Of a DNA stretch of 64,000 bases, positions 1 through 64,000 are shown piece after piece. Position 1 is the stretch's first letter; every line of letters starts with the position of its first letter. Source of the DNA: Opitutaceae bacterium (GTDB lineage: Bacteria; Verrucomicrobiota; Verrucomicrobiia; Opitutales; Opitutaceae); contig PLXR01000015.1 in the NCBI GenBank assembly GCA_003151495.1, positions 28,546 through 92,545 of the forward strand, written 5' to 3'. The translations under genes were made by a program, and so were the position numbers. The notes under the pieces were generated by a model, which was not told where the DNA came from, ran no database searches, and worked only from the letters and a program-made list of their open reading frames with translations.

Positions 1-666
1 CAGGACACCGCGCTCCACGACTCGCTCGAATGCAGGACAGCTGCGGCGCCGCGCATGGTGAAGCTCGCCGAGCGGATGATCGCGTCCGGCAGGAACGCCA
101 GGGAGACGGGCGGGCGGATCGACATGACCTGGTCGCTCGAGGGCGGCGCGCACTCGGTCCCGTGGCCCGAGTCGGCCAACCCCTTTGATCCGAGCGCGCT
201 CCACCCGGGGCACGCGCCCTTCGCGGAGAGGGACCTCCGGGGCCTCCAAGTCGAGGTCTCCCACCTGCGCCAGCACGCGGCGGCACTGGAGCGGCAGGTC
301 AGGTCGGCCGGCAACATTTCCCCGTTCAGCGTGGCATGGAGGTCCAAGGTTGAGGCCGCCGCCGCCCTCGCGCGGCTCCAGCACCGCCAGGCGGCCGTCC
401 AGCTCCTGCTGGATGCGGTGAAATCCCTGGAGTCCTGCCCGAACCCTTCCATCACCCTCGAGGCGGTCGTGGAGATCGCGGCCCACATGGCCCCGTTGGA
501 GCCGTCGCTCGCACGGAACCTACTCGAGCCAGGGGTGAAGCTTGCCGAGCAGCTCGGCAACGCCGCGCTGGGCAACCGTGCAAGGTCCATGCTTTCCGAA
601 CTCGCGAGCCGTGCGCCGAGGCAGAGGCAGGGCACGGCACCGGCCCTTGCGGGTACACGCCGATGA
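1..666 (+). CDS. C-terminal part of an unidentified protein (helical-repeat-like tail), 5' truncated by window edge
   Basis: Reading frame of the 55..666 ORF is open back to base 1; stop overlaps start of the downstream aminotransferase. Confidence 0.55.
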
Positions 667-1805
667 AGGTTCCATTCCTAGACCTGAAGGCGATCAGCGC
701 CCAGTACCGCGACGAGCTGGTGGCGGCGGCGACGCGCGTGATCGACAGCGGCTGGTACGTGCACGGGCGGGAGCACGAGGCATTTGAGAGGGAGTTCGCG
801 GAATTCTCGGGGGCGGGGGCCTGCGTGGGGGTCGCCAACGGCCTGGACGCGCTGACCCTGATCTTCCGCGCCTACCGCGAGATGGGCCTGGTCCGCCCGG
901 GCGACGAGGTGATCGTCCCCGCGAACACCTATATCGCCTCGGTCCTCTCGGTTACGGAGAACGGGCTCAAGCCCGTGCTGGTGGAGCCCGACCCGGGCTC
1001 GTTCAACATCGATCCGGCCCGGATCGAGGACGCGCTCACCGCGCGGACTCGCGCGATCCTTCCGGTGCACCTCTATGGCCAGATCGCGGACATGCCGGCA
1101 ATCTGCGCCCTCGCGGGGAAGCACGGACTGCTTGTCGTCGAGGACGCTGCGCAGGCGCACGGTGCCGAGCTTCACGGACGCAAGTCGGGCACCTGGGGCG
1201 ACGCCGCGGGATTCAGCTTCTATCCGACGAAGAACCTCGGGGCGCTCGGCGACGCCGGCTGCGTGCTCACCCGGGATGAGCGGCTGGCCGAGGCCATCCG
1301 GGCCCTCCGCAACTACGGCTCGCAGGTCAAGTACCACAACCTCTACCAGGGGCCGAACTCAAGGCTCGACGAGATCCAGGCGGCGTTCCTGCGGGTGCGC
1401 CTCCGGCACCTCGCCGACGAGACCCGGCGCCGGAGGCGGGTCGCGCTGCGCTACCTTGCCGAGATCCGAAACGACGAGGTCGCGCTCCCGCGTGTGGCCT
1501 CGGGGAGCGAGGGGCACGTCTGGCACCTGTTTGTCGTGAGGGTCAAGGACCGCGAGGGATTCACGTCGCACCTGGCGGCGAGGGGCATCCAGACGGCAAT
1601 CCATTACCCGGTGCCACCCCACCTGCAGCCGTGCTATCCCGGTTTGCATGCACTCTCGAGGCCCCTCACCGAGGAGATCCACCGGGAGGTGGTCTCGCTG
1701 CCCATGAGCCCCCTGCTCACCGACGGGCAGGTCGACGAGGTGGTCTCTGCCGTGAACGCCTGGTCGGCGCGCCCCGTTGCGCGGGAAAGCCTGGTGTGCG
1801 CATGA
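663..1805 (+). CDS. DegT/DnrJ/EryC1/StrS-family PLP sugar aminotransferase
   Basis: [15 protein letters not shown]..., [41 protein letters not shown] (PLP-lysine region). Confidence 0.93.
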
Positions 1806-1957
1806 GCAAGGACCGCAACGGGTTACCCGGCATCCGGATGGCCTCCGCGCCGGCGGACAGGTTCAAAATAGGCGTTAACCGAGGCCCGGCTGTGACGATT
1901 ACGCGTGTGACATCAGTCCACCCTCTCGGAGCCTGCACCCTAATCCCCTTTTCCCGA

Positions 1958-2389
1958 ATGAGCGTCATCCAAGAGACACACCTCATCCAAAGGGAGGACG
2001 CCCGCGGCTCGCTGGTTGCCATCGAGGGGCTCGTTGACGTGGCGTTCGACATCAAGCGCATCTATTACATCCACGGGACGGGTCCCGACGTCCGGCGCGG
2101 ATGCCACGCCCACTTCCACCTCAGGCAGATGGCGGTCTGCGTCCAGGGTTCCTGCCGCTTCGTCATGGACAACGGATTCGAGCGCGCCGAGCACGTGCTC
2201 GACAACAAGGCGACCGGCCTGGTGATCGAGCCGATGGTCTGGCACGAGATGTATGACTTCTCCCCGGACTGCGTCCTCCTCGTGCTCGCGGACGCCCCCT
2301 ACGACAAGGGCGACTACATCCACGACTACGGTCACTTCCTGGAGCTGGCCGAGTCCAAGTCCAGTGACTCCAACCGCCTTGTCGCCTGA
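1958..2389 (+). CDS. FdtA/QdtA-like dTDP-4-oxo-6-deoxyglucose 3,4-ketoisomerase (WxcM-like cupin)
   Basis: RGSLVAIEG...IKRIYYIHGTGPDVRRGCHAHFHLRQMAVCVQGSCRF...VWHEMYDFSPDCVLLVLADAPYDKGDYI; ATG at 1958 preferred over the longer ORF. Confidence 0.88.
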   Translation: MSVIQETHLIQREDARGSLVAIEGLVDVAFDIKRIYYIHGTGPDVRRGCHAHFHLRQMAVCVQGSCRFVMDNGFERAEHVLDNKATGLVIEPMVWHEMYDFSPDCVLLVLADAPYDKGDYIHDYGHFLELAESKSSDSNRLVA

Positions 2390-2397
2390 GGGCTCCC

Positions 2398-3945
2398 GTG
2401 GCACCCGCGCCTGAACGCCCCGCAAGGGACGAACTGACGATCCTCAAGGAGCTCGCCGACTGGGCCTTCAAGTGCCAGTCGAACGGGATGCTCAGGAAGT
2501 CCCAGCACCCGATGGGGGACATCCTCTCCGTGTTCCGTGCGCTGGGAGCCAGGGTCACGGAGGCCGGCGACCGCCGCGAGATGCTCCACTACTACGAGCG
2601 CCTCTCGGGATTCTACCGGCACTGGCTGAGCTGGGACGGCGCGCGGAAGCCGACGCTCGACCAGGCATGCGTCTTCTACGACCTCCTCTACATGATCAAG
2701 TGGCGCTCGATCAACGAGCCCGCGGACCTGACGTCGTTCAACCCCGACGTGCTCGAGCCGTTCCTGCGCTTCGCGTCCGGCTTTGCCTGGCCGGGGGTGC
2801 CGGTGGACCGCCGCCGCCCCGGTGGGGACGGCATCCCCCGGCTCGCCTACATCGCCTCGTGGAACAACCTCTCGAGCGCGAACGCGTGCGCCCGGGTGAC
2901 GTGGACCACCATCCTCGGGCACATGGCCGCCCGGACCGGCGGGGTCCCCGTGGTCGTCTACTGCGCCGTCCCCCCGGCGCCGGACCTGGTCGAGGCCGCG
3001 CGGAAGGCCTCGGTGGTCCTGAAGAACATGTGGCGCAACGGAAGCCCGGTCGAATCCGCGCGGGCCATCCTCTGTGAGGCCGAGAGCGACGGGATCGACG
3101 CCCTTGTTTTCGACACGCCCGATTCCCTGGCGACGCTGCTCGTCGCCAAGAGGGCGGCCCCGGTGCAGGTCTACCTTGAGATGGGATTCGACGCATGGCG
3201 GGCGCCCAACATCGAGTTCTGCTTCCAGTGCTTTTCCGTCCGCTGGACCGAGCTGGTCTCGTCGCCCGACAGGTGCGCCCGGCTGCCGCTGATCGACCAC
3301 ATCGACTTCCTCGCCCCGGAACGCAGCCCCGCCGAAATAGAGGCGCTGCGCAGGACGGTTTCCGCGGCGCTCCCCGACGGGAGGGGCCCGGACATCGTCT
3401 ATGGGTTCTTCGGGCGGATGACCAAAGTGTCGCTCCCCTGGCTGCGGCTCGTGGAGAGGATCCTCAAGCAGGTGCCCCGCGGCGTGTGCTATATCGGCGG
3501 AGGGGGCGGCCAGAATCCCGTCGTCGAGAGCTTCCTGAGGCAGTCCTCCGTCGCGTCCCGGATCATCTACCACCCGAAATACGTGGACGGCCACGTGGTC
3601 GGCCGCGTCATCGACACCTTCCTCGACACATTCCCGTTCCCCGGAAGCCTCGCCTGCCTCGAATGCCAGGCAAAGGGTGTGCCCGTCGTGTGGATGCCGG
3701 AGGGGTACCGGGACCAGATGGCCGAGCGCCTCGAGATCTACAGGGACGGGTCCCTGCGTGCCGACAACCAGGAGGACTTCGTCCGCCTCGCCGTCGAGCT
3801 GGTGGACAAGGGAAGGCGCGCGGAGGCGTCCGCGGCGGCAATGGCCCTGGCGAACAAGTTCGGCAACGGCGAGGAGAACGCGGCCAAGATCGACGGCGTG
3901 ATCATGGGGCTCGCCAGGCCCGCCCTGGCGCTGGCGCCGGCCTGA
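2398..3945 (+). CDS. Putative glycosyltransferase (GTG start)
   Basis: 515-aa ORF; C-terminal GT-B-like motifs FPFPGSLACLECQAKGVPVVWMPEGYRDQMAERL; co-oriented with sugar genes. Confidence 0.6.
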   Translation: MAPAPERPARDELTILKELADWAFKCQSNGMLRKSQHPMGDILSVFRALGARVTEAGDRREMLHYYERLSGFYRHWLSWDGARKPTLDQACVFYDLLYMIKWRSINEPADLTSFNPDVLEPFLRFASGFAWPGVPVDRRRPGGDGIPRLAYIASWNNLSSANACARVTWTTILGHMAARTGGVPVVVYCAVPPAPDLVEAARKASVVLKNMWRNGSPVESARAILCEAESDGIDALVFDTPDSLATLLVAKRAAPVQVYLEMGFDAWRAPNIEFCFQCFSVRWTELVSSPDRCARLPLIDHIDFLAPERSPAEIEALRRTVSAALPDGRGPDIVYGFFGRMTKVSLPWLRLVERILKQVPRGVCYIGGGGGQNPVVESFLRQSSVASRIIYHPKYVDGHVVGRVIDTFLDTFPFPGSLACLECQAKGVPVVWMPEGYRDQMAERLEIYRDGSLRADNQEDFVRLAVELVDKGRRAEASAAAMALANKFGNGEENAAKIDGVIMGLARPALALAPA

Positions 3946-3957
3946 CGCGCACCGTCC

Positions 3958-5127
3958 ATGGGCAGGCACGTCGTCATCTATTCGGACGATCCCGACAAGG
4001 GGGGCGTCGCACAGTACAACCACCGCGTCGCGCTGGCCCTCGAGGCCTCGGGGCTGCGCGTGTCGATAGTCCAGAGCCGCAGCACGGGCGGCATGGTTGC
4101 GCTCCGGGAATCCCGCGGCATCGCCCACTGGTGGATTCCCTACGACACCGGGCGTGAGTTTGCGCGGACGCTCACGGAGGCCGGCGACGCAGAGAGGGCC
4201 TTCGGGGAGCTGAGGCCGGACCTCGTGCTGTTCTCGGACTGCTGCCCAGTCTCCAACATGGCGGCAAAGCACACGGCGATCCGCCTCGGGATCCCCCACG
4301 TCGTCGTGGTGCATTTTGTGGCGCAATACCTCGCGCAGCGGTTCTCCGGCCAGCTGCGCCTGCTTGCCCAGATGTACGCCGCCGCGAGGTGCGTGGTCGC
4401 TGTCTCGGGCGAGAACCTCGAGCAGCTGGGCAGACTGTTCGGCCTGCCCCCCGGCAAGGGGCGGGTGGTCTTCAACGGGGTCGCGCCGAAATTCTTCCAG
4501 CCCCGCTCGGAGCCCAACCGAGGCGACCTGCGCCGGCGCCTGGGGATACCCGAGGGGACCGTGCTGAGCCTCACCACCGCGCGCCTGAGCGCGGTCAAGC
4601 TCCACCTGCTGCAGGTCGCGGCGATGGAGGTCCTCGCCAGGGAGGCTCCGAGCACGCGCATCCGGTGCGTGTGGGCGGGGGAGGGAGAGCTCCGTCAGAG
4701 CCTCGAGTCGGAGATCTCAAGGCGCGGGCTTCAGGAACGGTTCCACCTCGTCGGGCAGATCTCAGACGTGGAGCCGTGGTACGACGCCGCGGACGTCTTC
4801 ACGCTCACCTCCGAGAGCGAGGGGATGCCGCTCTCCATCATGGAGGCGATGGCGAAGGGCCTTCCGGTCGTCGCGACCGCGGTGAGCGGGATACCCGAGG
4901 AACTGGGGAGGGAGGGCGCCCTGCTGCCCGACCCGGCAAAGGACGCCATGGGGGCGGTCACGACGCTTGCCCGCACGTGGATCGACTGGAGCCGCAAGCC
5001 GGGCCTGCGCGAGGGCGTCGGGAGACGCTGCAGGCAGCGCGCCGAGGCCCTCTTCAGGGAGGAGACGATGATGAGGAACACCCTCGACTACATCGAGGAG
5101 GCCATGGCGACGGCGGCCGCCGTGTAA
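3958..5127 (+). CDS. GT4-family glycosyltransferase
   Basis: GVAPKFFQPR...LTTARLSAVK...VWAGEGELRQSLE...ESEGMPLSIMEAMAKGLPVVATAVSGIPEEL. Confidence 0.93.
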   Translation: MGRHVVIYSDDPDKGGVAQYNHRVALALEASGLRVSIVQSRSTGGMVALRESRGIAHWWIPYDTGREFARTLTEAGDAERAFGELRPDLVLFSDCCPVSNMAAKHTAIRLGIPHVVVVHFVAQYLAQRFSGQLRLLAQMYAAARCVVAVSGENLEQLGRLFGLPPGKGRVVFNGVAPKFFQPRSEPNRGDLRRRLGIPEGTVLSLTTARLSAVKLHLLQVAAMEVLAREAPSTRIRCVWAGEGELRQSLESEISRRGLQERFHLVGQISDVEPWYDAADVFTLTSESEGMPLSIMEAMAKGLPVVATAVSGIPEELGREGALLPDPAKDAMGAVTTLARTWIDWSRKPGLREGVGRRCRQRAEALFREETMMRNTLDYIEEAMATAAAV

Positions 5128-5145
5128 GGGAGGGCGTCGCGGGGC

Positions 5146-7521
5146 CTAAGCGCCCGGAGGCCGGCTGAGGGCGATGACCCGAGGGTCCTCGGGGCCGAGC
5201 GTGCGCGCGACGCCGAGCGCCTCCCGAGCCAGTTCCTCCGCGCCGGAGTTGCGCGCGACCTCGTGGAACATGATCCAGGCGTCCAGGCGCCTGGGATCGA
5301 GGCGTATCGAGCGCTCAAGCGCCTGGAGGGACTCCGCCATCTGGCCCTGCCGGCGCAGCCCGACCGCCAGCTCGAGCCACAGCTCCGCGTCGTCGTGGAA
5401 GTGCTGCACGGCCGCAATCAGGTATTCGGTGCCCCGGTCCACGATGCCGTCCGCCAGGAGCGCTCGCCCGAGGAGGCGCCGTGCCGAGGGGTGGTTCGGG
5501 TGGAGGGCGAGCACATCGCGCGCGTTCTCGGCTGCACTGGAGTTCATGCCCGCGGACAGGTCGAGCGCCGCCCTCTCAAGGGACTTGCCCTCGCGCTCCG
5601 CCGCCCGCGGATGGATCGGGGGGCCGCTTCGGAACGCCTCCGCGCCGTTCTCGGCCAACTCGTCGTAAGCCGTCTCGAGCAGGCGCCCAAAGGCGTCGCT
5701 CGCGGCAAGCGTGTCGAAGAACAGAGGGTCGGCGCGCATGGCGCCGGAGATGGCAAGGGCTGTTTCGCCCCTGAACGCCGCGTCCGTCGCCAGACGGAGC
5801 GCCGTCGCGTGGTATTCCGCCGCGCTCGTGGCGATTAGACCGGGAATATTCAGCTCCCTCAGGAGGGCCGATCCCATCCTGGACCTGAAGGAATCTCCCT
5901 CCCATGCCACGACGGGCAGCCCGAGCTCGAGCGGGTCGGCGAGCGAGTTGACGCCCCCGAAGGGATAGGTGTCGAGGTAGAGGGTACCGACCTTCAGGAG
6001 CTCCTTGACGTCGGATCGAGAGGGATAGCGGGTTGACGAGACGATCAGCCTGGAGCTGTCGACCCCGTTCTCCTCGAGCACCCGGTCGAACTCCGTGCAG
6101 AAGCGGGCGATCGGGTACTGGGAGGACCAGTTGGGATTGAAGGGATGGACCAGCAGGTAGGAGCCGGGCACCGCCGCCAGGAGGCGGGCCCATGCCGCCT
6201 GCATCTCTGGGATGATCTTGAAGTAGTTTGCCGCCGTGACGAACACGACCGCGTCCTCGGGAAGCCCGAGGGAGGCGCGGGAGACCGGACCCGAGGGCTC
6301 ACGGCAGTCCTGCCGGTAGTTGAAGGCATGGGCCGGCCCGGGGAGGAGACCGAGGCGCTCCGAGTACTGCGACGCGGCGCCGGCCGCCTCCGTGAAGGAG
6401 CCCGAGATGTAGAGGTCGATCTCCGGAAGGCCCGTCGTGATGCACGAGGAGTTGTTCACGGCCTGAAGCGGCGCGATCCGGTGGAGCGCAAGGAGCGCGA
6501 CCTCGTTGACCACGGCGGTGACATTCGTCCCAAAGACGACGACGTCGAGGTTCGCGCTCCTCAGTACGGTGAGCTGGTCCTCGAGCGAGCCGGGAAGGAC
6601 CTGGAACTGGCTGCAGCGGCTGCACGCGTAGTTCTCGAGGGGGCCCGGGTTCTCGTGGATCGCAAAGAGCAGGACCTCAAAAGAGCCGGGGTCAAGCTGC
6701 TCGAATGTCGGAAGGGTGGTGTAGGTCTCGGTCTGGGGCCCGAAGTGGCGGTTGATGAACCCGACGCGCAGGCGGCGGTCCGCCCTTGACTGGGCGAAGG
6801 GCGCCAGCCCATCGGAGGAGCGCCGGTACGCGGCCGTGAGGAGCTTGCCCCGCAAAAGGGCGTGCGCCCTGAGGTTCCCCTCGTGGAAGTAGAGCGGGAT
6901 GCTCGACGCGGTCTCGGCGAAGGCGGTCATTGCGCTTCGCACCGCAGCGGAGCCGCGATTGCGGCGGACCCAGCCATGGAGCTCCTCGGCGTGCCTTTGG
7001 TAGTGCCCGGCGTACTGGCTCGCCTGCCCAACCGCCGTGAACCCCTGGGGAGGGTGGAAAAGCCACGCTGCGTAGTCGCCCCACATCCATTCCGGCACCC
7101 GGCCGAGAAGGGGGGTCTTGCTCCACGTCCAGGAGGACGTCAGCACCATGGCCGCAAGGAGCTGGGGCCAGGAGCCGGGATTGAGCCCACCGAGGAACTC
7201 AAGGTCCGCGGCGTCCCCGGGAAGGTCGTTGACCCCTGACTTCGACACCTCGGCGACGAGCCTCCTTGCATCCAGCGAAAATCCATCCTCCTTGGCGCGG
7301 ATGGGAGTCCGGGAGATGGCCTCCGCGGCGGCCCGCCTCGTCTCGACCACCCTGGGCAGGACCCCGGGGGACGAGGGGTCGTTGGCGTATTCGGAAAGGG
7401 CCTTCCTGAAGGCGGCGATGCACTCGGCCGGCGACTGACCTGGGATGATCTCGGGGTGCGCACCGTCGCTCGGGGTAGTGTCAGATGCGGCGTGGGTCGC
7501 TAACGTTTCGGCGTAGAGCAT
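5146..7521 (-). CDS. SPINDLY/OGT-like (GT41-type) glycosyltransferase with C-terminal TPR-like repeats
   Basis: RLRVGFINRHFGPQTET..., LYLDTYPFGGVNSLADPLELGLPVVAWEGDSFRSRMGSALLRELNIPGLIA; TPR-like repeats toward C terminus. Confidence 0.82.
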   Translation of the reverse strand: MLYAETLATHAASDTTPSDGAHPEIIPGQSPAECIAAFRKALSEYANDPSSPGVLPRVVETRRAAAEAISRTPIRAKEDGFSLDARRLVAEVSKSGVNDLPGDAADLEFLGGLNPGSWPQLLAAMVLTSSWTWSKTPLLGRVPEWMWGDYAAWLFHPPQGFTAVGQASQYAGHYQRHAEELHGWVRRNRGSAAVRSAMTAFAETASSIPLYFHEGNLRAHALLRGKLLTAAYRRSSDGLAPFAQSRADRRLRVGFINRHFGPQTETYTTLPTFEQLDPGSFEVLLFAIHENPGPLENYACSRCSQFQVLPGSLEDQLTVLRSANLDVVVFGTNVTAVVNEVALLALHRIAPLQAVNNSSCITTGLPEIDLYISGSFTEAAGAASQYSERLGLLPGPAHAFNYRQDCREPSGPVSRASLGLPEDAVVFVTAANYFKIIPEMQAAWARLLAAVPGSYLLVHPFNPNWSSQYPIARFCTEFDRVLEENGVDSSRLIVSSTRYPSRSDVKELLKVGTLYLDTYPFGGVNSLADPLELGLPVVAWEGDSFRSRMGSALLRELNIPGLIATSAAEYHATALRLATDAAFRGETALAISGAMRADPLFFDTLAASDAFGRLLETAYDELAENGAEAFRSGPPIHPRAAEREGKSLERAALDLSAGMNSSAAENARDVLALHPNHPSARRLLGRALLADGIVDRGTEYLIAAVQHFHDDAELWLELAVGLRRQGQMAESLQALERSIRLDPRRLDAWIMFHEVARNSGAEELAREALGVARTLGPEDPRVIALSRPPGA

Positions 7522-7727
7522 GGCCCCGATTCAGCAGGATTGGAGCCGCTCCGCTCGTCATATGTATAAGTCTTCGGATAACAATCTGATGCACTTTTAT
7601 TCTCCGCCGAATCCTTGCCGAAATTCCAGCGGCCCTTGCCGGCTTAATGAGGGAGGGAAAATTTTTCCGGCTCGTCCCGGCCCGGGAGGATCCGGGCCTC
7701 GGCGCCTGCACCGGGGGTCGTGGACGC

Positions 7728-7757
7728 AAAAAGACCCCGGCGTAGTACCGGGGTCTT
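7728..7757 (-). terminator. Rho-independent terminator of flagellin gene
   Basis: Inverted repeat AAGACCCCGG-N7-CCGGGGTCTT followed by T-run on minus strand. Confidence 0.85.
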
Positions 7758-7820
7758 CCTGACGGACAGAGCCTTATGGCAGACTGTCCGAGACTGAAGC
7801 GAACCTGCCCGGGCCACCCG

Positions 7821-7852
7821 CTGCCCGGCCGCTTTCTAGGGCGGCCGGGCAG
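7821..7852 (-). other. Perfect 12-bp inverted repeat in flagellin 3'UTR
   Basis: CTGCCCGGCCGC-TTTCTAGG-GCGGCCGGGCAG. Confidence 0.8.
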
Positions 7853-7885
7853 GATGGCTCAGAACAGCTGCTTGATCAGACCGTG

Positions 7886-8707
7886 TTAGCCCAAGAGCTT
7901 GAGCGCGATCTGGGACGACTGGTTGGCCTGGGCGAGCATCGCCGTACCGGCCTGGACCAGGACGTTCCAACGCGCCAGCTGGGTCGAGGCCTGAGCAACG
8001 TCGACGTCGTTGATCTGGCTGACCGCGGACTGCAGGTTGGTCTGGTTGTTCGTCAGCACGGTGCTGGCGAAGCCGAGCACGCTCTGGGCGGCACCGTTGG
8101 TGGCGCGCAGCGCCGCGACCTGTTGGAGCGCGGTGTTGATGGTGCCGAGGCTGATCGTGGACGTGCCCGTGAGGCCCGTGTTGCCGGCCGCGATGACCGA
8201 GCCGACGCCCGATCCGGTGCTGGAGAGGTCCGCAACGCCGATCGAGAGAGAGCCGCCGCCGGCCTCTGTCGTCGCAACGGAGAAGCCGGAGCTTCCGAAC
8301 AGGCTGATGCCGTTGAACGTCTGGCTGGAGAGCGAGCCGAGCTCGGTCTGGAGCTGCGTGAACTCCGAGTTGTAGTTGGTGATGTCGGAGGCGCTCTTCG
8401 TCGGGTCAACCGACAGCGTGGAGAGCTGGCTCATGCGGCTCAGGATCGAGCCGGCGACCTGGAGGACTCCGTCCTGCGTCTGCAGAAGGGATACCGAGTT
8501 GGTGAGGTTGCCGAGGGCAGCGCCAGAACGGCTGGCGGCCGCGGTCAGCTTCATCGCAACGGCGGTACCACCAGCATCGGCTGACGGATTGACTAGCTTC
8601 GAGCCGCTCGAGAGCTGGTTAAGGCTCGTCTGCAGCATCGAGTTCGAGTAGGCGAGGTTGTTTGCTGCAACCGTCGCCGCGTAGTTTGTGTTAATCACGA
8701 CTGACAT
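7886..8707 (-). CDS. fliC: Flagellin
   Basis: MSVVINTNYAATVAANNL... N-terminus and ...ASTQLARWNVLVQAGTAMLAQANQSSQIALKLLG C-terminus. Confidence 0.96.
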   Translation of the reverse strand: MSVVINTNYAATVAANNLAYSNSMLQTSLNQLSSGSKLVNPSADAGGTAVAMKLTAAASRSGAALGNLTNSVSLLQTQDGVLQVAGSILSRMSQLSTLSVDPTKSASDITNYNSEFTQLQTELGSLSSQTFNGISLFGSSGFSVATTEAGGGSLSIGVADLSSTGSGVGSVIAAGNTGLTGTSTISLGTINTALQQVAALRATNGAAQSVLGFASTVLTNNQTNLQSAVSQINDVDVAQASTQLARWNVLVQAGTAMLAQANQSSQIALKLLG

Positions 8708-8715
8708 GGTATTAT

Positions 8716-8750
8716 CTTTCCTTGATCTTAAGTGCGACGTCCGTGTCGCA
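8716..8750 (-). promoter_or_regulatory. Candidate CsrA-binding region in flagellin 5'UTR (hairpin with GGA loop plus GGA-containing SD)
   Basis: Minus-strand RNA UGCGAC-ACGGAC-GUCGCA hairpin (8733-8750) and AAGGAAAG SD (8716-8723). Confidence 0.7.
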
Positions 8751-8814
8751 ATCGGCCCCGGGTGGATCGGCCCCGGTGCGGACCGGCCGGAACGTTTAAT
8801 TCGCGGCAGGGAGG

Positions 8815-8842
8815 ATATCGGCCCGGCCCCGGCCTAAATTTA
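8815..8842 (-). promoter_or_regulatory. Sigma28 (FliA)-type promoter for flagellin
   Basis: TAAATTTA-N12-GCCGATAT on minus strand (consensus TAAAGTTT-N11-GCCGATAA). Confidence 0.8.
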
Positions 8843-8963
8843 GATTATTGGCAGCTAATTATTTTTTCGGCCCGCGCCCGTGGGGCTCCGGCGCCGACCC
8901 TCCTCCTCTGGGGAATGCGCCGGCAGAAGCCGCGAAAAAGGGGGCGATGGGTGTTTTCCGGGC

Positions 8964-8990
8964 TAAACTTTCCCGTGGGGGTGCCGATGA
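8964..8990 (+). promoter_or_regulatory. Sigma28 (FliA)-type promoter for fliD
   Basis: TAAACTTT-N11-GCCGATGA, 36 bp upstream of ATG. Confidence 0.88.
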
Positions 8991-9026
8991 AGGGCACGAC
9001 CACTAGTCTCTATACTGCGCGTACCC

Positions 9027-11000
9027 ATGGCCGGCATCCAAATTTCAGGCCTTCTCTCCAATTCTGCCTTCGACTGGAAGACGATTGTCTCCGAATTGAT
9101 CGCTGCCGACAGCGTTCCCATAACGAACCTCAAGGCGGAGCAGACCACGAACTCGAGCCAGGTGACCGCGCTCGGCTCCCTGCAGGCCGACCTGACGAGC
9201 CTGCAGACCTCCCTAGAGAACCTGCGCAGCGGCGACCTTTTCGCCGCCCGGACCGTGAGCTCGAGCAACTCCAACTCTACGTGGCAGTCCACGTCGGCGA
9301 ACGGGGCCACCCTTGGCGCCTACACATTCGCCGTGCAGCACCTGGCAACCCAGGCGCAGACCCAGGGAGCGACCGGGGTCGGCTCGGGCCTGAATGCGAC
9401 CGGCACCGTCACCGGGCTGACGATCGCCAACCTGAATGTCGCCACGCCGATCACGGCGGGCACATTCACCGTGAACGGCCAGCAGGTCACGGTGGCGACG
9501 ACCGACTCGCTTCAGGATGTGTTCAACAAGATAGCCGCGGGGACGGGCGGGGATGTGACCGGCGCCTACAGCCCGGGCGGCTCCGTACCCGTGTCCGACG
9601 GGATCACCCTCACGAGCGGCGGCGGCCACGAGGTGCTCCTCGGAGCCAACAATGACACCAGCAATTTCCTTTCTGTCATGAAGCTGGCGAACAACGGAAC
9701 GCCCTCCACCTCCAGCTCGGCACCCCTCGGCACCGTGGAGCTGTCGGCCCCCATTGCCTCGGCGCACCTGAGCACGGCGCTCACCGGGCTCGACCTGTCA
9801 GGAAACGGCTCGGTTACGATCAATGGCGTCACCATCAATTACAACGCGAACACCGACACCGTTTCGACCCTGCTTAGCCGGATAAACCAGTCCGGAGCGG
9901 GTGTTTCGATTACGTACGACTCGGCGAACAACAGGTTCAACGCCATCAACAACAACACGGGCGACGTGGGAATGGGCCTCGCCGACACCACGGGGACGCT
10001 GTTGGCGTCCATGGGCCTTACCGCCGCAAGCGGCGGCACCTTCAGCCATGGGCAGAATGCGCAGTTCACGGTCAACAACGGCCCCCCCCTGTCCAGCGCC
10101 AGCAACACGCTCGACAGCGCGGTGACGGGGATCTCCGGCTTCAGCGTGACCGTGAACAGCCAGACCACGGAGACGCTCCAGATACAGAGCAACACATCCT
10201 CGATGCAGAGCGCGATCCAGGACATGATCTCGAAGTTCAACACGGTCCAGACCGACATCCAAAACGACACCCAGATAACGTCATCGGGGGGTCAGGTTAC
10301 GACGTCGGTGCTCTCCAGCAACCAGGAGGTCGCGAGCTGGGCGAGCGACCTGAAGAACATGGCTTTCGATGCGGTGACCGGGGTCACCGGGTCGATCCAG
10401 AACCTGGACAACCTCGGAATCGGCTTCACGGGAACCTCGGGCCAGCTGTCCGTCATCGACAGCACGAAACTGGCCGACGCGCTGGCCAACAACCCGCAGG
10501 ACGTGCAGAACTTCTTCCTCACCGGCAACACGGGGTTTGTCGGGCGCATGTACGGGGGCCTCATCAAGCAGCTCGGCGAGAACACCAACGAGCAGGGCAA
10601 CCTGACCAAGGCCAACACCGACATAGGGACCCACATCACCACGCTGCAGAACCACCTCAACGACGAGCAGACGCAGCTCACCAATGCGTTCATCAGCATG
10701 CTGGACGCGCAATCCAAGGCCCAGTCGGAGGGCACGACCCTCACCAACGCTTTCTTCCAGAATTCCAGCAGCAGCAGCAGCAGCAGCTCCTGCTGGATCG
10801 CGCGCGCGGTCTACGGGGCGCGCAATCCGCGATGGCTCGTCTTCCGGTTCTGGCTCCTCCAGTTGGCGCCGGCCTGGTTCCGCGGCCTCTACCTGCGCCA
10901 CGGCGAGCGGTTCGCATCCTGGCTCGACGACAAGCCGCGGGTCAGGCACCTTATCCGACGCTGGATGGACGCGCGCATCGACCGGCTCCTGCACACGTAG
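9027..11000 (+). CDS. fliD: Flagellar filament cap protein FliD with unusual poly-Ser + CWIARAVYG C-terminal extension
   Basis: MAGIQISGLLSNSAFDWKTIVSELIAADSVPI...; FliD-like coiled C-terminal part; tail SSSSSSSCWIARAVYGARNPRW... Confidence 0.9.
   Translation: MAGIQISGLLSNSAFDWKTIVSELIAADSVPITNLKAEQTTNSSQVTALGSLQADLTSLQTSLENLRSGDLFAARTVSSSNSNSTWQSTSANGATLGAYTFAVQHLATQAQTQGATGVGSGLNATGTVTGLTIANLNVATPITAGTFTVNGQQVTVATTDSLQDVFNKIAAGTGGDVTGAYSPGGSVPVSDGITLTSGGGHEVLLGANNDTSNFLSVMKLANNGTPSTSSSAPLGTVELSAPIASAHLSTALTGLDLSGNGSVTINGVTINYNANTDTVSTLLSRINQSGAGVSITYDSANNRFNAINNNTGDVGMGLADTTGTLLASMGLTAASGGTFSHGQNAQFTVNNGPPLSSASNTLDSAVTGISGFSVTVNSQTTETLQIQSNTSSMQSAIQDMISKFNTVQTDIQNDTQITSSGGQVTTSVLSSNQEVASWASDLKNMAFDAVTGVTGSIQNLDNLGIGFTGTSGQLSVIDSTKLADALANNPQDVQNFFLTGNTGFVGRMYGGLIKQLGENTNEQGNLTKANTDIGTHITTLQNHLNDEQTQLTNAFISMLDAQSKAQSEGTTLTNAFFQNSSSSSSSSSCWIARAVYGARNPRWLVFRFWLLQLAPAWFRGLYLRHGERFASWLDDKPRVRHLIRRWMDARIDRLLHT
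10767..10787 (+). repeat. (AGC)7 triplet repeat inside fliD
   Basis: Seven tandem AGC units encoding the Ser linker. Confidence 0.9.
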
Positions 11001-11033
11001 CCGTACCGTTCACCCGCCAGCAGATCCGCAAGC

Positions 11034-11717
11034 ATGCAACTTTTCCCACATGGCCGCCGGAGCCGGTCAGCCCGGCTCCTCGTCCTCGCGCTTGCGGCTG
11101 CATTGGCGGGATGCGCGACCCACCCAGGTCCCCTGGACAAGGCCCGGCGCGGGCCGTATTACAAGCCGCTCAACTTCGTCCGGGATTCGACGCTCAGCCC
11201 GAGCATTCGGCGCGTCCTTGTCCTGCCGGTGTGCGGCGGAGAGGTAGCCGACCCCGATTCCGCAGCCGCACTCGACGAGGTCGTCCGTGCGGCTCTCCAG
11301 AAGCAATCTCGGTTTGAGGTAGTCTCGATGAACCGGGTCGACTGCCAACGGCGCTTCGGCGCCCCGGAATTCTCGTCGGCGTCCGAGCTGCCCCACAATT
11401 TCATGGGCGAGGTCGCGCGTGCATATGCTGTTGATGCCGTGCTTTTTGTGGATCTCACGGTCTATCAGCCCTACGGACAGCTGGCCATTGGCTTCCGAGC
11501 TAAGTTGGCAACCATCAAGGATGTTAGGCTGATCTGGAGTTTTGACGACACCTTCTCAACCAATGACCCCTCCGTCGTGAACGGGGTGCGCCATTTCTAC
11601 CTGCAGGATCGGCCGGGACAGCCCCCGGTCGACCTCACGACCGCCGCCCTCCAGAGCCCAAGGCGATTTGCCGCGTATGCAGCGGACACAATGCTCTCGA
11701 CCCTTCCGCCCCGTTGA
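11034..11717 (+). CDS. Putative outer-membrane lipoprotein
   Basis: Signal peptide with lipobox LAGC; RRVLVLPVCG...VDAVLFVDLTVYQPYG. Confidence 0.65.
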   Translation: MQLFPHGRRSRSARLLVLALAAALAGCATHPGPLDKARRGPYYKPLNFVRDSTLSPSIRRVLVLPVCGGEVADPDSAAALDEVVRAALQKQSRFEVVSMNRVDCQRRFGAPEFSSASELPHNFMGEVARAYAVDAVLFVDLTVYQPYGQLAIGFRAKLATIKDVRLIWSFDDTFSTNDPSVVNGVRHFYLQDRPGQPPVDLTTAALQSPRRFAAYAADTMLSTLPPR

Positions 11718-11742
11718 CCCCGTTCGGCGGCCCAGATTTGCC

Positions 11743-11769
11743 TAAAGTCGCGTCCCAGCCGGACGATTA
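11743..11769 (+). promoter_or_regulatory. Sigma28 (FliA)-type promoter for flgM-like/fliS operon
   Basis: TAAAGTCG-N11-GACGATTA. Confidence 0.72.
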
Positions 11770-11839
11770 TGTCTCTAACAACCAACGGCGTTCCCTGTAG
11801 TACCCATCAGCGGCAGACCGTCCAAAAGTACGAGAGCCC

Positions 11840-12121
11840 ATGATAAATTCCACGTCCTCATCTGACCGGGCGGCGCGCACGGACAACGTGCTGCCTCCCG
11901 TTTCCAAGACCGTCGCACAGAATCCCGGCAGGGACCAATTCTCGGCGGCACACTCCGCCGTCCTTCACTCTGCCTTGGCAGCCCAACCGGAAATCCGGCC
12001 CGAGGTGGTCGCGCGCGGCCGGGCGCTGGCCTCCGATCCCTCATATCCCTCGCAGGCGATCCTGCGCAAGGTGGGCGAGGCGATCATGAAATCGCCTGAT
12101 CTTTCCGAGGACGGTCCGTAA
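11840..12121 (+). CDS. flgM: FlgM-like anti-sigma28 factor candidate
   Basis: 93 aa; IRPEVVARGRALASDPSYPSQAILRKVGEAIMKSPDL resembles the FlgM C-terminal region; precedes fliS. Confidence 0.65.
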   Translation: MINSTSSSDRAARTDNVLPPVSKTVAQNPGRDQFSAAHSAVLHSALAAQPEIRPEVVARGRALASDPSYPSQAILRKVGEAIMKSPDLSEDGP

Positions 12122-12135
12122 GCCCTAGGACGGCC

Positions 12136-12564
12136 ATGGTCGCCCAAGACTGCGCGCGCATGTACCGCGCGAACTCGGTACTCACTGCGAGCCCCGGCCA
12201 GCTGGTGCTCATGCTTTACGACGGAGCGCTTCGCGCCATGGCGCTCGCCCGGAAGGCGCTGGCGCGCCCGCCCGAGGATTGGGGGCGCATCGAGGAGGCG
12301 AACAACCAGCTTCTGAAGGCGCAGAGGATTTTCATCGAGCTGCAGGCCACGCTCGACATGGAGGCAGGCGACGGGAAGTTCTCCCAAGAGATGAGCAAGC
12401 TCTACGAGTATTACATCCGCAGGCTGGCAGAGGCCAATATGCGCAAGACGGTCGAGCCCGTCGTCGAGGTCGAGCAGCTATTCGGCCAGGTGCGGGAAGC
12501 CTGGGCGGAGATGCTCCGCAAGCAGGATCCGGCCTACACGAAGGGAACACGGAGCGCGGCCTGA
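12136..12564 (+). CDS. fliS: Flagellar export chaperone FliS
   Basis: YRANSVLTASPGQLVLMLYDGALRAMALA... Confidence 0.93.
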   Translation: MVAQDCARMYRANSVLTASPGQLVLMLYDGALRAMALARKALARPPEDWGRIEEANNQLLKAQRIFIELQATLDMEAGDGKFSQEMSKLYEYYIRRLAEANMRKTVEPVVEVEQLFGQVREAWAEMLRKQDPAYTKGTRSAA

Positions 12565-12929
12565 TGGACACGCCAAGGCAAACCGCAATACGCCTGCTTT
12601 CGGCGCTCGAGGACCTGGTCTGCTGCGAGTCGGCGCTGCTTCGGAGCATGAGCTTCGACGACGCCGTCACGATCCAGGAGCGGGCCAGCCCACTCGTGCA
12701 CGAGCTGGCAAGGCTTGCCGACTGTCCAGGGGTCGCCTCCTTGAAGCCAAGGGTGGCCGCCTTGATCGAGCGTCGAGTGGAGAGCTGGCGCCTTCTAGAC
12801 GGGCATCTGGCCCGGCTCCAAAGCAAGCTGGGGGAGGTCCATGCGGCGCGCAGCAGGCTTGCCCGCGTCGGCCCGGTGTACGGCGCGCGCAGGCCCGCCG
12901 CCGAGGTCAGGCTGAACACCGCAGCCTAG
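12564..12929 (+). CDS. FliT/FlgN-like small helical chaperone candidate
   Basis: Start overlaps fliS stop; about 121 aa helical; position after fliS. Confidence 0.5.
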   Translation: MDTPRQTAIRLLSALEDLVCCESALLRSMSFDDAVTIQERASPLVHELARLADCPGVASLKPRVAALIERRVESWRLLDGHLARLQSKLGEVHAARSRLARVGPVYGARRPAAEVRLNTAA

Positions 12930-12931
12930 GA

Positions 12932-13354
12932 TCAGGCCGAAACGGCCGAGTCCAGGGAGGACAGGGCCTCAGGAGCCTCCGCGGCCACCGAGGGCCTGTC
13001 CATGACAGCCGGAGGGCCGCCGAGCCACTCGGCCGCGATCTTTCTCGCCTCGCCTGTCCAGCTGAGCTCGGGCTTGGAGTAGATGGATCGCGTGATGATT
13101 CCCTCGACCCCGGTCCACGAGAGCGCCGCCTTCAGGCAGGGCGAGGAGTCCGCAAGCTGGTAGCCCTGAAGGAAGATGGTCCCCTTGGGGCTGGCCGTGC
13201 CGCCGGCAGGGGCCATCCCGAGCTCAAGGCGGGCAACGCCGACACCGTAGTTGACCGTCCGCGCGCTCGTCCAGACCCCCTCGGGGGAGGAGGGCTGGTC
13301 AGCCTCGATGGAGCGTTCGATGTCGGAGAAAAAGGAGAGCAGGCGAGGAGGCAT
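12932..13354 (-). CDS. Hypothetical protein with its own sigma28-type promoter
   Basis: 140-aa ORF convergent with fliS operon; promoter at 13383-13409. Confidence 0.6.
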   Translation of the reverse strand: MPPRLLSFFSDIERSIEADQPSSPEGVWTSARTVNYGVGVARLELGMAPAGGTASPKGTIFLQGYQLADSSPCLKAALSWTGVEGIITRSIYSKPELSWTGEARKIAAEWLGGPPAVMDRPSVAAEAPEALSSLDSAVSA

Positions 13355-13382
13355 GGTTCAAAAGGGGACGGCGCTGGGCCCT

Positions 13383-13409
13383 CTATCGGCTCGTCGGGCG
13401 CAATCTTTA
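13383..13409 (-). promoter_or_regulatory. Sigma28 (FliA)-type promoter for hypothetical 12932-13354
   Basis: Minus strand TAAAGATT-N11-GCCGATAG. Confidence 0.85.
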
Positions 13410-13671
13410 GGGAAAAATTGGCGAGATTGTGTCTCCGACGCCCGGTGACCGGACTTCGCACAGGCTGTGGTCCAGCGCGGATGAGAATACCCACTCGAGA
13501 AGTGACTGAACCCATTCAGCGCTATGCGGATGCCCTAGGTCCGCCAGGAGCGGCGCTTGCCCGGATGCCCATGGCACCCTCTCCCGCACTTGTTTTGTTT
13601 GAACCCGGCGACTTGGCAGATTAGGCGTATCAGTCCCTGAAGACCCCATCCCATCAGCGTGACGCTGCCCG

Positions 13672-15156
13672 ATGTCATTTGAAAAAGTACTAATCATCGA
13701 AGACGAGCCGGTTGTCCGCAACTTGCTGATGGAGATCTTCACGCGCCGGAAGTTCTCGGCGACCGTGGCGGAGACGCTCGGTCAGGCCGAGGCGCTCTTC
13801 AACCGCGAGTCCTTTGACCTGGTGCTGCTCGACCTGCGGCTGCCCGATGGCAATGGCCAGAATTTCCTGGAGCGTCTGGCCGTCCTTCCCTCGCGCCCGC
13901 TGGTGGTGATGGTCACGGGATACGGGTCGATCGAGTCAGCGGTCGGGTGCATGCGCGCGGGCGCATTCGACTATGTCCTCAAGCCCTTCACGCCCTCGCA
14001 AATCGACATCATCATCAAGAAGGCGCAGTCCTACAGGCAGTTGCTGCAGGTGAACCGCCTTCTCACGGACCAGGCCTCTGAGGACGAGGGCGCGGTCATC
14101 GGGCACAGCCCGGTGATGCAGCGGCTCCGTCAGATGATCGAACGGGTTGCCCCCACGGACGCCACGGTTCTCATCACCGGCGAGAACGGAACGGGCAAGG
14201 AGGTTGTCGCCCGCGAGCTCTACCGCCGAAGCTCCCGACGGCAGAGCCCGTTCATCAAGGTGAACTGTGCCGCGGTTTCCGAGAACCTGATCGAGAGCGA
14301 GTTCTTCGGGCATGAGCGCGGCGCCTTCACGGGGGCAACCGAGCGGAGGGAGGGGCGATTCGAGCTGGCCAACCAGGGAACGCTCCTGCTCGACGAGGTC
14401 AGCGAGATCCCGGCGAACCTTCAGGCCAAGCTCCTGCGCGTCCTCCAGGAGCGCGAGTTTGAGCGGGTGGGTGGCAACCGGACGATCAAGGTGAACGTGC
14501 GCATCATCGCCACCTCCAACCGGGACCTTCTCAGCTACATCGAGAAGGGGGCGTTCAGGCAGGACCTTTTCTACCGGTTGAATGTGTTTCCCATGCACGT
14601 CCCGGCGCTTCGCGACCGGGTCGAGGAGATCCTGCCGCTCGCCGAACACTTCCTGGCCCGGTTCATGCGCAAGCTTGGCGTCAAAGTGGCCGGTTTTTCC
14701 GACTCCGCCCGCAGCTCCATGCTTGTCTACCATTGGCCCGGAAACGTCCGCGAGCTGCAGAACACCATTGAAAGGGCGATCATCCTGACCGAGGCCGGCA
14801 GGACCGTCTCCGCCGCCGCGATGGGAATTCCCAGCACGGGAACGTTTGCCCTGGGCGGCGCGCTGCCGGAGGAAGATTCATCCGGGGACCCAGACGGGGG
14901 TTACCCGGCGGGTGACGGCGGCGAGAACTCTGCCCATGTACCCACTGCGGCACAGGCTACCGACCAGGCCGATTCCATCCTCAACATTGCCGAACTCGAG
15001 AAGCAGGCGATAAAGGCGGCGCTGGAGAAGACCGCGGGCAACCGCACCAAGGCCGCCGAGCTCCTGGGCATCAGCATCCGCACGCTTCGCAACAAGCTGC
15101 AGGAGTACCGGGGCAACGACGACGTGGTCGAGGTTGGTACAGACGCCGCGGAGTAG
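13672..15156 (+). CDS. NtrC-type sigma54-dependent response regulator (FlrC/FleR/FlbD-like)
   Basis: REC (DLVLLDLRLPDGNG), AAA+ with GAFTGA, Fis-type HTH (NRTKAAELLGISIRTLRNKLQEY). Confidence 0.95.
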   Translation: MSFEKVLIIEDEPVVRNLLMEIFTRRKFSATVAETLGQAEALFNRESFDLVLLDLRLPDGNGQNFLERLAVLPSRPLVVMVTGYGSIESAVGCMRAGAFDYVLKPFTPSQIDIIIKKAQSYRQLLQVNRLLTDQASEDEGAVIGHSPVMQRLRQMIERVAPTDATVLITGENGTGKEVVARELYRRSSRRQSPFIKVNCAAVSENLIESEFFGHERGAFTGATERREGRFELANQGTLLLDEVSEIPANLQAKLLRVLQEREFERVGGNRTIKVNVRIIATSNRDLLSYIEKGAFRQDLFYRLNVFPMHVPALRDRVEEILPLAEHFLARFMRKLGVKVAGFSDSARSSMLVYHWPGNVRELQNTIERAIILTEAGRTVSAAAMGIPSTGTFALGGALPEEDSSGDPDGGYPAGDGGENSAHVPTAAQATDQADSILNIAELEKQAIKAALEKTAGNRTKAAELLGISIRTLRNKLQEYRGNDDVVEVGTDAAE

Positions 15157-15197
15157 GGCGCGACACCGCGTAGCGGATGGGTTTGCAAATAATCCAT

Positions 15198-15224
15198 TAA
15201 GGTGCCGCCCGATTGGGCCGATTA
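15198..15224 (+). promoter_or_regulatory. Sigma28 (FliA)-type promoter for cheX operon
   Basis: TAAGGTGC-N11-GCCGATTA. Confidence 0.72.
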
Positions 15225-15265
15225 CGGGCGGGATAGGCCAACTATGGCCTGGCCGCACCTCAATC

Positions 15266-15796
15266 ATGCCCGCTACCCAGGAGATATCCGAGACCCTCAT
15301 CCGCAGCAACATATCGCGCGCGGTCTGTGACGTGTTCAAGACCATGCTCAGCCGGAACGCCGAACCTGCCGTGACGGTCGGCGATGGCGCCATGGCAAGC
15401 TGGCCCCCGATACCGGTGGACGGCGACGCCGTCCCGCAGGTCGTCGGAACCGTGGGGTTCATCGGCGATGTGAACGGCCTCATCTATCTCTACCTTCCGC
15501 TGCCTTTCGCGGAGCTTGTCACCAGCCACCTCCTCGGGATGACGGTGCAGGAGCTAGAGGAGGCGGGGGACGAGGTGGTCAACGACGCGATCGGCGAGAT
15601 CACGAACATGACCGTGGGAAGCTTCAAGAACGGGCTCTGCGACGCAGGATTCCCCTGCAAACTCACCATCCCGTCGATCCTGAGGGGCAGCAATTTCTCG
15701 ATCGAGCCCATCAGCTCGGTAAACCGCTTCATCTACAGCTTCGAGAGCTCCGGCCACAAGGTCGTTGCCGACATCCTGCTCAAGGCAGGCGACTGA
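15266..15796 (+). CDS. cheX: CheX-type chemotaxis phosphatase
   Basis: EEAGDEVVNDAIGEITNMTVGSFKNGL... CheX/CheC signature ExxN. Confidence 0.88.
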   Translation: MPATQEISETLIRSNISRAVCDVFKTMLSRNAEPAVTVGDGAMASWPPIPVDGDAVPQVVGTVGFIGDVNGLIYLYLPLPFAELVTSHLLGMTVQELEEAGDEVVNDAIGEITNMTVGSFKNGLCDAGFPCKLTIPSILRGSNFSIEPISSVNRFIYSFESSGHKVVADILLKAGD

Positions 15797-15818
15797 GCGT
15801 CCGAACACAGCCAAGCAC

Positions 15819-16997
15819 ATGCGCAACAAAATACTCACCGTAGACGACTCCAAGACCGTCCGCATCATCGTGCGGAAGGCGTTCAAATCCTACGACTGCG
15901 AGATACTCGAGGCCAGCAACGGCGTCGAAGGCCTGGCCGTCGCGGCCAAGGAGATGCCCGACCTGATCCTTCTCGACATCACCATGCCCGTGATGGACGG
16001 CGTCGAGATGCTCACGCGGCTGAAGTCCGATCCCCAGCTCAAGAACATCCCGATAATGATGCTCACGGCGGAGGGGGGTAAGGACAACGTGCTGAAGATC
16101 GCGAAGATCGGCATACGCGACTACATTGTGAAGCCCTTCAAGGAGGAGCTCCTGATCGAGAAGGCGGGGCGCATCATCGAGCTCAAGCCCCTGTCGGACG
16201 GTCCGACCAAGGTCCGCTCCATCTTTGACGCGGCCACGCTCCTCGTCGTCGAGGATAAGCCCGCGATCGTCCAGCAGATCCAGGCCGGCCTGAAGCACAC
16301 GCCATGGGCGGTGCACGGCGTCAGCACCCAGGGTGAGGCGATGGACTTCTGGACCAAGACGCCCCCCGACCTCATCATGATCAGCCTCACGCTGCCCGAG
16401 GACGCGGCCTTCACGCTCTTCCGCCTCATCCGAAGCAATGTAAAGACGAAGTACACCCCGGTTTTCGGCCTAGTCGTCAAGACCGAGGCGGGCCCGCTTC
16501 AGCAGGCCCAGACGGTCGGGTTTACCACGGTGATCACGAAGCCCATCGACGTCAGTGAGCTCGAGTCGAAGATCGCCAAGGCGATGAACCTCGATACGTC
16601 GCAGAGGTACTTCAAGCTCGAGTCCGACATCCTCGTAATGCGGCTCCCCGAGAACTGCACCCCGGCGGTCCTGGCCGAGATCAGCAACTACATGAAGCCA
16701 AAGCTGGCAGAGGCGGTCGACGCCGGCAACAACAAGGCGGTCATCGACGTCCATCCCCTCAAGTCGGTCCACATGGGCGTGATCAAGATTTTGATGCTTG
16801 CTATGCAGACCTGCCGCGAACTGGGCGTACAGTTCTCCCTGGTTGGCAACACCCAGCTCATCGCCGAGTGCAAGGGATTCGAAGACACACGCAACTGGGT
16901 CTTTCACGACACTCTCGAGAATGCCAAGGCATCGCTGGGCGGGCCCAAGGCTCCCGCCGAACCGGCCGCGGCCGCGCCCGCCATGGCTAGCGCCTAA
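15819..16997 (+). CDS. Tandem receiver (REC + degenerate REC) protein with C-terminal STAS-like domain
   Basis: REC1 LILLDITMPVMDG...VKPFKEE; REC2 DLIMISLTLPEDA (Asp replaced by Ser); C-terminal STAS-like segment. Confidence 0.85.
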   Translation: MRNKILTVDDSKTVRIIVRKAFKSYDCEILEASNGVEGLAVAAKEMPDLILLDITMPVMDGVEMLTRLKSDPQLKNIPIMMLTAEGGKDNVLKIAKIGIRDYIVKPFKEELLIEKAGRIIELKPLSDGPTKVRSIFDAATLLVVEDKPAIVQQIQAGLKHTPWAVHGVSTQGEAMDFWTKTPPDLIMISLTLPEDAAFTLFRLIRSNVKTKYTPVFGLVVKTEAGPLQQAQTVGFTTVITKPIDVSELESKIAKAMNLDTSQRYFKLESDILVMRLPENCTPAVLAEISNYMKPKLAEAVDAGNNKAVIDVHPLKSVHMGVIKILMLAMQTCRELGVQFSLVGNTQLIAECKGFEDTRNWVFHDTLENAKASLGGPKAPAEPAAAAPAMASA

Positions 16998-17022
16998 CGG
17001 AAGCAGCGTCTACCGGGATCGA

Positions 17023-17051
17023 GGGGCATCGCGCTTGGCGGTGCCCCTTTT
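17023..17051 (+). terminator. Rho-independent terminator after REC-REC gene
   Basis: GGGGCATCGC-GCTTG-GCGGTGCCCC-TTTT. Confidence 0.8.
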
Positions 17052-17152
17052 CGTGCATGGGGCGATCGGAGTCCGGGCAGTCCGGAGTCGATGCGAAAGG
17101 GCGCGCGCTGGCGGGACGGCGCGGACAAGTGGGCCCCGGATGGGGCCTCGGC

Positions 17153-17656
17153 TCAGATCGCCTTGGCGATGGCCTGGACCGTCTCAGGGGCGACGACCCG
17201 GTCGATGTCGAGGAGCGTCTTCACCTGGCCTTTGACCTTGGCCATGCCGAGCAGATAGGAAGTGTCCACGGCGGTCCCGAATTCCGGGGTCGGCTCGATC
17301 TCCTCGGCGGGCAGGTTCACCACCTCCTCCACGCTGTCTACGATGAGCCCCATCTGGATCACCTGGTCGGTCGCCAGCTTGACCTGGACGACCACGATGC
17401 AGGTGCGGTCGGCATACTCGGACTTGAGCCCGAACTTGACTCGAAGGTCCACCACGGGGATCACCCGCCCGCGGAGATTTATGACGCCCTTCACAAAGTC
17501 CGGCATCTGGGGAACCGTTGTAATCTTCTGGAGCCGAATAATCTCGCGGACCTTGAGCACGGCAATCCCGTAAGCCTCATGGTCGAGCACGACCGTTAGG
17601 TACTTTCCGGCGTGCTTGCTTGCGATCGGTGCCGATGACGCGTGTGAGGTGCTCAT
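17153..17656 (-). CDS. cheW: Chemotaxis coupling protein CheW
   Basis: YGIAVLKVREIIRLQKITTVPQMPDFVKGVINLRGRVIPVVDLRVKFG. Confidence 0.96.
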   Translation of the reverse strand: MSTSHASSAPIASKHAGKYLTVVLDHEAYGIAVLKVREIIRLQKITTVPQMPDFVKGVINLRGRVIPVVDLRVKFGLKSEYADRTCIVVVQVKLATDQVIQMGLIVDSVEEVVNLPAEEIEPTPEFGTAVDTSYLLGMAKVKGQVKTLLDIDRVVAPETVQAIAKAI

Positions 17657-17693
17657 AATAGGGTTGGAGCCAGGCTACAGCCTGACGCAGGAG

Positions 17694-17720
17694 ATATCGT
17701 CCGGCCCCGTGGGGTCTTTA
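17694..17720 (-). promoter_or_regulatory. Sigma28-type promoter for cheW
   Basis: Minus strand TAAAGACC-N11-GACGATAT. Confidence 0.65.
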
Positions 17721-17742
17721 GGGGAAACACCGCGGCCCGCTG

Positions 17743-17769
17743 TAAAGTTTTACCCGGTAGAGCCGATAG
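17743..17769 (+). promoter_or_regulatory. Sigma28-type promoter for cheA
   Basis: TAAAGTTT-N11-GCCGATAG, one mismatch to enterobacterial consensus. Confidence 0.92.
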
Positions 17770-17799
17770 GGCTAGGGAACAGCTGCCAACCCTTGGACC

Positions 17800-19929
17800 A
17801 TGCCCTTAGCCCCTGAATCTTACCAGGCGCTTGACGACCTACTTAATCGTCTCGCCACCGAATCAATCATTGCGACCCCGGGGCGCGACGACGGGCTGAT
17901 CCCCTCCTATAGCCTGCTCGGCGAGCTGCGCGAGCTTTTCGCATCCGAGCCTGCGCTTCGCGACGCCGTGGTCTCCGTCCACGCGGTTCTCGACAAGCGC
18001 CTCGAGGCGGCGCAGCCCTTCGACGAGGTCGCGCTCGGGCACCTTCGCAGCCTGGTGGACTGGCTCCCCGGGGCCATCGAGGCAGCCAAGTCCGGGAAGG
18101 CGCCGACGACGGCGTCCCCGCGGGACATCGCGGCGTCGGCAATGGCCGCGCCCGGGGCGGCCGCCGCGACGGAGCGCGAGCAAAAGGACGTTCTTCTCGA
18201 CCTCAACATGGGCGAGAATCAGGAGCTCCTTAGCGAATTCCACGCCGAGGTCGTCGACCATCTGCAGCAGATAGAGGCCGCGCTCCTAGTGCTCGACCAG
18301 GAACCCGACAACCACGAGTCCCTCAATTCGATCTTCCGCTCTTTTCATACGATCAAGGGGAACGCGGGCTTCCTCGGGCTCGTGCCGATGCACACCCTTG
18401 CGCACGAGGTGGAGTCGCTGCTCGACCTGGCGCGCAACTTCAAGCTCCGGCTCAATCCGGCGATCATCACCGAGATCCTGAGGAGCCGCGATGCGCTCCA
18501 GGCGCTAACCCAGCAGGTGGGACTCGCGCTTGAGAAGGGGCAGCTGCCGATCGATGTCGTTCCCGTGAGCCACCTTATACTCGCGGTCAAGAGGCTGGCG
18601 CTCGGTGCCGGATCCGCAGCCGTGGAGCCTGCACCCGTGTCAGCGCCGAGCGCGGCCGTTGCCCCGATAACGGACGAGGTCGCGGCCCATGCCGAGACCC
18701 CCGCGCCCGCGGAGGGCCAGGCCCCGTCGACACCCAACAGCATCGAGGCCCACGCCATGGGCAAGACATCGACCGGCCAGACGGTGAGGGTCAACACGGA
18801 GAAGGTGGACTCACTCATGGACATGGTGGGCGAGCTCGTGATCGTGCAGAGCCAGCTGATCGAGTCGGCCCGCGCCATGGGCGCCGACGGCACGCCGCTC
18901 AACCGGAACGTCTCGCAGCTGTCGAGGATCACGAAGGAGCTGCAGCACACGGCGATGTCGCTGAGGATGATCCCGATAAAACCCACCTTCCAGAAGATGG
19001 AGCGCCTCGCCCGCGACCTTGCGCGCAACTTCGGCAAGAAGGTGCTCTTCCGGGTCAATGGTGAGGACACCGAGCTCGACCGCACCGTCGTCGAGGAGAT
19101 CGGCGACCCGCTCGTGCACATGATGCGCAACGCCCTCGACCACGGCCTTGAGCTGCCCGAGCAGCGCGTCGCCGCCGGCAAGTCTGAGACGGGAACCGTC
19201 GACCTGAACGCCTATCACCAGGGGAGCAATATTGTCATCGAGCTCAGGGATGACGGCAGGGGCATCAACCCCGACTTCATCCTGAAGAAGGCCGTGGAGA
19301 AGGGGATTGTCTCAGCGAGTGCCTCGCTCTCTAGGGACGAGATTTACGCGCTCCTCTTTGCCCCCGGATTCTCCACCGCGGAGAAGGTCACGGCCGTCTC
19401 CGGACGCGGCGTCGGAATGGACGTCGTCAAGCGCAACATCGAGAAGATGAGGGGGAAGATCGAGATCTCCTCGGAGATCGGGAAAGGCTCCGTCTTCAAG
19501 ATTAAGCTTCCGCTCACCATGGCCATCATCGACGGCCTCGTGGTGCGGGTTGGCACGGACAGGTTCATCCTTCCCTGCACTTCGGTCCAGATGGCGCTCA
19601 GGCCCACCCGGGAGTCCATCTCGACGGTCCACGGCCGCGGCGAGGTCATTGATCTTCGCGGGCGCATCCTGCCGCTTCACCGGCTCCACCGCCGGTTCGG
19701 GATCCCGGCGGACGCCCAGCATCCCTGGGAGGGAATCGTGGTCATCGTCGAACACGCGGGCCGCGTCTCGGCCCTCCTTGTCGACCAGATGGTCAGCAAG
19801 CAGGAGGTGGTGATAAAGAACCTCGGCGCGTTCATGCAGGGCCTGCCAGGCATCGCCGGAGGCGCAATCCTCGGCGACGGCAACATCGCGCTCATCCTCG
19901 ACCCGGCCTCGCTCCTCCAGGCCGCCTGA
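17800..19929 (+). CDS. cheA: Chemotaxis histidine kinase CheA
   Basis: Hpt FRSFHTIKGNAGF, dimerization, HATPase (GRGVGMDVVKRNIEKMRG), CheW-like domain. Confidence 0.97.
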   Translation: MPLAPESYQALDDLLNRLATESIIATPGRDDGLIPSYSLLGELRELFASEPALRDAVVSVHAVLDKRLEAAQPFDEVALGHLRSLVDWLPGAIEAAKSGKAPTTASPRDIAASAMAAPGAAAATEREQKDVLLDLNMGENQELLSEFHAEVVDHLQQIEAALLVLDQEPDNHESLNSIFRSFHTIKGNAGFLGLVPMHTLAHEVESLLDLARNFKLRLNPAIITEILRSRDALQALTQQVGLALEKGQLPIDVVPVSHLILAVKRLALGAGSAAVEPAPVSAPSAAVAPITDEVAAHAETPAPAEGQAPSTPNSIEAHAMGKTSTGQTVRVNTEKVDSLMDMVGELVIVQSQLIESARAMGADGTPLNRNVSQLSRITKELQHTAMSLRMIPIKPTFQKMERLARDLARNFGKKVLFRVNGEDTELDRTVVEEIGDPLVHMMRNALDHGLELPEQRVAAGKSETGTVDLNAYHQGSNIVIELRDDGRGINPDFILKKAVEKGIVSASASLSRDEIYALLFAPGFSTAEKVTAVSGRGVGMDVVKRNIEKMRGKIEISSEIGKGSVFKIKLPLTMAIIDGLVVRVGTDRFILPCTSVQMALRPTRESISTVHGRGEVIDLRGRILPLHRLHRRFGIPADAQHPWEGIVVIVEHAGRVSALLVDQMVSKQEVVIKNLGAFMQGLPGIAGGAILGDGNIALILDPASLLQAA

Positions 19930-19957
19930 AGCGCCCGAGCCCAGAAACCCACGCGAC

Positions 19958-20839
19958 ATGACAGAACTCCCACGGCCCCCGTCCATTGAGCAGGTCTGCA
20001 AGAGGTCGTTGAGCCTCCCGTGCTCTCCATCGCTTCTGCCGCGCCTCTCCATCGCGCTCCGCAGCGACGACAGTTCGTCGGCGGAGATCGAGCGCCTCAT
20101 CTCGCTGGATTCCTCGCTTGCCGCGTCTACGCTTCGGCTGGCCAATTCCGCGGCGTTCGGCCGGGGTGGGATCGACACGCTTGAGGGCGCAATCCTTCGG
20201 TTGGGTGCCAAGGAGATATACCGTCTCGCCGCGCTCGTTCTTGTAAGCCGTTGGGAGAGCGGGTCGACCGCCCTGCTTCGCTGGGAGCCGGGAGACTTCA
20301 GCAGGCACGCCCTCTGCGTAGCCATCGCAGCGGAGGTGCTCTCCGAGGCGACAGAACGCCTGGATCCCCAGACCGCCTACACGGCTGGGCTGGTCTGCGA
20401 CCTCGGCAAGCTGGCGCTTGCCCATTCTTGCGCCGAGTTCTACCCGCAGGTCCGCGAGTTCTGCTCGGAGAGGCAGTGCACTTGGGAGGAGGCGGAGCGC
20501 AACGTGCTCGGCTACAACTACTCCGACGTGAGCGAGCGCCTGCTGCGCGCCTGGAAATTCCCCGAGTTGTTCGTCGGCGCGGCCCAGTTCATGATGAGGC
20601 CGAACGAGGCCCCCGCCGAGATCGTGCCCATGCTGGCCCACCTGCATGCTGCCAAGTACCTTGCCACGTCGCTCGGGCCCGGGGTGACGGAGGACGGGTT
20701 CCTTGTCTCCCTCCCGGGCAGCTTCCTCCGCGAGTGGGGCTTCACGCAGGAGATGCTCGAGGAAGCGATGCCGATCGTGCTGAGCCGCGCCGTCGCGCGG
20801 CTGGGCGAAAAGCTGTCGACCGGTCCGGTCACGACGTAG
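19958..20839 (+). CDS. HDOD-domain protein
   Basis: LISLDSSLAASTLRLANSAAFG...AILRLGAKEIYRLA. Confidence 0.85.
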   Translation: MTELPRPPSIEQVCKRSLSLPCSPSLLPRLSIALRSDDSSSAEIERLISLDSSLAASTLRLANSAAFGRGGIDTLEGAILRLGAKEIYRLAALVLVSRWESGSTALLRWEPGDFSRHALCVAIAAEVLSEATERLDPQTAYTAGLVCDLGKLALAHSCAEFYPQVREFCSERQCTWEEAERNVLGYNYSDVSERLLRAWKFPELFVGAAQFMMRPNEAPAEIVPMLAHLHAAKYLATSLGPGVTEDGFLVSLPGSFLREWGFTQEMLEEAMPIVLSRAVARLGEKLSTGPVTT

Positions 20840-20950
20840 CGCCAGGGGGATCCCCGGGGCGCGTCTTGGCCTCAACCGGTCTCCGCGATGGCGCGGGTCC
20901 TTGTGAGACGGCCGGGCCGTGCGCCGCCTTTGCGGCTAGGCGCCTGAGCG

Positions 20951-21475
20951 CTAGCTGCAGAGCGAAAGCTGACCGTTCTCCGTTGGAGTCTTCAGGGTGA
21001 CGACTCCGGTGCTCATCTCGAGGTGGATCGTCCTGTTGACCGACCCGCCAACCTCGTTGTGGGTGACGGTGTAGCCGTTCTTGGAAAGGTAGTCCATCGT
21101 GACCAGGATGTTCCGCTCGCCGATCCGGAAGGGGTCGTTTCCGCTGATGACGCTGGCGCCGCCAGCAACAAAGAGCCGGAGCCGGAACCGCTCGGCCTTG
21201 ACCCCGGTGAGCGCCCTGAAGAAGTGGGGGAGTCCCGTGTCGGCGAACATGGCCGGCTGCCTCTGGGCCTTTTCCATGGAGATCGAGGACTCCGGCAGCA
21301 TGAGATGGAGGATGCCCCCGGCCTTGACCAGGGGATCGTACGCGACGACGCCGATGCACGAGCCGAGGGCGTAGGTGCTCAGCACCATCTGCGCGTTGTT
21401 CGACACGGCCATGTCGGCGACCCCGATGACAACCCGCTGGGCGAAAATGGACGCGATGGTGGGAGCTCCGGCCAT
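20951..21475 (-). CDS. cheD: Chemoreceptor glutamine deamidase CheD
   Basis: YALGSCIGVVAYDPLVKAGGILHLMLPES...FVAGGASV...IGERN. Confidence 0.95.
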   Translation of the reverse strand: MAGAPTIASIFAQRVVIGVADMAVSNNAQMVLSTYALGSCIGVVAYDPLVKAGGILHLMLPESSISMEKAQRQPAMFADTGLPHFFRALTGVKAERFRLRLFVAGGASVISGNDPFRIGERNILVTMDYLSKNGYTVTHNEVGGSVNRTIHLEMSTGVVTLKTPTENGQLSLCS

Positions 21476-21579
21476 GTTTCAGGAAAAAGTCGGGCAGTTT
21501 GCCAGGTCCGTCGGGGTCTGGAAAAGGTCGGGCATGCGATGGATGGGGTGGCGCCGTGCGGGCGCGAACCCAGGTGTAC

Positions 21580-21606
21580 TATACGGCCCCGGGCGGGCTA
21601 ACTTGA
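21580..21606 (-). promoter_or_regulatory. Weaker sigma28-type promoter candidate for cheD
   Basis: Minus strand TCAAGTTA-N11-GCCGTATA. Confidence 0.5.
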
Positions 21607-21718
21607 GCCCCCGAGGAGGGAAATGGTGTAAATTCAAGGTGGAGGGTGGCGGGCTCCTGCATGGAGGTCATCCGGCGCCCCGGACGGGGGCGGAAGGCGC
21701 AGCGGGACCCCGTGACGC

Positions 21719-22981
21719 CTAAAGAAACACAAGGAGGCGCTGGTTTATCGGGGCGATCTGGTCGTGGCTCCGTATTTTCGCGATCGTGGACGAGCCCAGG
21801 GACTGCCCCTCGCCGACCAGGAGAAGGCCGTGCGGGCTGTAGATGCCGCTCGCCAGCACCATCCCCGGCTCCAGCTCCTCAAGCAGGATCTCGCGCACCT
21901 GGCGGGGCAGGTGGACGAGATTGGTCACCTTCAGGAAGAGGCGGACCGCCTCCGGATCGTAGGCGCTTCCCGATTTGGTGAGTATCGAGTCGATCGCGGC
22001 CTGCTTCGATTGGCCCGACTCGACGAAGCCCACCGCCACGGACAGGCAGCGCGCGGGCCAGGGTATTCCCTTGCCGGCAAGTCCGTCGGGGTATCCTGTC
22101 CCGTCGAAGTTCTCGTGATGGGCGCGGATCGTCTCGCCGACGTCCGCCCGGGCGTCGACCAGGGCCGCCAGCGTCTGGCTGTACACCGGGTGGTTGTGGA
22201 GCGTCGCGAGCTCGCGCTCCGTCAGCTGTGTGGGGTTGTTGCGGAAGGTCCGCAGCAGCTCCCTCGACACCCCGATGAGGCCGAGGTCGGAAAGCCAGGC
22301 GGCGGAACGCAGGGCGTGGCTCTCGGACTCCGTGAAGTGCTCGGATTCGGACATCTTGTTCGCGAACTCCACGAGGGCCTTGGCCTGGCCGCCGAGTACC
22401 GGGTCGTAGGCCGTAAGGATGCGGCGGCAGAGCTCGAGCGAGCTCTCATAACGGGCGCCGAGCTCGCGGTTGAAAACGTCAAGCTTCTGCCTCTGCTCCT
22501 CGAGCACCGTCACCTTCTGCTCGAGCTCCGAGTTCGCGGTCATCAGTCGCGCGTTCAGCTCCTGGGTCTGCGCCTGCAGCACGTCATTGCGCACGATGAG
22601 CTCGTGGCGGTGGAACGCGTTGCGCACGGTGGCGAGCAGCTCCTCCCGGAGCCAGGGCTTTGCCACGAACCGGAAGATCTCGCCCTTGTTGATCGCGTCG
22701 ACGATCGTCGGGAGCGAGAGGACCGCCGTGATCAGGACCCGCGAGGCGTTCGGCCGGATGCGCCGGCTCTCGATGAGGAAATCAAGCCCGAGCATCTCCG
22801 GCATCCTCTGGTCCGAGATGATGAGCGCGAAGTCGCGCTCCTCTAGGATGGCGAGCGCCTTCACCGGGCTCGAGCAGGCGACGACGCTGTATTTCTCGCG
22901 CTCGAGCGTGAGCTTGAGCGCGTTCAGGACGACGGGCTCGTCGTCGACGATCAGGATGGAGTCCGACGGGTTCGTCTTCAT
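21719..22981 (-). CDS. Response regulator with divergent HD-GYP-like domain (RpfG-type)
   Basis: REC domain; HHENFDGTGYPDGLAG retained. Confidence 0.9.
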   Translation of the reverse strand: MKTNPSDSILIVDDEPVVLNALKLTLEREKYSVVACSSPVKALAILEERDFALIISDQRMPEMLGLDFLIESRRIRPNASRVLITAVLSLPTIVDAINKGEIFRFVAKPWLREELLATVRNAFHRHELIVRNDVLQAQTQELNARLMTANSELEQKVTVLEEQRQKLDVFNRELGARYESSLELCRRILTAYDPVLGGQAKALVEFANKMSESEHFTESESHALRSAAWLSDLGLIGVSRELLRTFRNNPTQLTERELATLHNHPVYSQTLAALVDARADVGETIRAHHENFDGTGYPDGLAGKGIPWPARCLSVAVGFVESGQSKQAAIDSILTKSGSAYDPEAVRLFLKVTNLVHLPRQVREILLEELEPGMVLASGIYSPHGLLLVGEGQSLGSSTIAKIRSHDQIAPINQRLLVFL

Positions 22982-24093
22982 GAGGGGAAGGGAGCAGCGG
23001 TTCTGACGCTCGCCCGTGCGGCCTCAAATCGCCCGATCAGGTGACTGGCGATCCTGTCGAGCGGAATCTGGTGCTGGGCGGCGCCGCAGTCCCACGCAGC
23101 TTTGGGCATGCCATAAACGACGCATGAGGCCTCGTCCTGCGCAAAGGTGGCGGCGCCCTTCTCCCTAAGGCGCAGCAGCCCCTCGGCCCCGTCCTTTCCC
23201 ATCCCGGTCAGAAGCCCGGCCACGGCGTGGGGCGCGGCACCTGTGTCCACGGCCGACTTAAAGAGGAGGTCGACGGCGGGGCGCTGGTGCCAGACGGGAG
23301 GACCGCCGGTCACCCGGACGCGGTAATGGTCGACCGACCAGTGAAGCATCATGTGGAACCCCCCGGGCGCGATCAGGGCAAGGCCCGGGGCGATCCGGTC
23401 GCCGTCGGTTGCCTCTCGAACCTCGAGCGCGCACAGCGTGTTGAGGCGGTCGGCGAAGGCCTTCGAGAACGTCGCGGGAATGTGCTGCACGATCGCGATT
23501 CCCGGGAGGTTTCCGGGCAGGCGGGTGAGGATGTCGCGCAGGGCCTCGGTCCCTCCGGTCGAGGAGCCGAGCAGAATGACCGAGCGGGGGTTGCGATGGA
23601 CCGGCGCCGCGGAGAAGGGGCGATCGGGAGGCGGCGACCCGCTGGCTGGAACCCCGCGGTCGTCCGGTGGGCAGGCCCGCACCCGTGCCAGCGCCGCCGC
23701 CTTCACCTTGGCGACCAGCTGGGGGCCGAGATCGCCGAAGGAGTTGTAGCTGCCGGGCTTGCCGAGGAAGTCGACGGCGCCGAGCCTCAGCGCCTCGAGG
23801 GCGAAGTCGGAGCCGCGCTGCGAGAGCGAGCTCATCACGATCACCGGCATCGGATGGCTCTGCATCAGCAGGCGCAGGAAGGTGAGGCCGTCCATCCTCG
23901 GCATCTCAAGGTCGAGGGTCAGAACATCCGGCTTGAGCTCCCGTAGCCTGTCCCGGGCGACATAGGGGTCCTCGGCGGTGCCCACGACCTCGATCTCCGG
24001 GTCGCCCGCGAGGGCCTCGCTCGCGTACCTCCGGACAACGGCGGAGTCGTCGACGATAAGCACTCGGATCTTGCGTGGACTGGCCATGGTCAT
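22978..24093 (-). CDS. cheB: Protein-glutamate methylesterase CheB
   Basis: REC + VILLGSSTGGTEAL...IVQHIPATFSKAFADRLN. Confidence 0.97.
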   Translation of the reverse strand: MTMASPRKIRVLIVDDSAVVRRYASEALAGDPEIEVVGTAEDPYVARDRLRELKPDVLTLDLEMPRMDGLTFLRLLMQSHPMPVIVMSSLSQRGSDFALEALRLGAVDFLGKPGSYNSFGDLGPQLVAKVKAAALARVRACPPDDRGVPASGSPPPDRPFSAAPVHRNPRSVILLGSSTGGTEALRDILTRLPGNLPGIAIVQHIPATFSKAFADRLNTLCALEVREATDGDRIAPGLALIAPGGFHMMLHWSVDHYRVRVTGGPPVWHQRPAVDLLFKSAVDTGAAPHAVAGLLTGMGKDGAEGLLRLREKGAATFAQDEASCVVYGMPKAAWDCGAAQHQIPLDRIASHLIGRFEAARASVRTAAPFPS

Positions 24094-24917
24094 GACTGCG
24101 GGGGGCGCCGGTAGGTCGCAGGCTTGACGAGCTGGAGGGGATGCTTGATGCCCGAGAGGCTCTCGGCATGACCCACGAAGAGGTAGCCCCCGGGCACGAG
24201 GCGCCTCGCCAGCCTGTTGACCAGCTCCTCCTGGGTCTCCTTGTCGAAGTAGATCATCACATTACGGCAGAAGATGACGTGGAACGGGTCGCGAAAGGGC
24301 GCCTCGCCCTTGAGGAGGTTGAGGTAATGGAAGGAGACGCGGTCACGAAGGTTGGGCCGGACCCGGTAGTTGCCCTCCTGGGGGCCAATTCCCCTCTGGA
24401 AATACGCCTTCAGGGTCTCCGGCGGGAGCCGCGAGACCGTCTCCTCGCGGTAGATGGCGTCGTTCGCCCTTGCCAGGATCCGCCGCGAGATGTCCGTGGC
24501 CTCGATATGCCAGCCCCACGTCGACCCCTTCAGGCCCTCGATGAGCGTCGTGGCCAGGGAGTAGGGTTCCTCGCCCGAGGAGCACGCCGCGCTCCATGCG
24601 TAGAACCGGGGCCAGCGCTCGACGCGGTTCCGCTCGATCATCTCGGGAAGGGCGTGCTGCCTGACGAAGTCGAAATGGGCCGCCTCGCGAAAGAAGAAGG
24701 TGTGGTTCGTCGAGATGGCATCGATCAGGTGCGAGAGTTCGTCATCGCAGGAACCCGCCTGAAGGAACCTGCAGTACTCCCCGATGGAATCCAAGTTGGT
24801 CGCACGCAGGCGTTTGCCCAAGCGTGCGCTTACCAGTTCCCTTTTGTCCGAGCCCAGCTTTATCCGGCTGTGCTCATAGACAAGGGTACGTATGAATTCG
24901 AACTCGCTGTCCCTCAT
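24090..24917 (-). CDS. cheR: Chemotaxis methyltransferase CheR
   Basis: FFREAAHFDFV...WSAACSSGEEPYSLA...VIFCRNVMIYFD; start MRDSEF at 24917 preferred over 24956. Confidence 0.96.
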   Translation of the reverse strand: MRDSEFEFIRTLVYEHSRIKLGSDKRELVSARLGKRLRATNLDSIGEYCRFLQAGSCDDELSHLIDAISTNHTFFFREAAHFDFVRQHALPEMIERNRVERWPRFYAWSAACSSGEEPYSLATTLIEGLKGSTWGWHIEATDISRRILARANDAIYREETVSRLPPETLKAYFQRGIGPQEGNYRVRPNLRDRVSFHYLNLLKGEAPFRDPFHVIFCRNVMIYFDKETQEELVNRLARRLVPGGYLFVGHAESLSGIKHPLQLVKPATYRRPPQS

Positions 24918-25136
24918 GAGGTTTGTACCCAGTGGTATCGGACCAACGCGCGGCAAATGAAGCGGCTATGCAAGGGAAGGCGCCGATTCTGGAGCGCCTG
25001 GACGAACGGGGCGTCGGCAAATTTTTCCCCTGGCGACCCCGCCGGCGAGACCGCGCGGGGGCGGAGTGAGGGAGACCCGCTCCCCGACATGTTTATTTCG
25101 CTGGAATTTAGCGGGATGGGAAAGCGACCTGACGAA

Positions 25137-25152
25137 TGGCACGCGCCGTGTT
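25137..25152 (+). promoter_or_regulatory. Weak sigma54-type promoter candidate for flgB
   Basis: TGGCACGCGCCGTGTT: good -24 element, GT instead of GC at -12; same spacing to ATG as the flhB/flgF sites. Confidence 0.4.
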
Positions 25153-25167
25153 ACTCCCCGCCCGAAC

Positions 25168-25554
25168 ATGATAGACCCGATCTTCCAATCCGACAATTAC
25201 CAGTTGTCCCGGAAGCTCCTGGATGGGGCCGCGCTCCGACAGGAGGCGATCGCGTCTAACATAGCCAACGCCGAGACGCCGGGCTACCACCGCCTCGACG
25301 TGGCGCCCAGCTTCGCCGAGCAGCTCAAGTCGCGCATGGCTACGGGCGAGCTTGCCAGCGCCCCGGACTCGCTCCGCCCGACGCTCACCGAGGACACCCA
25401 TGCCAGGACCGTCCGTCCCGACGGCAACTCGGTCGAGATCGAGCACGAGCTCCTCGCGATGAACAAGAATTCCGTCGAGTTCGAGTACCTCACGGAGGTC
25501 GTCTCGAACAATATCAAGCAGCTGAAGATAGCCATAACCGGCCAGGGCAGCTGA
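25168..25554 (+). CDS. flgB: Flagellar basal-body rod protein FlgB
   Basis: ALRQEAIASNIANAETPGYHRLDV. Confidence 0.95.
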   Translation: MIDPIFQSDNYQLSRKLLDGAALRQEAIASNIANAETPGYHRLDVAPSFAEQLKSRMATGELASAPDSLRPTLTEDTHARTVRPDGNSVEIEHELLAMNKNSVEFEYLTEVVSNNIKQLKIAITGQGS

Positions 25555-25562
25555 CACCGCGC

Positions 25563-25976
25563 ATGAACATCATCTCGGGAATCGACATCACAGCCGGCGC
25601 GCTCTCCGCCCAGCGCATGCGCCTCGACATCGTGGCCCAGAACATCGCCAACGCGGAGACCACACGCACCCCGGGTGGCGGACCCTACCAGCGCCAGATC
25701 GTGTCCTTCGAGACCGAGCTGGTGAAGCAGGCTGGCGGCCAGTCCCTCCACACGGTGAGGGTATCCGACATCTCGCCGGACAAGACGCCGGGCCAGCAGG
25801 TCTTCAATCCCCAGCATCCCGATGCCGGACCGGACGGGATGGTGCAAATGCCCAACGTAAACCTCGCGTACGAGATGGTCGACCTGATCACGGCATCGCG
25901 CGCCTACGAGGCCAACCTCGCCGTTGCCAAGAACGCTCGGAACATCGCGATGAAGACCCTGGAGATTGGCAAGTAG
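25563..25976 (+). CDS. flgC: Flagellar basal-body rod protein FlgC
   Basis: SAQRMRLDIVAQNIANAETTRTPGGGPYQRQ...ASRAYEANLAVAKNARNIAMKTLEIGK. Confidence 0.97.
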   Translation: MNIISGIDITAGALSAQRMRLDIVAQNIANAETTRTPGGGPYQRQIVSFETELVKQAGGQSLHTVRVSDISPDKTPGQQVFNPQHPDAGPDGMVQMPNVNLAYEMVDLITASRAYEANLAVAKNARNIAMKTLEIGK

Positions 25977-26010
25977 CACCCGGCCTCACGCCCAATACCT
26001 CCACGAACGC

Positions 26011-26358
26011 ATGTCCTCTATAAGCTCAATCCCTGCGGGGCTCTCCGGCCTGACCTCGCCGCTGACCGACCGCGTCCAGCCGAACAAGCTTCTGATGCCC
26101 GGGGTGACCGATGGCCTGCGCCTCGGACAGACGCCCGGCGAGGGTTTCGGCAAGATGCTCGACGGCCTGGTCTCCACGGTCGACGCGAAGCAGACGCAGG
26201 CGGACGCCCTCACGAAGCGCGTCCTCCTCGGCGACACGGACCAGCTCCATCAGTCGGTCATCGCGATGCAGGAGGCCTCGGTCTCCCTCAGCCTCATGGT
26301 ACAGGTGCGCAACAAACTTGTTGAGTCCTACCAGGAGCTGATGCGCATGCAGGTTTGA
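26011..26358 (+). CDS. fliE: Flagellar hook-basal body protein FliE
   Basis: LHQSVIAMQEASVSLSLMVQVRNKLVESYQELMRMQV. Confidence 0.94.
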   Translation: MSSISSIPAGLSGLTSPLTDRVQPNKLLMPGVTDGLRLGQTPGEGFGKMLDGLVSTVDAKQTQADALTKRVLLGDTDQLHQSVIAMQEASVSLSLMVQVRNKLVESYQELMRMQV

Positions 26359-26381
26359 ACCCACCGAAAATAATCTAACGG

Positions 26382-27986
26382 ATGAAAAACTTCACAAACT
26401 CACTGCTCTCGCTCTGGCAGCAGCTCGGCCTGAACCAGCGCGTGTCGCTGGTCGTCGCGACTGTGGCCGTCGCCGCGGGCATGACCGTTCTCGTCATCTG
26501 GTCACGCAGGCCCGACATGCAGCTGCTCTATGCGCGCCTTGGGGACAAGGATTCGGCGGCGATCATAGGCTACCTTGAGTCGCAGAACATCCCGCATGAG
26601 GTCACCTCCGGCGGCGCGGCCGTCAAGGTGCCCTCGGACCAGGTCTACAAGCTGAGGATGGACCTCGCCGGCAAGGGGCTTCCCGGCGGTGACGGCGTGG
26701 GTTTTGAGATCTTCGACAAGGGGCAGTTCGGGCTGAGCGACTTTGTGCAGCGCACGAACTACCTCCGCGCGGTCCAGGGAGAGCTGGCGAGGACCATCAC
26801 CCAACTGGCAGGCGTCCGCGCCGCCAGGGTGATGATCGTGCAGCCCGAGAACCGGCTCCTGCTGACGGAGCAGGGTGTGAAGGCGACGGCCTCGGTCTTC
26901 GTCGACATGGGCGGCGGCCGCCTGGAGATCGACGAGGTGAACGCCATACGGCACCTGGTCGCCAATGCCGTGCAGGGACTCGGCCCCGACCAGGTCGCGG
27001 TCGTCGACAATAGGGGACGCGTCCTCAGCGAGGAGCTCAAGCAGGACCCGACGCTAGGAACGGCCTCCTCGCAGGTGCGCTATAAGCAGCAGGTCGAGGA
27101 CTACCTGGGAAAGAAGGTTGAGACGATGCTTGCCGCCGTGATCGGACCGGGCAACGCGGTCGTGCGGGTGTCGGCCGACATCGACACGGAGGCGACCACC
27201 GAGACGTCCGAGAAATTCGACCCTGACGGCTCGGTCGTCCGCAGCCAGACCATCGTCGAGGATGTCTCCAATTCGAGCGAGCAGCACACGACGGGAGGGG
27301 CGACGGGCATCAGCGCCAATGTCCCCGAGAAGGCTTCTGCCAACGAGGCCGCCGCCCACCCGATGTCCGTCTCCGAGCAGAACCGGAAGAATCGGACGAC
27401 CAATTACGAGATCAACCGCATCACGACCAACACGACGCGCAATCCGGGCACGATCCGCAACGTAACGGCCGCGGTGTTTGTGGCGCCCCGCACGGTCCCA
27501 GCCGCGGCGGGCGCCGACGGAAAGGCCGCCGGCGAGCCGCAGGTGCAGAAGCGCTCCCAGGAGGAGCTCAACGCGCTCAGGCAGGTCGTCGTCAACGCCC
27601 TCGGGCTCAAGCTGTCCGCAGGGCAGTCCCTCGACTCGATCGTCGCCCTGCAGGAGATGTCGTTCGCGGCGGAGCCCGTCGCTCAGCAGATCCAGGCCAT
27701 CCAGAGCGAAAACAGGTTTCAGGGCTGGATCGAGGCGGCGAGCCGGTGGTCGGCGGTCGCCGGGGCGGCGGTGGTCCTCCTTGTCTTCATGAGGATCCTT
27801 TCAAAGCAGAGACCCGAGCCCGTGCCGGTCGAGGTCCTCTCCATGCCGCCGGACCAGGCAGCCCGCTCGCTCCAGAACGGCAACTCGGTGACCCCTGACA
27901 TGCTCAACCAGCTCATCCGCCAGAAGCCGGCCAACGTGGGCACAGCCCTGCGCGAATGGGTCGGGGCGCCGGTCGCCAAGAACTGA
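26382..27986 (+). CDS. fliF: MS-ring protein FliF
   Basis: YARLGDKDSAAIIGYLESQNIPHEV...; ELARTITQLAGVRAARVMIVQPENRLL. Confidence 0.96.
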   Translation: MKNFTNSLLSLWQQLGLNQRVSLVVATVAVAAGMTVLVIWSRRPDMQLLYARLGDKDSAAIIGYLESQNIPHEVTSGGAAVKVPSDQVYKLRMDLAGKGLPGGDGVGFEIFDKGQFGLSDFVQRTNYLRAVQGELARTITQLAGVRAARVMIVQPENRLLLTEQGVKATASVFVDMGGGRLEIDEVNAIRHLVANAVQGLGPDQVAVVDNRGRVLSEELKQDPTLGTASSQVRYKQQVEDYLGKKVETMLAAVIGPGNAVVRVSADIDTEATTETSEKFDPDGSVVRSQTIVEDVSNSSEQHTTGGATGISANVPEKASANEAAAHPMSVSEQNRKNRTTNYEINRITTNTTRNPGTIRNVTAAVFVAPRTVPAAAGADGKAAGEPQVQKRSQEELNALRQVVVNALGLKLSAGQSLDSIVALQEMSFAAEPVAQQIQAIQSENRFQGWIEAASRWSAVAGAAVVLLVFMRILSKQRPEPVPVEVLSMPPDQAARSLQNGNSVTPDMLNQLIRQKPANVGTALREWVGAPVAKN

Positions 27987-28008
27987 CCCCAAACAAGCGC
28001 ACACCGCC

Positions 28009-29025
28009 ATGGCCGAAATCGACTATACCAAGCTCACCCGCCAGCAGAAGCTCGCGGTCTTCCTGATTTGCATCGGCTCGGACGCGGCGGCGGAGGTGCT
28101 GAAGCATTTTGACGACAACGAAGTGGAAGTGATCTGCAGGGAAATGTCCGGCTTCCCCATGGTCGGCGAGTCCGTGATGAAGCAGGCCATCGAGGAGTTC
28201 TCTGGGGTGGTGGCGACAAGCGCCGGCTCGGTGCTCGGGGGCATGCCCTACGCGCAGCGCGCCCTCGAGATCGCAAAGGGCGACTACAAGGCTTCGTCCA
28301 TCCTCGGGAGGGTGGGGCCCGTCGGGACCTCGGTCGAGGTCATCAAGGAGATCTCCGAGATGGAGGGCCGCCAGATATTCAACCTGATCAAGCATGAGCA
28401 ACCGCAGACGATCGCGTTCCTCCTCTCCTACCTGGACCCGGCAAAGTCGGGGGAGGTCTTCGCGCTCCTGAGCCCCGACCTTCGCGAGGAGGTCATAGAG
28501 CGCCTAGGCACGATCGAATCGACCTCGCTGGACCTCGTGAGCAAGATCGTGCGCTCCCTCGGAAAGCACTTTGACAGCAAGGTCCGCCCCTCATTCCACC
28601 ACAGCGGGGGGATAAGGGCCGTCGCGGGGCTGCTCAACACCCTGGAAAAAGATATGTCGAAGGCCCTGCTGTCGCGCCTCGAGGAACGCAACTCAACCCT
28701 CGGCGCCGCGATCAGGAAGAAGCTCTTCAGCTTCGAGGACCTCAACCGCCTCGCGGCGGCCGACCTGCAGCGCGTGCTGCGCGAGGTCGACACCAGCAAC
28801 CTTGCGATATCGATGAAATCCGCCAGCGAGGCTCTGCGCGAGAAGATCTACGCGGGCCTCTCCAAGCGGGCCGCCGAGGGGCTGAAGGAGGAGATCGACC
28901 TCCTCGGGCCCGTCCGGCTGAAGGACGTCGAGGCCGCCCAGGACGTGATCATCCAGGCCGTGCGCAAGCTCGAGGAGGAGGGCCAGATATCCCTCGACTC
29001 GGATTCACAGGCTCTTGTCGCCTGA
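28009..29025 (+). CDS. fliG: Motor switch protein FliG
   Basis: QTIAFLLSYLDPAKSGEVFALLSPDLREEVIERL. Confidence 0.96.
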   Translation: MAEIDYTKLTRQQKLAVFLICIGSDAAAEVLKHFDDNEVEVICREMSGFPMVGESVMKQAIEEFSGVVATSAGSVLGGMPYAQRALEIAKGDYKASSILGRVGPVGTSVEVIKEISEMEGRQIFNLIKHEQPQTIAFLLSYLDPAKSGEVFALLSPDLREEVIERLGTIESTSLDLVSKIVRSLGKHFDSKVRPSFHHSGGIRAVAGLLNTLEKDMSKALLSRLEERNSTLGAAIRKKLFSFEDLNRLAAADLQRVLREVDTSNLAISMKSASEALREKIYAGLSKRAAEGLKEEIDLLGPVRLKDVEAAQDVIIQAVRKLEEEGQISLDSDSQALVA

Positions 29026-29101
29026 CCCGAAAACCCCCCGATCCACGTGAAACCCCGCCCGAAAGAAGACGCAAGGGGGCTCCCGGACTAGGGCGCCAAC
29101 C

Positions 29102-29683
29102 ATGGCCAATTCAAAACTCATAGCCTTTGACCGTCCCCTGTCGGGCGCCGCCATTCCCGGCGGCGCAAAGCGCGTCTACACGGAGGCCGAGATGGCCGAG
29201 GGGTCCGAATCCGCCTATCGCCGCGGCGTGGACGCAACCCGTGCTTCCGCCGACCAGCAGATGGTTGAGTTCCGGCACGACATGGAACAGCTGAGCGACA
29301 AGGTGCTCGGGCAGCTGAGCGCACTTGAGACTTCGCTCCTTGCCGAGGTGGGAGAGGCCCTTCCCGTGCTGGCCGTCGAGATTGCCAGGCGCCTTCTCTC
29401 GGGGTACGAGCCTCCCGCTGAACTGGTGGGCAAGCTCTGCCAGGAGGCCCTTGAGCAGCTCTACCCAGAGCGCGAGGGTCTCGAGCTCTCCCTGTCCGAC
29501 CGCGACGCGGGGCTGCTCAATTCGCTCAATCCGGACTGGCTGAAGCGCTATCCCAACCTTCGCATTCGCGGCGACTCGTCGCTGGAGCCCGGCGACTGCC
29601 AGATCCGAAGCCGCTTCGGACTGACGGACGCCCGCCAGGAGACCAAGCTCGCAACCCTCAACCACCACCTGACCGGGGCCTGA
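29102..29683 (+). CDS. fliH: Flagellar assembly protein FliH
   Basis: Position between fliG and fliI; ALAVEIARRLL...; GDSSLEPGDCQIRSRFGLTDAR. Confidence 0.85.
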   Translation: MANSKLIAFDRPLSGAAIPGGAKRVYTEAEMAEGSESAYRRGVDATRASADQQMVEFRHDMEQLSDKVLGQLSALETSLLAEVGEALPVLAVEIARRLLSGYEPPAELVGKLCQEALEQLYPEREGLELSLSDRDAGLLNSLNPDWLKRYPNLRIRGDSSLEPGDCQIRSRFGLTDARQETKLATLNHHLTGA

Positions 29684-29686
29684 GCC

Positions 29687-31009
29687 ATGACCTCCTCAAT
29701 CGCCCCCATCGTTGACGTGCTCCGAACCCGTGTGCGGCACATGCCGCCCGTCCAGAGGGTGGGCGCCGTGACCGGCGTGGCCGGCCTGATCATCGAGTCC
29801 GAGGGGCCAAATGTGGGCCTCGGCGACCTGTGCATCGTTCGCTCGCAACGCACGGAATTCTCGCTCAGGGCGGAGGTCGTCGGCTTCCGCGAGCACCGCG
29901 TCCTCCTGATGCCGCTCGGCGACACCGCGGGGCTCCACGTCGGCTGCGAGGTTGCCGCCGACGACCGGCCGCCGATTCCCCGCCCGGGCCCGGAGCTGCT
30001 CGGTCGCGTGCTGGACGCACTCGGCCGTCCCGTCGACGGGCTTGGCATGATCCCGGTAGACCGGGGCGAACACAGCAGCGCCCCGCCGCACCCTCTGCGG
30101 CGGCAGAGGATTCTCGAGTCCCTCGCCACGGGAGTGCGCGCCCTCGACACGTTTGCCCCGATGGGGCGCGGCCAGCGCATGGGCCTCTTCGCCGGTTCGG
30201 GTGTCGGCAAGTCCACTCTCCTGGGAATGATCGCTAGGGGCTGCACCGCGGACGTCGTCGTGGTGGGCCTCGTCGGCGAGCGCGGCCGCGAGGTCCGCGA
30301 ATTCATAGAGAAGGACCTGGGTCCTGAGGGCATGAAGCGTTCTGTGGTGGTCGTAGCCACATCCGACACATCGGCGCCCTTCCGCCTCCGCGCCGCGTTC
30401 ACGGCCACCGCGATCGCGGAGTCCTACAGGGACCAGGGCAAGAACGTGATGCTCATGATGGACTCGGTTACCCGCTTCGCCATGGCACAGCGTGAGATTG
30501 GCCTGGCGATCGGGGAGCCTCCTGCAACCCGCGGCTACACCCCGTCCGTCTTCGCAATGCTTCCGCGCCTTCTTGAGCGCTCGGGCACGGGTGAGTCCGG
30601 CTCCATCACCGCGCTCTACACGGTGCTCGTCGAGGGCGACGACATGAACGAGCCCGTGGCCGACGCGGTGCGCGGTATCCTGGATGGCCACATCGTGCTC
30701 TCGCGCCAGTTGGCGCACTTCAACCACTATCCCGCCATCGATGTTCTGGAGAGCGTGAGCCGCTTGTCGCGCGACGTCTGCACCGCAGAGGAGCTCGATA
30801 GCGCTGCGCGCGCGAGGGAGCACTTAGCCCTGTACCGAAAGAACGAGGACCTCATTTCGATCGGGGCCTACCAGAAGGGCGTCAACTCCGAACTCGACCA
30901 GGCAATCCGCAAGCACGATCCGCTCCGCAAATTTCTCCGCCAGGGGGTAAATGAGCTGACCCCCCGCGCGGAGTCCTTCAACCGGCTCAAGATGGTAATC
31001 CAGCCATGA
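29687..31009 (+). CDS. fliI: Flagellum-specific ATPase FliI
   Basis: GQRMGLFAGSGVGKSTLLGMIARG...MMDSVTRFAMAQREIGLAIGEPPATRGYTPSVFAMLPRLLERSG. Confidence 0.98.
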   Translation: MTSSIAPIVDVLRTRVRHMPPVQRVGAVTGVAGLIIESEGPNVGLGDLCIVRSQRTEFSLRAEVVGFREHRVLLMPLGDTAGLHVGCEVAADDRPPIPRPGPELLGRVLDALGRPVDGLGMIPVDRGEHSSAPPHPLRRQRILESLATGVRALDTFAPMGRGQRMGLFAGSGVGKSTLLGMIARGCTADVVVVGLVGERGREVREFIEKDLGPEGMKRSVVVVATSDTSAPFRLRAAFTATAIAESYRDQGKNVMLMMDSVTRFAMAQREIGLAIGEPPATRGYTPSVFAMLPRLLERSGTGESGSITALYTVLVEGDDMNEPVADAVRGILDGHIVLSRQLAHFNHYPAIDVLESVSRLSRDVCTAEELDSAARAREHLALYRKNEDLISIGAYQKGVNSELDQAIRKHDPLRKFLRQGVNELTPRAESFNRLKMVIQP

Positions 31010-31458
31010 AGAAATTCCGATTCCCCCTGCGGCCGGTAGCCGTCGTCCGGGCTCATGTCGAGCTGCGTGCAAGAGAGATACTGGCGGCCGCCATCCACAC
31101 CTATGCCGAGGCCGAGGAGAGGCTCGCAAGCACGAGGATGAGGATTGCGCGCCTCGAGGACGGCCTATTTTCGAACCGGGGACACCTTTTCCGCGCGACT
31201 GAGGCGGCGGAGCTCTACCGAATCTACAGGTCCGAACGACAGGCGGAGATAGGTGTCGAGCGGGGTGTCATCGAGGCGCGAGACGTGATGGAGAAACGGC
31301 GCGGCGAGTACATCGAGGCCCACCGCCAGCTTGACGTAATCAACCGCCTCGAGGAAGGGGCCCGCGGTCGCCACCGGGCCGAGGCGCTCCGGATGGAGCA
31401 GGCCCAGATCGATGAGACGGCGGGCTATGCCATGTCCAGGCGATCAGCACTATCATGA
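31006..31458 (+). CDS. fliJ: FliJ-like flagellar export protein
   Basis: Coiled-coil 150-aa ORF immediately after fliI. Confidence 0.78.
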   Translation: MKKFRFPLRPVAVVRAHVELRAREILAAAIHTYAEAEERLASTRMRIARLEDGLFSNRGHLFRATEAAELYRIYRSERQAEIGVERGVIEARDVMEKRRGEYIEAHRQLDVINRLEEGARGRHRAEALRMEQAQIDETAGYAMSRRSALS

Positions 31459-32060
31459 CAAAACTACTGCAGAATCCTGCCATCGTATCGGTGATCGCGC
31501 TGGCGATGGGCCTCATAGCCGGCGTCGTGCCCCTGTGGCGCGCGGGCGACAGGCTCGTCGAGCAGGCGATCTCGAGCCGCATCCTGAAGGCCAAGGCGAA
31601 CAAGGTCCAGGGATGGGACTTCTGGACCATCGAGGTCGATAACCTGGCCTCGGAGCTCAAAGACGAGAAGGCGCGCCTGGCCAAGCAGTCGGAACTTCTT
31701 GACCAGCGTGCCGCCCGGCTCTCCGGAGAGCAGCAGGAGCTCGAGAAGGTCCGCACCAGCATCGAGGCGATGCGCAAGGAGATCGCCGACAAGGTGGTCG
31801 AGATACAGGCGGACGAGGGCAAGAACCTGCGCGTGCTCTCACAGACCTATGCGAACCTCTCCCCCAAGGCGGCGGTGGCGATCATCCGCGAGATGGATGA
31901 TGTGACTGTGGTAAAGATCCTGTCGCTCATGAAGCCGGACGTGGTCGCCCCGATATTCGAGGAGATGAGCAAGACAAGCGACAAGGAGGGCCCGCTCGCC
32001 CGGCGAGCGGCGGTCATTTCCGAAAAGCTCCGCCTGATGAAGTCTAGCAAGGCGCCCTAG
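31455..32060 (+). CDS. MotE-family protein (TM + coiled coil + MgtE-N-like)
   Basis: YANLSPKAAVAIIREMDDVTVVKILSLMKPDVVAPIFEEM. Confidence 0.8.
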   Translation: MTKLLQNPAIVSVIALAMGLIAGVVPLWRAGDRLVEQAISSRILKAKANKVQGWDFWTIEVDNLASELKDEKARLAKQSELLDQRAARLSGEQQELEKVRTSIEAMRKEIADKVVEIQADEGKNLRVLSQTYANLSPKAAVAIIREMDDVTVVKILSLMKPDVVAPIFEEMSKTSDKEGPLARRAAVISEKLRLMKSSKAP

Positions 32061-32115
32061 CCTAGCCGAATAGTCAACGACACGCGCCAGGGATGGCGCG
32101 CCGTGAATTCCAAGG

Positions 32116-33783
32116 ATGGAAGCCCCGAGCATGACCACCTCCATCCCAACACCTTTTCCGAACGCGTCGCTCGATCCGAAGCGCGGCCCCGGCAACCCTT
32201 CGATGGACGCCTTTTCGTCCATATTCAGCGGCGCAGCGCCAGCGGGCCCGACAGTGCCGGGATTCCCCGCAGATTTTGAAAGCCTGCTGGGGACGCCCGG
32301 CGCGGGGGGGGCAAGCCCTTCCCCGAGGCCGACCGCCTCCGCACCGGCGCAGAGCCCAGCGGCAGGCGCGCCCGCGGTGCAACCGGGGATCCGGATCGGC
32401 GACCTGCCCAGGACCCGGCCTCCCGGGAGTGGGTACCCGGCGCAGCCGGGGAAGGTTGGCCCCGGCGTTATGCGCGACCTTGCCGAATCCATCGCGTCGC
32501 TCCTCTCGCCGCTTTGGACGGCAGTGCCCCAATCCATGGCGCCATCTGGGGGTGTTGCGGAGGTCGTGGCCCTGTCTGGGGATGCGCCGAACTCGGGTCC
32601 CGCCGGCAAGGCGGGGGTGGCCCCCGATAGGGAGGGCTCGGCCATTGTGATCCCACGGGAGACCCTCCCGCCTGCCGGGGGATCCGAGGCGGAGGCCGGA
32701 ACTTCCCTTGGCACCCCGGGGACGGGAATGCCCGTTGGAAGCCCGGATAAGGGGACGGTCGCCTCCACGAGCACGGTCTCCATGGTCCCAGACTCGACCG
32801 TTGCGCGGACTCTATTCCCGTCAGAACGGGCTGCTTCTGGCGCTACTCAGGGCGTACCGGCCGCGGCGACAGAAGGCGTTGCGCCGGCCCGGCCCGAAAT
32901 CCAAGGGCGGATCCCTTCGGCGCAGCCAGCGATGGCCCTCGCCGGAGGCCTTCCGATGGTGGCGGCAGCTGCGGGCGCCCCTGCCCGGGCCCGGGACCCC
33001 GGCTCCGATGCGGAAAAATTTGCCGCGACGTCCCAAGCGGGGCGCGTCGTCGCCGGTTGGGCGAAGTCGCCGCCAGAAAAAAACTTTCTAATGCATGGGG
33101 ATCAAAGTGTTAAGAGCGAGGTAGAAAGCGATGGCATCGGCGGTGCTAAATCGGGCCCGAACATGCCCTCAGCCTACACAATCAGCCGCGCCGCGGCCGG
33201 AACCCAAGCGGTGGTGGAGCCCGTCGTGCCGATGGGCGAGCCGCAGGCAAGCCCCGCTGTCGGGCAGGCGCCCGCCTTGCCGGTCACCCCCACGCTGGCC
33301 CCAGTGCTTGCCCAGCGCGCGGTGGAGACGGTGCTGAACGTGGTCGATGCCCAGGAGGCCAAGGCCGGCCAGGGCGGAATAGTGAAACTGGACTTCAACT
33401 TCGGCGGCGAGGCTCTCGCCGTGCACGTGCAGATGCGCGGCGGCGAGGTGCACACCGAGTTCCGCACGAACTCGGCCGAGCTCCGCACCGCGCTCTCAGC
33501 CGAGTGGCGTGCCGCCGCCACCCAGCGCGACCCCGAGGGTGTCCGTCTCGTCGAGCCCGTTTTCGCCTCCGGCGAGAGCGGCTCGAGCACGTCAAACGCG
33601 AGCGACGGATTCTCCCCGCAGAACCATAGTTCCCAGCATCAGCAGCCCCAGGGAGCGGGCGTGCCCGCGTCCCTTCGCCCCTTCCGGAGCGCAGGGCCGA
33701 GCCTGTTGGGCGATCCGGCCGACCTCCCGTCGCAGTCCCCTGTCATGCTCCCCACATCCCTTCACCTAGCAGCAGTCGCATAA
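32116..33783 (+). CDS. fliK: Flagellar hook-length control protein FliK
   Basis: Pro/Gly/Ala-rich N-terminal part; C-terminal VKLDFNFGGEALAVHVQMRGGEVHTEFRTNSAELRTAL; upstream of flgD. Confidence 0.85.
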   Translation: MEAPSMTTSIPTPFPNASLDPKRGPGNPSMDAFSSIFSGAAPAGPTVPGFPADFESLLGTPGAGGASPSPRPTASAPAQSPAAGAPAVQPGIRIGDLPRTRPPGSGYPAQPGKVGPGVMRDLAESIASLLSPLWTAVPQSMAPSGGVAEVVALSGDAPNSGPAGKAGVAPDREGSAIVIPRETLPPAGGSEAEAGTSLGTPGTGMPVGSPDKGTVASTSTVSMVPDSTVARTLFPSERAASGATQGVPAAATEGVAPARPEIQGRIPSAQPAMALAGGLPMVAAAAGAPARARDPGSDAEKFAATSQAGRVVAGWAKSPPEKNFLMHGDQSVKSEVESDGIGGAKSGPNMPSAYTISRAAAGTQAVVEPVVPMGEPQASPAVGQAPALPVTPTLAPVLAQRAVETVLNVVDAQEAKAGQGGIVKLDFNFGGEALAVHVQMRGGEVHTEFRTNSAELRTALSAEWRAAATQRDPEGVRLVEPVFASGESGSSTSNASDGFSPQNHSSQHQQPQGAGVPASLRPFRSAGPSLLGDPADLPSQSPVMLPTSLHLAAVA

Positions 33784-33789
33784 CCTACC

Positions 33790-34272
33790 ATGTCCGTAAC
33801 ATCCGCCACAAACAGTCCCTCCGCTGCGGCGTCACTTGCCAACATCAGCAACTCCACCGTCACAGGCGCCCCCATGCCCCAGAAGACGCTCACCGCGCAG
33901 GACTTCATGAAGCTGCTCACGGTGCAGATGCAGAACCAGGACCCGTCCACGCCGATGGACAGCAACCAGGAGATGCAGCAGATCGTCCAGATCAGCTCGA
34001 TGCAGAACATGTCGACGATGACGAACGACCTAACGCAGATGACCGCGAGCCAGACCTGGACGCTCGCAAACTCCTACCTCGGCCGGCAGGTGACCATAAG
34101 CAACTCCTCGGGTACCCAGGTGCAGGGCGCCGTCACCGCGGTGGACACCAGCGGCACCTCGCCCCTCGTCCAGGTCAACGGGACCTACTACCCGCTGGCG
34201 AACGTCACCAATATCCAACTCCCAACATCAACACCCGCCTCAACCACCACTCCCAGCCCCACGTCGGGCTGA
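33790..34272 (+). CDS. flgD: Hook cap protein FlgD
   Basis: LTAQDFMKLLTVQMQNQDPSTPMDSNQEMQQIVQ. Confidence 0.95.
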   Translation: MSVTSATNSPSAAASLANISNSTVTGAPMPQKTLTAQDFMKLLTVQMQNQDPSTPMDSNQEMQQIVQISSMQNMSTMTNDLTQMTASQTWTLANSYLGRQVTISNSSGTQVQGAVTAVDTSGTSPLVQVNGTYYPLANVTNIQLPTSTPASTTTPSPTSG

Positions 34273-34304
34273 TTGCGTCAGTAAACTCAACACACCCATA
34301 AACC

Positions 34305-35180
34305 ATGTCCCTATTCGGAACACTCAACACGGCGGTCAGCGCGCTGTCGTCATTTAGCACGGGCCTCGACGTCGTCGGCAACAACATCGCCAACGTCAAC
34401 ACCGTCGGCTTCAAGGGCTCCTCGGCAAGCTTCGAGGACAGCTTCAGCAACACCCTCCAGGCCTCGGCCCCCGCGAACGGCACAACGTCGACCGAGCCGT
34501 CGATCCAGGTCGGCACCGGTGTGGCGGTTGCCGGCATCACCAAGGACTTCTCGCAGGGCACTCTCGACAGCACGGGAAACACGACCGACCTCGCGATTTC
34601 CGGCAATGGATTCTTCATCGTGAAGGACGCCACGAGCCTCACGCAATATGCGACCCGCGACGGGCAGTTCAGCGTGGATGGCAACGGCTACCTGGTGAAC
34701 CAGGGGGGCCAGCGCGTCCAGGGCTACGTCGGCGGCTCGAGCTCGACGCCACTGGGGACCACGGTCGGCGACATCCAGATCGGGCTGAGCCTGCCCGCGG
34801 GCGCCAGCCTCCAATCCGTCGCCATCGACACGGCCGGCCACATTGTGGAGTCCTACTCAAACGGGACCAGCGCCACGACCAACCAGGTGCTCCTTCAGAA
34901 CTTCAGCGACACCGCGGCACTCATGAGCACCGGAAACAACCTTTTCACGGGCCTTGCGGCGGCCGGTCCGGTGGGCGGGGGAATCCTCGCCGGCGGGAAT
35001 TCGCCGACCTCAAGCGGCCTCGGCGCCATTCAGTCGGGCTCTCTCGAGGCCTCGAACGTCGACCTCACCCAGCAGTTCTCAAATCTGATCACGATGCAGA
35101 GAAGCTTCCAGGCCAGCGCCCGCCTTATCACGGTGTCCGACACCGTGCTCGACGACGTCGTCAACCTGAAGAGGAGCTGA
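34305..35180 (+). CDS. flgE: Flagellar hook protein FlgE (short)
   Basis: LDVVGNNIANVNTVGFKGSSASFED...; downstream of flgD. Confidence 0.88.
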   Translation: MSLFGTLNTAVSALSSFSTGLDVVGNNIANVNTVGFKGSSASFEDSFSNTLQASAPANGTTSTEPSIQVGTGVAVAGITKDFSQGTLDSTGNTTDLAISGNGFFIVKDATSLTQYATRDGQFSVDGNGYLVNQGGQRVQGYVGGSSSTPLGTTVGDIQIGLSLPAGASLQSVAIDTAGHIVESYSNGTSATTNQVLLQNFSDTAALMSTGNNLFTGLAAAGPVGGGILAGGNSPTSSGLGAIQSGSLEASNVDLTQQFSNLITMQRSFQASARLITVSDTVLDDVVNLKRS

Positions 35181-35290
35181 ACTCCGCCTAAGCAACGCTT
35201 TTCCGGCAGGGGTGGGGGACGGCACGCACGGGCGGCCCCCGCCGCCCCCCTGGAGAGCAGAGCGGAAAATCCGAAACCCTCCCTATCACC

Positions 35291-35911
35291 ATGGCAGCGA
35301 AACCAGACGCAAAGGATCACAAGGAGCCACCCGGCGCCCCGGAAAAGACGGTGGCGCCGGCGGATGCCCCCTCGGGAGGGCCCCAGACGGCGGGGTCGCC
35401 CTTGAAGGCCTGGCTGCCGGCTATTGCGGCCATCGTCCTCGCTCCCGCAGCCACCTTCGCGGTCGCCCAGTTCGTGCTCCTGCCGAGGATGCAGCAGAAG
35501 ATTGCGACCCCGACAGCGGACCGCGCCGCCCCGGAGGGCACGACCTCGGCCGCCTCCGACGAGGGCTCGAAAAAGGGAGGGAAGGACGACAATGCCGTTC
35601 CTGGGTCGGGCAACTACGAATTCAACAACGTCGTCGTCAACCTGGCGGGAACGATGGGCACGCGCTACCTCAAGACCAGCTTCGTGGTAACCGCAGCGGA
35701 CAAGGCGGCGAACCTGAAGGGTATCTTCGACGGCCAGAAGGCGAAGCTCACGGACATCACGCTCAACGTTCTATCGTCGCTAACCCTCGCGGACCTTGAG
35801 GAGCCTGGGGCGAAGAACGTCCTTCGCGAGAAGCTTGTCGCCGCCTACAACCAGGCCCTGGACAAGAGGATGGTGGACCAGGTCTATTTCTCAGACTTTG
35901 TCATTCAGTAG
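35291..35911 (+). CDS. fliL: Flagellar basal-body-associated FliL
   Basis: N-terminal TM, YEFNNVVVNLAGTMGTRYLKTSFVV. Confidence 0.9.
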   Translation: MAAKPDAKDHKEPPGAPEKTVAPADAPSGGPQTAGSPLKAWLPAIAAIVLAPAATFAVAQFVLLPRMQQKIATPTADRAAPEGTTSAASDEGSKKGGKDDNAVPGSGNYEFNNVVVNLAGTMGTRYLKTSFVVTAADKAANLKGIFDGQKAKLTDITLNVLSSLTLADLEEPGAKNVLREKLVAAYNQALDKRMVDQVYFSDFVIQ

Positions 35912-35930
35912 GCCCCTTACGCGCAGTCCC

Positions 35931-36977
35931 ATGGCCGACGAGTCAAATACCCCCCCCTCCGACTATCTCGACCAGTCCGAGATCGACAAACTGCTTGCCC
36001 GGAGCACGGAGCAGGCATCTTCGAAGACGATGCTCATCCATGCCAATGGCAGGCGTGGCGATGCGGGGGCGGCGGCCAAGGTCGAGGCATATGACTTCCG
36101 GAACCCCGTCTTCCTCTCAGAGGTGGAGCTTAGGCGGCTGCGCGTCATGCACGAGGATTACATCCGCTACCTGAGCGCGCGCCTGTCGCTCTTCCTGCGC
36201 ATGGAGTTCAGCCTCAAGATGGCCAAGCTGACCACGGTCACATACTCGAAATTCGTGGAGTCGCTGCCGAGCCCCACGCACATCTGCCTTTTCAAGGCCG
36301 AGCCGCTCGTCGGCGTTGGTGTCCTCGACATAAATCCACGGCTGGCCCTCACCATTGCCGACCGGCTTCTTGGGGGCCACGGGCATTCCGTCAAGGCCGA
36401 GCGCTACCTAACCGAGATCGAGATGGCGCTGCTTGAGGACGTGATCATGATCGTACTGGAGGAATGGTGCGGGCAGTGGAAGCTCGAGGAAGACCTCCAC
36501 TCTCAGATCATTGGTCACGAGAACAACGGCCGCTTCCTGCAGACTTCCCCCAAGGATGCCATAGTGCTCGCCCTCGCCCTGGAGGTGAATTTTTGCGACT
36601 GCTCGGAGCAGATTCAGATCGGGGTTCCCTATTACACGATCGAGCCGCTGATAAAGAAGATGCAGGCGCGCTGGCACAAGGACACCTCGGTTTCCACTGT
36701 GGAGAAGCGGGCCAACTGGCAAAAGACATACGACCACATCAAGATGCCGGTGCGCGCCGAATGGGATGCCCTCGACCTGTCCCTGCGCGAGGTGAACAGC
36801 CTGCGCGTCGGCGATGTGGTCGAGCTCCCCGCATCCCTGATGCAGGACACCCGGCTTCTCCTGAATGGCACCCACAAGTTCTCCGGCACTGTCGGTTTGG
36901 ACACCGACCGCGTAGCCGTCCAGATAACAAAGAAAGTCTCCCCTCAAAACGAGGAATCAACCCACCGTCCAACATGA
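35931..36977 (+). CDS. fliM: Motor switch protein FliM
   Basis: YLDQSEIDKLL N-terminal motif; SARLSLFLRMEFSLKMAKL... Confidence 0.96.
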   Translation: MADESNTPPSDYLDQSEIDKLLARSTEQASSKTMLIHANGRRGDAGAAAKVEAYDFRNPVFLSEVELRRLRVMHEDYIRYLSARLSLFLRMEFSLKMAKLTTVTYSKFVESLPSPTHICLFKAEPLVGVGVLDINPRLALTIADRLLGGHGHSVKAERYLTEIEMALLEDVIMIVLEEWCGQWKLEEDLHSQIIGHENNGRFLQTSPKDAIVLALALEVNFCDCSEQIQIGVPYYTIEPLIKKMQARWHKDTSVSTVEKRANWQKTYDHIKMPVRAEWDALDLSLREVNSLRVGDVVELPASLMQDTRLLLNGTHKFSGTVGLDTDRVAVQITKKVSPQNEESTHRPT

Positions 36978-37228
36978 TTGAAGAAAAAACACTTGATATA
37001 GTCCTCGACGTTAAGGTGAAGGTAACCGTCCAGCTTGGGTCCTGCCTGCTGCCCATGCGCGACGTCCTTGAGCTGGCCCCAGGTTCGATTGTGCAGCTCA
37101 ACCAGCACGCCAGCGACCCGGTCGGACTCTATGTGAACGACAAGCTGGTCGCATACGGCGAGGTGGTCGTGGTGGAGGACAACTTCGGCATCAAGATCAC
37201 CGAGCTCGTGGGCGGCACAAAGTCATGA
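36974..37228 (+). CDS. fliN: Motor switch protein FliN
   Basis: DIVLDVKVKVTVQLGSCLLPMRDVLELAPGSIVQLNQHASDPVGLYVNDKLVAYGEVVVVEDNFGIKITEL. Confidence 0.97.
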   Translation: MIEEKTLDIVLDVKVKVTVQLGSCLLPMRDVLELAPGSIVQLNQHASDPVGLYVNDKLVAYGEVVVVEDNFGIKITELVGGTKS

Positions 37229-37611
37229 GGAGGCTCGTCCTTCTCATATCCGTCCTGCTCCTGCCGCCGTCTGTTTCCCGGGCCGAGGACCGGGTGATCT
37301 ATCCCCGCACGCCCGCATCCGCCGGCGTCGCTGTCGAGAAGCCCGTCACGGGGGTTAGCCCGATGCTTCTCGTCTCCGCGCTTTTCGCCGCTTCTGCCGG
37401 AGGATGGCTCCTCTGGTGCCAGCGCCGGTCTCCGCTCGGGCTGACGGGGTCGCAGGCTCGCAAGCTCTCAGTCGCGGAGACCCGCTCGCTCGGCAACCGC
37501 CAGTACCTCGTCGTCGCCGACTACGACGGCAGGAAATTCCTGTTGGGTGTGTGTCCCGGGCGTATCGACCTGCTCTCCCCAATCGGAGACGAATCCAGAA
37601 GGATCCCGTGA
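37225..37611 (+). CDS. fliO: FliO-like flagellar biosynthesis protein
   Basis: TM segment + LSVAETRSLGNRQYLVVADYDGRKFLLGV; between fliN and fliP. Confidence 0.88.
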   Translation: MRRLVLLISVLLLPPSVSRAEDRVIYPRTPASAGVAVEKPVTGVSPMLLVSALFAASAGGWLLWCQRRSPLGLTGSQARKLSVAETRSLGNRQYLVVADYDGRKFLLGVCPGRIDLLSPIGDESRRIP

Positions 37612-38447
37612 GACCGTTGAGCAGGATTATTCACGGGCTGGCCCTGGCGCTTCTCTTCTTTGTATCCCCGGGCCGGGCCCAAAACGCCGCCGTTGCCGCT
37701 CAGGCGCCTGCCCTGAGCCAGACGGGCAGCCTCCTGACCCAGAGTCCAGCGGGCTCCACCGCCAAGCCGGCCGATCCCCTTCGCCTCTCGATCAACCTAG
37801 AGGGCGCGGAGCGACCCGCCCAGATGAGTGTCGCGGTGCAGATCGTCCTGCTGATGACGCTCCTTTCGGTGGCGCCGTCGCTCGTCTTGCTGATGACGAG
37901 CTTCACGCGAATCGTCATTGTGCTCGGGTTCGTCCGCACGGCACTTGGTGTCCCGAGCGCCCCGTCGAACCAGATCATCATCGGACTCTCCCTCTTTCTC
38001 ACCTTCTTCATCATGGGGCCAACATTCGACCGCGTTAATAAGGAGGCCCTCCAGCCCTACCTTGCGGGACACATGACCTCCCCGGACGCGCTCGACCGGG
38101 CTTCCGCCCCGATGAAGGAGTTCATGCTGAAGCAGACCCGCACTCGCGACCTGGAATATTTCCTCGAGCTGGGCGGCTACGGCCCGACGGCGGTGAAGGA
38201 CCTGCCGATCCGCGTGGTCATCCCCGCCTTCGTTATCAGCGAGCTACAGACCGCTTTCCAAATGGGATTCCTGCTCTTCCTTCCCTTCCTCGTCATCGAT
38301 TTCCTGGTATCCTCGGTCCTGATGGCGCTTGGGATGATGATGATGCCCCCCAACGTGGTTTCCCTTCCGTTCAAGCTGCTGCTCTTCGTCCTCGTGGACG
38401 GCTGGCACCTGATCGTGAAATCGCTGGTGCAGAGCTTCCTCAACTGA
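37608..38447 (+). CDS. fliP: Flagellar export protein FliP (GTG start)
   Basis: LLMTSFTRIVIVLGFVRTALGVPSAPSNQIIIGLSLFLTFFIM. Confidence 0.97.
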   Translation: MRPLSRIIHGLALALLFFVSPGRAQNAAVAAQAPALSQTGSLLTQSPAGSTAKPADPLRLSINLEGAERPAQMSVAVQIVLLMTLLSVAPSLVLLMTSFTRIVIVLGFVRTALGVPSAPSNQIIIGLSLFLTFFIMGPTFDRVNKEALQPYLAGHMTSPDALDRASAPMKEFMLKQTRTRDLEYFLELGGYGPTAVKDLPIRVVIPAFVISELQTAFQMGFLLFLPFLVIDFLVSSVLMALGMMMMPPNVVSLPFKLLLFVLVDGWHLIVKSLVQSFLN

Positions 38448-38454
38448 TCCAACC

Positions 38455-38724
38455 ATGAATCCGGAACTAGCCGTCGATCTCTTCAAATCCACGATCCTCT
38501 TCGCGCTCTATATCGTCGCGCCCTTCCTGATCACTATGCTGGTCGTCGGCCTGATCACGAGTCTGTTTCAGGCGGTGACCTCCATGCAGGAGCAAACGGT
38601 CACATTCGCCCCGAAGCTCCTTGCGCTTTCCGCGCTCGCGCTGCTGCTGGCGCCGTGGCTGCTGCGTTCGCTTTCGGAGTACACGATAACGATCTTCGCC
38701 CGCATGGCGACGCTGGCACATTGA
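38455..38724 (+). CDS. fliQ: Flagellar export protein FliQ
   Basis: GLITSLFQAVTSMQEQTVTFAPKLLALS. Confidence 0.97.
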   Translation: MNPELAVDLFKSTILFALYIVAPFLITMLVVGLITSLFQAVTSMQEQTVTFAPKLLALSALALLLAPWLLRSLSEYTITIFARMATLAH

Positions 38725-38745
38725 CCGAGGCGGGTCCCCGCTCGA

Positions 38746-39498
38746 ATGACCGTCGGCTACCTGCTAACGTGGATGATGGTGTTCCTGCGCGGCCTGGGTG
38801 TCGTGCTGCAGCTGCCAATGCTGCAGAATCATGCGCCTCCGGTGATTGTGCGCATCGCCTTTGCGGTCTGCCTTGCCTCGCTAATCTCGGGACTGCTCCC
38901 TGACGCCCATCTGCCCGCGAATGTCTGGGCGCTGGCGTTTGCCGCGGGCGGTGAGGTGCTTCTTGGCCTCGCGCTCGGGTTCATAGCCCGCATGGCCTTC
39001 TCGGCCGTGGAGATGGCGGGGCGGATGATTGCCTCGGAGATCGGCATGGCGGCGACCCCCGGGCTTGGGGCGCCCGAGATAGGCTCCGAGTCCCTTGCGG
39101 CCTTCCTTTCGGCGCTCGCCGTGGTGCTTTTCTTCCTCCTGGGTGGCCATTTGGCGGTCATTAGCGGATTCAGCCGGAGCTTCCTCCTTGCTGCGCCGGG
39201 GGCCCCGGCACTCGACGCGGCAGCGGGAGACCAGGTCATCCTTGCAACCGCGCACATGATTGAGCTCGGCCTGCGGATTGCGGCGCCATTCATTGCCCTA
39301 AATTTCCTCGTCACCCTCGCTTTCTCCGCGCTGGGGAGGGCGGTCCCGCGAACGAATGTCTTCGTCATCAGCTTCTCCGTGCGATCGCTCATGGGTATGG
39401 GCCTCCTGGCGAGCGCCGGCACCCTTCTCGCCCGGTACCTCATAGCCGAATTCGCCGCGATCCCCGAGCAGATGATGCGAATCCTGCCGATTAGGTGA
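38746..39498 (+). CDS. fliR: Flagellar export protein FliR
   Basis: Multi-[35 protein letters not shown]. Confidence 0.95.
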
Positions 39499-39843
39499 CT
39501 CGCGGCGAAGGGCGCGTGCCGGTCCCCGCATCCGGCGGCCGAACACTCCCATCTTGGTGTGTGACCCAGGCGGCCCGCAGCTAATTCAGCCGGATCCGGC
39601 GGGGCAGGGGCGCGGAAGGGCAACGCTGGACAATGAAACCCGTGGCGAAGTTCGTGCCCGGACACGGGAATGAGGGCTGCGGGGCGGCGCGGAGCGCGTC
39701 CGATCCAACAGCGGCGACGCGTCGGGCAAATTTTGCCGTAATTTTTACCTCCAAAACGCGCGGACGTCGCACCGCGGCATCTCAGGAATTCAGAAAGGTT
39801 TAAAACGTTGGGCTATAATCGATAACAACGCCCCGTGACGCCT

Positions 39844-39859
39844 TGGCATCGGCGTTGCT
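39844..39859 (+). promoter_or_regulatory. Sigma54-type promoter for flhBAF
   Basis: TGGCAT-CGGCG-TTGCT (GG-N10-GC), predicted +1 about 5 nt before ATG. Confidence 0.75.
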
Positions 39860-39874
39860 AATTGCGGCTACCCA

Positions 39875-40978
39875 ATGGCTGACCAAGAAAACGACCAGAA
39901 AACCGAGCAACCGACCGAGCGTCGTTTGAGTGATGCGGTAGAGCACGGGCAGATCGCAAAGAGCCCGGAGCTCAATGTCGTGCTTTCCCTTGCGGCTGCG
40001 CTCGGGGTGCTGGCCTTCACCGCTCAGACGACGGCGGACAGCCTTGCCGAATACTCGGTTTCGACCTTTTCGCGCTTTGCGACGACAAACGTCAACACCG
40101 ACACGGTTACGGTCCAGCTGGGCGAGATGATGTCCCTTCTCGGGCGGGCGCTGGCACCAGTCCTGGTGGCATGCATCGGCGCGGCTCTCCTCTCCAACGG
40201 CTTTCAGAGCGGTTTCCAGCTCTCGCCCAAGGCGATGACGGTAAAGTGGGACGCCATAAACCCGGCGGCAGGGTTCGGCCGCATCTTCTCGAAGAGCACC
40301 CTGGTCCGCACGGGCATCGACATCCTCAAGCTTCTGGCGATCGGGTTCGCCCTGTATGTGGGCGCCCGGACTTTCTTCGCGGACCCGCTCTTCACCGCCC
40401 CGGTCGAGACCGCATACCTCGGGCGATTCCTCTACCTGGCTTCCGTGGGCTTCCTCGGGAGACTCCTGTTCTCCTTGGGGATCATCGCCGGTATCAGCTA
40501 CGCGTGGGAGCGGTTCAAGACCTCGAAGGAGCTGATGATGACCAAGGAGGAGGTAAAGGATGACAGGCGCAGCACCGAGGGGAACCAGCTCATGAAGGGC
40601 GCCATGCGCCGCATGGCCCGAAGGCTGATGCAGAAGCAGATGCTCTCCGCTGTGCCTACGGCGGACGTGGTCGTCACCAACCCGACCCACTTTGCCGTAG
40701 CCCTAAAGTACGAGCGGGGAATCGACAAGGCCCCCGTCGTGCTCGCCAAGGGCGACAACCGCTTCGCGCTCCGCATCAAGGCGATCGCCGCCGAGCACGG
40801 CGTCCCGGTGATCGAGAACAAGCCCGTGGCCCGGGTCCTTTTCGCGATGGGCAAGGTAGGGGAGGTCATCCCGCCGGAGCTCTACCAGGCAGTCGCCGAG
40901 ATTCTGGCGGTCGTCTACCGCACGCACCGGTACTATTTCCACAAATTGAAGAGCCGCCGCCTGGAGGGAGCCGCCTAA
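39875..40978 (+). CDS. flhB: Flagellar export protein FlhB
   Basis: DQENDQKTEQPTERRLSDAVEHGQIAKSPEL...VVTNPTHFAVALKYERG (NPTH site). Confidence 0.98.
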   Translation: MADQENDQKTEQPTERRLSDAVEHGQIAKSPELNVVLSLAAALGVLAFTAQTTADSLAEYSVSTFSRFATTNVNTDTVTVQLGEMMSLLGRALAPVLVACIGAALLSNGFQSGFQLSPKAMTVKWDAINPAAGFGRIFSKSTLVRTGIDILKLLAIGFALYVGARTFFADPLFTAPVETAYLGRFLYLASVGFLGRLLFSLGIIAGISYAWERFKTSKELMMTKEEVKDDRRSTEGNQLMKGAMRRMARRLMQKQMLSAVPTADVVVTNPTHFAVALKYERGIDKAPVVLAKGDNRFALRIKAIAAEHGVPVIENKPVARVLFAMGKVGEVIPPELYQAVAEILAVVYRTHRYYFHKLKSRRLEGAA

Positions 40979-40981
40979 GCA

Positions 40982-43141
40982 ATGCCCATCAGCTCGAACA
41001 GCTATATCACGAGGATCCTGGCCCGTGCCGACCTCATCTTCACCTTTGCCCTCTTCGGCACGGTCCTGCTCCTGGTACTGCCGATAGCGCCGTTCCTGAT
41101 CGACATCCTGCTGGCGCTCAACATCGGGCTCTCGCTCCTCGTGCTGCTAGCGATCGTCTACGTGAAGGACCCGCCGGAGTTCTCGGGATTCCCGACGATG
41201 CTGCTGGGCCTCACCCTGTTCAGGCTGGCTCTCAACATCAGCTCGACTCGCCAGATCCTGGTCCACGGATTCGCCGGCCACATCATCGACGCCTTCGGCC
41301 ATTTCGTGATCCAGGGCAACTACATCGTTGGGGCGGTCGTGTTCCTTATCCTCGTAGTGATCAACTTCGTGGTCATCACGAAGGGTGCGGGCCGCATAGC
41401 CGAGGTCAGCGCCCGCTTCACGCTGGACGCCCTCCCCGGGAAACAGATGGCCATCGACGCCGAGCTGAACGCGGGGATCATCGACGAGGCCACCGCCACC
41501 GCGAGGCGGCTGAAGATGCAGAAGGCCGCGGACTTCTACGGCGCGATGGACGGAGCCTCGAAGTTTGTGAGGGGCGACGCCATCGCAGGCATCCTAATCA
41601 CTCTGGTGAATGTCATTGGCGGCTTTGCGATCGGGGTGTTCCAGATGGGAATGTCACTGGGCGAGTCCCTGCAGAAGTTCACCCTCCTTTCGATCGGTGA
41701 CGGGCTCGTGTCCCAGATCCCGGCGTTGATCATATCGATTGGCGCCGGCCTCCTGGTCACCCGGGCCGCCGACAACAACAACCTGGGCACCCAGATCACG
41801 GGCCAGCTCATCCGCTACCCCCGGGCGATCGGCGTGGCGGCTGCCTGCATGGCGATCTTTGGGCTGATGCCCGGCATGCCGATGCTTCCGTTCTTCGGCT
41901 TCGCGGCGATGGCCGGGATCCTGGCTCGAACCCTCAAGGCAAGTGATGAGGACCGCCTGCAGTCCGATCCCAACGCCCGGGGCGCCGGCGCAAAGGGAAA
42001 GACCGCGGGAAAAGGGAAGCCGGGGGACGCCGGCGCCGGGGCGGCGACCTCGTCGCCCGCGGACGGCGACGTCCGCAAGCTCATCGACGTCGACCCGTTT
42101 GCCATCGAGATCGGCTACGGACTGCTTCCGCTTGCCGACTCCAAGGTGGGCGGGGACATGCTCTCGCGCGTCACCGGGGTCCGTAAGACCCTCGCAAGGG
42201 AAAAGGGCATCATTATCCCGCCGATATCGGTGCGCGACAACCTCGAGCTCGAGGCGAACGACTACCGCTTCCTGCTGCGCGGCCGGCTCATCGCAAAGGG
42301 GACGCTGATGCCAGGGCGTTTCCTCGCCATGAATGTCGCCGGCAGCAATATTCGGCTGCGCGGCGTTCCCACGCAGGAGCCAGTCTTCAAGCTGGAGGCC
42401 ACCTGGATCGACGAGGCCGAGAAGAAGACCGCCGAGCTCAACAACTTCACGGTCGTTGACCCGTCCTCGGTGCTCGTGACCCACCTCTCGGAGGCGCTGA
42501 AGAGCAACGCCCACTACCTGCTCGGGCGCCAGGACGTCCAGATACTCATCGACCACATCAAGGGCTCGCACGCCACGCTTGTCGCAGAGCTGCTGCCCGA
42601 CCTGGTGAACATCGGCGTCATCCAGCGTGTCCTCCAGAACCTCCTTCGCGAGAATGTCTCCATCGTGAACCTGCCGCTCATCCTTGAGGGGATCGCGGAC
42701 TTCGCCTCGCTTTCGAAGAACCCGGATGACCTCAGCGAGCTCGTCCGCAGGCGACTCGGCCTCTACTTCGTGCCCGACCTCGAGGTACGGCCGGGGGTGC
42801 TGAAGGCCGTCACCTTTGACCCGCGCCTCGAGCTGGCCCTCGCTGCAAAGGTGCACCGCACCCCCACGGAGGTCGGGCTCTCGCTCGACGCGGCCACCGG
42901 CCGGCACCTGCTCGATGAGCTGACCCGCCGCACGGCCGAACTCGCGGCGAAGGGCTCGCCCAACGTTGTCGTCGTGTCCACGGAGCTCCGCCTGCCGCTG
43001 AAGCGCTTCCTGGAGCCGTCATTCCCGCGCCTTACCGTGCTCGCCTTCCAGGAGCTGCCCTCCGCCACCGAGATCGAGAACGCCGGCATCGTGCCAGCCC
43101 CGGTGAACTTCGTGCGCTCGGAGATCAAGATCGCAGCCTAA
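40982..43141 (+). CDS. flhA: Flagellar export protein FlhA
   Basis: NIGLSLLVLLAIVYVKDPPEFSGFPTMLLGLTLFRLALNISSTRQIL. Confidence 0.98.
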   Translation: MPISSNSYITRILARADLIFTFALFGTVLLLVLPIAPFLIDILLALNIGLSLLVLLAIVYVKDPPEFSGFPTMLLGLTLFRLALNISSTRQILVHGFAGHIIDAFGHFVIQGNYIVGAVVFLILVVINFVVITKGAGRIAEVSARFTLDALPGKQMAIDAELNAGIIDEATATARRLKMQKAADFYGAMDGASKFVRGDAIAGILITLVNVIGGFAIGVFQMGMSLGESLQKFTLLSIGDGLVSQIPALIISIGAGLLVTRAADNNNLGTQITGQLIRYPRAIGVAAACMAIFGLMPGMPMLPFFGFAAMAGILARTLKASDEDRLQSDPNARGAGAKGKTAGKGKPGDAGAGAATSSPADGDVRKLIDVDPFAIEIGYGLLPLADSKVGGDMLSRVTGVRKTLAREKGIIIPPISVRDNLELEANDYRFLLRGRLIAKGTLMPGRFLAMNVAGSNIRLRGVPTQEPVFKLEATWIDEAEKKTAELNNFTVVDPSSVLVTHLSEALKSNAHYLLGRQDVQILIDHIKGSHATLVAELLPDLVNIGVIQRVLQNLLRENVSIVNLPLILEGIADFASLSKNPDDLSELVRRRLGLYFVPDLEVRPGVLKAVTFDPRLELALAAKVHRTPTEVGLSLDAATGRHLLDELTRRTAELAAKGSPNVVVVSTELRLPLKRFLEPSFPRLTVLAFQELPSATEIENAGIVPAPVNFVRSEIKIAA

Positions 43142-43150
43142 ACCAATTTA

Positions 43151-44239
43151 ATGAATTCCGAACTCACAGCCGCCTCCGGCACTTGTTTCAAGTTCACAGT
43201 CAAGTCGGCCGAGCAGGCCGCGCGCGTCATCCGCGAGCGGCTCGGCGAGAACGCCCGGGTCCTCTCGGTACGCAACAGCGGCGGGGGAGGCATATTCGGC
43301 CTCTTTTCGTCCCCCAAGCTGGAGGTCATCGCCCAGCTGGTGGCACCGAAGCCGGCCCCGGCCCCGGCAATCGAGCCTGAGATCGCCGCCGCACGGTTGG
43401 CGCCCCGGCACTTCGGCCGCGCCATCGAGCCTCGCGAGCCCAAGAGCCTGACGGACCTCCTGAGGCGCTCGGGTTTCTCGGAGAAGCTCCTCCTCAGGCT
43501 CTTCGAGTCCCCTGCGTGGCTTTCGCTCAACGAGATGCCCCTTCACCGCGCCCTCATCGAGACCGGCCGCCACCTCTGCGAATTGCGCGGCGGCCGGTTT
43601 GAACGATCCCTCCTCACGCGCGCAGCCTTCCTAGGGACGCCCGGGGTGGGGAGGACCACGGCGCTCTGCAAGTGGCTGGCGGCGGAGGTGTTCCGGCGCG
43701 CCCGCAGCGGACATGTGGTCACTGCGGAATTCGACAGGCCCAACTCCGCCGGGCCGCTCCCGGTCTTCTGCGAGGCCATCGGGGTTCCCCTGGCGCATTA
43801 CCCGGCGTCCACGCGACCGACGACGCCGGCCGGGTTCGTGTATTTTGACCTGCCAGGGCTGTCGCTTCGCAACCCCTCGGACAACGCTGCACTGGCGAGC
43901 TTCCTGGAGCACGAGCAGATCGAGCAGCGGGTCCTGGTGCTGAACGCGGCGTACGAGTCCGGGGCGCTTCGCGCGGCGTACTCGGCTGGCCGCGACCTCG
44001 GGGCCACCCACGTGGTGTTCACGCACGTCGACGAGGTCGCGCAGTGGGGCCGGCTCTGGGACTACCTCCTCGAGGGCGAGCTCGAACCCCTCTTTCTCGC
44101 CACCGGCCCCTCGCTCACGGGCGACTGCGAGGAGGACGCCCTTGACGCCATCGTGCGCCGGACCCTCCCCGCGGCCGAGCCCGAGGCCGAGGTCAATTCG
44201 GAGGACGCCTTCCTCTCCACCCTCCACACGGCAGCCTGA
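43151..44239 (+). CDS. flhF: FlhF-like protein with degenerate GTPase motifs
   Basis: Downstream of flhA; N-terminal CFKFTVKSAEQAARVIRERLGENARVLSVRN; LGTPGVGRTTALCKWLAAE; FTHVDE. Confidence 0.82.
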   Translation: MNSELTAASGTCFKFTVKSAEQAARVIRERLGENARVLSVRNSGGGGIFGLFSSPKLEVIAQLVAPKPAPAPAIEPEIAAARLAPRHFGRAIEPREPKSLTDLLRRSGFSEKLLLRLFESPAWLSLNEMPLHRALIETGRHLCELRGGRFERSLLTRAAFLGTPGVGRTTALCKWLAAEVFRRARSGHVVTAEFDRPNSAGPLPVFCEAIGVPLAHYPASTRPTTPAGFVYFDLPGLSLRNPSDNAALASFLEHEQIEQRVLVLNAAYESGALRAAYSAGRDLGATHVVFTHVDEVAQWGRLWDYLLEGELEPLFLATGPSLTGDCEEDALDAIVRRTLPAAEPEAEVNSEDAFLSTLHTAA

Positions 44240-44241
44240 CA

Positions 44242-44472
44242 ATGCGCTTCATCTTCCTCATAGGCGGCCTGCTCGGATTCCTGCTCGCGGGCGCGAGCAG
44301 CTGGTGGGCCGACTCCGGCCCGGGGCGAGTGTTCCTTGACGCCGCCTGCGGGTGCCTGACCGGAGCACTTCTGTTCCGCTGGTTCTGGACCGTCCTCATC
44401 CGCGGGTTCCGCGAGACGCTCGTAGCCCGCCAGAAGGCAGCCCTTGCCACAGAGGCCAAAGCCAAAACGTAA
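44242..44472 (+). CDS. Small membrane protein of unknown function
   Basis: 76-aa hydrophobic ORF tightly between flhF and fliA. Confidence 0.6.
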   Translation: MRFIFLIGGLLGFLLAGASSWWADSGPGRVFLDAACGCLTGALLFRWFWTVLIRGFRETLVARQKAALATEAKAKT

Positions 44473-44492
44473 GAATTTAAACCCATGATACT

Positions 44493-45290
44493 ATGAACCA
44501 TGCAGCTGAAACATTAACGGGCACGGATGCCAAACCCTCGGGCGCCGCTTGGCGCGCCTACGCGGGTGTTACGTCAGGCGCTGTTGATGAAAAGGAGTTG
44601 ATCGAGCGCTTTCTCCCCCTGGTCCGCAACGTGGTGGACCGAATCAAGCTCACGCTGCCGCCGCACATTGATGCGGACGACCTCTACAGCGTCGGCATAA
44701 CGGGCCTGATGGCGGCCGTGCGCAAGTACGACCCCCAACAAGGAAATACGTTCGCCAGCTACGCGTCGATGCGCATCCGGGGAGCCATCCTGGACGAGCT
44801 CCGCCGAATGGACTGGTGCCCCCGCAGGACCCGGGCGCGGGCGCGCAAGCTGAAGGAATCCATCAACGCCCTCGAGCAGAAGCTGGGTCGCGCCGCGACC
44901 GAGGACGAGACCTGCAAGGAGCTGGGCCTCACCCACAAGGAATACGCGAAGTGGCTGGAGGAGGTCCGTCCGGTAACTTTTGTCTCACTTGACCACCAGA
45001 CGGAGGGCGAGGAGTCCGATGGGGCTTCACTCCACGAGTTACTGGCCGATAAGAACGATACAACGGGTTGCGAGAACCTCGAGAAAGAGGAACTCCTGCA
45101 ACTTCTAACTCAACGAATGGCCGATTTGCCCGATATTCCACGGAAGATACTCGCAATGTATTACTTTGAAAACATGCGTCTCGCGGAGATCGCGGAGGTC
45201 TTCAGCCTGACGGAATCTCGCATCTGCCAGATTCACTCGCAGACCATCCTCGGCCTGCGCGCATTCCTCGGACGGGCTCGCAACCGCTGA
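44493..45290 (+). CDS. fliA: Flagellar sigma factor FliA (sigma28)
   Basis: DADDLYSVGITGLMAAVRKYDPQQGNTFASYASMRIRGAILDELRRMDWCPR. Confidence 0.97.
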   Translation: MNHAAETLTGTDAKPSGAAWRAYAGVTSGAVDEKELIERFLPLVRNVVDRIKLTLPPHIDADDLYSVGITGLMAAVRKYDPQQGNTFASYASMRIRGAILDELRRMDWCPRRTRARARKLKESINALEQKLGRAATEDETCKELGLTHKEYAKWLEEVRPVTFVSLDHQTEGEESDGASLHELLADKNDTTGCENLEKEELLQLLTQRMADLPDIPRKILAMYYFENMRLAEIAEVFSLTESRICQIHSQTILGLRAFLGRARNR

Positions 45291-45311
45291 GGGGCAGCAC
45301 CGTGCCGACGC

Positions 45312-46172
45312 ATGCTTGTTCTCATCGGAGCCGTCGTAGTCATCGCTTCAACCTTAGGCGGCTTCATGCTGGCGGGGGGAAAGCCCCTTGTGCTCCTGCA
45401 TGTGTCGGAGTTCGTGGTGATCGGCGGGGTCGCGACTGGGGTGCTGATCATCGCCAGCCCCTCGCACGTGCTGAAGGAGATCATGCACAAGATAAAGAGC
45501 GCGATCAGCGACAAGTCGGCGGGCAAGGCGGAATTCTTCGAGCTGCTGAAGCTGCTGTACGAGCTCTTCATGATGGGGCGCCGGAACGGGCTGATCGCCC
45601 TCGAGGAGCACGTCATGGATCCCGCGAATAGCACGTTATTCAAGAAATACCCGTCGCTCCTCGGTCACCCCGAGAGGCTTCAGTTCCTCTGCAACGGCCT
45701 CAAGCCCGTCATTGACGGGAAGATAAAGCCCGACCAGCTCGAGGACCTGATGGCGGCCGAGCTCCAGGCCAAGATCGCCGAGTCCGAGCATCCTGTTCAC
45801 CTTCTCCACCTCGTCGGGGATTCCCTTCCAGGGATAGGAATTGTGGCGGCGGTACTGGGCATCATCAACACGATGGCGGCAATTGCCGACGGGCCCGAGG
45901 TCGTGGGCGAGCGGGTCGCGGCCGCTCTAACCGGAACGCTGCTGGGAATCTTCCTCGCCTACGGCTTCGTCAACCCGATCGCGAACCGCATCAAGTTCAA
46001 CGACTCGGCGAACCACCTCTGCCTTAAGTGCATCATGCAGGCGGTGGCCGGATTCGCAAAGGGACTCGCGCCGCTCACCGCGGTCGAGATAGCCCGCCGC
46101 TCCCTAGACACCTCAGTCCAGCCCGGCGCTGAGGAGCTTGAGGTGGCGGTCAAGCAGCTCGGGAAATCCTAA
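45312..46172 (+). CDS. motA: Motor stator protein MotA
   Basis: KPLVLLHVSEFVVIGGVATGVLIIASP...PGIGIVAAVLGIINTMAAI. Confidence 0.97.
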   Translation: MLVLIGAVVVIASTLGGFMLAGGKPLVLLHVSEFVVIGGVATGVLIIASPSHVLKEIMHKIKSAISDKSAGKAEFFELLKLLYELFMMGRRNGLIALEEHVMDPANSTLFKKYPSLLGHPERLQFLCNGLKPVIDGKIKPDQLEDLMAAELQAKIAESEHPVHLLHLVGDSLPGIGIVAAVLGIINTMAAIADGPEVVGERVAAALTGTLLGIFLAYGFVNPIANRIKFNDSANHLCLKCIMQAVAGFAKGLAPLTAVEIARRSLDTSVQPGAEELEVAVKQLGKS

Positions 46173-46187
46173 GGGGTAACCAGCACC

Positions 46188-47006
46188 ATGGCAGGCGGAG
46201 CATGGAAGGTGGCCTACGCGGACTTCGTCACGGCGATGATGGCGTTGTTCATGGTCCTTTGGATCTCGGCGCAGGACAAAAAGATCCTGATCGCCACGTC
46301 GCACTATTTCCAGAGCCCGTTCTCGTCGCCCCTGACCGACCACTCGGGCATCATGCCGTTCAACAAGCAGAGCAATAGCTCCTCCTCGCCGAGCTCCGAC
46401 GACAGCTCGGGGAAGGAGAAGCCCGACGACAAGAGCAAGCAGATCGAGCTTAGCTTCCTCAACTCTGTCGCGGCGGACTTCTACCGGCTGCTCCACCTGG
46501 ACCAGAGCACGGAGGAGAAGCCGCTGGACATCCAGGTGACATCGGACGGGCTGCGGGTGACCCTCTTTGACCGCTCCAAGCACCCGCTGTTCGCCGGCAA
46601 CACCTCGCAGTTCACCGAGTCGGGGCAGTTCCTGATGGAGAGCCTCGCGTGGCTCATAGAGCGCAATCACTTCCGGGTCATGATCGATGGCCACACCCGC
46701 GCCGGCTTCGTCTCGAAACGTGACGACTACTCTGCCTGGGAGCTTTCGTCGGACCGGGCGAACGCGGCGCGCCGCTCGCTGGTCCATTATGCCGTGGACT
46801 CCGGCCAGATCGAGCGTGTCACGGGCTACGCCGACACCCGCCCCCTGCCGGGCGAGAAGCCCGAGTCCGAGTCGAACCAGCGGATAACGCTCAGCCTTTC
46901 GTTTGGAGGCAAGCCTGGTTCCGACAAGAAGGTCGACGCCGGGCTTGCGCCATTGGCCGGGGCGCCTGTTACTCATCGAACCGCGTCAGTCCCCCCGAAA
47001 TCGTGA
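46188..47006 (+). CDS. motB: Motor stator protein MotB
   Basis: GAWKVAYADFVTAMMALFMVLWI + OmpA-like domain. Confidence 0.97.
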   Translation: MAGGAWKVAYADFVTAMMALFMVLWISAQDKKILIATSHYFQSPFSSPLTDHSGIMPFNKQSNSSSSPSSDDSSGKEKPDDKSKQIELSFLNSVAADFYRLLHLDQSTEEKPLDIQVTSDGLRVTLFDRSKHPLFAGNTSQFTESGQFLMESLAWLIERNHFRVMIDGHTRAGFVSKRDDYSAWELSSDRANAARRSLVHYAVDSGQIERVTGYADTRPLPGEKPESESNQRITLSLSFGGKPGSDKKVDAGLAPLAGAPVTHRTASVPPKS

Positions 47007-47224
47007 AATCATTCCTTACCGGCAAGAAGACGCTCGATTCCGAGCCCTTGCGCAGCCCGCACGCCCACCGTACCGCAATGCAGGTGAGCGGTGTCGTCAG
47101 GCCCGCGGCCACCGGGCCGAACGTGGAGGTCGTGAAGCAGGGCGACAAGGTCGTGAGGCTGGTCATCAGGTGCACCTGCGGAGAGGTGACCGAGATCGAT
47201 TGCCTCTACCCCGCGGGCAGCTGA
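47003..47224 (+). CDS. Small CxC-containing conserved hypothetical
   Basis: 73-aa ORF overlapping motB stop; GDKVVRLVIRCTCGEVTEIDCLYPAGS. Confidence 0.65.
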   Translation: MKSFLTGKKTLDSEPLRSPHAHRTAMQVSGVVRPAATGPNVEVVKQGDKVVRLVIRCTCGEVTEIDCLYPAGS

Positions 47225-47505
47225 GTCGGCTCCCGGGGTTCGCCCCGTGGTCGCGGTCGGGCTGAGGCACTTTTGCGGGCGGCCTCCTTCCGGACAGGGG
47301 TCCCTCCATAAGTTATTGCTCCATAGGATCAGCACGGGTTCCGGCCGTTGCCGGGCCCGGGGCGAGGGCAGGTTCCTGGCATCCGGCCCCGAGCGGCAAG
47401 AATTGCCCAACGCAAGGGCAGGGGGCCTTGGGGCTGGGAGACATGCTCCTTTAAACATTTTTAACTATTTTATGAGGAGAGAGTAAGGCAGGGCTCTCGA
47501 CCCGT

Positions 47506-47521
47506 TGGCATCGGCATTGCT
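47506..47521 (+). promoter_or_regulatory. Sigma54-type promoter for flgFG operon
   Basis: TGGCAT-CGGCA-TTGCT (GG-N10-GC), nearly identical to the flhB site; +1 about 3 nt before ATG. Confidence 0.75.
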
Positions 47522-47534
47522 AATCGTGGACCCG

Positions 47535-48284
47535 ATGAACATCGGCCTTTACCAGAGCGCCGCCTCCCTCTCAGCTCTCGAGCGGTGGCAGGATGCCGTC
47601 GCGCAGAACATAACCTCTGCGCAGACGACCGGTTTCCGGAAGCGCACGGTTGAGTTTTCCGGTGAGAACGCGGGGAAATGGACGTTCGGCGGCACGAGCA
47701 AGAGCGGTTCGGACCAGGAGCAGCAGGCGGTCTTCACCCAGACCACGAGCGGAATCAATTTCAGCACCGGAGAGACCCAGCCAACCGGACGCGACCTGGA
47801 CGTTGCCATCCAGGGCACAGGATTCTTCCAGGTGCAGACGCCCGACGGAGGAAAGGCCTACACCCGCAGCGGCGAGTTCCGCATCCGCTCCGACCGCACC
47901 CTCGTCACGGCCGGCGGCTGTGAGGTGCTCTCCGACAGCGGCTCGCCCATCACCCTTCTGCCGACGGGAGGCAACATCTCCATCAATCCGGACGGCACCG
48001 TCATCCAGGGCAGCACTACGCTGGGGCGGATCGCCGTCCAGCAGGCCGCAAACACGGCGGCGCTTGTCCCGGCCGCGGGCGGCATGTTCATGGCTCCCCC
48101 CGAGGCGGGAATGACCCCTGTCGAGAAGCCCGACCTGATGCAAAGCTACCTTGAGCAGAGCAATGTCCAGCCCCTGCGCGAGATGGTGGACCTCGTGCTC
48201 ATCTCGAGGGCCTACGAGGCCAACCAAAAGGTCATCACGAGCACGGACGACCAGATGCAAAAGACGCTCGATGCCCTCGGCTGA
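47535..48284 (+). CDS. flgF: Flagellar basal-body rod protein FlgF
   Basis: MNIGLYQSAASLSALERWQDAVAQNITSAQTTGFRKRTVEF; the listed TTG start at 47505 overlaps the -24 element. Confidence 0.92.
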   Translation: MNIGLYQSAASLSALERWQDAVAQNITSAQTTGFRKRTVEFSGENAGKWTFGGTSKSGSDQEQQAVFTQTTSGINFSTGETQPTGRDLDVAIQGTGFFQVQTPDGGKAYTRSGEFRIRSDRTLVTAGGCEVLSDSGSPITLLPTGGNISINPDGTVIQGSTTLGRIAVQQAANTAALVPAAGGMFMAPPEAGMTPVEKPDLMQSYLEQSNVQPLREMVDLVLISRAYEANQKVITSTDDQMQKTLDALG

Positions 48285-48397
48285 TCCGGCCCCATGAATT
48301 CCCCATACAGACACACGCAATCACGACTGCATGGCCGCGCCTGGCATGGGGCCAGGCCGGCCCCAGTCGCGGTCAATCCCCCAACTAGTCCAGCCCT

Positions 48398-49177
48398 ATG
48401 AACCTTTCGCTCTACTCCGCCGCAACCGGCATGGACGCGCAGCAGCTGAACCTGAACACGATCGCCAACAACCTGGCGAACGTGAACACCCCCGGCTTCA
48501 AGAAGAGCAAGATAGAGTTCCAGGACCTCCTTTACCAGCGCCCCCGCGCATCGGGCGCAGACGGCGGCGGCGGGAACATCGTGCCGACCGGAATCGAGGT
48601 CGGCAACGGGACGCGCATCGCCTCGACGGCGAAGCTCTTCACCCAGGGCCAGCTCACGAACACCGGGCAGCAATTTGATGTCGCCATCCAGGGTGACGGG
48701 TTCTTCGAGGTCCAGAAGCCAGACGGCACGCTTGCCTACACCCGCGACGGATCATTCCAGCTCAACGCCCAGGGGCAGGTGGTCACGTCCGACGGCATGC
48801 CCGTCCTCAGCGGCTTCCAGGCGGTACCGGCGGGGGGCACGGTCAGCATCGCGCAGAACGGCCAGGTGAGCGTGCAGACGGCCAGCGGCACCCAGAGCTA
48901 CAGGCTGACCCTCACGCGCTTTGCAAACCCCTCGGGGCTCCAGAGCCTCGGCGGCAACCTCTACGCGGAGAACCAGGCGAGCGGGACCCCGGAGACGGGC
49001 AACCCGAGTGAGCTTGGATTCGGGAGCACCATGCAGGGCTACACCGAGAATTCCAACGTCAACATTGTCGAGGAGATGGTAAACCTCATCACCGCGCAGC
49101 GCGCCTATGAGATCAACTCCAAGTCGGTGCAGACCTCGGACGAGATGCTCCAGGACGTCGCCAACATGAAGAAGTGA
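48398..49177 (+). CDS. flgG: Flagellar distal rod protein FlgG
   Basis: AATGMDAQQLNLNTIANNLANVNTPGFKKSKIEFQDLLYQ. Confidence 0.98.
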   Translation: MNLSLYSAATGMDAQQLNLNTIANNLANVNTPGFKKSKIEFQDLLYQRPRASGADGGGGNIVPTGIEVGNGTRIASTAKLFTQGQLTNTGQQFDVAIQGDGFFEVQKPDGTLAYTRDGSFQLNAQGQVVTSDGMPVLSGFQAVPAGGTVSIAQNGQVSVQTASGTQSYRLTLTRFANPSGLQSLGGNLYAENQASGTPETGNPSELGFGSTMQGYTENSNVNIVEEMVNLITAQRAYEINSKSVQTSDEMLQDVANMKK

Positions 49178-49920
49178 CGACGATGCGCGCCACACCCCCC
49201 CCTCTCCGCCTTGCCGTCGCCTGCGCCATGGCGATCGTTGCAACGCTGTCGTTCGCTGCCACGAACGACAGCACCCCCTCCGTCGACTCGACGCCGCTTG
49301 CCCAGGACGACTTCACGTCCGCGCTATCGGGCGACCTCACCGCGCACTTCAACCTGGAAGGCCAGCTTCAGATAGAACTGCTTCATGCCTGGTCCCCTCC
49401 GAACCAGGTGGCGCGAACCTGGCACGTCCAGGTCATGGACTATCCGGCTCTTCCATCGGCCTCCATGCTCGTCCGCTTCAGGATCACCGCGGACGGGGTC
49501 ACGGCGGCAGACAGCACGACCATGCTCCATGCCTCCCTCTGGCGGGACGTGTGGGTGGTCCGCCAGCCCCTGGGCATCGGTTCCGTCTTCGACCGGGCGA
49601 TGCTCGAGGTCCGGCGGGTGGACACGCTTCGCGAGCGTGACGTCGTTCCGTCTAGCGTCGGGGATTCCTCCTTTGTATTCCTGAGATCCGTCACGGCGGG
49701 GCACTTCCTGACCTGGCACGACATCGGCCGCCGCCCGCTCGTGCGCAAGGGAGACCTGGTGGACGTCACCGCCAGCGAGGGGGCCCTCTCCCTCACGATG
49801 AAGGCGCTTGCCATGCAGAACGGAGCCCAGGGAGAGGCCGTCACCGTCCGCAACCTCGATTCGCGCAGGGATTTCACAGCAATCGTCGTCGATGAAAACC
49901 ATGTTCAAATCCGCTTCTAG
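49174..49920 (+). CDS. flgA: Flagellar P-ring assembly chaperone FlgA
   Basis: Signal peptide, SAF-type C-terminal part RPLVRKGDLVDVTASEGALSLTMKALAMQNGAQGEAVTVRNLDSRRDFTAIVVDENHVQI. Confidence 0.92.
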   Translation: MTTMRATPPPLRLAVACAMAIVATLSFAATNDSTPSVDSTPLAQDDFTSALSGDLTAHFNLEGQLQIELLHAWSPPNQVARTWHVQVMDYPALPSASMLVRFRITADGVTAADSTTMLHASLWRDVWVVRQPLGIGSVFDRAMLEVRRVDTLRERDVVPSSVGDSSFVFLRSVTAGHFLTWHDIGRRPLVRKGDLVDVTASEGALSLTMKALAMQNGAQGEAVTVRNLDSRRDFTAIVVDENHVQIRF

Positions 49921-50521
49921 GCGAGCTGCCCCCTTAATTCTCGCCGTCGCGTCGCTCGCCCAGGCGTCGAGGGCCGGGTCCGTCTGGCCGGTCAACGGCA
50001 GCGGGGAGCATGGCATCTATGCCGACCGCAAGGCCTCGCGCACCGGCGACATCCTCACCATCGTGGTGAACGAGACCGTTGCCGCGACCAACAGCCAGAG
50101 CACGAAGTCTAGCCGTGACAGCTCGATCACCGACGCCGTCTCAAGCTTCCTCTACCCGTCGACCCTTGCCCACAAGGGAAACCTGCCGTCTGTCTCGCTT
50201 TCGGGGAAGGCGGCGTACGACGGCGGAGGCGACATCAGCAACAACCAGAGCCTAGCGAGCCGCGCCGCAGTGCTCGTGACCGACGTGCTTCCAAACGGGA
50301 ACCTGGTCATCGAGGGGATGAGGGTCGTGACCTTCTCCGGAGAGACCCAGTACGTGGTGCTCCACGGGATCGTGCGCTCCGACGACATCGGCAGCGACAA
50401 CACGGTGCAGTCCAGCAACGTGGCGGAGGCCCATCTTGAGTTTGTCGCCGAGGGGGCGCTCACGGACTCCCAGAAGCGGGGATGGGCTGCCAAGCTCTAC
50501 GAGATGTTCCGCCCCTTCTAG
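49892..50521 (+). CDS. flgH: Flagellar L-ring protein FlgH (no apparent lipobox)
   Basis: IYADRKASRTGDILTIVVNETVAATNSQSTKSSRDS...; GNLVIEGMRVVTFSGETQYVVLHGIVRSDDI. Confidence 0.95.
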   Translation: MKTMFKSASRRAAPLILAVASLAQASRAGSVWPVNGSGEHGIYADRKASRTGDILTIVVNETVAATNSQSTKSSRDSSITDAVSSFLYPSTLAHKGNLPSVSLSGKAAYDGGGDISNNQSLASRAAVLVTDVLPNGNLVIEGMRVVTFSGETQYVVLHGIVRSDDIGSDNTVQSSNVAEAHLEFVAEGALTDSQKRGWAAKLYEMFRPF

Positions 50522-50528
50522 GACCGCC

Positions 50529-51638
50529 ATGACACGGATGTTGCCAAGATACTTACTCATGCTCGCCGCCGCTCTCCTGGCGGTGCCCTTCGCCCGTTCG
50601 GCGAGGGTGAAGGACTTAACCATGGTCGAGGGCGGCCGGGACAACCAGCTGGTCGGCTACGGGATCGTGGTCGGCCTCGCCGGCGAGGGCGACAGCAATG
50701 CGGCGTCCACGCTCCACACGATCGCAAACATTCTCCAGCGCTACGGCATCACGGTCGCCCAGCAGGACATCAAGTCCAAGAACGTGGCCGCCGTGATGAT
50801 CACGGCGGACATCGCCGCATTCCTGAAGCCGGGCACCCGGATAGACGTCTCGGTGGCCTCGATGGGCGACGCAAAGACGCTCCAGGGCGGCGTGCTACTG
50901 CAGACCCCGCTCCTGGGCGGCGACGGGCGCGTCTACGCCGTGGCCCAGGGCCCCATTGCGATCGGCGGATTCCTCGGAGGATCGGGGGGTGCCGGCGGCT
51001 CGACGGTGCAAAAGAACCACCCGACGGTGGGCACGATCAGCAACGGCGCCATTGTCGAGCGGGAGATACCGACCCAGTTCGTCCACGACGACACGCTCCG
51101 CCTCCTCCTTCACAACCCCGACTTCACCTCGGCATCACGCATGGCGGAGGCGATCAACGCGAGGTGGCCAGCGCTTTCCCAGGCCGTGGACGCCGCAACG
51201 GTCCAGGTTCACGTCCCGGAGGGGTTCCGCGGGCGCGATGTGGACTTTCTCGCGACCCTCGGAGCCGTGGAGGTGGATCCCGACACGCTGGCGAGGGTCG
51301 TGATCAACGAGCGGACGGGGACCATTGTCGCAACGTCGACCGTCCGGATCTCGCATGTGGCTATCGCGCACGGTTCCCTCACCATCACGGTCACCTCAAA
51401 TGTCGGGGTGAGCCAGCCGAACAGGTTCTCGTCGGGGGGGCAGACGGCCACCGTGCCGAGCACCCAGACAAGCGTGAACGAGGTAAAGGGTGGATTCATC
51501 GTCTTCGACGAATCTCCGACCATTGAGCGCCTCGCGGCGGCCCTGAACGCCTTCGGCGTCTCGACCCGCGACATGATGGCCATCTTCCAGTCGCTGAAGC
51601 GCGCCGGCGCGCTCCAAGCAGATCTCATAATCAACTAA
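50529..51638 (+). CDS. flgI: Flagellar P-ring protein FlgI
   Basis: ARVKDLTMVEGGRDNQLVGYGIVVGLAGEGDSN. Confidence 0.97.
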   Translation: MTRMLPRYLLMLAAALLAVPFARSARVKDLTMVEGGRDNQLVGYGIVVGLAGEGDSNAASTLHTIANILQRYGITVAQQDIKSKNVAAVMITADIAAFLKPGTRIDVSVASMGDAKTLQGGVLLQTPLLGGDGRVYAVAQGPIAIGGFLGGSGGAGGSTVQKNHPTVGTISNGAIVEREIPTQFVHDDTLRLLLHNPDFTSASRMAEAINARWPALSQAVDAATVQVHVPEGFRGRDVDFLATLGAVEVDPDTLARVVINERTGTIVATSTVRISHVAIAHGSLTITVTSNVGVSQPNRFSSGGQTATVPSTQTSVNEVKGGFIVFDESPTIERLAAALNAFGVSTRDMMAIFQSLKRAGALQADLIIN

Positions 51639-51641
51639 CCG

Positions 51642-51992
51642 ATGTCCGTATCCCCCATATCAGCGCAGGCCAGCACGGCGGTCTCCCTTCCGGGGATCAT
51701 GGGCCAGCCTGAGCGCATCTCGAAGATGCCCCAGGCCCAGCAGGTCAAGGCGGTCGCCGGCCAGTTCGAGGCCATAATGCTGCGCCAGTTCCTCCAGGAC
51801 AGCGTCAGCAAGATCATGGGAGGGGACACGGGCGGCCCGAGCGGGAGCGTCTACGGCTACCTCATGACCGACGTGCTTTCCACGAAGCTGAGCGAGGCGG
51901 GCGGCCTCGGCCTCTCCAAGATCATGCAGCAGCAGCTATCCCCGCACAGCCACGCACCCGCGATTGGCCCTGCGCAGAAGGAGGCTCCTTGA
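51642..51992 (+). CDS. flgJ: Rod-binding protein FlgJ N-terminal type (no muramidase domain)
   Basis: AVAGQFEAIMLRQFLQDSVSKIMGGDTGGPSGSVYGYLMTDVLSTKLSEAGGLGLSKIM. Confidence 0.9.
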   Translation: MSVSPISAQASTAVSLPGIMGQPERISKMPQAQQVKAVAGQFEAIMLRQFLQDSVSKIMGGDTGGPSGSVYGYLMTDVLSTKLSEAGGLGLSKIMQQQLSPHSHAPAIGPAQKEAP

Positions 51993-52486
51993 ACCCCAGC
52001 TGGAACGACATCGCCGACTGCCTGAGGCAGGAGGTATCCGAGTACGGCGCCCTGTACCGTTTCTACGACGAGCAGCAGAAGCGCCTCTTCGCCAACGACG
52101 CGGAGGCGGTCCTTCGCCTGAGCGGCGACATCGAGGCCCAGGCCCGGGCGCTGCACGAGTGCCGCCTGAGGAGGGAGGGGGTCGTGACCGGGTTTGCGGC
52201 CGCCCATTCGCAGCCCACGGCGTCGACGATCCGGTCCCTGCTCCCCTTCGTGCCGCCGGCCGCTCGGCCACTCATCGAGGCGCTCATCGGCGAGGTCAAT
52301 GTCCTCATCCACCGGGTCAGGCGGATGTCACGCCACAACCACTCGCTCCTTTCCCGCACGGTGGAGCTGCAGCAGCAGATGCTCAGGCAGTTCCTGCCCG
52401 ACACATTCAGCCAGACCTACGCGCCCGATGGCCGGGTCTCCCTCCACATCTCCAGCCCCATTCCGTCCCTTCGCTCCTGCGGCTAG
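51989..52486 (+). CDS. flgN: FlgN-like chaperone (TTG start)
   Basis: Helical 165-aa ORF between flgJ and flgK. Confidence 0.72.
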   Translation: MNPSWNDIADCLRQEVSEYGALYRFYDEQQKRLFANDAEAVLRLSGDIEAQARALHECRLRREGVVTGFAAAHSQPTASTIRSLLPFVPPAARPLIEALIGEVNVLIHRVRRMSRHNHSLLSRTVELQQQMLRQFLPDTFSQTYAPDGRVSLHISSPIPSLRSCG

Positions 52487-52519
52487 CCCTGGGGTTTTCC
52501 GCACGCAACCCATAGCAAA

Positions 52520-53941
52520 ATGTCAGGCCTCTTGTCCTCCCTCCAGTCCTCGGTCCAGGCTCTCAACGCCCAGAGCTACGCGATCAACATCTCGGGCAAA
52601 AACGTCGCGAACCTGGACAACGCGGGATACTCCAAGGAGACGGTCGTCTTCGGGAGCAGCGGCTCCGTGCAGACCACGGACGGCGTGATAAGCGAGGGCA
52701 TCTCAATCCAGGGGGTCACGCAGAGCCGCGACGCGCTTCGCGACGCGCAGGTGGCGCGCGAGATCTCACTCACATCCTCCCTGCAGACCCAGGAGCAGTT
52801 CCTTCAGGAGGCGCAGACGGGGCTTGGGGAGAACATCACCAACACGAGCTCGACCAGCGCCACGACAGGCGCAACGGCGAGCAGCGGGGGCCTCAGCGCG
52901 TCGCTCGACAACTTCTTCAACGCGTTCCAGAGCCTTGCCGCCGCGCCGACCGACCCGGGCCAGAAGCAGGCCCTCGTGCAGCAGGCGGCGATACTCACCA
53001 ATAGCTTCCAGATCGCGGACGGCAACCTTGCCCAGGTCCAGGGCGACCTCACCGCGCAGATCCAGAACAACGTCGCGGACGCGAACCAGCAGCTTCAGAC
53101 TATCGCGACGATCAATGCTCAGATCGCGGCGCTGGAGTCCGGCCACCCAGGGACGGCGGTGGACCTCCGGGACCAGCGCGAGTCGGCGATAGAGAAGCTT
53201 GCGGCGGATGTGCCGATCACAACCACCTCGGGTCCCAACGGCTCGGTGCAGGTCTCCATGACCGACCCGAGCGGCGGTAACGTCCCCCTGGTGATGGGCG
53301 CCACGGTCACGGGCCCCCTTTCATTCTCCGGCAGCACCCTGACGGGGGGTGCCTCGGCCTCCGCCCTCCAGATCTCGTCGGGATCGGTCTACGGCGCGCT
53401 GAGCGTGCGCGATGGGGCGGTCCAGACCATGCGCGGCAGCCTCGACTCGCTTGCCAGCCAGATCGTCACCTCTGTCAACGCGGCCTACAACCCGTCCGCG
53501 ACCCCGGGCGCCGACTTCTTCAACCCGGCGGGCACATCGGCGGGGACGATCGCCCTTTCGGGTAGCCTTTCGGCGTCAAGCCTTGTCGCGGGCACGGGTG
53601 CCGCCGGCGACAACTCCATCGCCCTCGCGGTCGCCGCGGTCGCAAACCAGGTGTTCTCGACGGGCAGCGGGGACTCGATCGACGGCACGCCGAGCCAGTT
53701 CTACAGCGGCGCCGTGAGCGGCCTCGGCCAGTCCCTCTCGTCGACAAATAGCCTCCTTCAGAACCAGACCTCGGTCCAGGCGCTCGTCACCTCCCAGCGC
53801 GACAACGTGAGCGGCGTCTCGCTGGACGAGGAGATGGGCAACCTCATGAAGTACCAGAGCGCCTACCAGGCCTCGGCCAGGGTCATGTCCACCGTCGACA
53901 GCCTCCTGAGCACCCTGATCAACAACACGGGCTCGCCCTGA
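52520..53941 (+). CDS. flgK: Hook-filament junction protein FlgK
   Basis: AINISGKNVANLDNAGYSKETVVF...NLMKYQSAYQASARVMSTVDSLL. Confidence 0.97.
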   Translation: MSGLLSSLQSSVQALNAQSYAINISGKNVANLDNAGYSKETVVFGSSGSVQTTDGVISEGISIQGVTQSRDALRDAQVAREISLTSSLQTQEQFLQEAQTGLGENITNTSSTSATTGATASSGGLSASLDNFFNAFQSLAAAPTDPGQKQALVQQAAILTNSFQIADGNLAQVQGDLTAQIQNNVADANQQLQTIATINAQIAALESGHPGTAVDLRDQRESAIEKLAADVPITTTSGPNGSVQVSMTDPSGGNVPLVMGATVTGPLSFSGSTLTGGASASALQISSGSVYGALSVRDGAVQTMRGSLDSLASQIVTSVNAAYNPSATPGADFFNPAGTSAGTIALSGSLSASSLVAGTGAAGDNSIALAVAAVANQVFSTGSGDSIDGTPSQFYSGAVSGLGQSLSSTNSLLQNQTSVQALVTSQRDNVSGVSLDEEMGNLMKYQSAYQASARVMSTVDSLLSTLINNTGSP

Positions 53942-53957
53942 TTAATCCCCGCCACCC

Positions 53958-54860
53958 ATGAGAGTAGCCACCAACACGGTCGACAACAACATCATCTCCC
54001 AGATCGAGCAGCTGACCACCCAGCAGGCGCAGCTCCAGAACGAGGTGTCCACGGGCCTCCGCATCTCGGCGCCCGCGGACGACCCGACGGCGTTTGGCCG
54101 CGTCATGGTCGACAACAGCGAGAGCCGCGCGAACAGCCAATACAGCTCAAATGCGAGCTCGGCTCTCGCCACAAGCCAGGCCACCTACAGCGCACTCCAG
54201 CAGGTGAAGGCCGTCTCAGACCGCGCCACCCAGATCGGGACACTTGGGACCGGGACCCTCGGCGCATCCGCGATGAGCGCCTACGGTTCGGAAGTCGATC
54301 AGCTGATCGAGCAGGCGGTGCAGCTGGGCAGCAGCCAGCTCAACAACAGCTACCTTTTCTCGGGCACCGCGGTCACGACCCCCCCGTACAACGTCGCGCG
54401 CAACGCCCAGGGTCAGGTGACCTCTGTGTCCTACGCAGGGAACAACGCGCAGGCCAGCATCCCGATATCGGGCACCTCCAACATCGCGCCCGGAGCGGAC
54501 TCCTCCACGAACCAGGGCCTGACCAGCTTCATCAACAACCTTGTTGCCCTGCGCGACGCGCTCAACTCGGGCGACACTGCCGCGGTCGGAACCGCCCAGA
54601 GCGGCCTTCTCACCACCGAGAACACGATCATTAACTCCATTTCGGAGCAGGGTGCCGTCCAGATGCGCATCCAGGTCAGCCAGGACCAGCAGACCAGCCT
54701 GTCGCAGACCCTGGGACAACTCGTCTCGAACGAGACCAGCACGGACCTTCCTACAACCGTCGCGAAGCTGACGCAGGCCCAGAACGCCTACCAGGCGGCG
54801 GTCCAATCTGCCGCCAGCATCATGCAGAAGACGATCCTCACGTACCTCCCCGTCCAGTAA
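53958..54860 (+). CDS. flgL: Hook-filament junction protein FlgL
   Basis: MRVATNTVDNNIISQIEQLTTQQAQLQNEVSTGLRISAPADDPTAFGRVM. Confidence 0.96.
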   Translation: MRVATNTVDNNIISQIEQLTTQQAQLQNEVSTGLRISAPADDPTAFGRVMVDNSESRANSQYSSNASSALATSQATYSALQQVKAVSDRATQIGTLGTGTLGASAMSAYGSEVDQLIEQAVQLGSSQLNNSYLFSGTAVTTPPYNVARNAQGQVTSVSYAGNNAQASIPISGTSNIAPGADSSTNQGLTSFINNLVALRDALNSGDTAAVGTAQSGLLTTENTIINSISEQGAVQMRIQVSQDQQTSLSQTLGQLVSNETSTDLPTTVAKLTQAQNAYQAAVQSAASIMQKTILTYLPVQ

Positions 54861-54878
54861 ATCCCCCCCTTCGATCCC

Positions 54879-55346
54879 ATGAGAATCCTTCCCGACGTCA
54901 ACCCGGCCGAATTCGAGGCCCCCCATGCCAACTCGTTTGCCCTGCCGCAGGGACTGATCGGCTTCCAGGGGTACACGCGCGCGGAGCTCCTCTACCAGCC
55001 CGAGCAGCTTCCGTTCCTGTGGCTCAAGCTCCAGGGTCCGACGGACAGCATCTACTTCATCGTCGTGGAGCCCGCGGGCGTCGTCCCGGGGTATGATCCC
55101 GAGCTCTTCGACCAGGACGCGGCGGGACTCGAGCTTTCGGGCTCAGCGGACGCGCTTGTGCTGAACATCGTCTCGCTCAAGAACATGAACCCGATGGAGG
55201 CCACCGTGAACCTTGTCGGCCCGATCATCGTGAACCGCCGCACTAAGATAGCCCGCCAGCTCGTCGTGGCCAACTACTCGCGCTACAGCGCCCACTTCCA
55301 GCTCGTTGACTCTAGGACCCCGGCGGCCTCCGCCGCGTGCGCCTGA
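54879..55346 (+). CDS. fliW: Flagellar assembly factor FliW
   Basis: FALPQGLIGFQGYTRAELL...MEATVNLVGPIIVNRRTKIARQLVVANYSRY. Confidence 0.95.
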   Translation: MRILPDVNPAEFEAPHANSFALPQGLIGFQGYTRAELLYQPEQLPFLWLKLQGPTDSIYFIVVEPAGVVPGYDPELFDQDAAGLELSGSADALVLNIVSLKNMNPMEATVNLVGPIIVNRRTKIARQLVVANYSRYSAHFQLVDSRTPAASAACA

Positions 55347-55361
55347 ACAGGAGCCCAATCC

Positions 55362-55661
55362 ATGCTCGTTCTCTCCAGGAAAATCAACGAGTCCATCATC
55401 ATCGGCGATGGAATCGAGATTCGCATCAACCGAATCGACGGCGACGTCGTCAAGATCGGCATCATCGCGCCGCGTGAGATACCGATCTTCCGCAAGGAGG
55501 TCCACGCCTCTATCGCGGACACGAACCAGACGGCCGCGTTCAAGTCCCCCTCGGGCGGCGGCCTGATCGCGCTGCCACGGATGCACCGGCCGGCGGACCC
55601 GCAGGGCCGGGATGCCTCTCCCTCCACGCCAAAGCCCTTGTCCAAGGCCGACGCCGCCTGA
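55362..55661 (+). CDS. csrA: Carbon storage regulator CsrA with C-terminal extension
   Basis: [48 protein letters not shown]. Confidence 0.97.
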
Positions 55662-55689
55662 TTGTCCCACTCCCGAACCGCACTTACCC

Positions 55690-56550
55690 ATGAACGTCAC
55701 GAACACCACCACGCTGGCCGGCAACATCGGGCAGGCCAACGACATGCTCTCCCGCTCCCTGCTGCGGCTCTCCTCGGGCACGTCCTTCCTTGGCGCCGGC
55801 GACAACCCGGCCGGGCAGGCGGACGCGGCGAGCTACGATTCGCAGGCCGGCCGCATACAGTCGGCATCCACAAACGTCCAGAATGCGCTGTCGTACGCCC
55901 AGGCCGCCGACGGCTACCTCGGTTCGATGCAGCAGATCCTCTCGAGGATGGGCATGCTCGCCACTGAGGCAAAGGACCCGACCAAGACCGCGTCGGACGT
56001 CTCTAATCTCAGCGTGGAGTTCTCCGCACTCCAGGACCAGCTCCGCTCGACCATCGGGGGGCCCACCTCCGCGATCGGTGGCACGGCCGACGTCACCGCG
56101 CCCGCGGGGGCGTTCAACGGCGTCGCGCTGTTCGGAAGCGCCCCCGCACAGGACATCGGGGCGGGGGCGGGCACCAACGACACCATTGCGCTTCCCCAGC
56201 TCAACCTTCAACAGGGCGCGATGGCTGCGGTCATCGGGCAGGACGGCTCGGGCAACTTCAGCCTGGGGTTGACGGACCCGAGCACGGTCTCGACCCTTGA
56301 CAGCGCCGTCCAGCAGGTCGGTGGTGTGCAGGGCCAGAACAGCGCCTCGGAGGCCCGCCTCCAGATCGCAGCGGCCACCCTTCAGGTCGAGTCCCAGAAC
56401 ATCTCATCGGTCGTCTCAAGCATCGGGGACACCAATATCGCGGCGGAGTCCACGCAGCTGGCCAAGGCCCAGATCCTGGAGCAGGCGGGCACGGCCATGC
56501 TTTCCCACGCCAACTTGAACTCCGCGACGATCTACAAGCTCCTCGGCTAA
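55690..56550 (+). CDS. Second flagellin-like protein
   Basis: N-terminal flagellin-type helix and C-terminal ESTQLAKAQILEQAGTAMLSHANLNSATIYKLLG. Confidence 0.9.
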   Translation: MNVTNTTTLAGNIGQANDMLSRSLLRLSSGTSFLGAGDNPAGQADAASYDSQAGRIQSASTNVQNALSYAQAADGYLGSMQQILSRMGMLATEAKDPTKTASDVSNLSVEFSALQDQLRSTIGGPTSAIGGTADVTAPAGAFNGVALFGSAPAQDIGAGAGTNDTIALPQLNLQQGAMAAVIGQDGSGNFSLGLTDPSTVSTLDSAVQQVGGVQGQNSASEARLQIAAATLQVESQNISSVVSSIGDTNIAAESTQLAKAQILEQAGTAMLSHANLNSATIYKLLG

Positions 56551-56597
56551 GGCCCGGGAAGGGTACCCCGGCAGGGCCCCTCAGGGCGGCAGCCGGA

Positions 56598-59500
56598 TCA
56601 CCCCTGCGCCGTCAGTCCGTTGTGGACCGCGATTGCCAGCTCGTCGTTGGTGAACGGCTTCGACAGCAGTGAGACATTGCCGATCTGTGCGAGCTTCTCC
56701 GGAGAGATACGCGAGAAATAGCCAGACATGATCACCACCGGCAGCAGGGGCGCCACCAGCCGGGCCTCGGAGGCCAGGTCGATTCCCTTCATGATGGGCA
56801 TCGTCTGGTCGGTCAGAAGAAGAGAGAATTCACTCGGGTTCCGGCGCAGTGACTCGAGGCAGTTGACCGGCGAATCGAAGGAGGCGACCCGGTAGCCGAG
56901 CTTCCGCAGGGCTATCTCGGAAAGACTGCGCACGATGTCCTCGTCGTCCACCATCGCGACGAGCTGGCCCGTGCCGCGGGGCACCGAGTCATCCAAGACG
57001 TCAATCCCCAGGGCCTCGGACCTGGGCACCTCTGGAAGGTAGATGGTGAACGTCGTCCCTTGGTTCACGGAACTCTCCACGGAGATTGATCCCTGGTGCG
57101 CCTGGATGATGCCGTGCACGACGGAAAGCCCGAGGCCCGTGCCCTGGCCGACCTCCTTCGTCGTGAAGAAGGGGTCGAATATCCTCCTGCTCGTCTCCTC
57201 GTCCATCCCGTGACCGGTGTCTCGGAAAGCGAGCCTGAGGAAACGCCCCGGCTCCTTCTGGTTGAGGGCCTGCGCCTGGGCTTCTTCGAGCCTCACCGAG
57301 GCGAGGCCGATGTGCATTGTCCCTCCGTCGGCCCGCATGGCGTGCGCGGCGTTCGACCCCAGGTTCAGCAGCACCTGGTGAAGCTGGGTGGCGTCGGCTA
57401 GCACCCGGCCGCATCCAGCCTCCACCGCAACCTCGATCCGGACGGTGGCCGGGACCGTAGCCCGCAGGAACCGGCCCGCGTCCTCGACAAGTTGCCCCAT
57501 GTCCACGGGCATCCGCTCGGTCCCCGTCTGCCTTGAGAACGCGAGTATGTGGTCGATCAGCTCCCGTGCGCGCAGGCTGGCCTCCCTCGCGGAACTCAGG
57601 AACTCCCGGACGGGATCTCCCTCCGGGATCGTCTCAAGAGCCAGTTCCTGGTATCCGAGTATGCCGGTCAGAAGGTTGTTGAAATCGTGAGCTATGCCGC
57701 CAGCCAGCGTGCCGAGCGTCTCCATCTTCTGTGCCTGGAAGAGCTGGCCCTCCAGGTGGCGCCGCATCTCCTCGGCGTCACGCCTCGCGGTGATGTCCTG
57801 GAAGGCCCCGTATACGCGCGAGGCCTTGCCGTCCCTAGTCTGGGACCTCCCGAGTATGCGTACCCACAGCTTGTGGCCTCGAGCCGTGGACATCGGAAGC
57901 TCAAGGTCGAACCCGGATCCCGCCTCCGCTGCGTTCCTCATGGCCTCGGCAAGCGTCTCCCTTGCCTGGCCCGGATAGAATTCCACCGCCTTCTCAAGCG
58001 TCGGCTCATAGCCGAGGTCGACCTCGTGGATGCGGAACATCTCCGGGGACCATGTCATCTTCGAGGTGCCGACGTCCCACTCCCAGGCTCCGATCTGCGC
58101 CAGGCGGCTGAGCTGAAGGGACATCTCCTCGCCGTGGCGCAAGCGCTCCTCCATCTCCTTCCTGGAGGTGATGTCCGTCATCGTCCCGACGATCCGAAGC
58201 GGCCTTCCATTCGAGTCATAGGCGACGACCTTTCCCCGGTCGAGCACCCAGACCCAATGGCCGGACTTGTGCCAGAGGCGGTATTCGCACTGATACACGG
58301 ATTTGCGCCCCTCCTCGTACACGCCCGACGCCGCCTTGATCACCGGGACGTCCTCCGAGTTCCCCAGTGTCTGCCAGAGCTTCGTCTTTGCGGGCAGCTC
58401 CTCGGGCGCGTAGCCGAGCATCTCCGCGCACCGAGCGCTGCGGTAGATGGCCCCGGTGACGCAGTTGTGGTCCCAGATCCCGTCGTTGTTGCCTGTGATC
58501 GCCAGCTGCCAGCGCTCCTCGGTGATCCGCAACTCCTCCCGCAGGTCGTGCTCGTCCGTGATGTCGCTGTCGAAGCCGACCATGCTGTGCGGCTTGCTGT
58601 CGTCCTCGCGAAGCAGATAGCCGCGTGAGGCGACGAAGCGGACGGCGCCGTCGGGTCGGACGATCCTCACCGTGAAGTCAAGCTGGGTCGCCCCGCTGCG
58701 GAGCGTTCGGTCGATCGCCGCAAGGGCCTTCGGGAGGTCGTCGGGATGGACCCTGTCGTGCCAATCGCGGACCTTGCCGGTGAGTTGGGAACGCTCCACC
58801 CCGAAGATATCGAGCATGCGCTCGTCCCACTGGATCTCGTCGGTCGCGAAATCGTACTTCCAAACCCCGTATCCGGCGGCGTTCAGGACAAAGACAAGGC
58901 GCTGGTTCAGCGCCTGGACCGCCTGCTCGCGCTCGCGGTCCACCGTGATGTCCCTGTTCAGGCCGACCATGCGGACGACCTTTCCCTCGGCGTTGCGGTG
59001 CACGGTGGTGCGGGAGGCGATGTGGCGCACCTGACCGTTGGCCACGACGATCCTGAACTCGCTCTCGGCTATCGGCACGGCCGATGAGCTGTCGTCGTCG
59101 ACCGGACGCAGCCCCTCGCGGTCGTCGGGATGGACGAATGTGAGCCACGTCTCGAGGCGCCCGTCAAATTGGTCCGGGCTGACCCCGTAGATTTCGCACA
59201 GCTTCTTGTCCCAGACCTGGCGGCCCGTCGTGAGGTCCCAGTCGAACACGCCGTAGGCTCCGGCATGGAGTGCCAGCTGCATGCGCTCGGTGGTCTCGTG
59301 CAGCCGCCGGGTGCGCTCGGCAACCTGCATCTCGAGGTTGGCCGCCTGGTGCTGCATGCGGGCGAGCAGGGCATCTCGGGTGCCCTCGGCGTCGCGCCGC
59401 TGCCTGTCGAGGGCCTCCATCTCCTGCAGGAGGGAGGCCACGATCCCGAAGAGGACCACCGATAGGATCAGGACCACGAGGACTGCAAGATCCCCCTGGC

Positions 59501-60230
59501 CCGGAAGCAGGGGAATCAGCCACCAGGCGACGAGCGCGTAGATGATCAGGGGCGCGCTCACGCCGTACACGACGAGGCGCAGGGCTATGAATCCGAGCGA
59601 ATGGGATCGCGAGAAAACCGTCAGAATGGCCGGATTGAAACGCGTCAGCAGGAGGCTGGCCCCTAGAAGGAGGAAGCCGACGACGCTTCCCATCGAAACC
59701 CCCGTCTCGATCGCCCTCGGGTTGACCGCGTAGCCGGTCAGGGTGATAAGGGCGAAGTCGGTCACCAGAAGGGCAAGCCAGTTTGAAAGCGACAGCCAGG
59801 AGCGGCTCTGGATGCGGAGACTTGCGATAGCCAGGCCCGCTATGATGAAGGGCAGGGTGGTCGTGAGCGGGATCTGAGTGGCGCCTGTGCGTTCGCCGTA
59901 GCTGCTTCTGAAGAGCAGGTTGGCCAATCCCGGCTGCTGCCCTGCCAGGAAGGAGACCAGCGAATACGTGGCCAGCAGCGCCACGAGCGCAGCCAGAATC
60001 TGTGCCGCCAAGGACCGAAATCTGTCCTCCTTTCCCTGCATCATGAGGAGGGCCGCCCCGGAAAGCACGAAGCACAGCGCTGAGTTGGGGCTCATCGGGG
60101 ACCACCCTCGGTGAAAGGAACGGAGCAGGTCGATGTGCAGCCACAGGCCCGCCATTGACAGGGCTCCTATGGTGACCGCGAGCGCCGCGGCCAGCGCCGC
60201 GGAATGCCGCAATTTCGTCACTTCGATCAT
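56598..60230 (-). CDS. Hybrid histidine kinase: membrane N-terminus, multiple PAS domains, HisKA/HATPase, C-terminal REC
   Basis: TLAGGIAHDFNNLLTGILGYQELAL...GTGLGLSVVHGIIQAHQGSISVES...LLLTDQTMPIMKG. Confidence 0.93.
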   Translation of the reverse strand: MIEVTKLRHSAALAAALAVTIGALSMAGLWLHIDLLRSFHRGWSPMSPNSALCFVLSGAALLMMQGKEDRFRSLAAQILAALVALLATYSLVSFLAGQQPGLANLLFRSSYGERTGATQIPLTTTLPFIIAGLAIASLRIQSRSWLSLSNWLALLVTDFALITLTGYAVNPRAIETGVSMGSVVGFLLLGASLLLTRFNPAILTVFSRSHSLGFIALRLVVYGVSAPLIIYALVAWWLIPLLPGQGDLAVLVVLILSVVLFGIVASLLQEMEALDRQRRDAEGTRDALLARMQHQAANLEMQVAERTRRLHETTERMQLALHAGAYGVFDWDLTTGRQVWDKKLCEIYGVSPDQFDGRLETWLTFVHPDDREGLRPVDDDSSSAVPIAESEFRIVVANGQVRHIASRTTVHRNAEGKVVRMVGLNRDITVDREREQAVQALNQRLVFVLNAAGYGVWKYDFATDEIQWDERMLDIFGVERSQLTGKVRDWHDRVHPDDLPKALAAIDRTLRSGATQLDFTVRIVRPDGAVRFVASRGYLLREDDSKPHSMVGFDSDITDEHDLREELRITEERWQLAITGNNDGIWDHNCVTGAIYRSARCAEMLGYAPEELPAKTKLWQTLGNSEDVPVIKAASGVYEEGRKSVYQCEYRLWHKSGHWVWVLDRGKVVAYDSNGRPLRIVGTMTDITSRKEMEERLRHGEEMSLQLSRLAQIGAWEWDVGTSKMTWSPEMFRIHEVDLGYEPTLEKAVEFYPGQARETLAEAMRNAAEAGSGFDLELPMSTARGHKLWVRILGRSQTRDGKASRVYGAFQDITARRDAEEMRRHLEGQLFQAQKMETLGTLAGGIAHDFNNLLTGILGYQELALETIPEGDPVREFLSSAREASLRARELIDHILAFSRQTGTERMPVDMGQLVEDAGRFLRATVPATVRIEVAVEAGCGRVLADATQLHQVLLNLGSNAAHAMRADGGTMHIGLASVRLEEAQAQALNQKEPGRFLRLAFRDTGHGMDEETSRRIFDPFFTTKEVGQGTGLGLSVVHGIIQAHQGSISVESSVNQGTTFTIYLPEVPRSEALGIDVLDDSVPRGTGQLVAMVDDEDIVRSLSEIALRKLGYRVASFDSPVNCLESLRRNPSEFSLLLTDQTMPIMKGIDLASEARLVAPLLPVVIMSGYFSRISPEKLAQIGNVSLLSKPFTNDELAIAVHNGLTAQG

Positions 60231-60463
60231 TGAATCAGGGGAAATTTGAAAATCACTGGGGTCGTCCGAAAGGGCAATCTTTATGCAAGATGCGGTGGAT
60301 TAAGGGACATCGGCCCTTTATGGGACTTCAAGAAGTGAAATCTCCGGTCCGGCCGCGGCCGCCCGATCGGCAGGGAACCGGCCGAAGCGGAGGCTTGTCC
60401 GCCAATGGGCGCCGGGGCGGTGCCCTTTGAGCGGCATTGGGTTAGGAATTGGAGCGATTCCCC

Positions 60464-60490
60464 TAAACCGGCGGCTAACAGGGCCGATTG
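60464..60490 (+). promoter_or_regulatory. Sigma28 (FliA)-type promoter for TonB-domain protein / MCP
   Basis: TAAACCGG-N11-GCCGATTG, 15 bp upstream of ATG 60505. Confidence 0.75.
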
Positions 60491-60504
60491 TGCGGGTGCA
60501 GATC

Positions 60505-60852
60505 ATGAAGACCAATATCGCCTTCGTCCTCACCGCGATGCTCGTCGCCTTTGTATCGCCCGTCCGAGCCGACGACGCAACGGAGCCGCCCGTTCCTGTT
60601 CGGACTGTCCGTCCGGATTATCCCGAGGCGATGCGCCGGGATGGGACGGCGGGCGTCGTGACCGTGTCGTGCACCATCGACGAGAAGGGCAATGTGACCG
60701 ACGCCAAGGTGATAAAGACCACCAATAACGCATTTTCCGCGCCGGCTCTGGAGGCACTTGCGCGCTGGAAATTCAAGCCCGCCAAGAAGGCCGGGAACCC
60801 CGTCCCCCTCAAGGTCGCCTTCCCCATCCAGTTCAAGTTGGACCAGGACTAG
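60505..60852 (+). CDS. Exported protein consisting of a stand-alone TonB C-terminal-like domain
   Basis: Signal peptide [85 protein letters not shown]. Confidence 0.88.
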
Positions 60853-60889
60853 GCGGCTCCTCGAGGGACCCAACCCCCGACTTCCCAAC

Positions 60890-62851
60890 ATGAATTCTGG
60901 CTCACTGACCATCGGGCGCAGGATCGCGATCGGGTTCGCCCTCGCCTTCGTGCTCCTCGCCGTCGTTTCAGCCGTCGCATGGTTCACACTTGGGTCGTCC
61001 GGCCGCAAGCTGGCCCTCTACGCGGGCAGCACTCAGGAGACCAACTCCGCGGCCACCCTTGAGTCCTCGATGCTGGACCTCAAACTCCATGTGAACGAGT
61101 TCCTTGGCAGCCCCAGCGCTGAACACGCGAAGGCGTACCAGGAAGCCAGGCAGACGCTCGACCGCGACCTTGCCAAGGCGGGAAAGCTCATAGAGGAACC
61201 TGAGCGCAGGCGGCAGCTCGATGAGGCGGGAAAGCTCCTCGGCCAGTACGATGGGGCTTTCCAGCACGTCGTCGAGAACTCGGGCCGGCTCGACGCCGTA
61301 GTGCGCGACCAGCTCACCCCGCTCGGCGACTCGATCGCCAAGGGCCTTCAGAAGGTGCTCACGGACGCCAAGAACAACGGCGACATGAACGGAGCATTCA
61401 AGATATCGAATGCGCTCAAGGCGTACTTCGAGTGCAGCAGCCTGGCGAACTCGTTCCTTCTGACGTCACGGGAGGACTTCGCGGACTCAGCGCGTGCGAG
61501 CATCAAGATCGTCGGAACCTCGATAGAGAAGCTTGAGAAGGACCAGGAGGACTTGGTGAAGATGGACGCGTCCCTCAAGGACGAGGAGAAGGACAAGCTC
61601 CTGAAGGGGCTCCGCGCCTCCGTCGAGGACTACCTCCAGGCGCTCCAGTCGGTTGTCGACCTCAGGCACCAGCGCAATGACCTCGTGGGGTCCCAGCTCA
61701 ACATGATAGCGCCCCAGTTCACGGCCGCGCTCGGGCGTGTCCGCCAGTCGGTCATCGGTTTCCAGAGCGAGATTGAGCACCGCGCGCGCACCGATCAGGG
61801 CCGGAATGAGGCCCTGGTGATATCCACGACCGTCATCGGCTTGCTCCTCGGCTTCATCGCCGCCTGGTTCGTCATCCGAGGGATCACCCGGCCGATCTCG
61901 TTCATCGCCGACAAGCTCGCGGACGAGTCGAACCAGACCTATGGCGCGGCCCTCACGGTCGCCGAGGTGAGCAGTTCCATGGCCGACGGCGCAAGCCGCC
62001 AGGCCGCCTCGCTTGAGCAGAGCAGCGCCTCGCTCCACGAGATGGCGAGCATGACCCAGCGCAACTCCGACAGCGCCCAGTCCGCGAAGACCCTTGCGGC
62101 GGAGGCCCGCTCCACGGCCGACGCCGGCGCCCGCGACATGGCGGCGATGAACGGCGCCATGGCCGCGATCCATTCCTCGAGCGCGGAGATATCCAAGATC
62201 ATCAAGACTATCGACGAGATCGCGTTTCAGACCAACATCCTCGCACTCAACGCGGCCGTGGAGGCCGCGAGGGCGGGAGAGGCCGGTGCGGGATTCGCCG
62301 TGGTTGCGGAGGAGGTTCGCAACCTGGCCCAGCGCTCCGCCCAGGCGGCCAAGGAGACGGCGGCGAAGATTGAGGATGCCTCCTCCAAGAGCCAGCAAGG
62401 CGTCGCGATCAGCGGCCAGGTGGCCGCAAGCCTCAATGCCATCGTCGAGCGCATTCGCCAGCTCGACGAGATGGTGGGGGGGATCGCGCAGGCATCGCAT
62501 GAGCAGAGCGAGGGAATCACTCAGCTCAACCAGGCCGTTGCGGGAATGGACCAGATCACCCAGACAAACGCCGGGCTCGCCGAGCAGGCCTCAACCTCTG
62601 CCCAGAAGCTCCAATCGCAGTCTGCCGAGGTCAAGGCCGCCGTCGGCGACCTCATGCGTATGGTCCACGGAGCCTCGGCGAAACAGTCCGAGGAGCAGCC
62701 CGCAGGGGAGCCCCGCGCGGCCCGCGCCTCCCCGGGGCCCACAGTGTCCGCGCACCGGGCGAGCCGGGTAGGCCCGGCCAGGAAGCTCGGCAAGGCGTCC
62801 CGGAACGGGACGAATGGGCACAAGCCCGAGATGCAATTTGTCGATCAATAG
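60890..62851 (+). CDS. Methyl-accepting chemotaxis protein
   Basis: Two TM, signalling hairpin [48 protein letters not shown]. Confidence 0.97.
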
Positions 62852-62931
62852 TCGAGCGTCCACCTCGCGCCCGCCTTGCTGACTTCCGGCGCGGTGCCTG
62901 GGGGCGATCCGATGGAAAGACATACCGACCC

Positions 62932-64000
62932 ATGCGACCCGCCTCCCATGCCTACCGCTGGTCGCTCAGGGCGGCAGCCTGGTTGGGATTCTCCGCCGGC
63001 TTGGCAGCGGTCGCGCTAGGCGCCGGTCTCGCCCGCGTGGATGCGCTCGGCTTCCTGCCGCAGGGCGGCGACTGTCTCCTCGCGTACTCGATCGGGGGGG
63101 CCGCCCTGATGCTTGCGGCCGTTTGTGCAAGGGCGCGGCTGTCGGACAATCCGTGCCTGCGCCTCATCCACGCGCAGAACTCGGCGGGCAAATTCATGAG
63201 GAGGCTGGTCGCCGCCGCGCTCGTCCTGCCTGTCGCCGGTGCGATCGCCGAGCGGCTCTGCGAGGGGCATGGGCTCCATTCGGATATCCGCCTGGGCATC
63301 TTCACGCTCCTCAGGATAGCCGCCCTCTCGGGCATAGGGTTCTATGTCGGCTGGGGAGTCTACCGGAGCGATCTTCGCCGGGACGAAGCCGAGAGGGAGC
63401 TCGCCTCGGCCTTCCGCCAGCTCGAGAGGCAGACCGCGATGCTCCAGCACGAGGTCGCCCGCCGGACCACCGAGCTCTCGCAGGCGCTCAGCTACAACGC
63501 GCGGCTCGCACTTGTCGCAGCCCACACAAACGACGCGGTGGTGATTACGGATCCGTCGGGACGCATCGACTGGGTCAACGAGGGGTTTACCCGCCTCACT
63601 GGCTACACCCTCGAAGAGGCCCGCGGCAGGGACCACAACAATCTGCTGGTCGGCCCGCTCACCGATGCCCGCATCGTTGGGATGGTGGCCGAGCGGTTGG
63701 CGCTGGGGCTGGGCTCGGAGGCCGAGGTGGTCCACTACTCCAAGGACGGCCGGGCCTACTGGAGCGACTTTGAGGTCCACCCCTTCCTCGACTCGTCCGG
63801 CAAGGTCGCGGGCTTCACGGGTTCGGCCACCGACATAAGCGAGCGCAAGGGTGCCGAGGAGCGGCTGCTTGCCTCCAAGGAGGCGGCCGAGCAGCTGAAC
63901 TCCCAGCTTGAGGAGGCGATAGCCCACGCCCAGCAGTCCGCGATGGAGGCCAACCTGGCCAGCCAGGCGAAGAGTTCCTTCCTGGCCACCATGAGCCACG
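62932..64000 (+). CDS. Sensor histidine kinase, 3' truncated by window edge (TM region, PAS, start of HisKA)
   Basis: Open frame to window end (not in supplied ORF list); PAS ...AVVITDPSGRIDWVNEGFTRLTGYTLEEARGR...; SSFLATMSH. Confidence 0.85.
   Translation, partial: MRPASHAYRWSLRAAAWLGFSAGLAAVALGAGLARVDALGFLPQGGDCLLAYSIGGAALMLAAVCARARLSDNPCLRLIHAQNSAGKFMRRLVAAALVLPVAGAIAERLCEGHGLHSDIRLGIFTLLRIAALSGIGFYVGWGVYRSDLRRDEAERELASAFRQLERQTAMLQHEVARRTTELSQALSYNARLALVAAHTNDAVVITDPSGRIDWVNEGFTRLTGYTLEEARGRDHNNLLVGPLTDARIVGMVAERLALGLGSEAEVVHYSKDGRAYWSDFEVHPFLDSSGKVAGFTGSATDISERKGAEERLLASKEAAEQLNSQLEEAIAHAQQSAMEANLASQAKSSFLATMSH

Follow-up and report, generated by a model that had tools for sequence, protein, structure and literature searches.

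Sigma factors of the FliA/sigma-D family recognize nearly the same promoter sequence across phyla. The consensus for Escherichia coli FliA is TAAAGTTT-n11-GCCGATAA (PMC2859248), and both the FliA class 3 regulon of E. coli and the sigma-D regulon of Bacillus subtilis include genes for flagellin, the filament cap, FlgM, chemotaxis functions and an MCP. Flagellin synthesis is also controlled at the level of translation, as exemplified by Bacillus hag and Campylobacter flaA, whose mRNAs are repressed by CsrA at two sites, with FliW acting as the antagonist and with an ANGGAN hexaloop as the rule for recognition (PMC7652899, PMC4894983). A further flagellum-linked function, the small protein FlgV, with two transmembrane helices, is reported from PVC bacteria and from other phyla (PMC11607428). 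For Verrucomicrobiota, the literature that we searched, largely without subscription journals, contained no study of a FliA regulon or of CsrA-FliW, and flagellar control in this phylum appears to be little studied.

Here we analyze a stretch of 64,000 nt (the window, to which all coordinates refer) from an Opitutaceae bacterium (Verrucomicrobiota; contig PLXR01000015.1). The window very probably holds a late flagellar FliA regulon, together with a structured fliC leader that would be controlled by CsrA and FliW.

Leader RNAs of fliC and fliK

The flagellin gene fliC (7886..8707, minus strand; Pfam Flagellin_N and Flagellin_C) is preceded by a leader RNA (8705..8810, minus strand) that consists of a 5′ hairpin (P1), an H-type pseudoknot (P2), a CsrA-type hairpin (P3), a Shine-Dalgarno sequence and the start codon. 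P3 (8733..8750, minus strand; TGCGAC-ACGGAC-GTCGCA) presents a hexaloop of the CsrA/RsmE type, and the Shine-Dalgarno sequence AUCAAGGAA (8718..8726, minus strand), nearly invariant in alignment A5, is a putative second CsrA site, the distance from GGA to GGA being 21 nt. The fold is shown by covariation. Two-sided changes are found at 21 of 21 pairs of the leader, and compensatory cells number 137, whereas shuffles yield 42.5 and slid controls no more than 46, a result that was repeated on alignment A7; all four helices become shorter once partners are swapped between sequences (z of 8.8 to 11.4). In P3, 98.6% of the cells are paired across 42 leaders, with two-sided changes at all five pairs. 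The pseudoknot helix of the window itself is among the weaker ones (score of 4).

Covariance model R1 scores the leader in the window at 74.9 bits (E of 6.6e-17, this copy being part of the training set) and finds 66 matches, spread over 35 of the 95 whole genomes searched. All of them, including those cut by contig ends, precede flagellin reading frames, so that the placement of this element is exclusively before flagellins. A covariance search of Rfam 15 with 11 further leaders produced nothing near a gathering score and nothing with E below 1. The fold is new and without an Rfam match, and it probably represents a structured control element of the CsrA type.

Comparison with the hag and flaA leaders speaks for this function. 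As in those systems, two GGA sites 21 nt apart (about 18–21 being expected) combine a Shine-Dalgarno sequence with a hexaloop hairpin (PMC4894983, PMC7652899); the ANGGAN loop, upstream of the start codon, sits on a stem with a closing C-G pair, and fliW (54879..55346, plus strand; Pfam FliW, 1.5e-26) and csrA (55362..55661, plus strand; 99 aa with a long C-terminal tail; Pfam CsrA, 7.3e-21) are both present within the window, adjacent to each other as in B. subtilis. The Opitutaceae leader differs in being longer, with the extra 5′ hairpin and the pseudoknot upstream, in having its Shine-Dalgarno site outside any clear hairpin, and in that fliK possesses a two-hairpin leader of its own. FliW is encoded in 30 of the 35 genomes possessing the fliC leader versus 11 of the 60 without it (Fisher p of 9e-11, which overstates the significance because related genomes are non-independent samples). 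Of the five leader-bearing genomes in which FliW was undetected, three are assembled in 340 to 640 contigs. In the mechanism that we propose, a CsrA dimer would bridge P3, positioned 21 nt before the CsrA-like Shine-Dalgarno sequence, and the Shine-Dalgarno sequence itself, blocking translation, and FliW would lift the block during flagellin export, as it does for hag and flaA.

The leader of fliK may belong to the same picture. The fliK-like gene (32131..33783, plus strand), without a Pfam match for its reading frame, is named by its position directly upstream of flgD (33790-34272) and by synteny, and its leader (32083..32121, plus strand) consists of tandem hairpins, CGCGCC-AGGGAT-GGCGCG and TTCC-AAGGAT-GGAA, a layout found in 11 of 13 fliK leaders, the window included. 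The model built for fliC recognizes the fliK leaders poorly (E of 0.1 to 0.9), and these therefore constitute a separate, simpler type. Within the window, an ANGGAN hairpin with a stem of 6 bp or longer occurs in the fliC and fliK leaders and nowhere else; as shuffles match this count (2.0), conservation is the sole support for the hairpins of both. The tandem hairpins of fliK are new, and a role in binding CsrA is suggested by their form.

Two other roles for the fliC leader need to be weighed. One is that of a riboswitch sensing a metabolite, or of a structure recognized by a different protein, with the pseudoknot as the sensor and the likeness of P3 to a CsrA site coincidental. The pseudoknot is indeed conserved and is outside the mechanism described for hag and flaA, and Rfam families offer no match, but most leaders keep C-[ANGGAN]-G in P3 despite a variable stem, both fliW and csrA are encoded, FliW and the leader tend to occur in the same genomes, and the same type of hairpin appears twice in the fliK leader, which together make a role of this kind improbable. 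Even less probable is an unregulated leader that merely stabilizes the flagellin message. Flagellin mRNAs are abundant, and stable structure at a 5′ end is common; however, the conserved letters of the ACGGA loop and of AUCAAGGAA exceed what stability needs. Control by CsrA and FliW remains the reading that we prefer.

FliA promoters and their conservation in Opitutaceae

The gene for FliA is, as the initial annotation had it, inside the window (44493..45290, plus strand), its product matching TIGR02479 at 235 bits (cut-off of 189.6; 7.6e-70). FliA would direct RNA polymerase to promoters of the form TAAA-N15-GCCGAT, a core in common with the E. coli class 3 and B. subtilis sigma-D regulons, and we used this pattern as the query. 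The initial annotation listed nine sigma28 promoters, and the sequences of all nine are located where it placed them. The match is exact upstream of fliD (8964..8988, plus strand), the gene for a 140-aa protein (13385..13409, minus strand), cheA (17743..17767, plus strand) and a TonB_C/MCP pair (60464..60488, plus strand), and one mismatch is present in the sites of the flgM-like gene and fliS (11743..11767, plus strand; GaCGAT), cheX (15198..15222, plus strand; TAAG) and cheW (17696..17720, minus strand; GaCGAT). To these seven sites is added that of fliC (8817..8842, minus strand), a perfect TAAA-N16-GCCGAT with the spacer one base longer than elsewhere, a feature already pointed out in that list. 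The ninth, a weak site assigned to cheD (21582..21606, minus strand; TCAA-N15-GCCGTA), is unsupported and was not accepted: it has three mismatches, and none of 18 orthologues has a site within one mismatch of the pattern.

The genes downstream include fliD, for the filament cap (9027..11000, plus strand; Pfam FliD_N and FliD_C), fliS, for the flagellin chaperone (12136..12564, plus strand; Pfam FliS, 2.2e-34), and cheX (15266..15796, plus strand; Pfam CheX, 3.5e-21). The target described as TonB-domain/MCP turns out to be two genes, the first for a small TonB_C protein (60505-60852) and the second for an MCP (60890-62851). A sigma54 activator of the NtrC/FlrC type is also encoded (13672..15156, plus strand; Pfam Response_reg, Sigma54_activat and HTH_8), and sigma54 sites number 2, versus 1.5 expected by chance.

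A scan of the window produced nine matches with at most one mismatch, seven of them from the original list and two outside it (42201 and 63565), versus 1.4 in dinucleotide shuffles, none of 100 shuffles reaching nine. Across the whole genome (4.1 Mb, 80% complete), the exact motif occurs 6 times versus 4 for a control pattern read backwards, and the one-mismatch motif 133 times versus 98; the motif alone is therefore not enriched genome-wide. Of the six exact matches, four are within the window (1.6% of the genome), where they precede motility genes, and the other two are inside metG and inside a solute-symporter gene. Genome-wide counting was accordingly dropped as proof of a regulon, as was the idea of using an excess of motifs to mark FliA across the family, since the counts do not stand out from the control in most genomes. 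A random genome-wide density had been named in advance as an observation that would speak against the regulon, and the density is in fact near background, but location and conservation are not random, and it is these, rather than density, that pick out functional sites.

Conservation was followed upstream of orthologous genes, against a background in which about 2% of random windows contain a site within one mismatch of the pattern. Such a site precedes cheX in 12 of 12 orthologues, the flgM-like gene in 15 of 17, fliD in 12 of 15, the 140-aa-protein gene in 15 of 22 and cheW in 12 of 29 (versus 1.9% of random windows). For cheA the count is 4 of 12, rising to 9 of 12 when two mismatches are allowed, all nine at -52 to -69. 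For these six promoters, both sequence and position are preserved among Opitutaceae orthologues, far above background, and the upstream regions of orthologues of the neighboring control genes lpo, fliS, fliT-like and flrC have a site in 0% of cases. The TonB_C/MCP promoter (3 of 13 orthologues, or 7 of 13 with two mismatches) is only moderately supported. Seven relatives likewise have N16 sites before fliC, with one mismatch or none, and a good sigma28 site is absent upstream of many fliC copies among the relatives.

It is hardly credible, given that in many genera the orthologous genes are preceded by sites at similar distances and the neighboring control genes by none, along with the excess in the window over shuffles, that these are chance matches chosen for their plausible genes, with true transcription from sigma70 or sigma54 promoters, a view to which the near-background genome-wide counts lend some weight and which may hold for cheD but is contradicted by conservation for fliD, the flgM-like gene, cheX, the 140-aa-protein gene and cheW. 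The sigma28 promoter set is genuine and conserved in the family, and the match to TIGR02479 along with this conservation supports its initial interpretation as a FliA regulon. It is a regulon of the expected kind, making the claim mostly an ordinary one, and the surprise voiced at a consensus so similar to the enterobacterial one was unwarranted. The class 3 targets would be fliC, fliD, the probable divergent flgM with fliS, cheX, cheW, cheA, the TonB_C-MCP pair and the 140-aa-protein gene. Compared to E. coli FliA and B. subtilis sigma-D, the Opitutaceae set adds cheX, the TonB_C-MCP pair and the undescribed 140-aa protein, and its strong fliC promoters have spacers of N14, N15 or N16, almost all other strong sites having N15.

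A FlgM-like gene and an undescribed protein

The product of the gene at 11840..12121 (plus strand) is a probable divergent FlgM anti-sigma factor, as suggested by matches that are all sub-threshold: 5 of 17 family members match Pfam FlgM (PF04316; best E of 0.041), one member matches TIGR03824 (E of 0.018), and a comparison with PDB gives chain 9wsf_B, a negative regulator of flagellin synthesis (E of 0.25). It would restrain FliA until the hook is finished.

The gene at 12932..13354 (minus strand) encodes the 140-aa protein, for which profile searches found no relative in Pfam, NCBIfam or PDB. Its AF2 model (mean pLDDT of 81) predicts an alpha-beta5-alpha arrangement, and a fold search with this model found no match at E<=0.001. 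This prediction and the lack of a fold match rule out an Hfq-like protein. FlgV is likewise small and flagellum-linked; however, its two transmembrane helices are at odds with the predicted structure, and the 140-aa protein is therefore not FlgV. A genome scan with a tighter homologue set, a profile of 20 homologues being too divergent, places the family in 21 genomes, with FliA in 21 of 21. The protein founds a new, undescribed family linked to motility.

Significance for flagellar control

Overall, conservation across genomes converts a set of motif matches into a tested list of sigma28 targets and into a family tied to motility. The flagellin leader fits the CsrA-FliW circuit of Bacillus and Campylobacter, with the addition of a pseudoknot undescribed in those leaders. 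A bolder combination, in which the fliC leader of Opitutaceae defines a new class of RNA controlling flagellin, its pseudoknot senses or switches something beyond serving as a platform for CsrA, CsrA-FliW also controls fliK, and the 140-aa family, produced along with the late genes, acts in motility, is one that we regard as rather doubtful when taken jointly. The fliC leader and the tandem hairpins of fliK nevertheless pose the question of whether the flagellin-FliW-CsrA switch also sets hook-length control; if so, back-pressure from flagellin would, via CsrA-FliW, feed into the control of hook length.

Sigma28 sites and their conservation

The nine FliA-type promoters proposed by the initial annotation are all present as sites, eight being supported to differing degrees and the ninth, at cheD, not. 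The 64 kb window (positions 28546-92545 of its contig) probably derives from a member of the Opitutaceae (Verrucomicrobiota): named homologues of one gene in it belong to that group, and the relatives of the genome group with them in a single family. Exact matches to TAAA-N15-GCCGAT are found upstream of fliD (8964-8990 (+)), of the gene for an undescribed 140-aa protein (13383-13409 (-)), of cheA (17743-17769 (+)) and of the TonB_C/MCP gene pair (60464-60490 (+)), and one-mismatch matches upstream of the flgM-like gene (11743-11769 (+)), cheX (15198-15224 (+)) and cheW (17694-17720 (-)). The fliC site (8815-8842 (-)) is an exact match with an N16 spacer, and the cheD site (21580-21606 (-)) carries three mismatches. 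The sigma factor is also encoded in the window as claimed, FliA (44493-45290 (+)) scoring above its NCBIfam cut-off. Matches with at most one mismatch number 9 in the window versus 1.4 in shuffles. Across the genome (4.1 Mb, 80% complete) there is no excess over the reversed pattern (6 versus 4 exact matches, 133 versus 98 one-mismatch matches), and thus sequence alone cannot call sigma28 promoters elsewhere in it. Four of the six exact matches fall inside the window (1.6% of the genome), upstream of motility genes; the remaining two lie within metG and within a symporter gene.

Conservation, not motif count, is what decides which of the predicted sites are promoters. For orthologues from 22 named Opitutaceae loci, the best site was taken from a 210-nt interval about the upstream region; random windows of these loci contain a site with one mismatch or fewer in 2.2% of cases. 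Such sites are present for cheX (12/12), the flgM-like gene (15/17), fliD (12/15) and the undescribed gene (15/22), versus 0% for the neighbor-gene controls lpo, fliS, fliT-like and flrC, and 1/12 for RR2. The predicted fliC promoter is supported by its perfect N16 match and by similar sites in relatives. Strong fliC sites (at most one mismatch) have spacers of N14 (three), N15 (four) or N16 (four); 54 of the 56 strong sites of the other four genes have N15. In further relatives (null 1.9%), cheW (12/29), cheA (4/12; 9/12 with up to two mismatches) and TonB_C (3/13) are positive, and cheD (0/18) is unsupported.

On inspection, no good sigma28 site was seen at flgK, fliW, fliA, motA or the second flagellin gene, which fits a sigma28 set limited to late genes. 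This second, divergent flagellin (55705-56550 (+)), directly 3' of csrA, lacks the fliC leader element as well. The 93-aa protein encoded before fliS (11840-12121 (+)) is probably a divergent FlgM, as non-significant matches suggest. An NtrC-type activator is encoded at 13672-15156. Two almost identical sigma54-like sites, TGGCATCGGCRTTGCT, are located at 39844-39859 and 47506-47521 (+), the first about 15 nt upstream of an ORF at 39875; the count of such sites in the window is not above chance. At its C terminus, FliD (9027-11000 (+)) has a run of serines and a basic CWIARAVYG... tail, about 65-70 residues long and lying beyond the FliD_C domain.

An undescribed 140-aa protein

The gene downstream of one perfect sigma28 promoter (12932-13354 (-)) encodes a protein with no relative in Pfam, NCBIfam or PDB. 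Its homologues are found in 21 of the 95 genomes searched, all of the taxonomic family of the source genome, and all 21 encode FliA. In the source genus, FliA and this gene occur together in the same four genomes, and neither is present without the other (Fisher p 0.0014). The other nine of the 13 genomes of the genus possess neither the gene nor an above-cut-off FliA; motility seems to have been gained or lost within one genus. AlphaFold2 predicts a confident alpha-beta5-alpha core (mean pLDDT 81), with residues 119-140 disordered; fold comparison against PDB and viral models gave no hit with E<=0.001. The protein is late, motility-linked and probably soluble; our best guess, made with low confidence, is a structural or regulatory accessory of the filament or of chemotaxis.

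Structured leaders of fliC and fliK

A strongly conserved leader (8705-8810 (-)), without an Rfam match, is located between the sigma28 promoter and the start codon of fliC (7886-8707 (-)). Four helices are supported when 42 leaders are aligned: P1, P2, P3 and a pseudoknot that pairs the P2 loop with the segment preceding P3. All 21 base pairs show two-sided changes, and 137 cells are compensatory, compared with 42.5 for shuffled alignments and no more than 46 for slid controls. Each of the four helices becomes shorter if its partners are exchanged among sequences (z 8.8 to 11.4). The nested helices and the pseudoknot are again supported by a second set of 36 leaders, which shares some genomes with the first and, being aligned to the model, is biased towards it. 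Among 95 whole genomes, 35 contain the element according to the covariance model, with 66 copies in total. Of these copies, 63 are immediately upstream of flagellins found by protein search and three are at contig ends, each followed by the start of a flagellin reading frame. In a phylum-wide draw, 17 of 289 genomes were positive (15 of the same family, one borderline, and one of another order of the class, where the leader also precedes flagellins). A TPR and glycosyltransferase-41 protein (5146-7521 (-)) is encoded next to fliC, flagellin glycosylation being possible.

P3 is a C-[ACGGAC]-G hairpin with a maintained hexaloop and a freely varying stem, and ANGGAN hexaloops are of the type bound by CsrA/RsmE (PMC7652899). 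The Shine-Dalgarno AUCAAGGAA is almost invariant, its GGA lying 21 nt past that of P3. Campylobacter flaA has the same two-site layout, 21 nt apart, and the layout of Bacillus hag resembles it (PMC4894983). The genes for FliW and CsrA are adjacent (54879-55661), and leader and FliW co-occur (p 9e-11, a statistic that ignores genome relatedness). Judging from this layout, CsrA would bind the leader and repress flagellin. The simplest role of the pseudoknot would be to keep P3 separated from the Shine-Dalgarno, with both accessible; that it acts as a sensor is a bolder proposal.

Tandem CsrA-type hairpins (32083-32121 (+)) are also present directly upstream of a fliK-like gene (32131), named from its place before flgD. 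Both are just 5' of the start codon, and the second overlies the Shine-Dalgarno. Of 13 loci, 11 (the window included) share the layout, with varying stems and with GGA-to-GGA distances of 22-24 nt in ten and 44 nt in the eleventh; partner swapping among the 11 sequences gives p 0.015 and 0.0001. In a Campylobacter CsrA pull-down, fliK was present at low enrichment (4.1-fold and 1.2-fold; PMC4894983), and none of the titles and abstracts searched, an incomplete coverage of the literature, described fliK as directly controlled by CsrA.

Overall, the window contains a real sigma28 regulon of a type already known, its functional steps in Opitutaceae being predicted, and it is the undescribed protein family, the CsrA-type fliC leader with its pseudoknot and the putative CsrA-type fliK leader that go beyond the known regulon.
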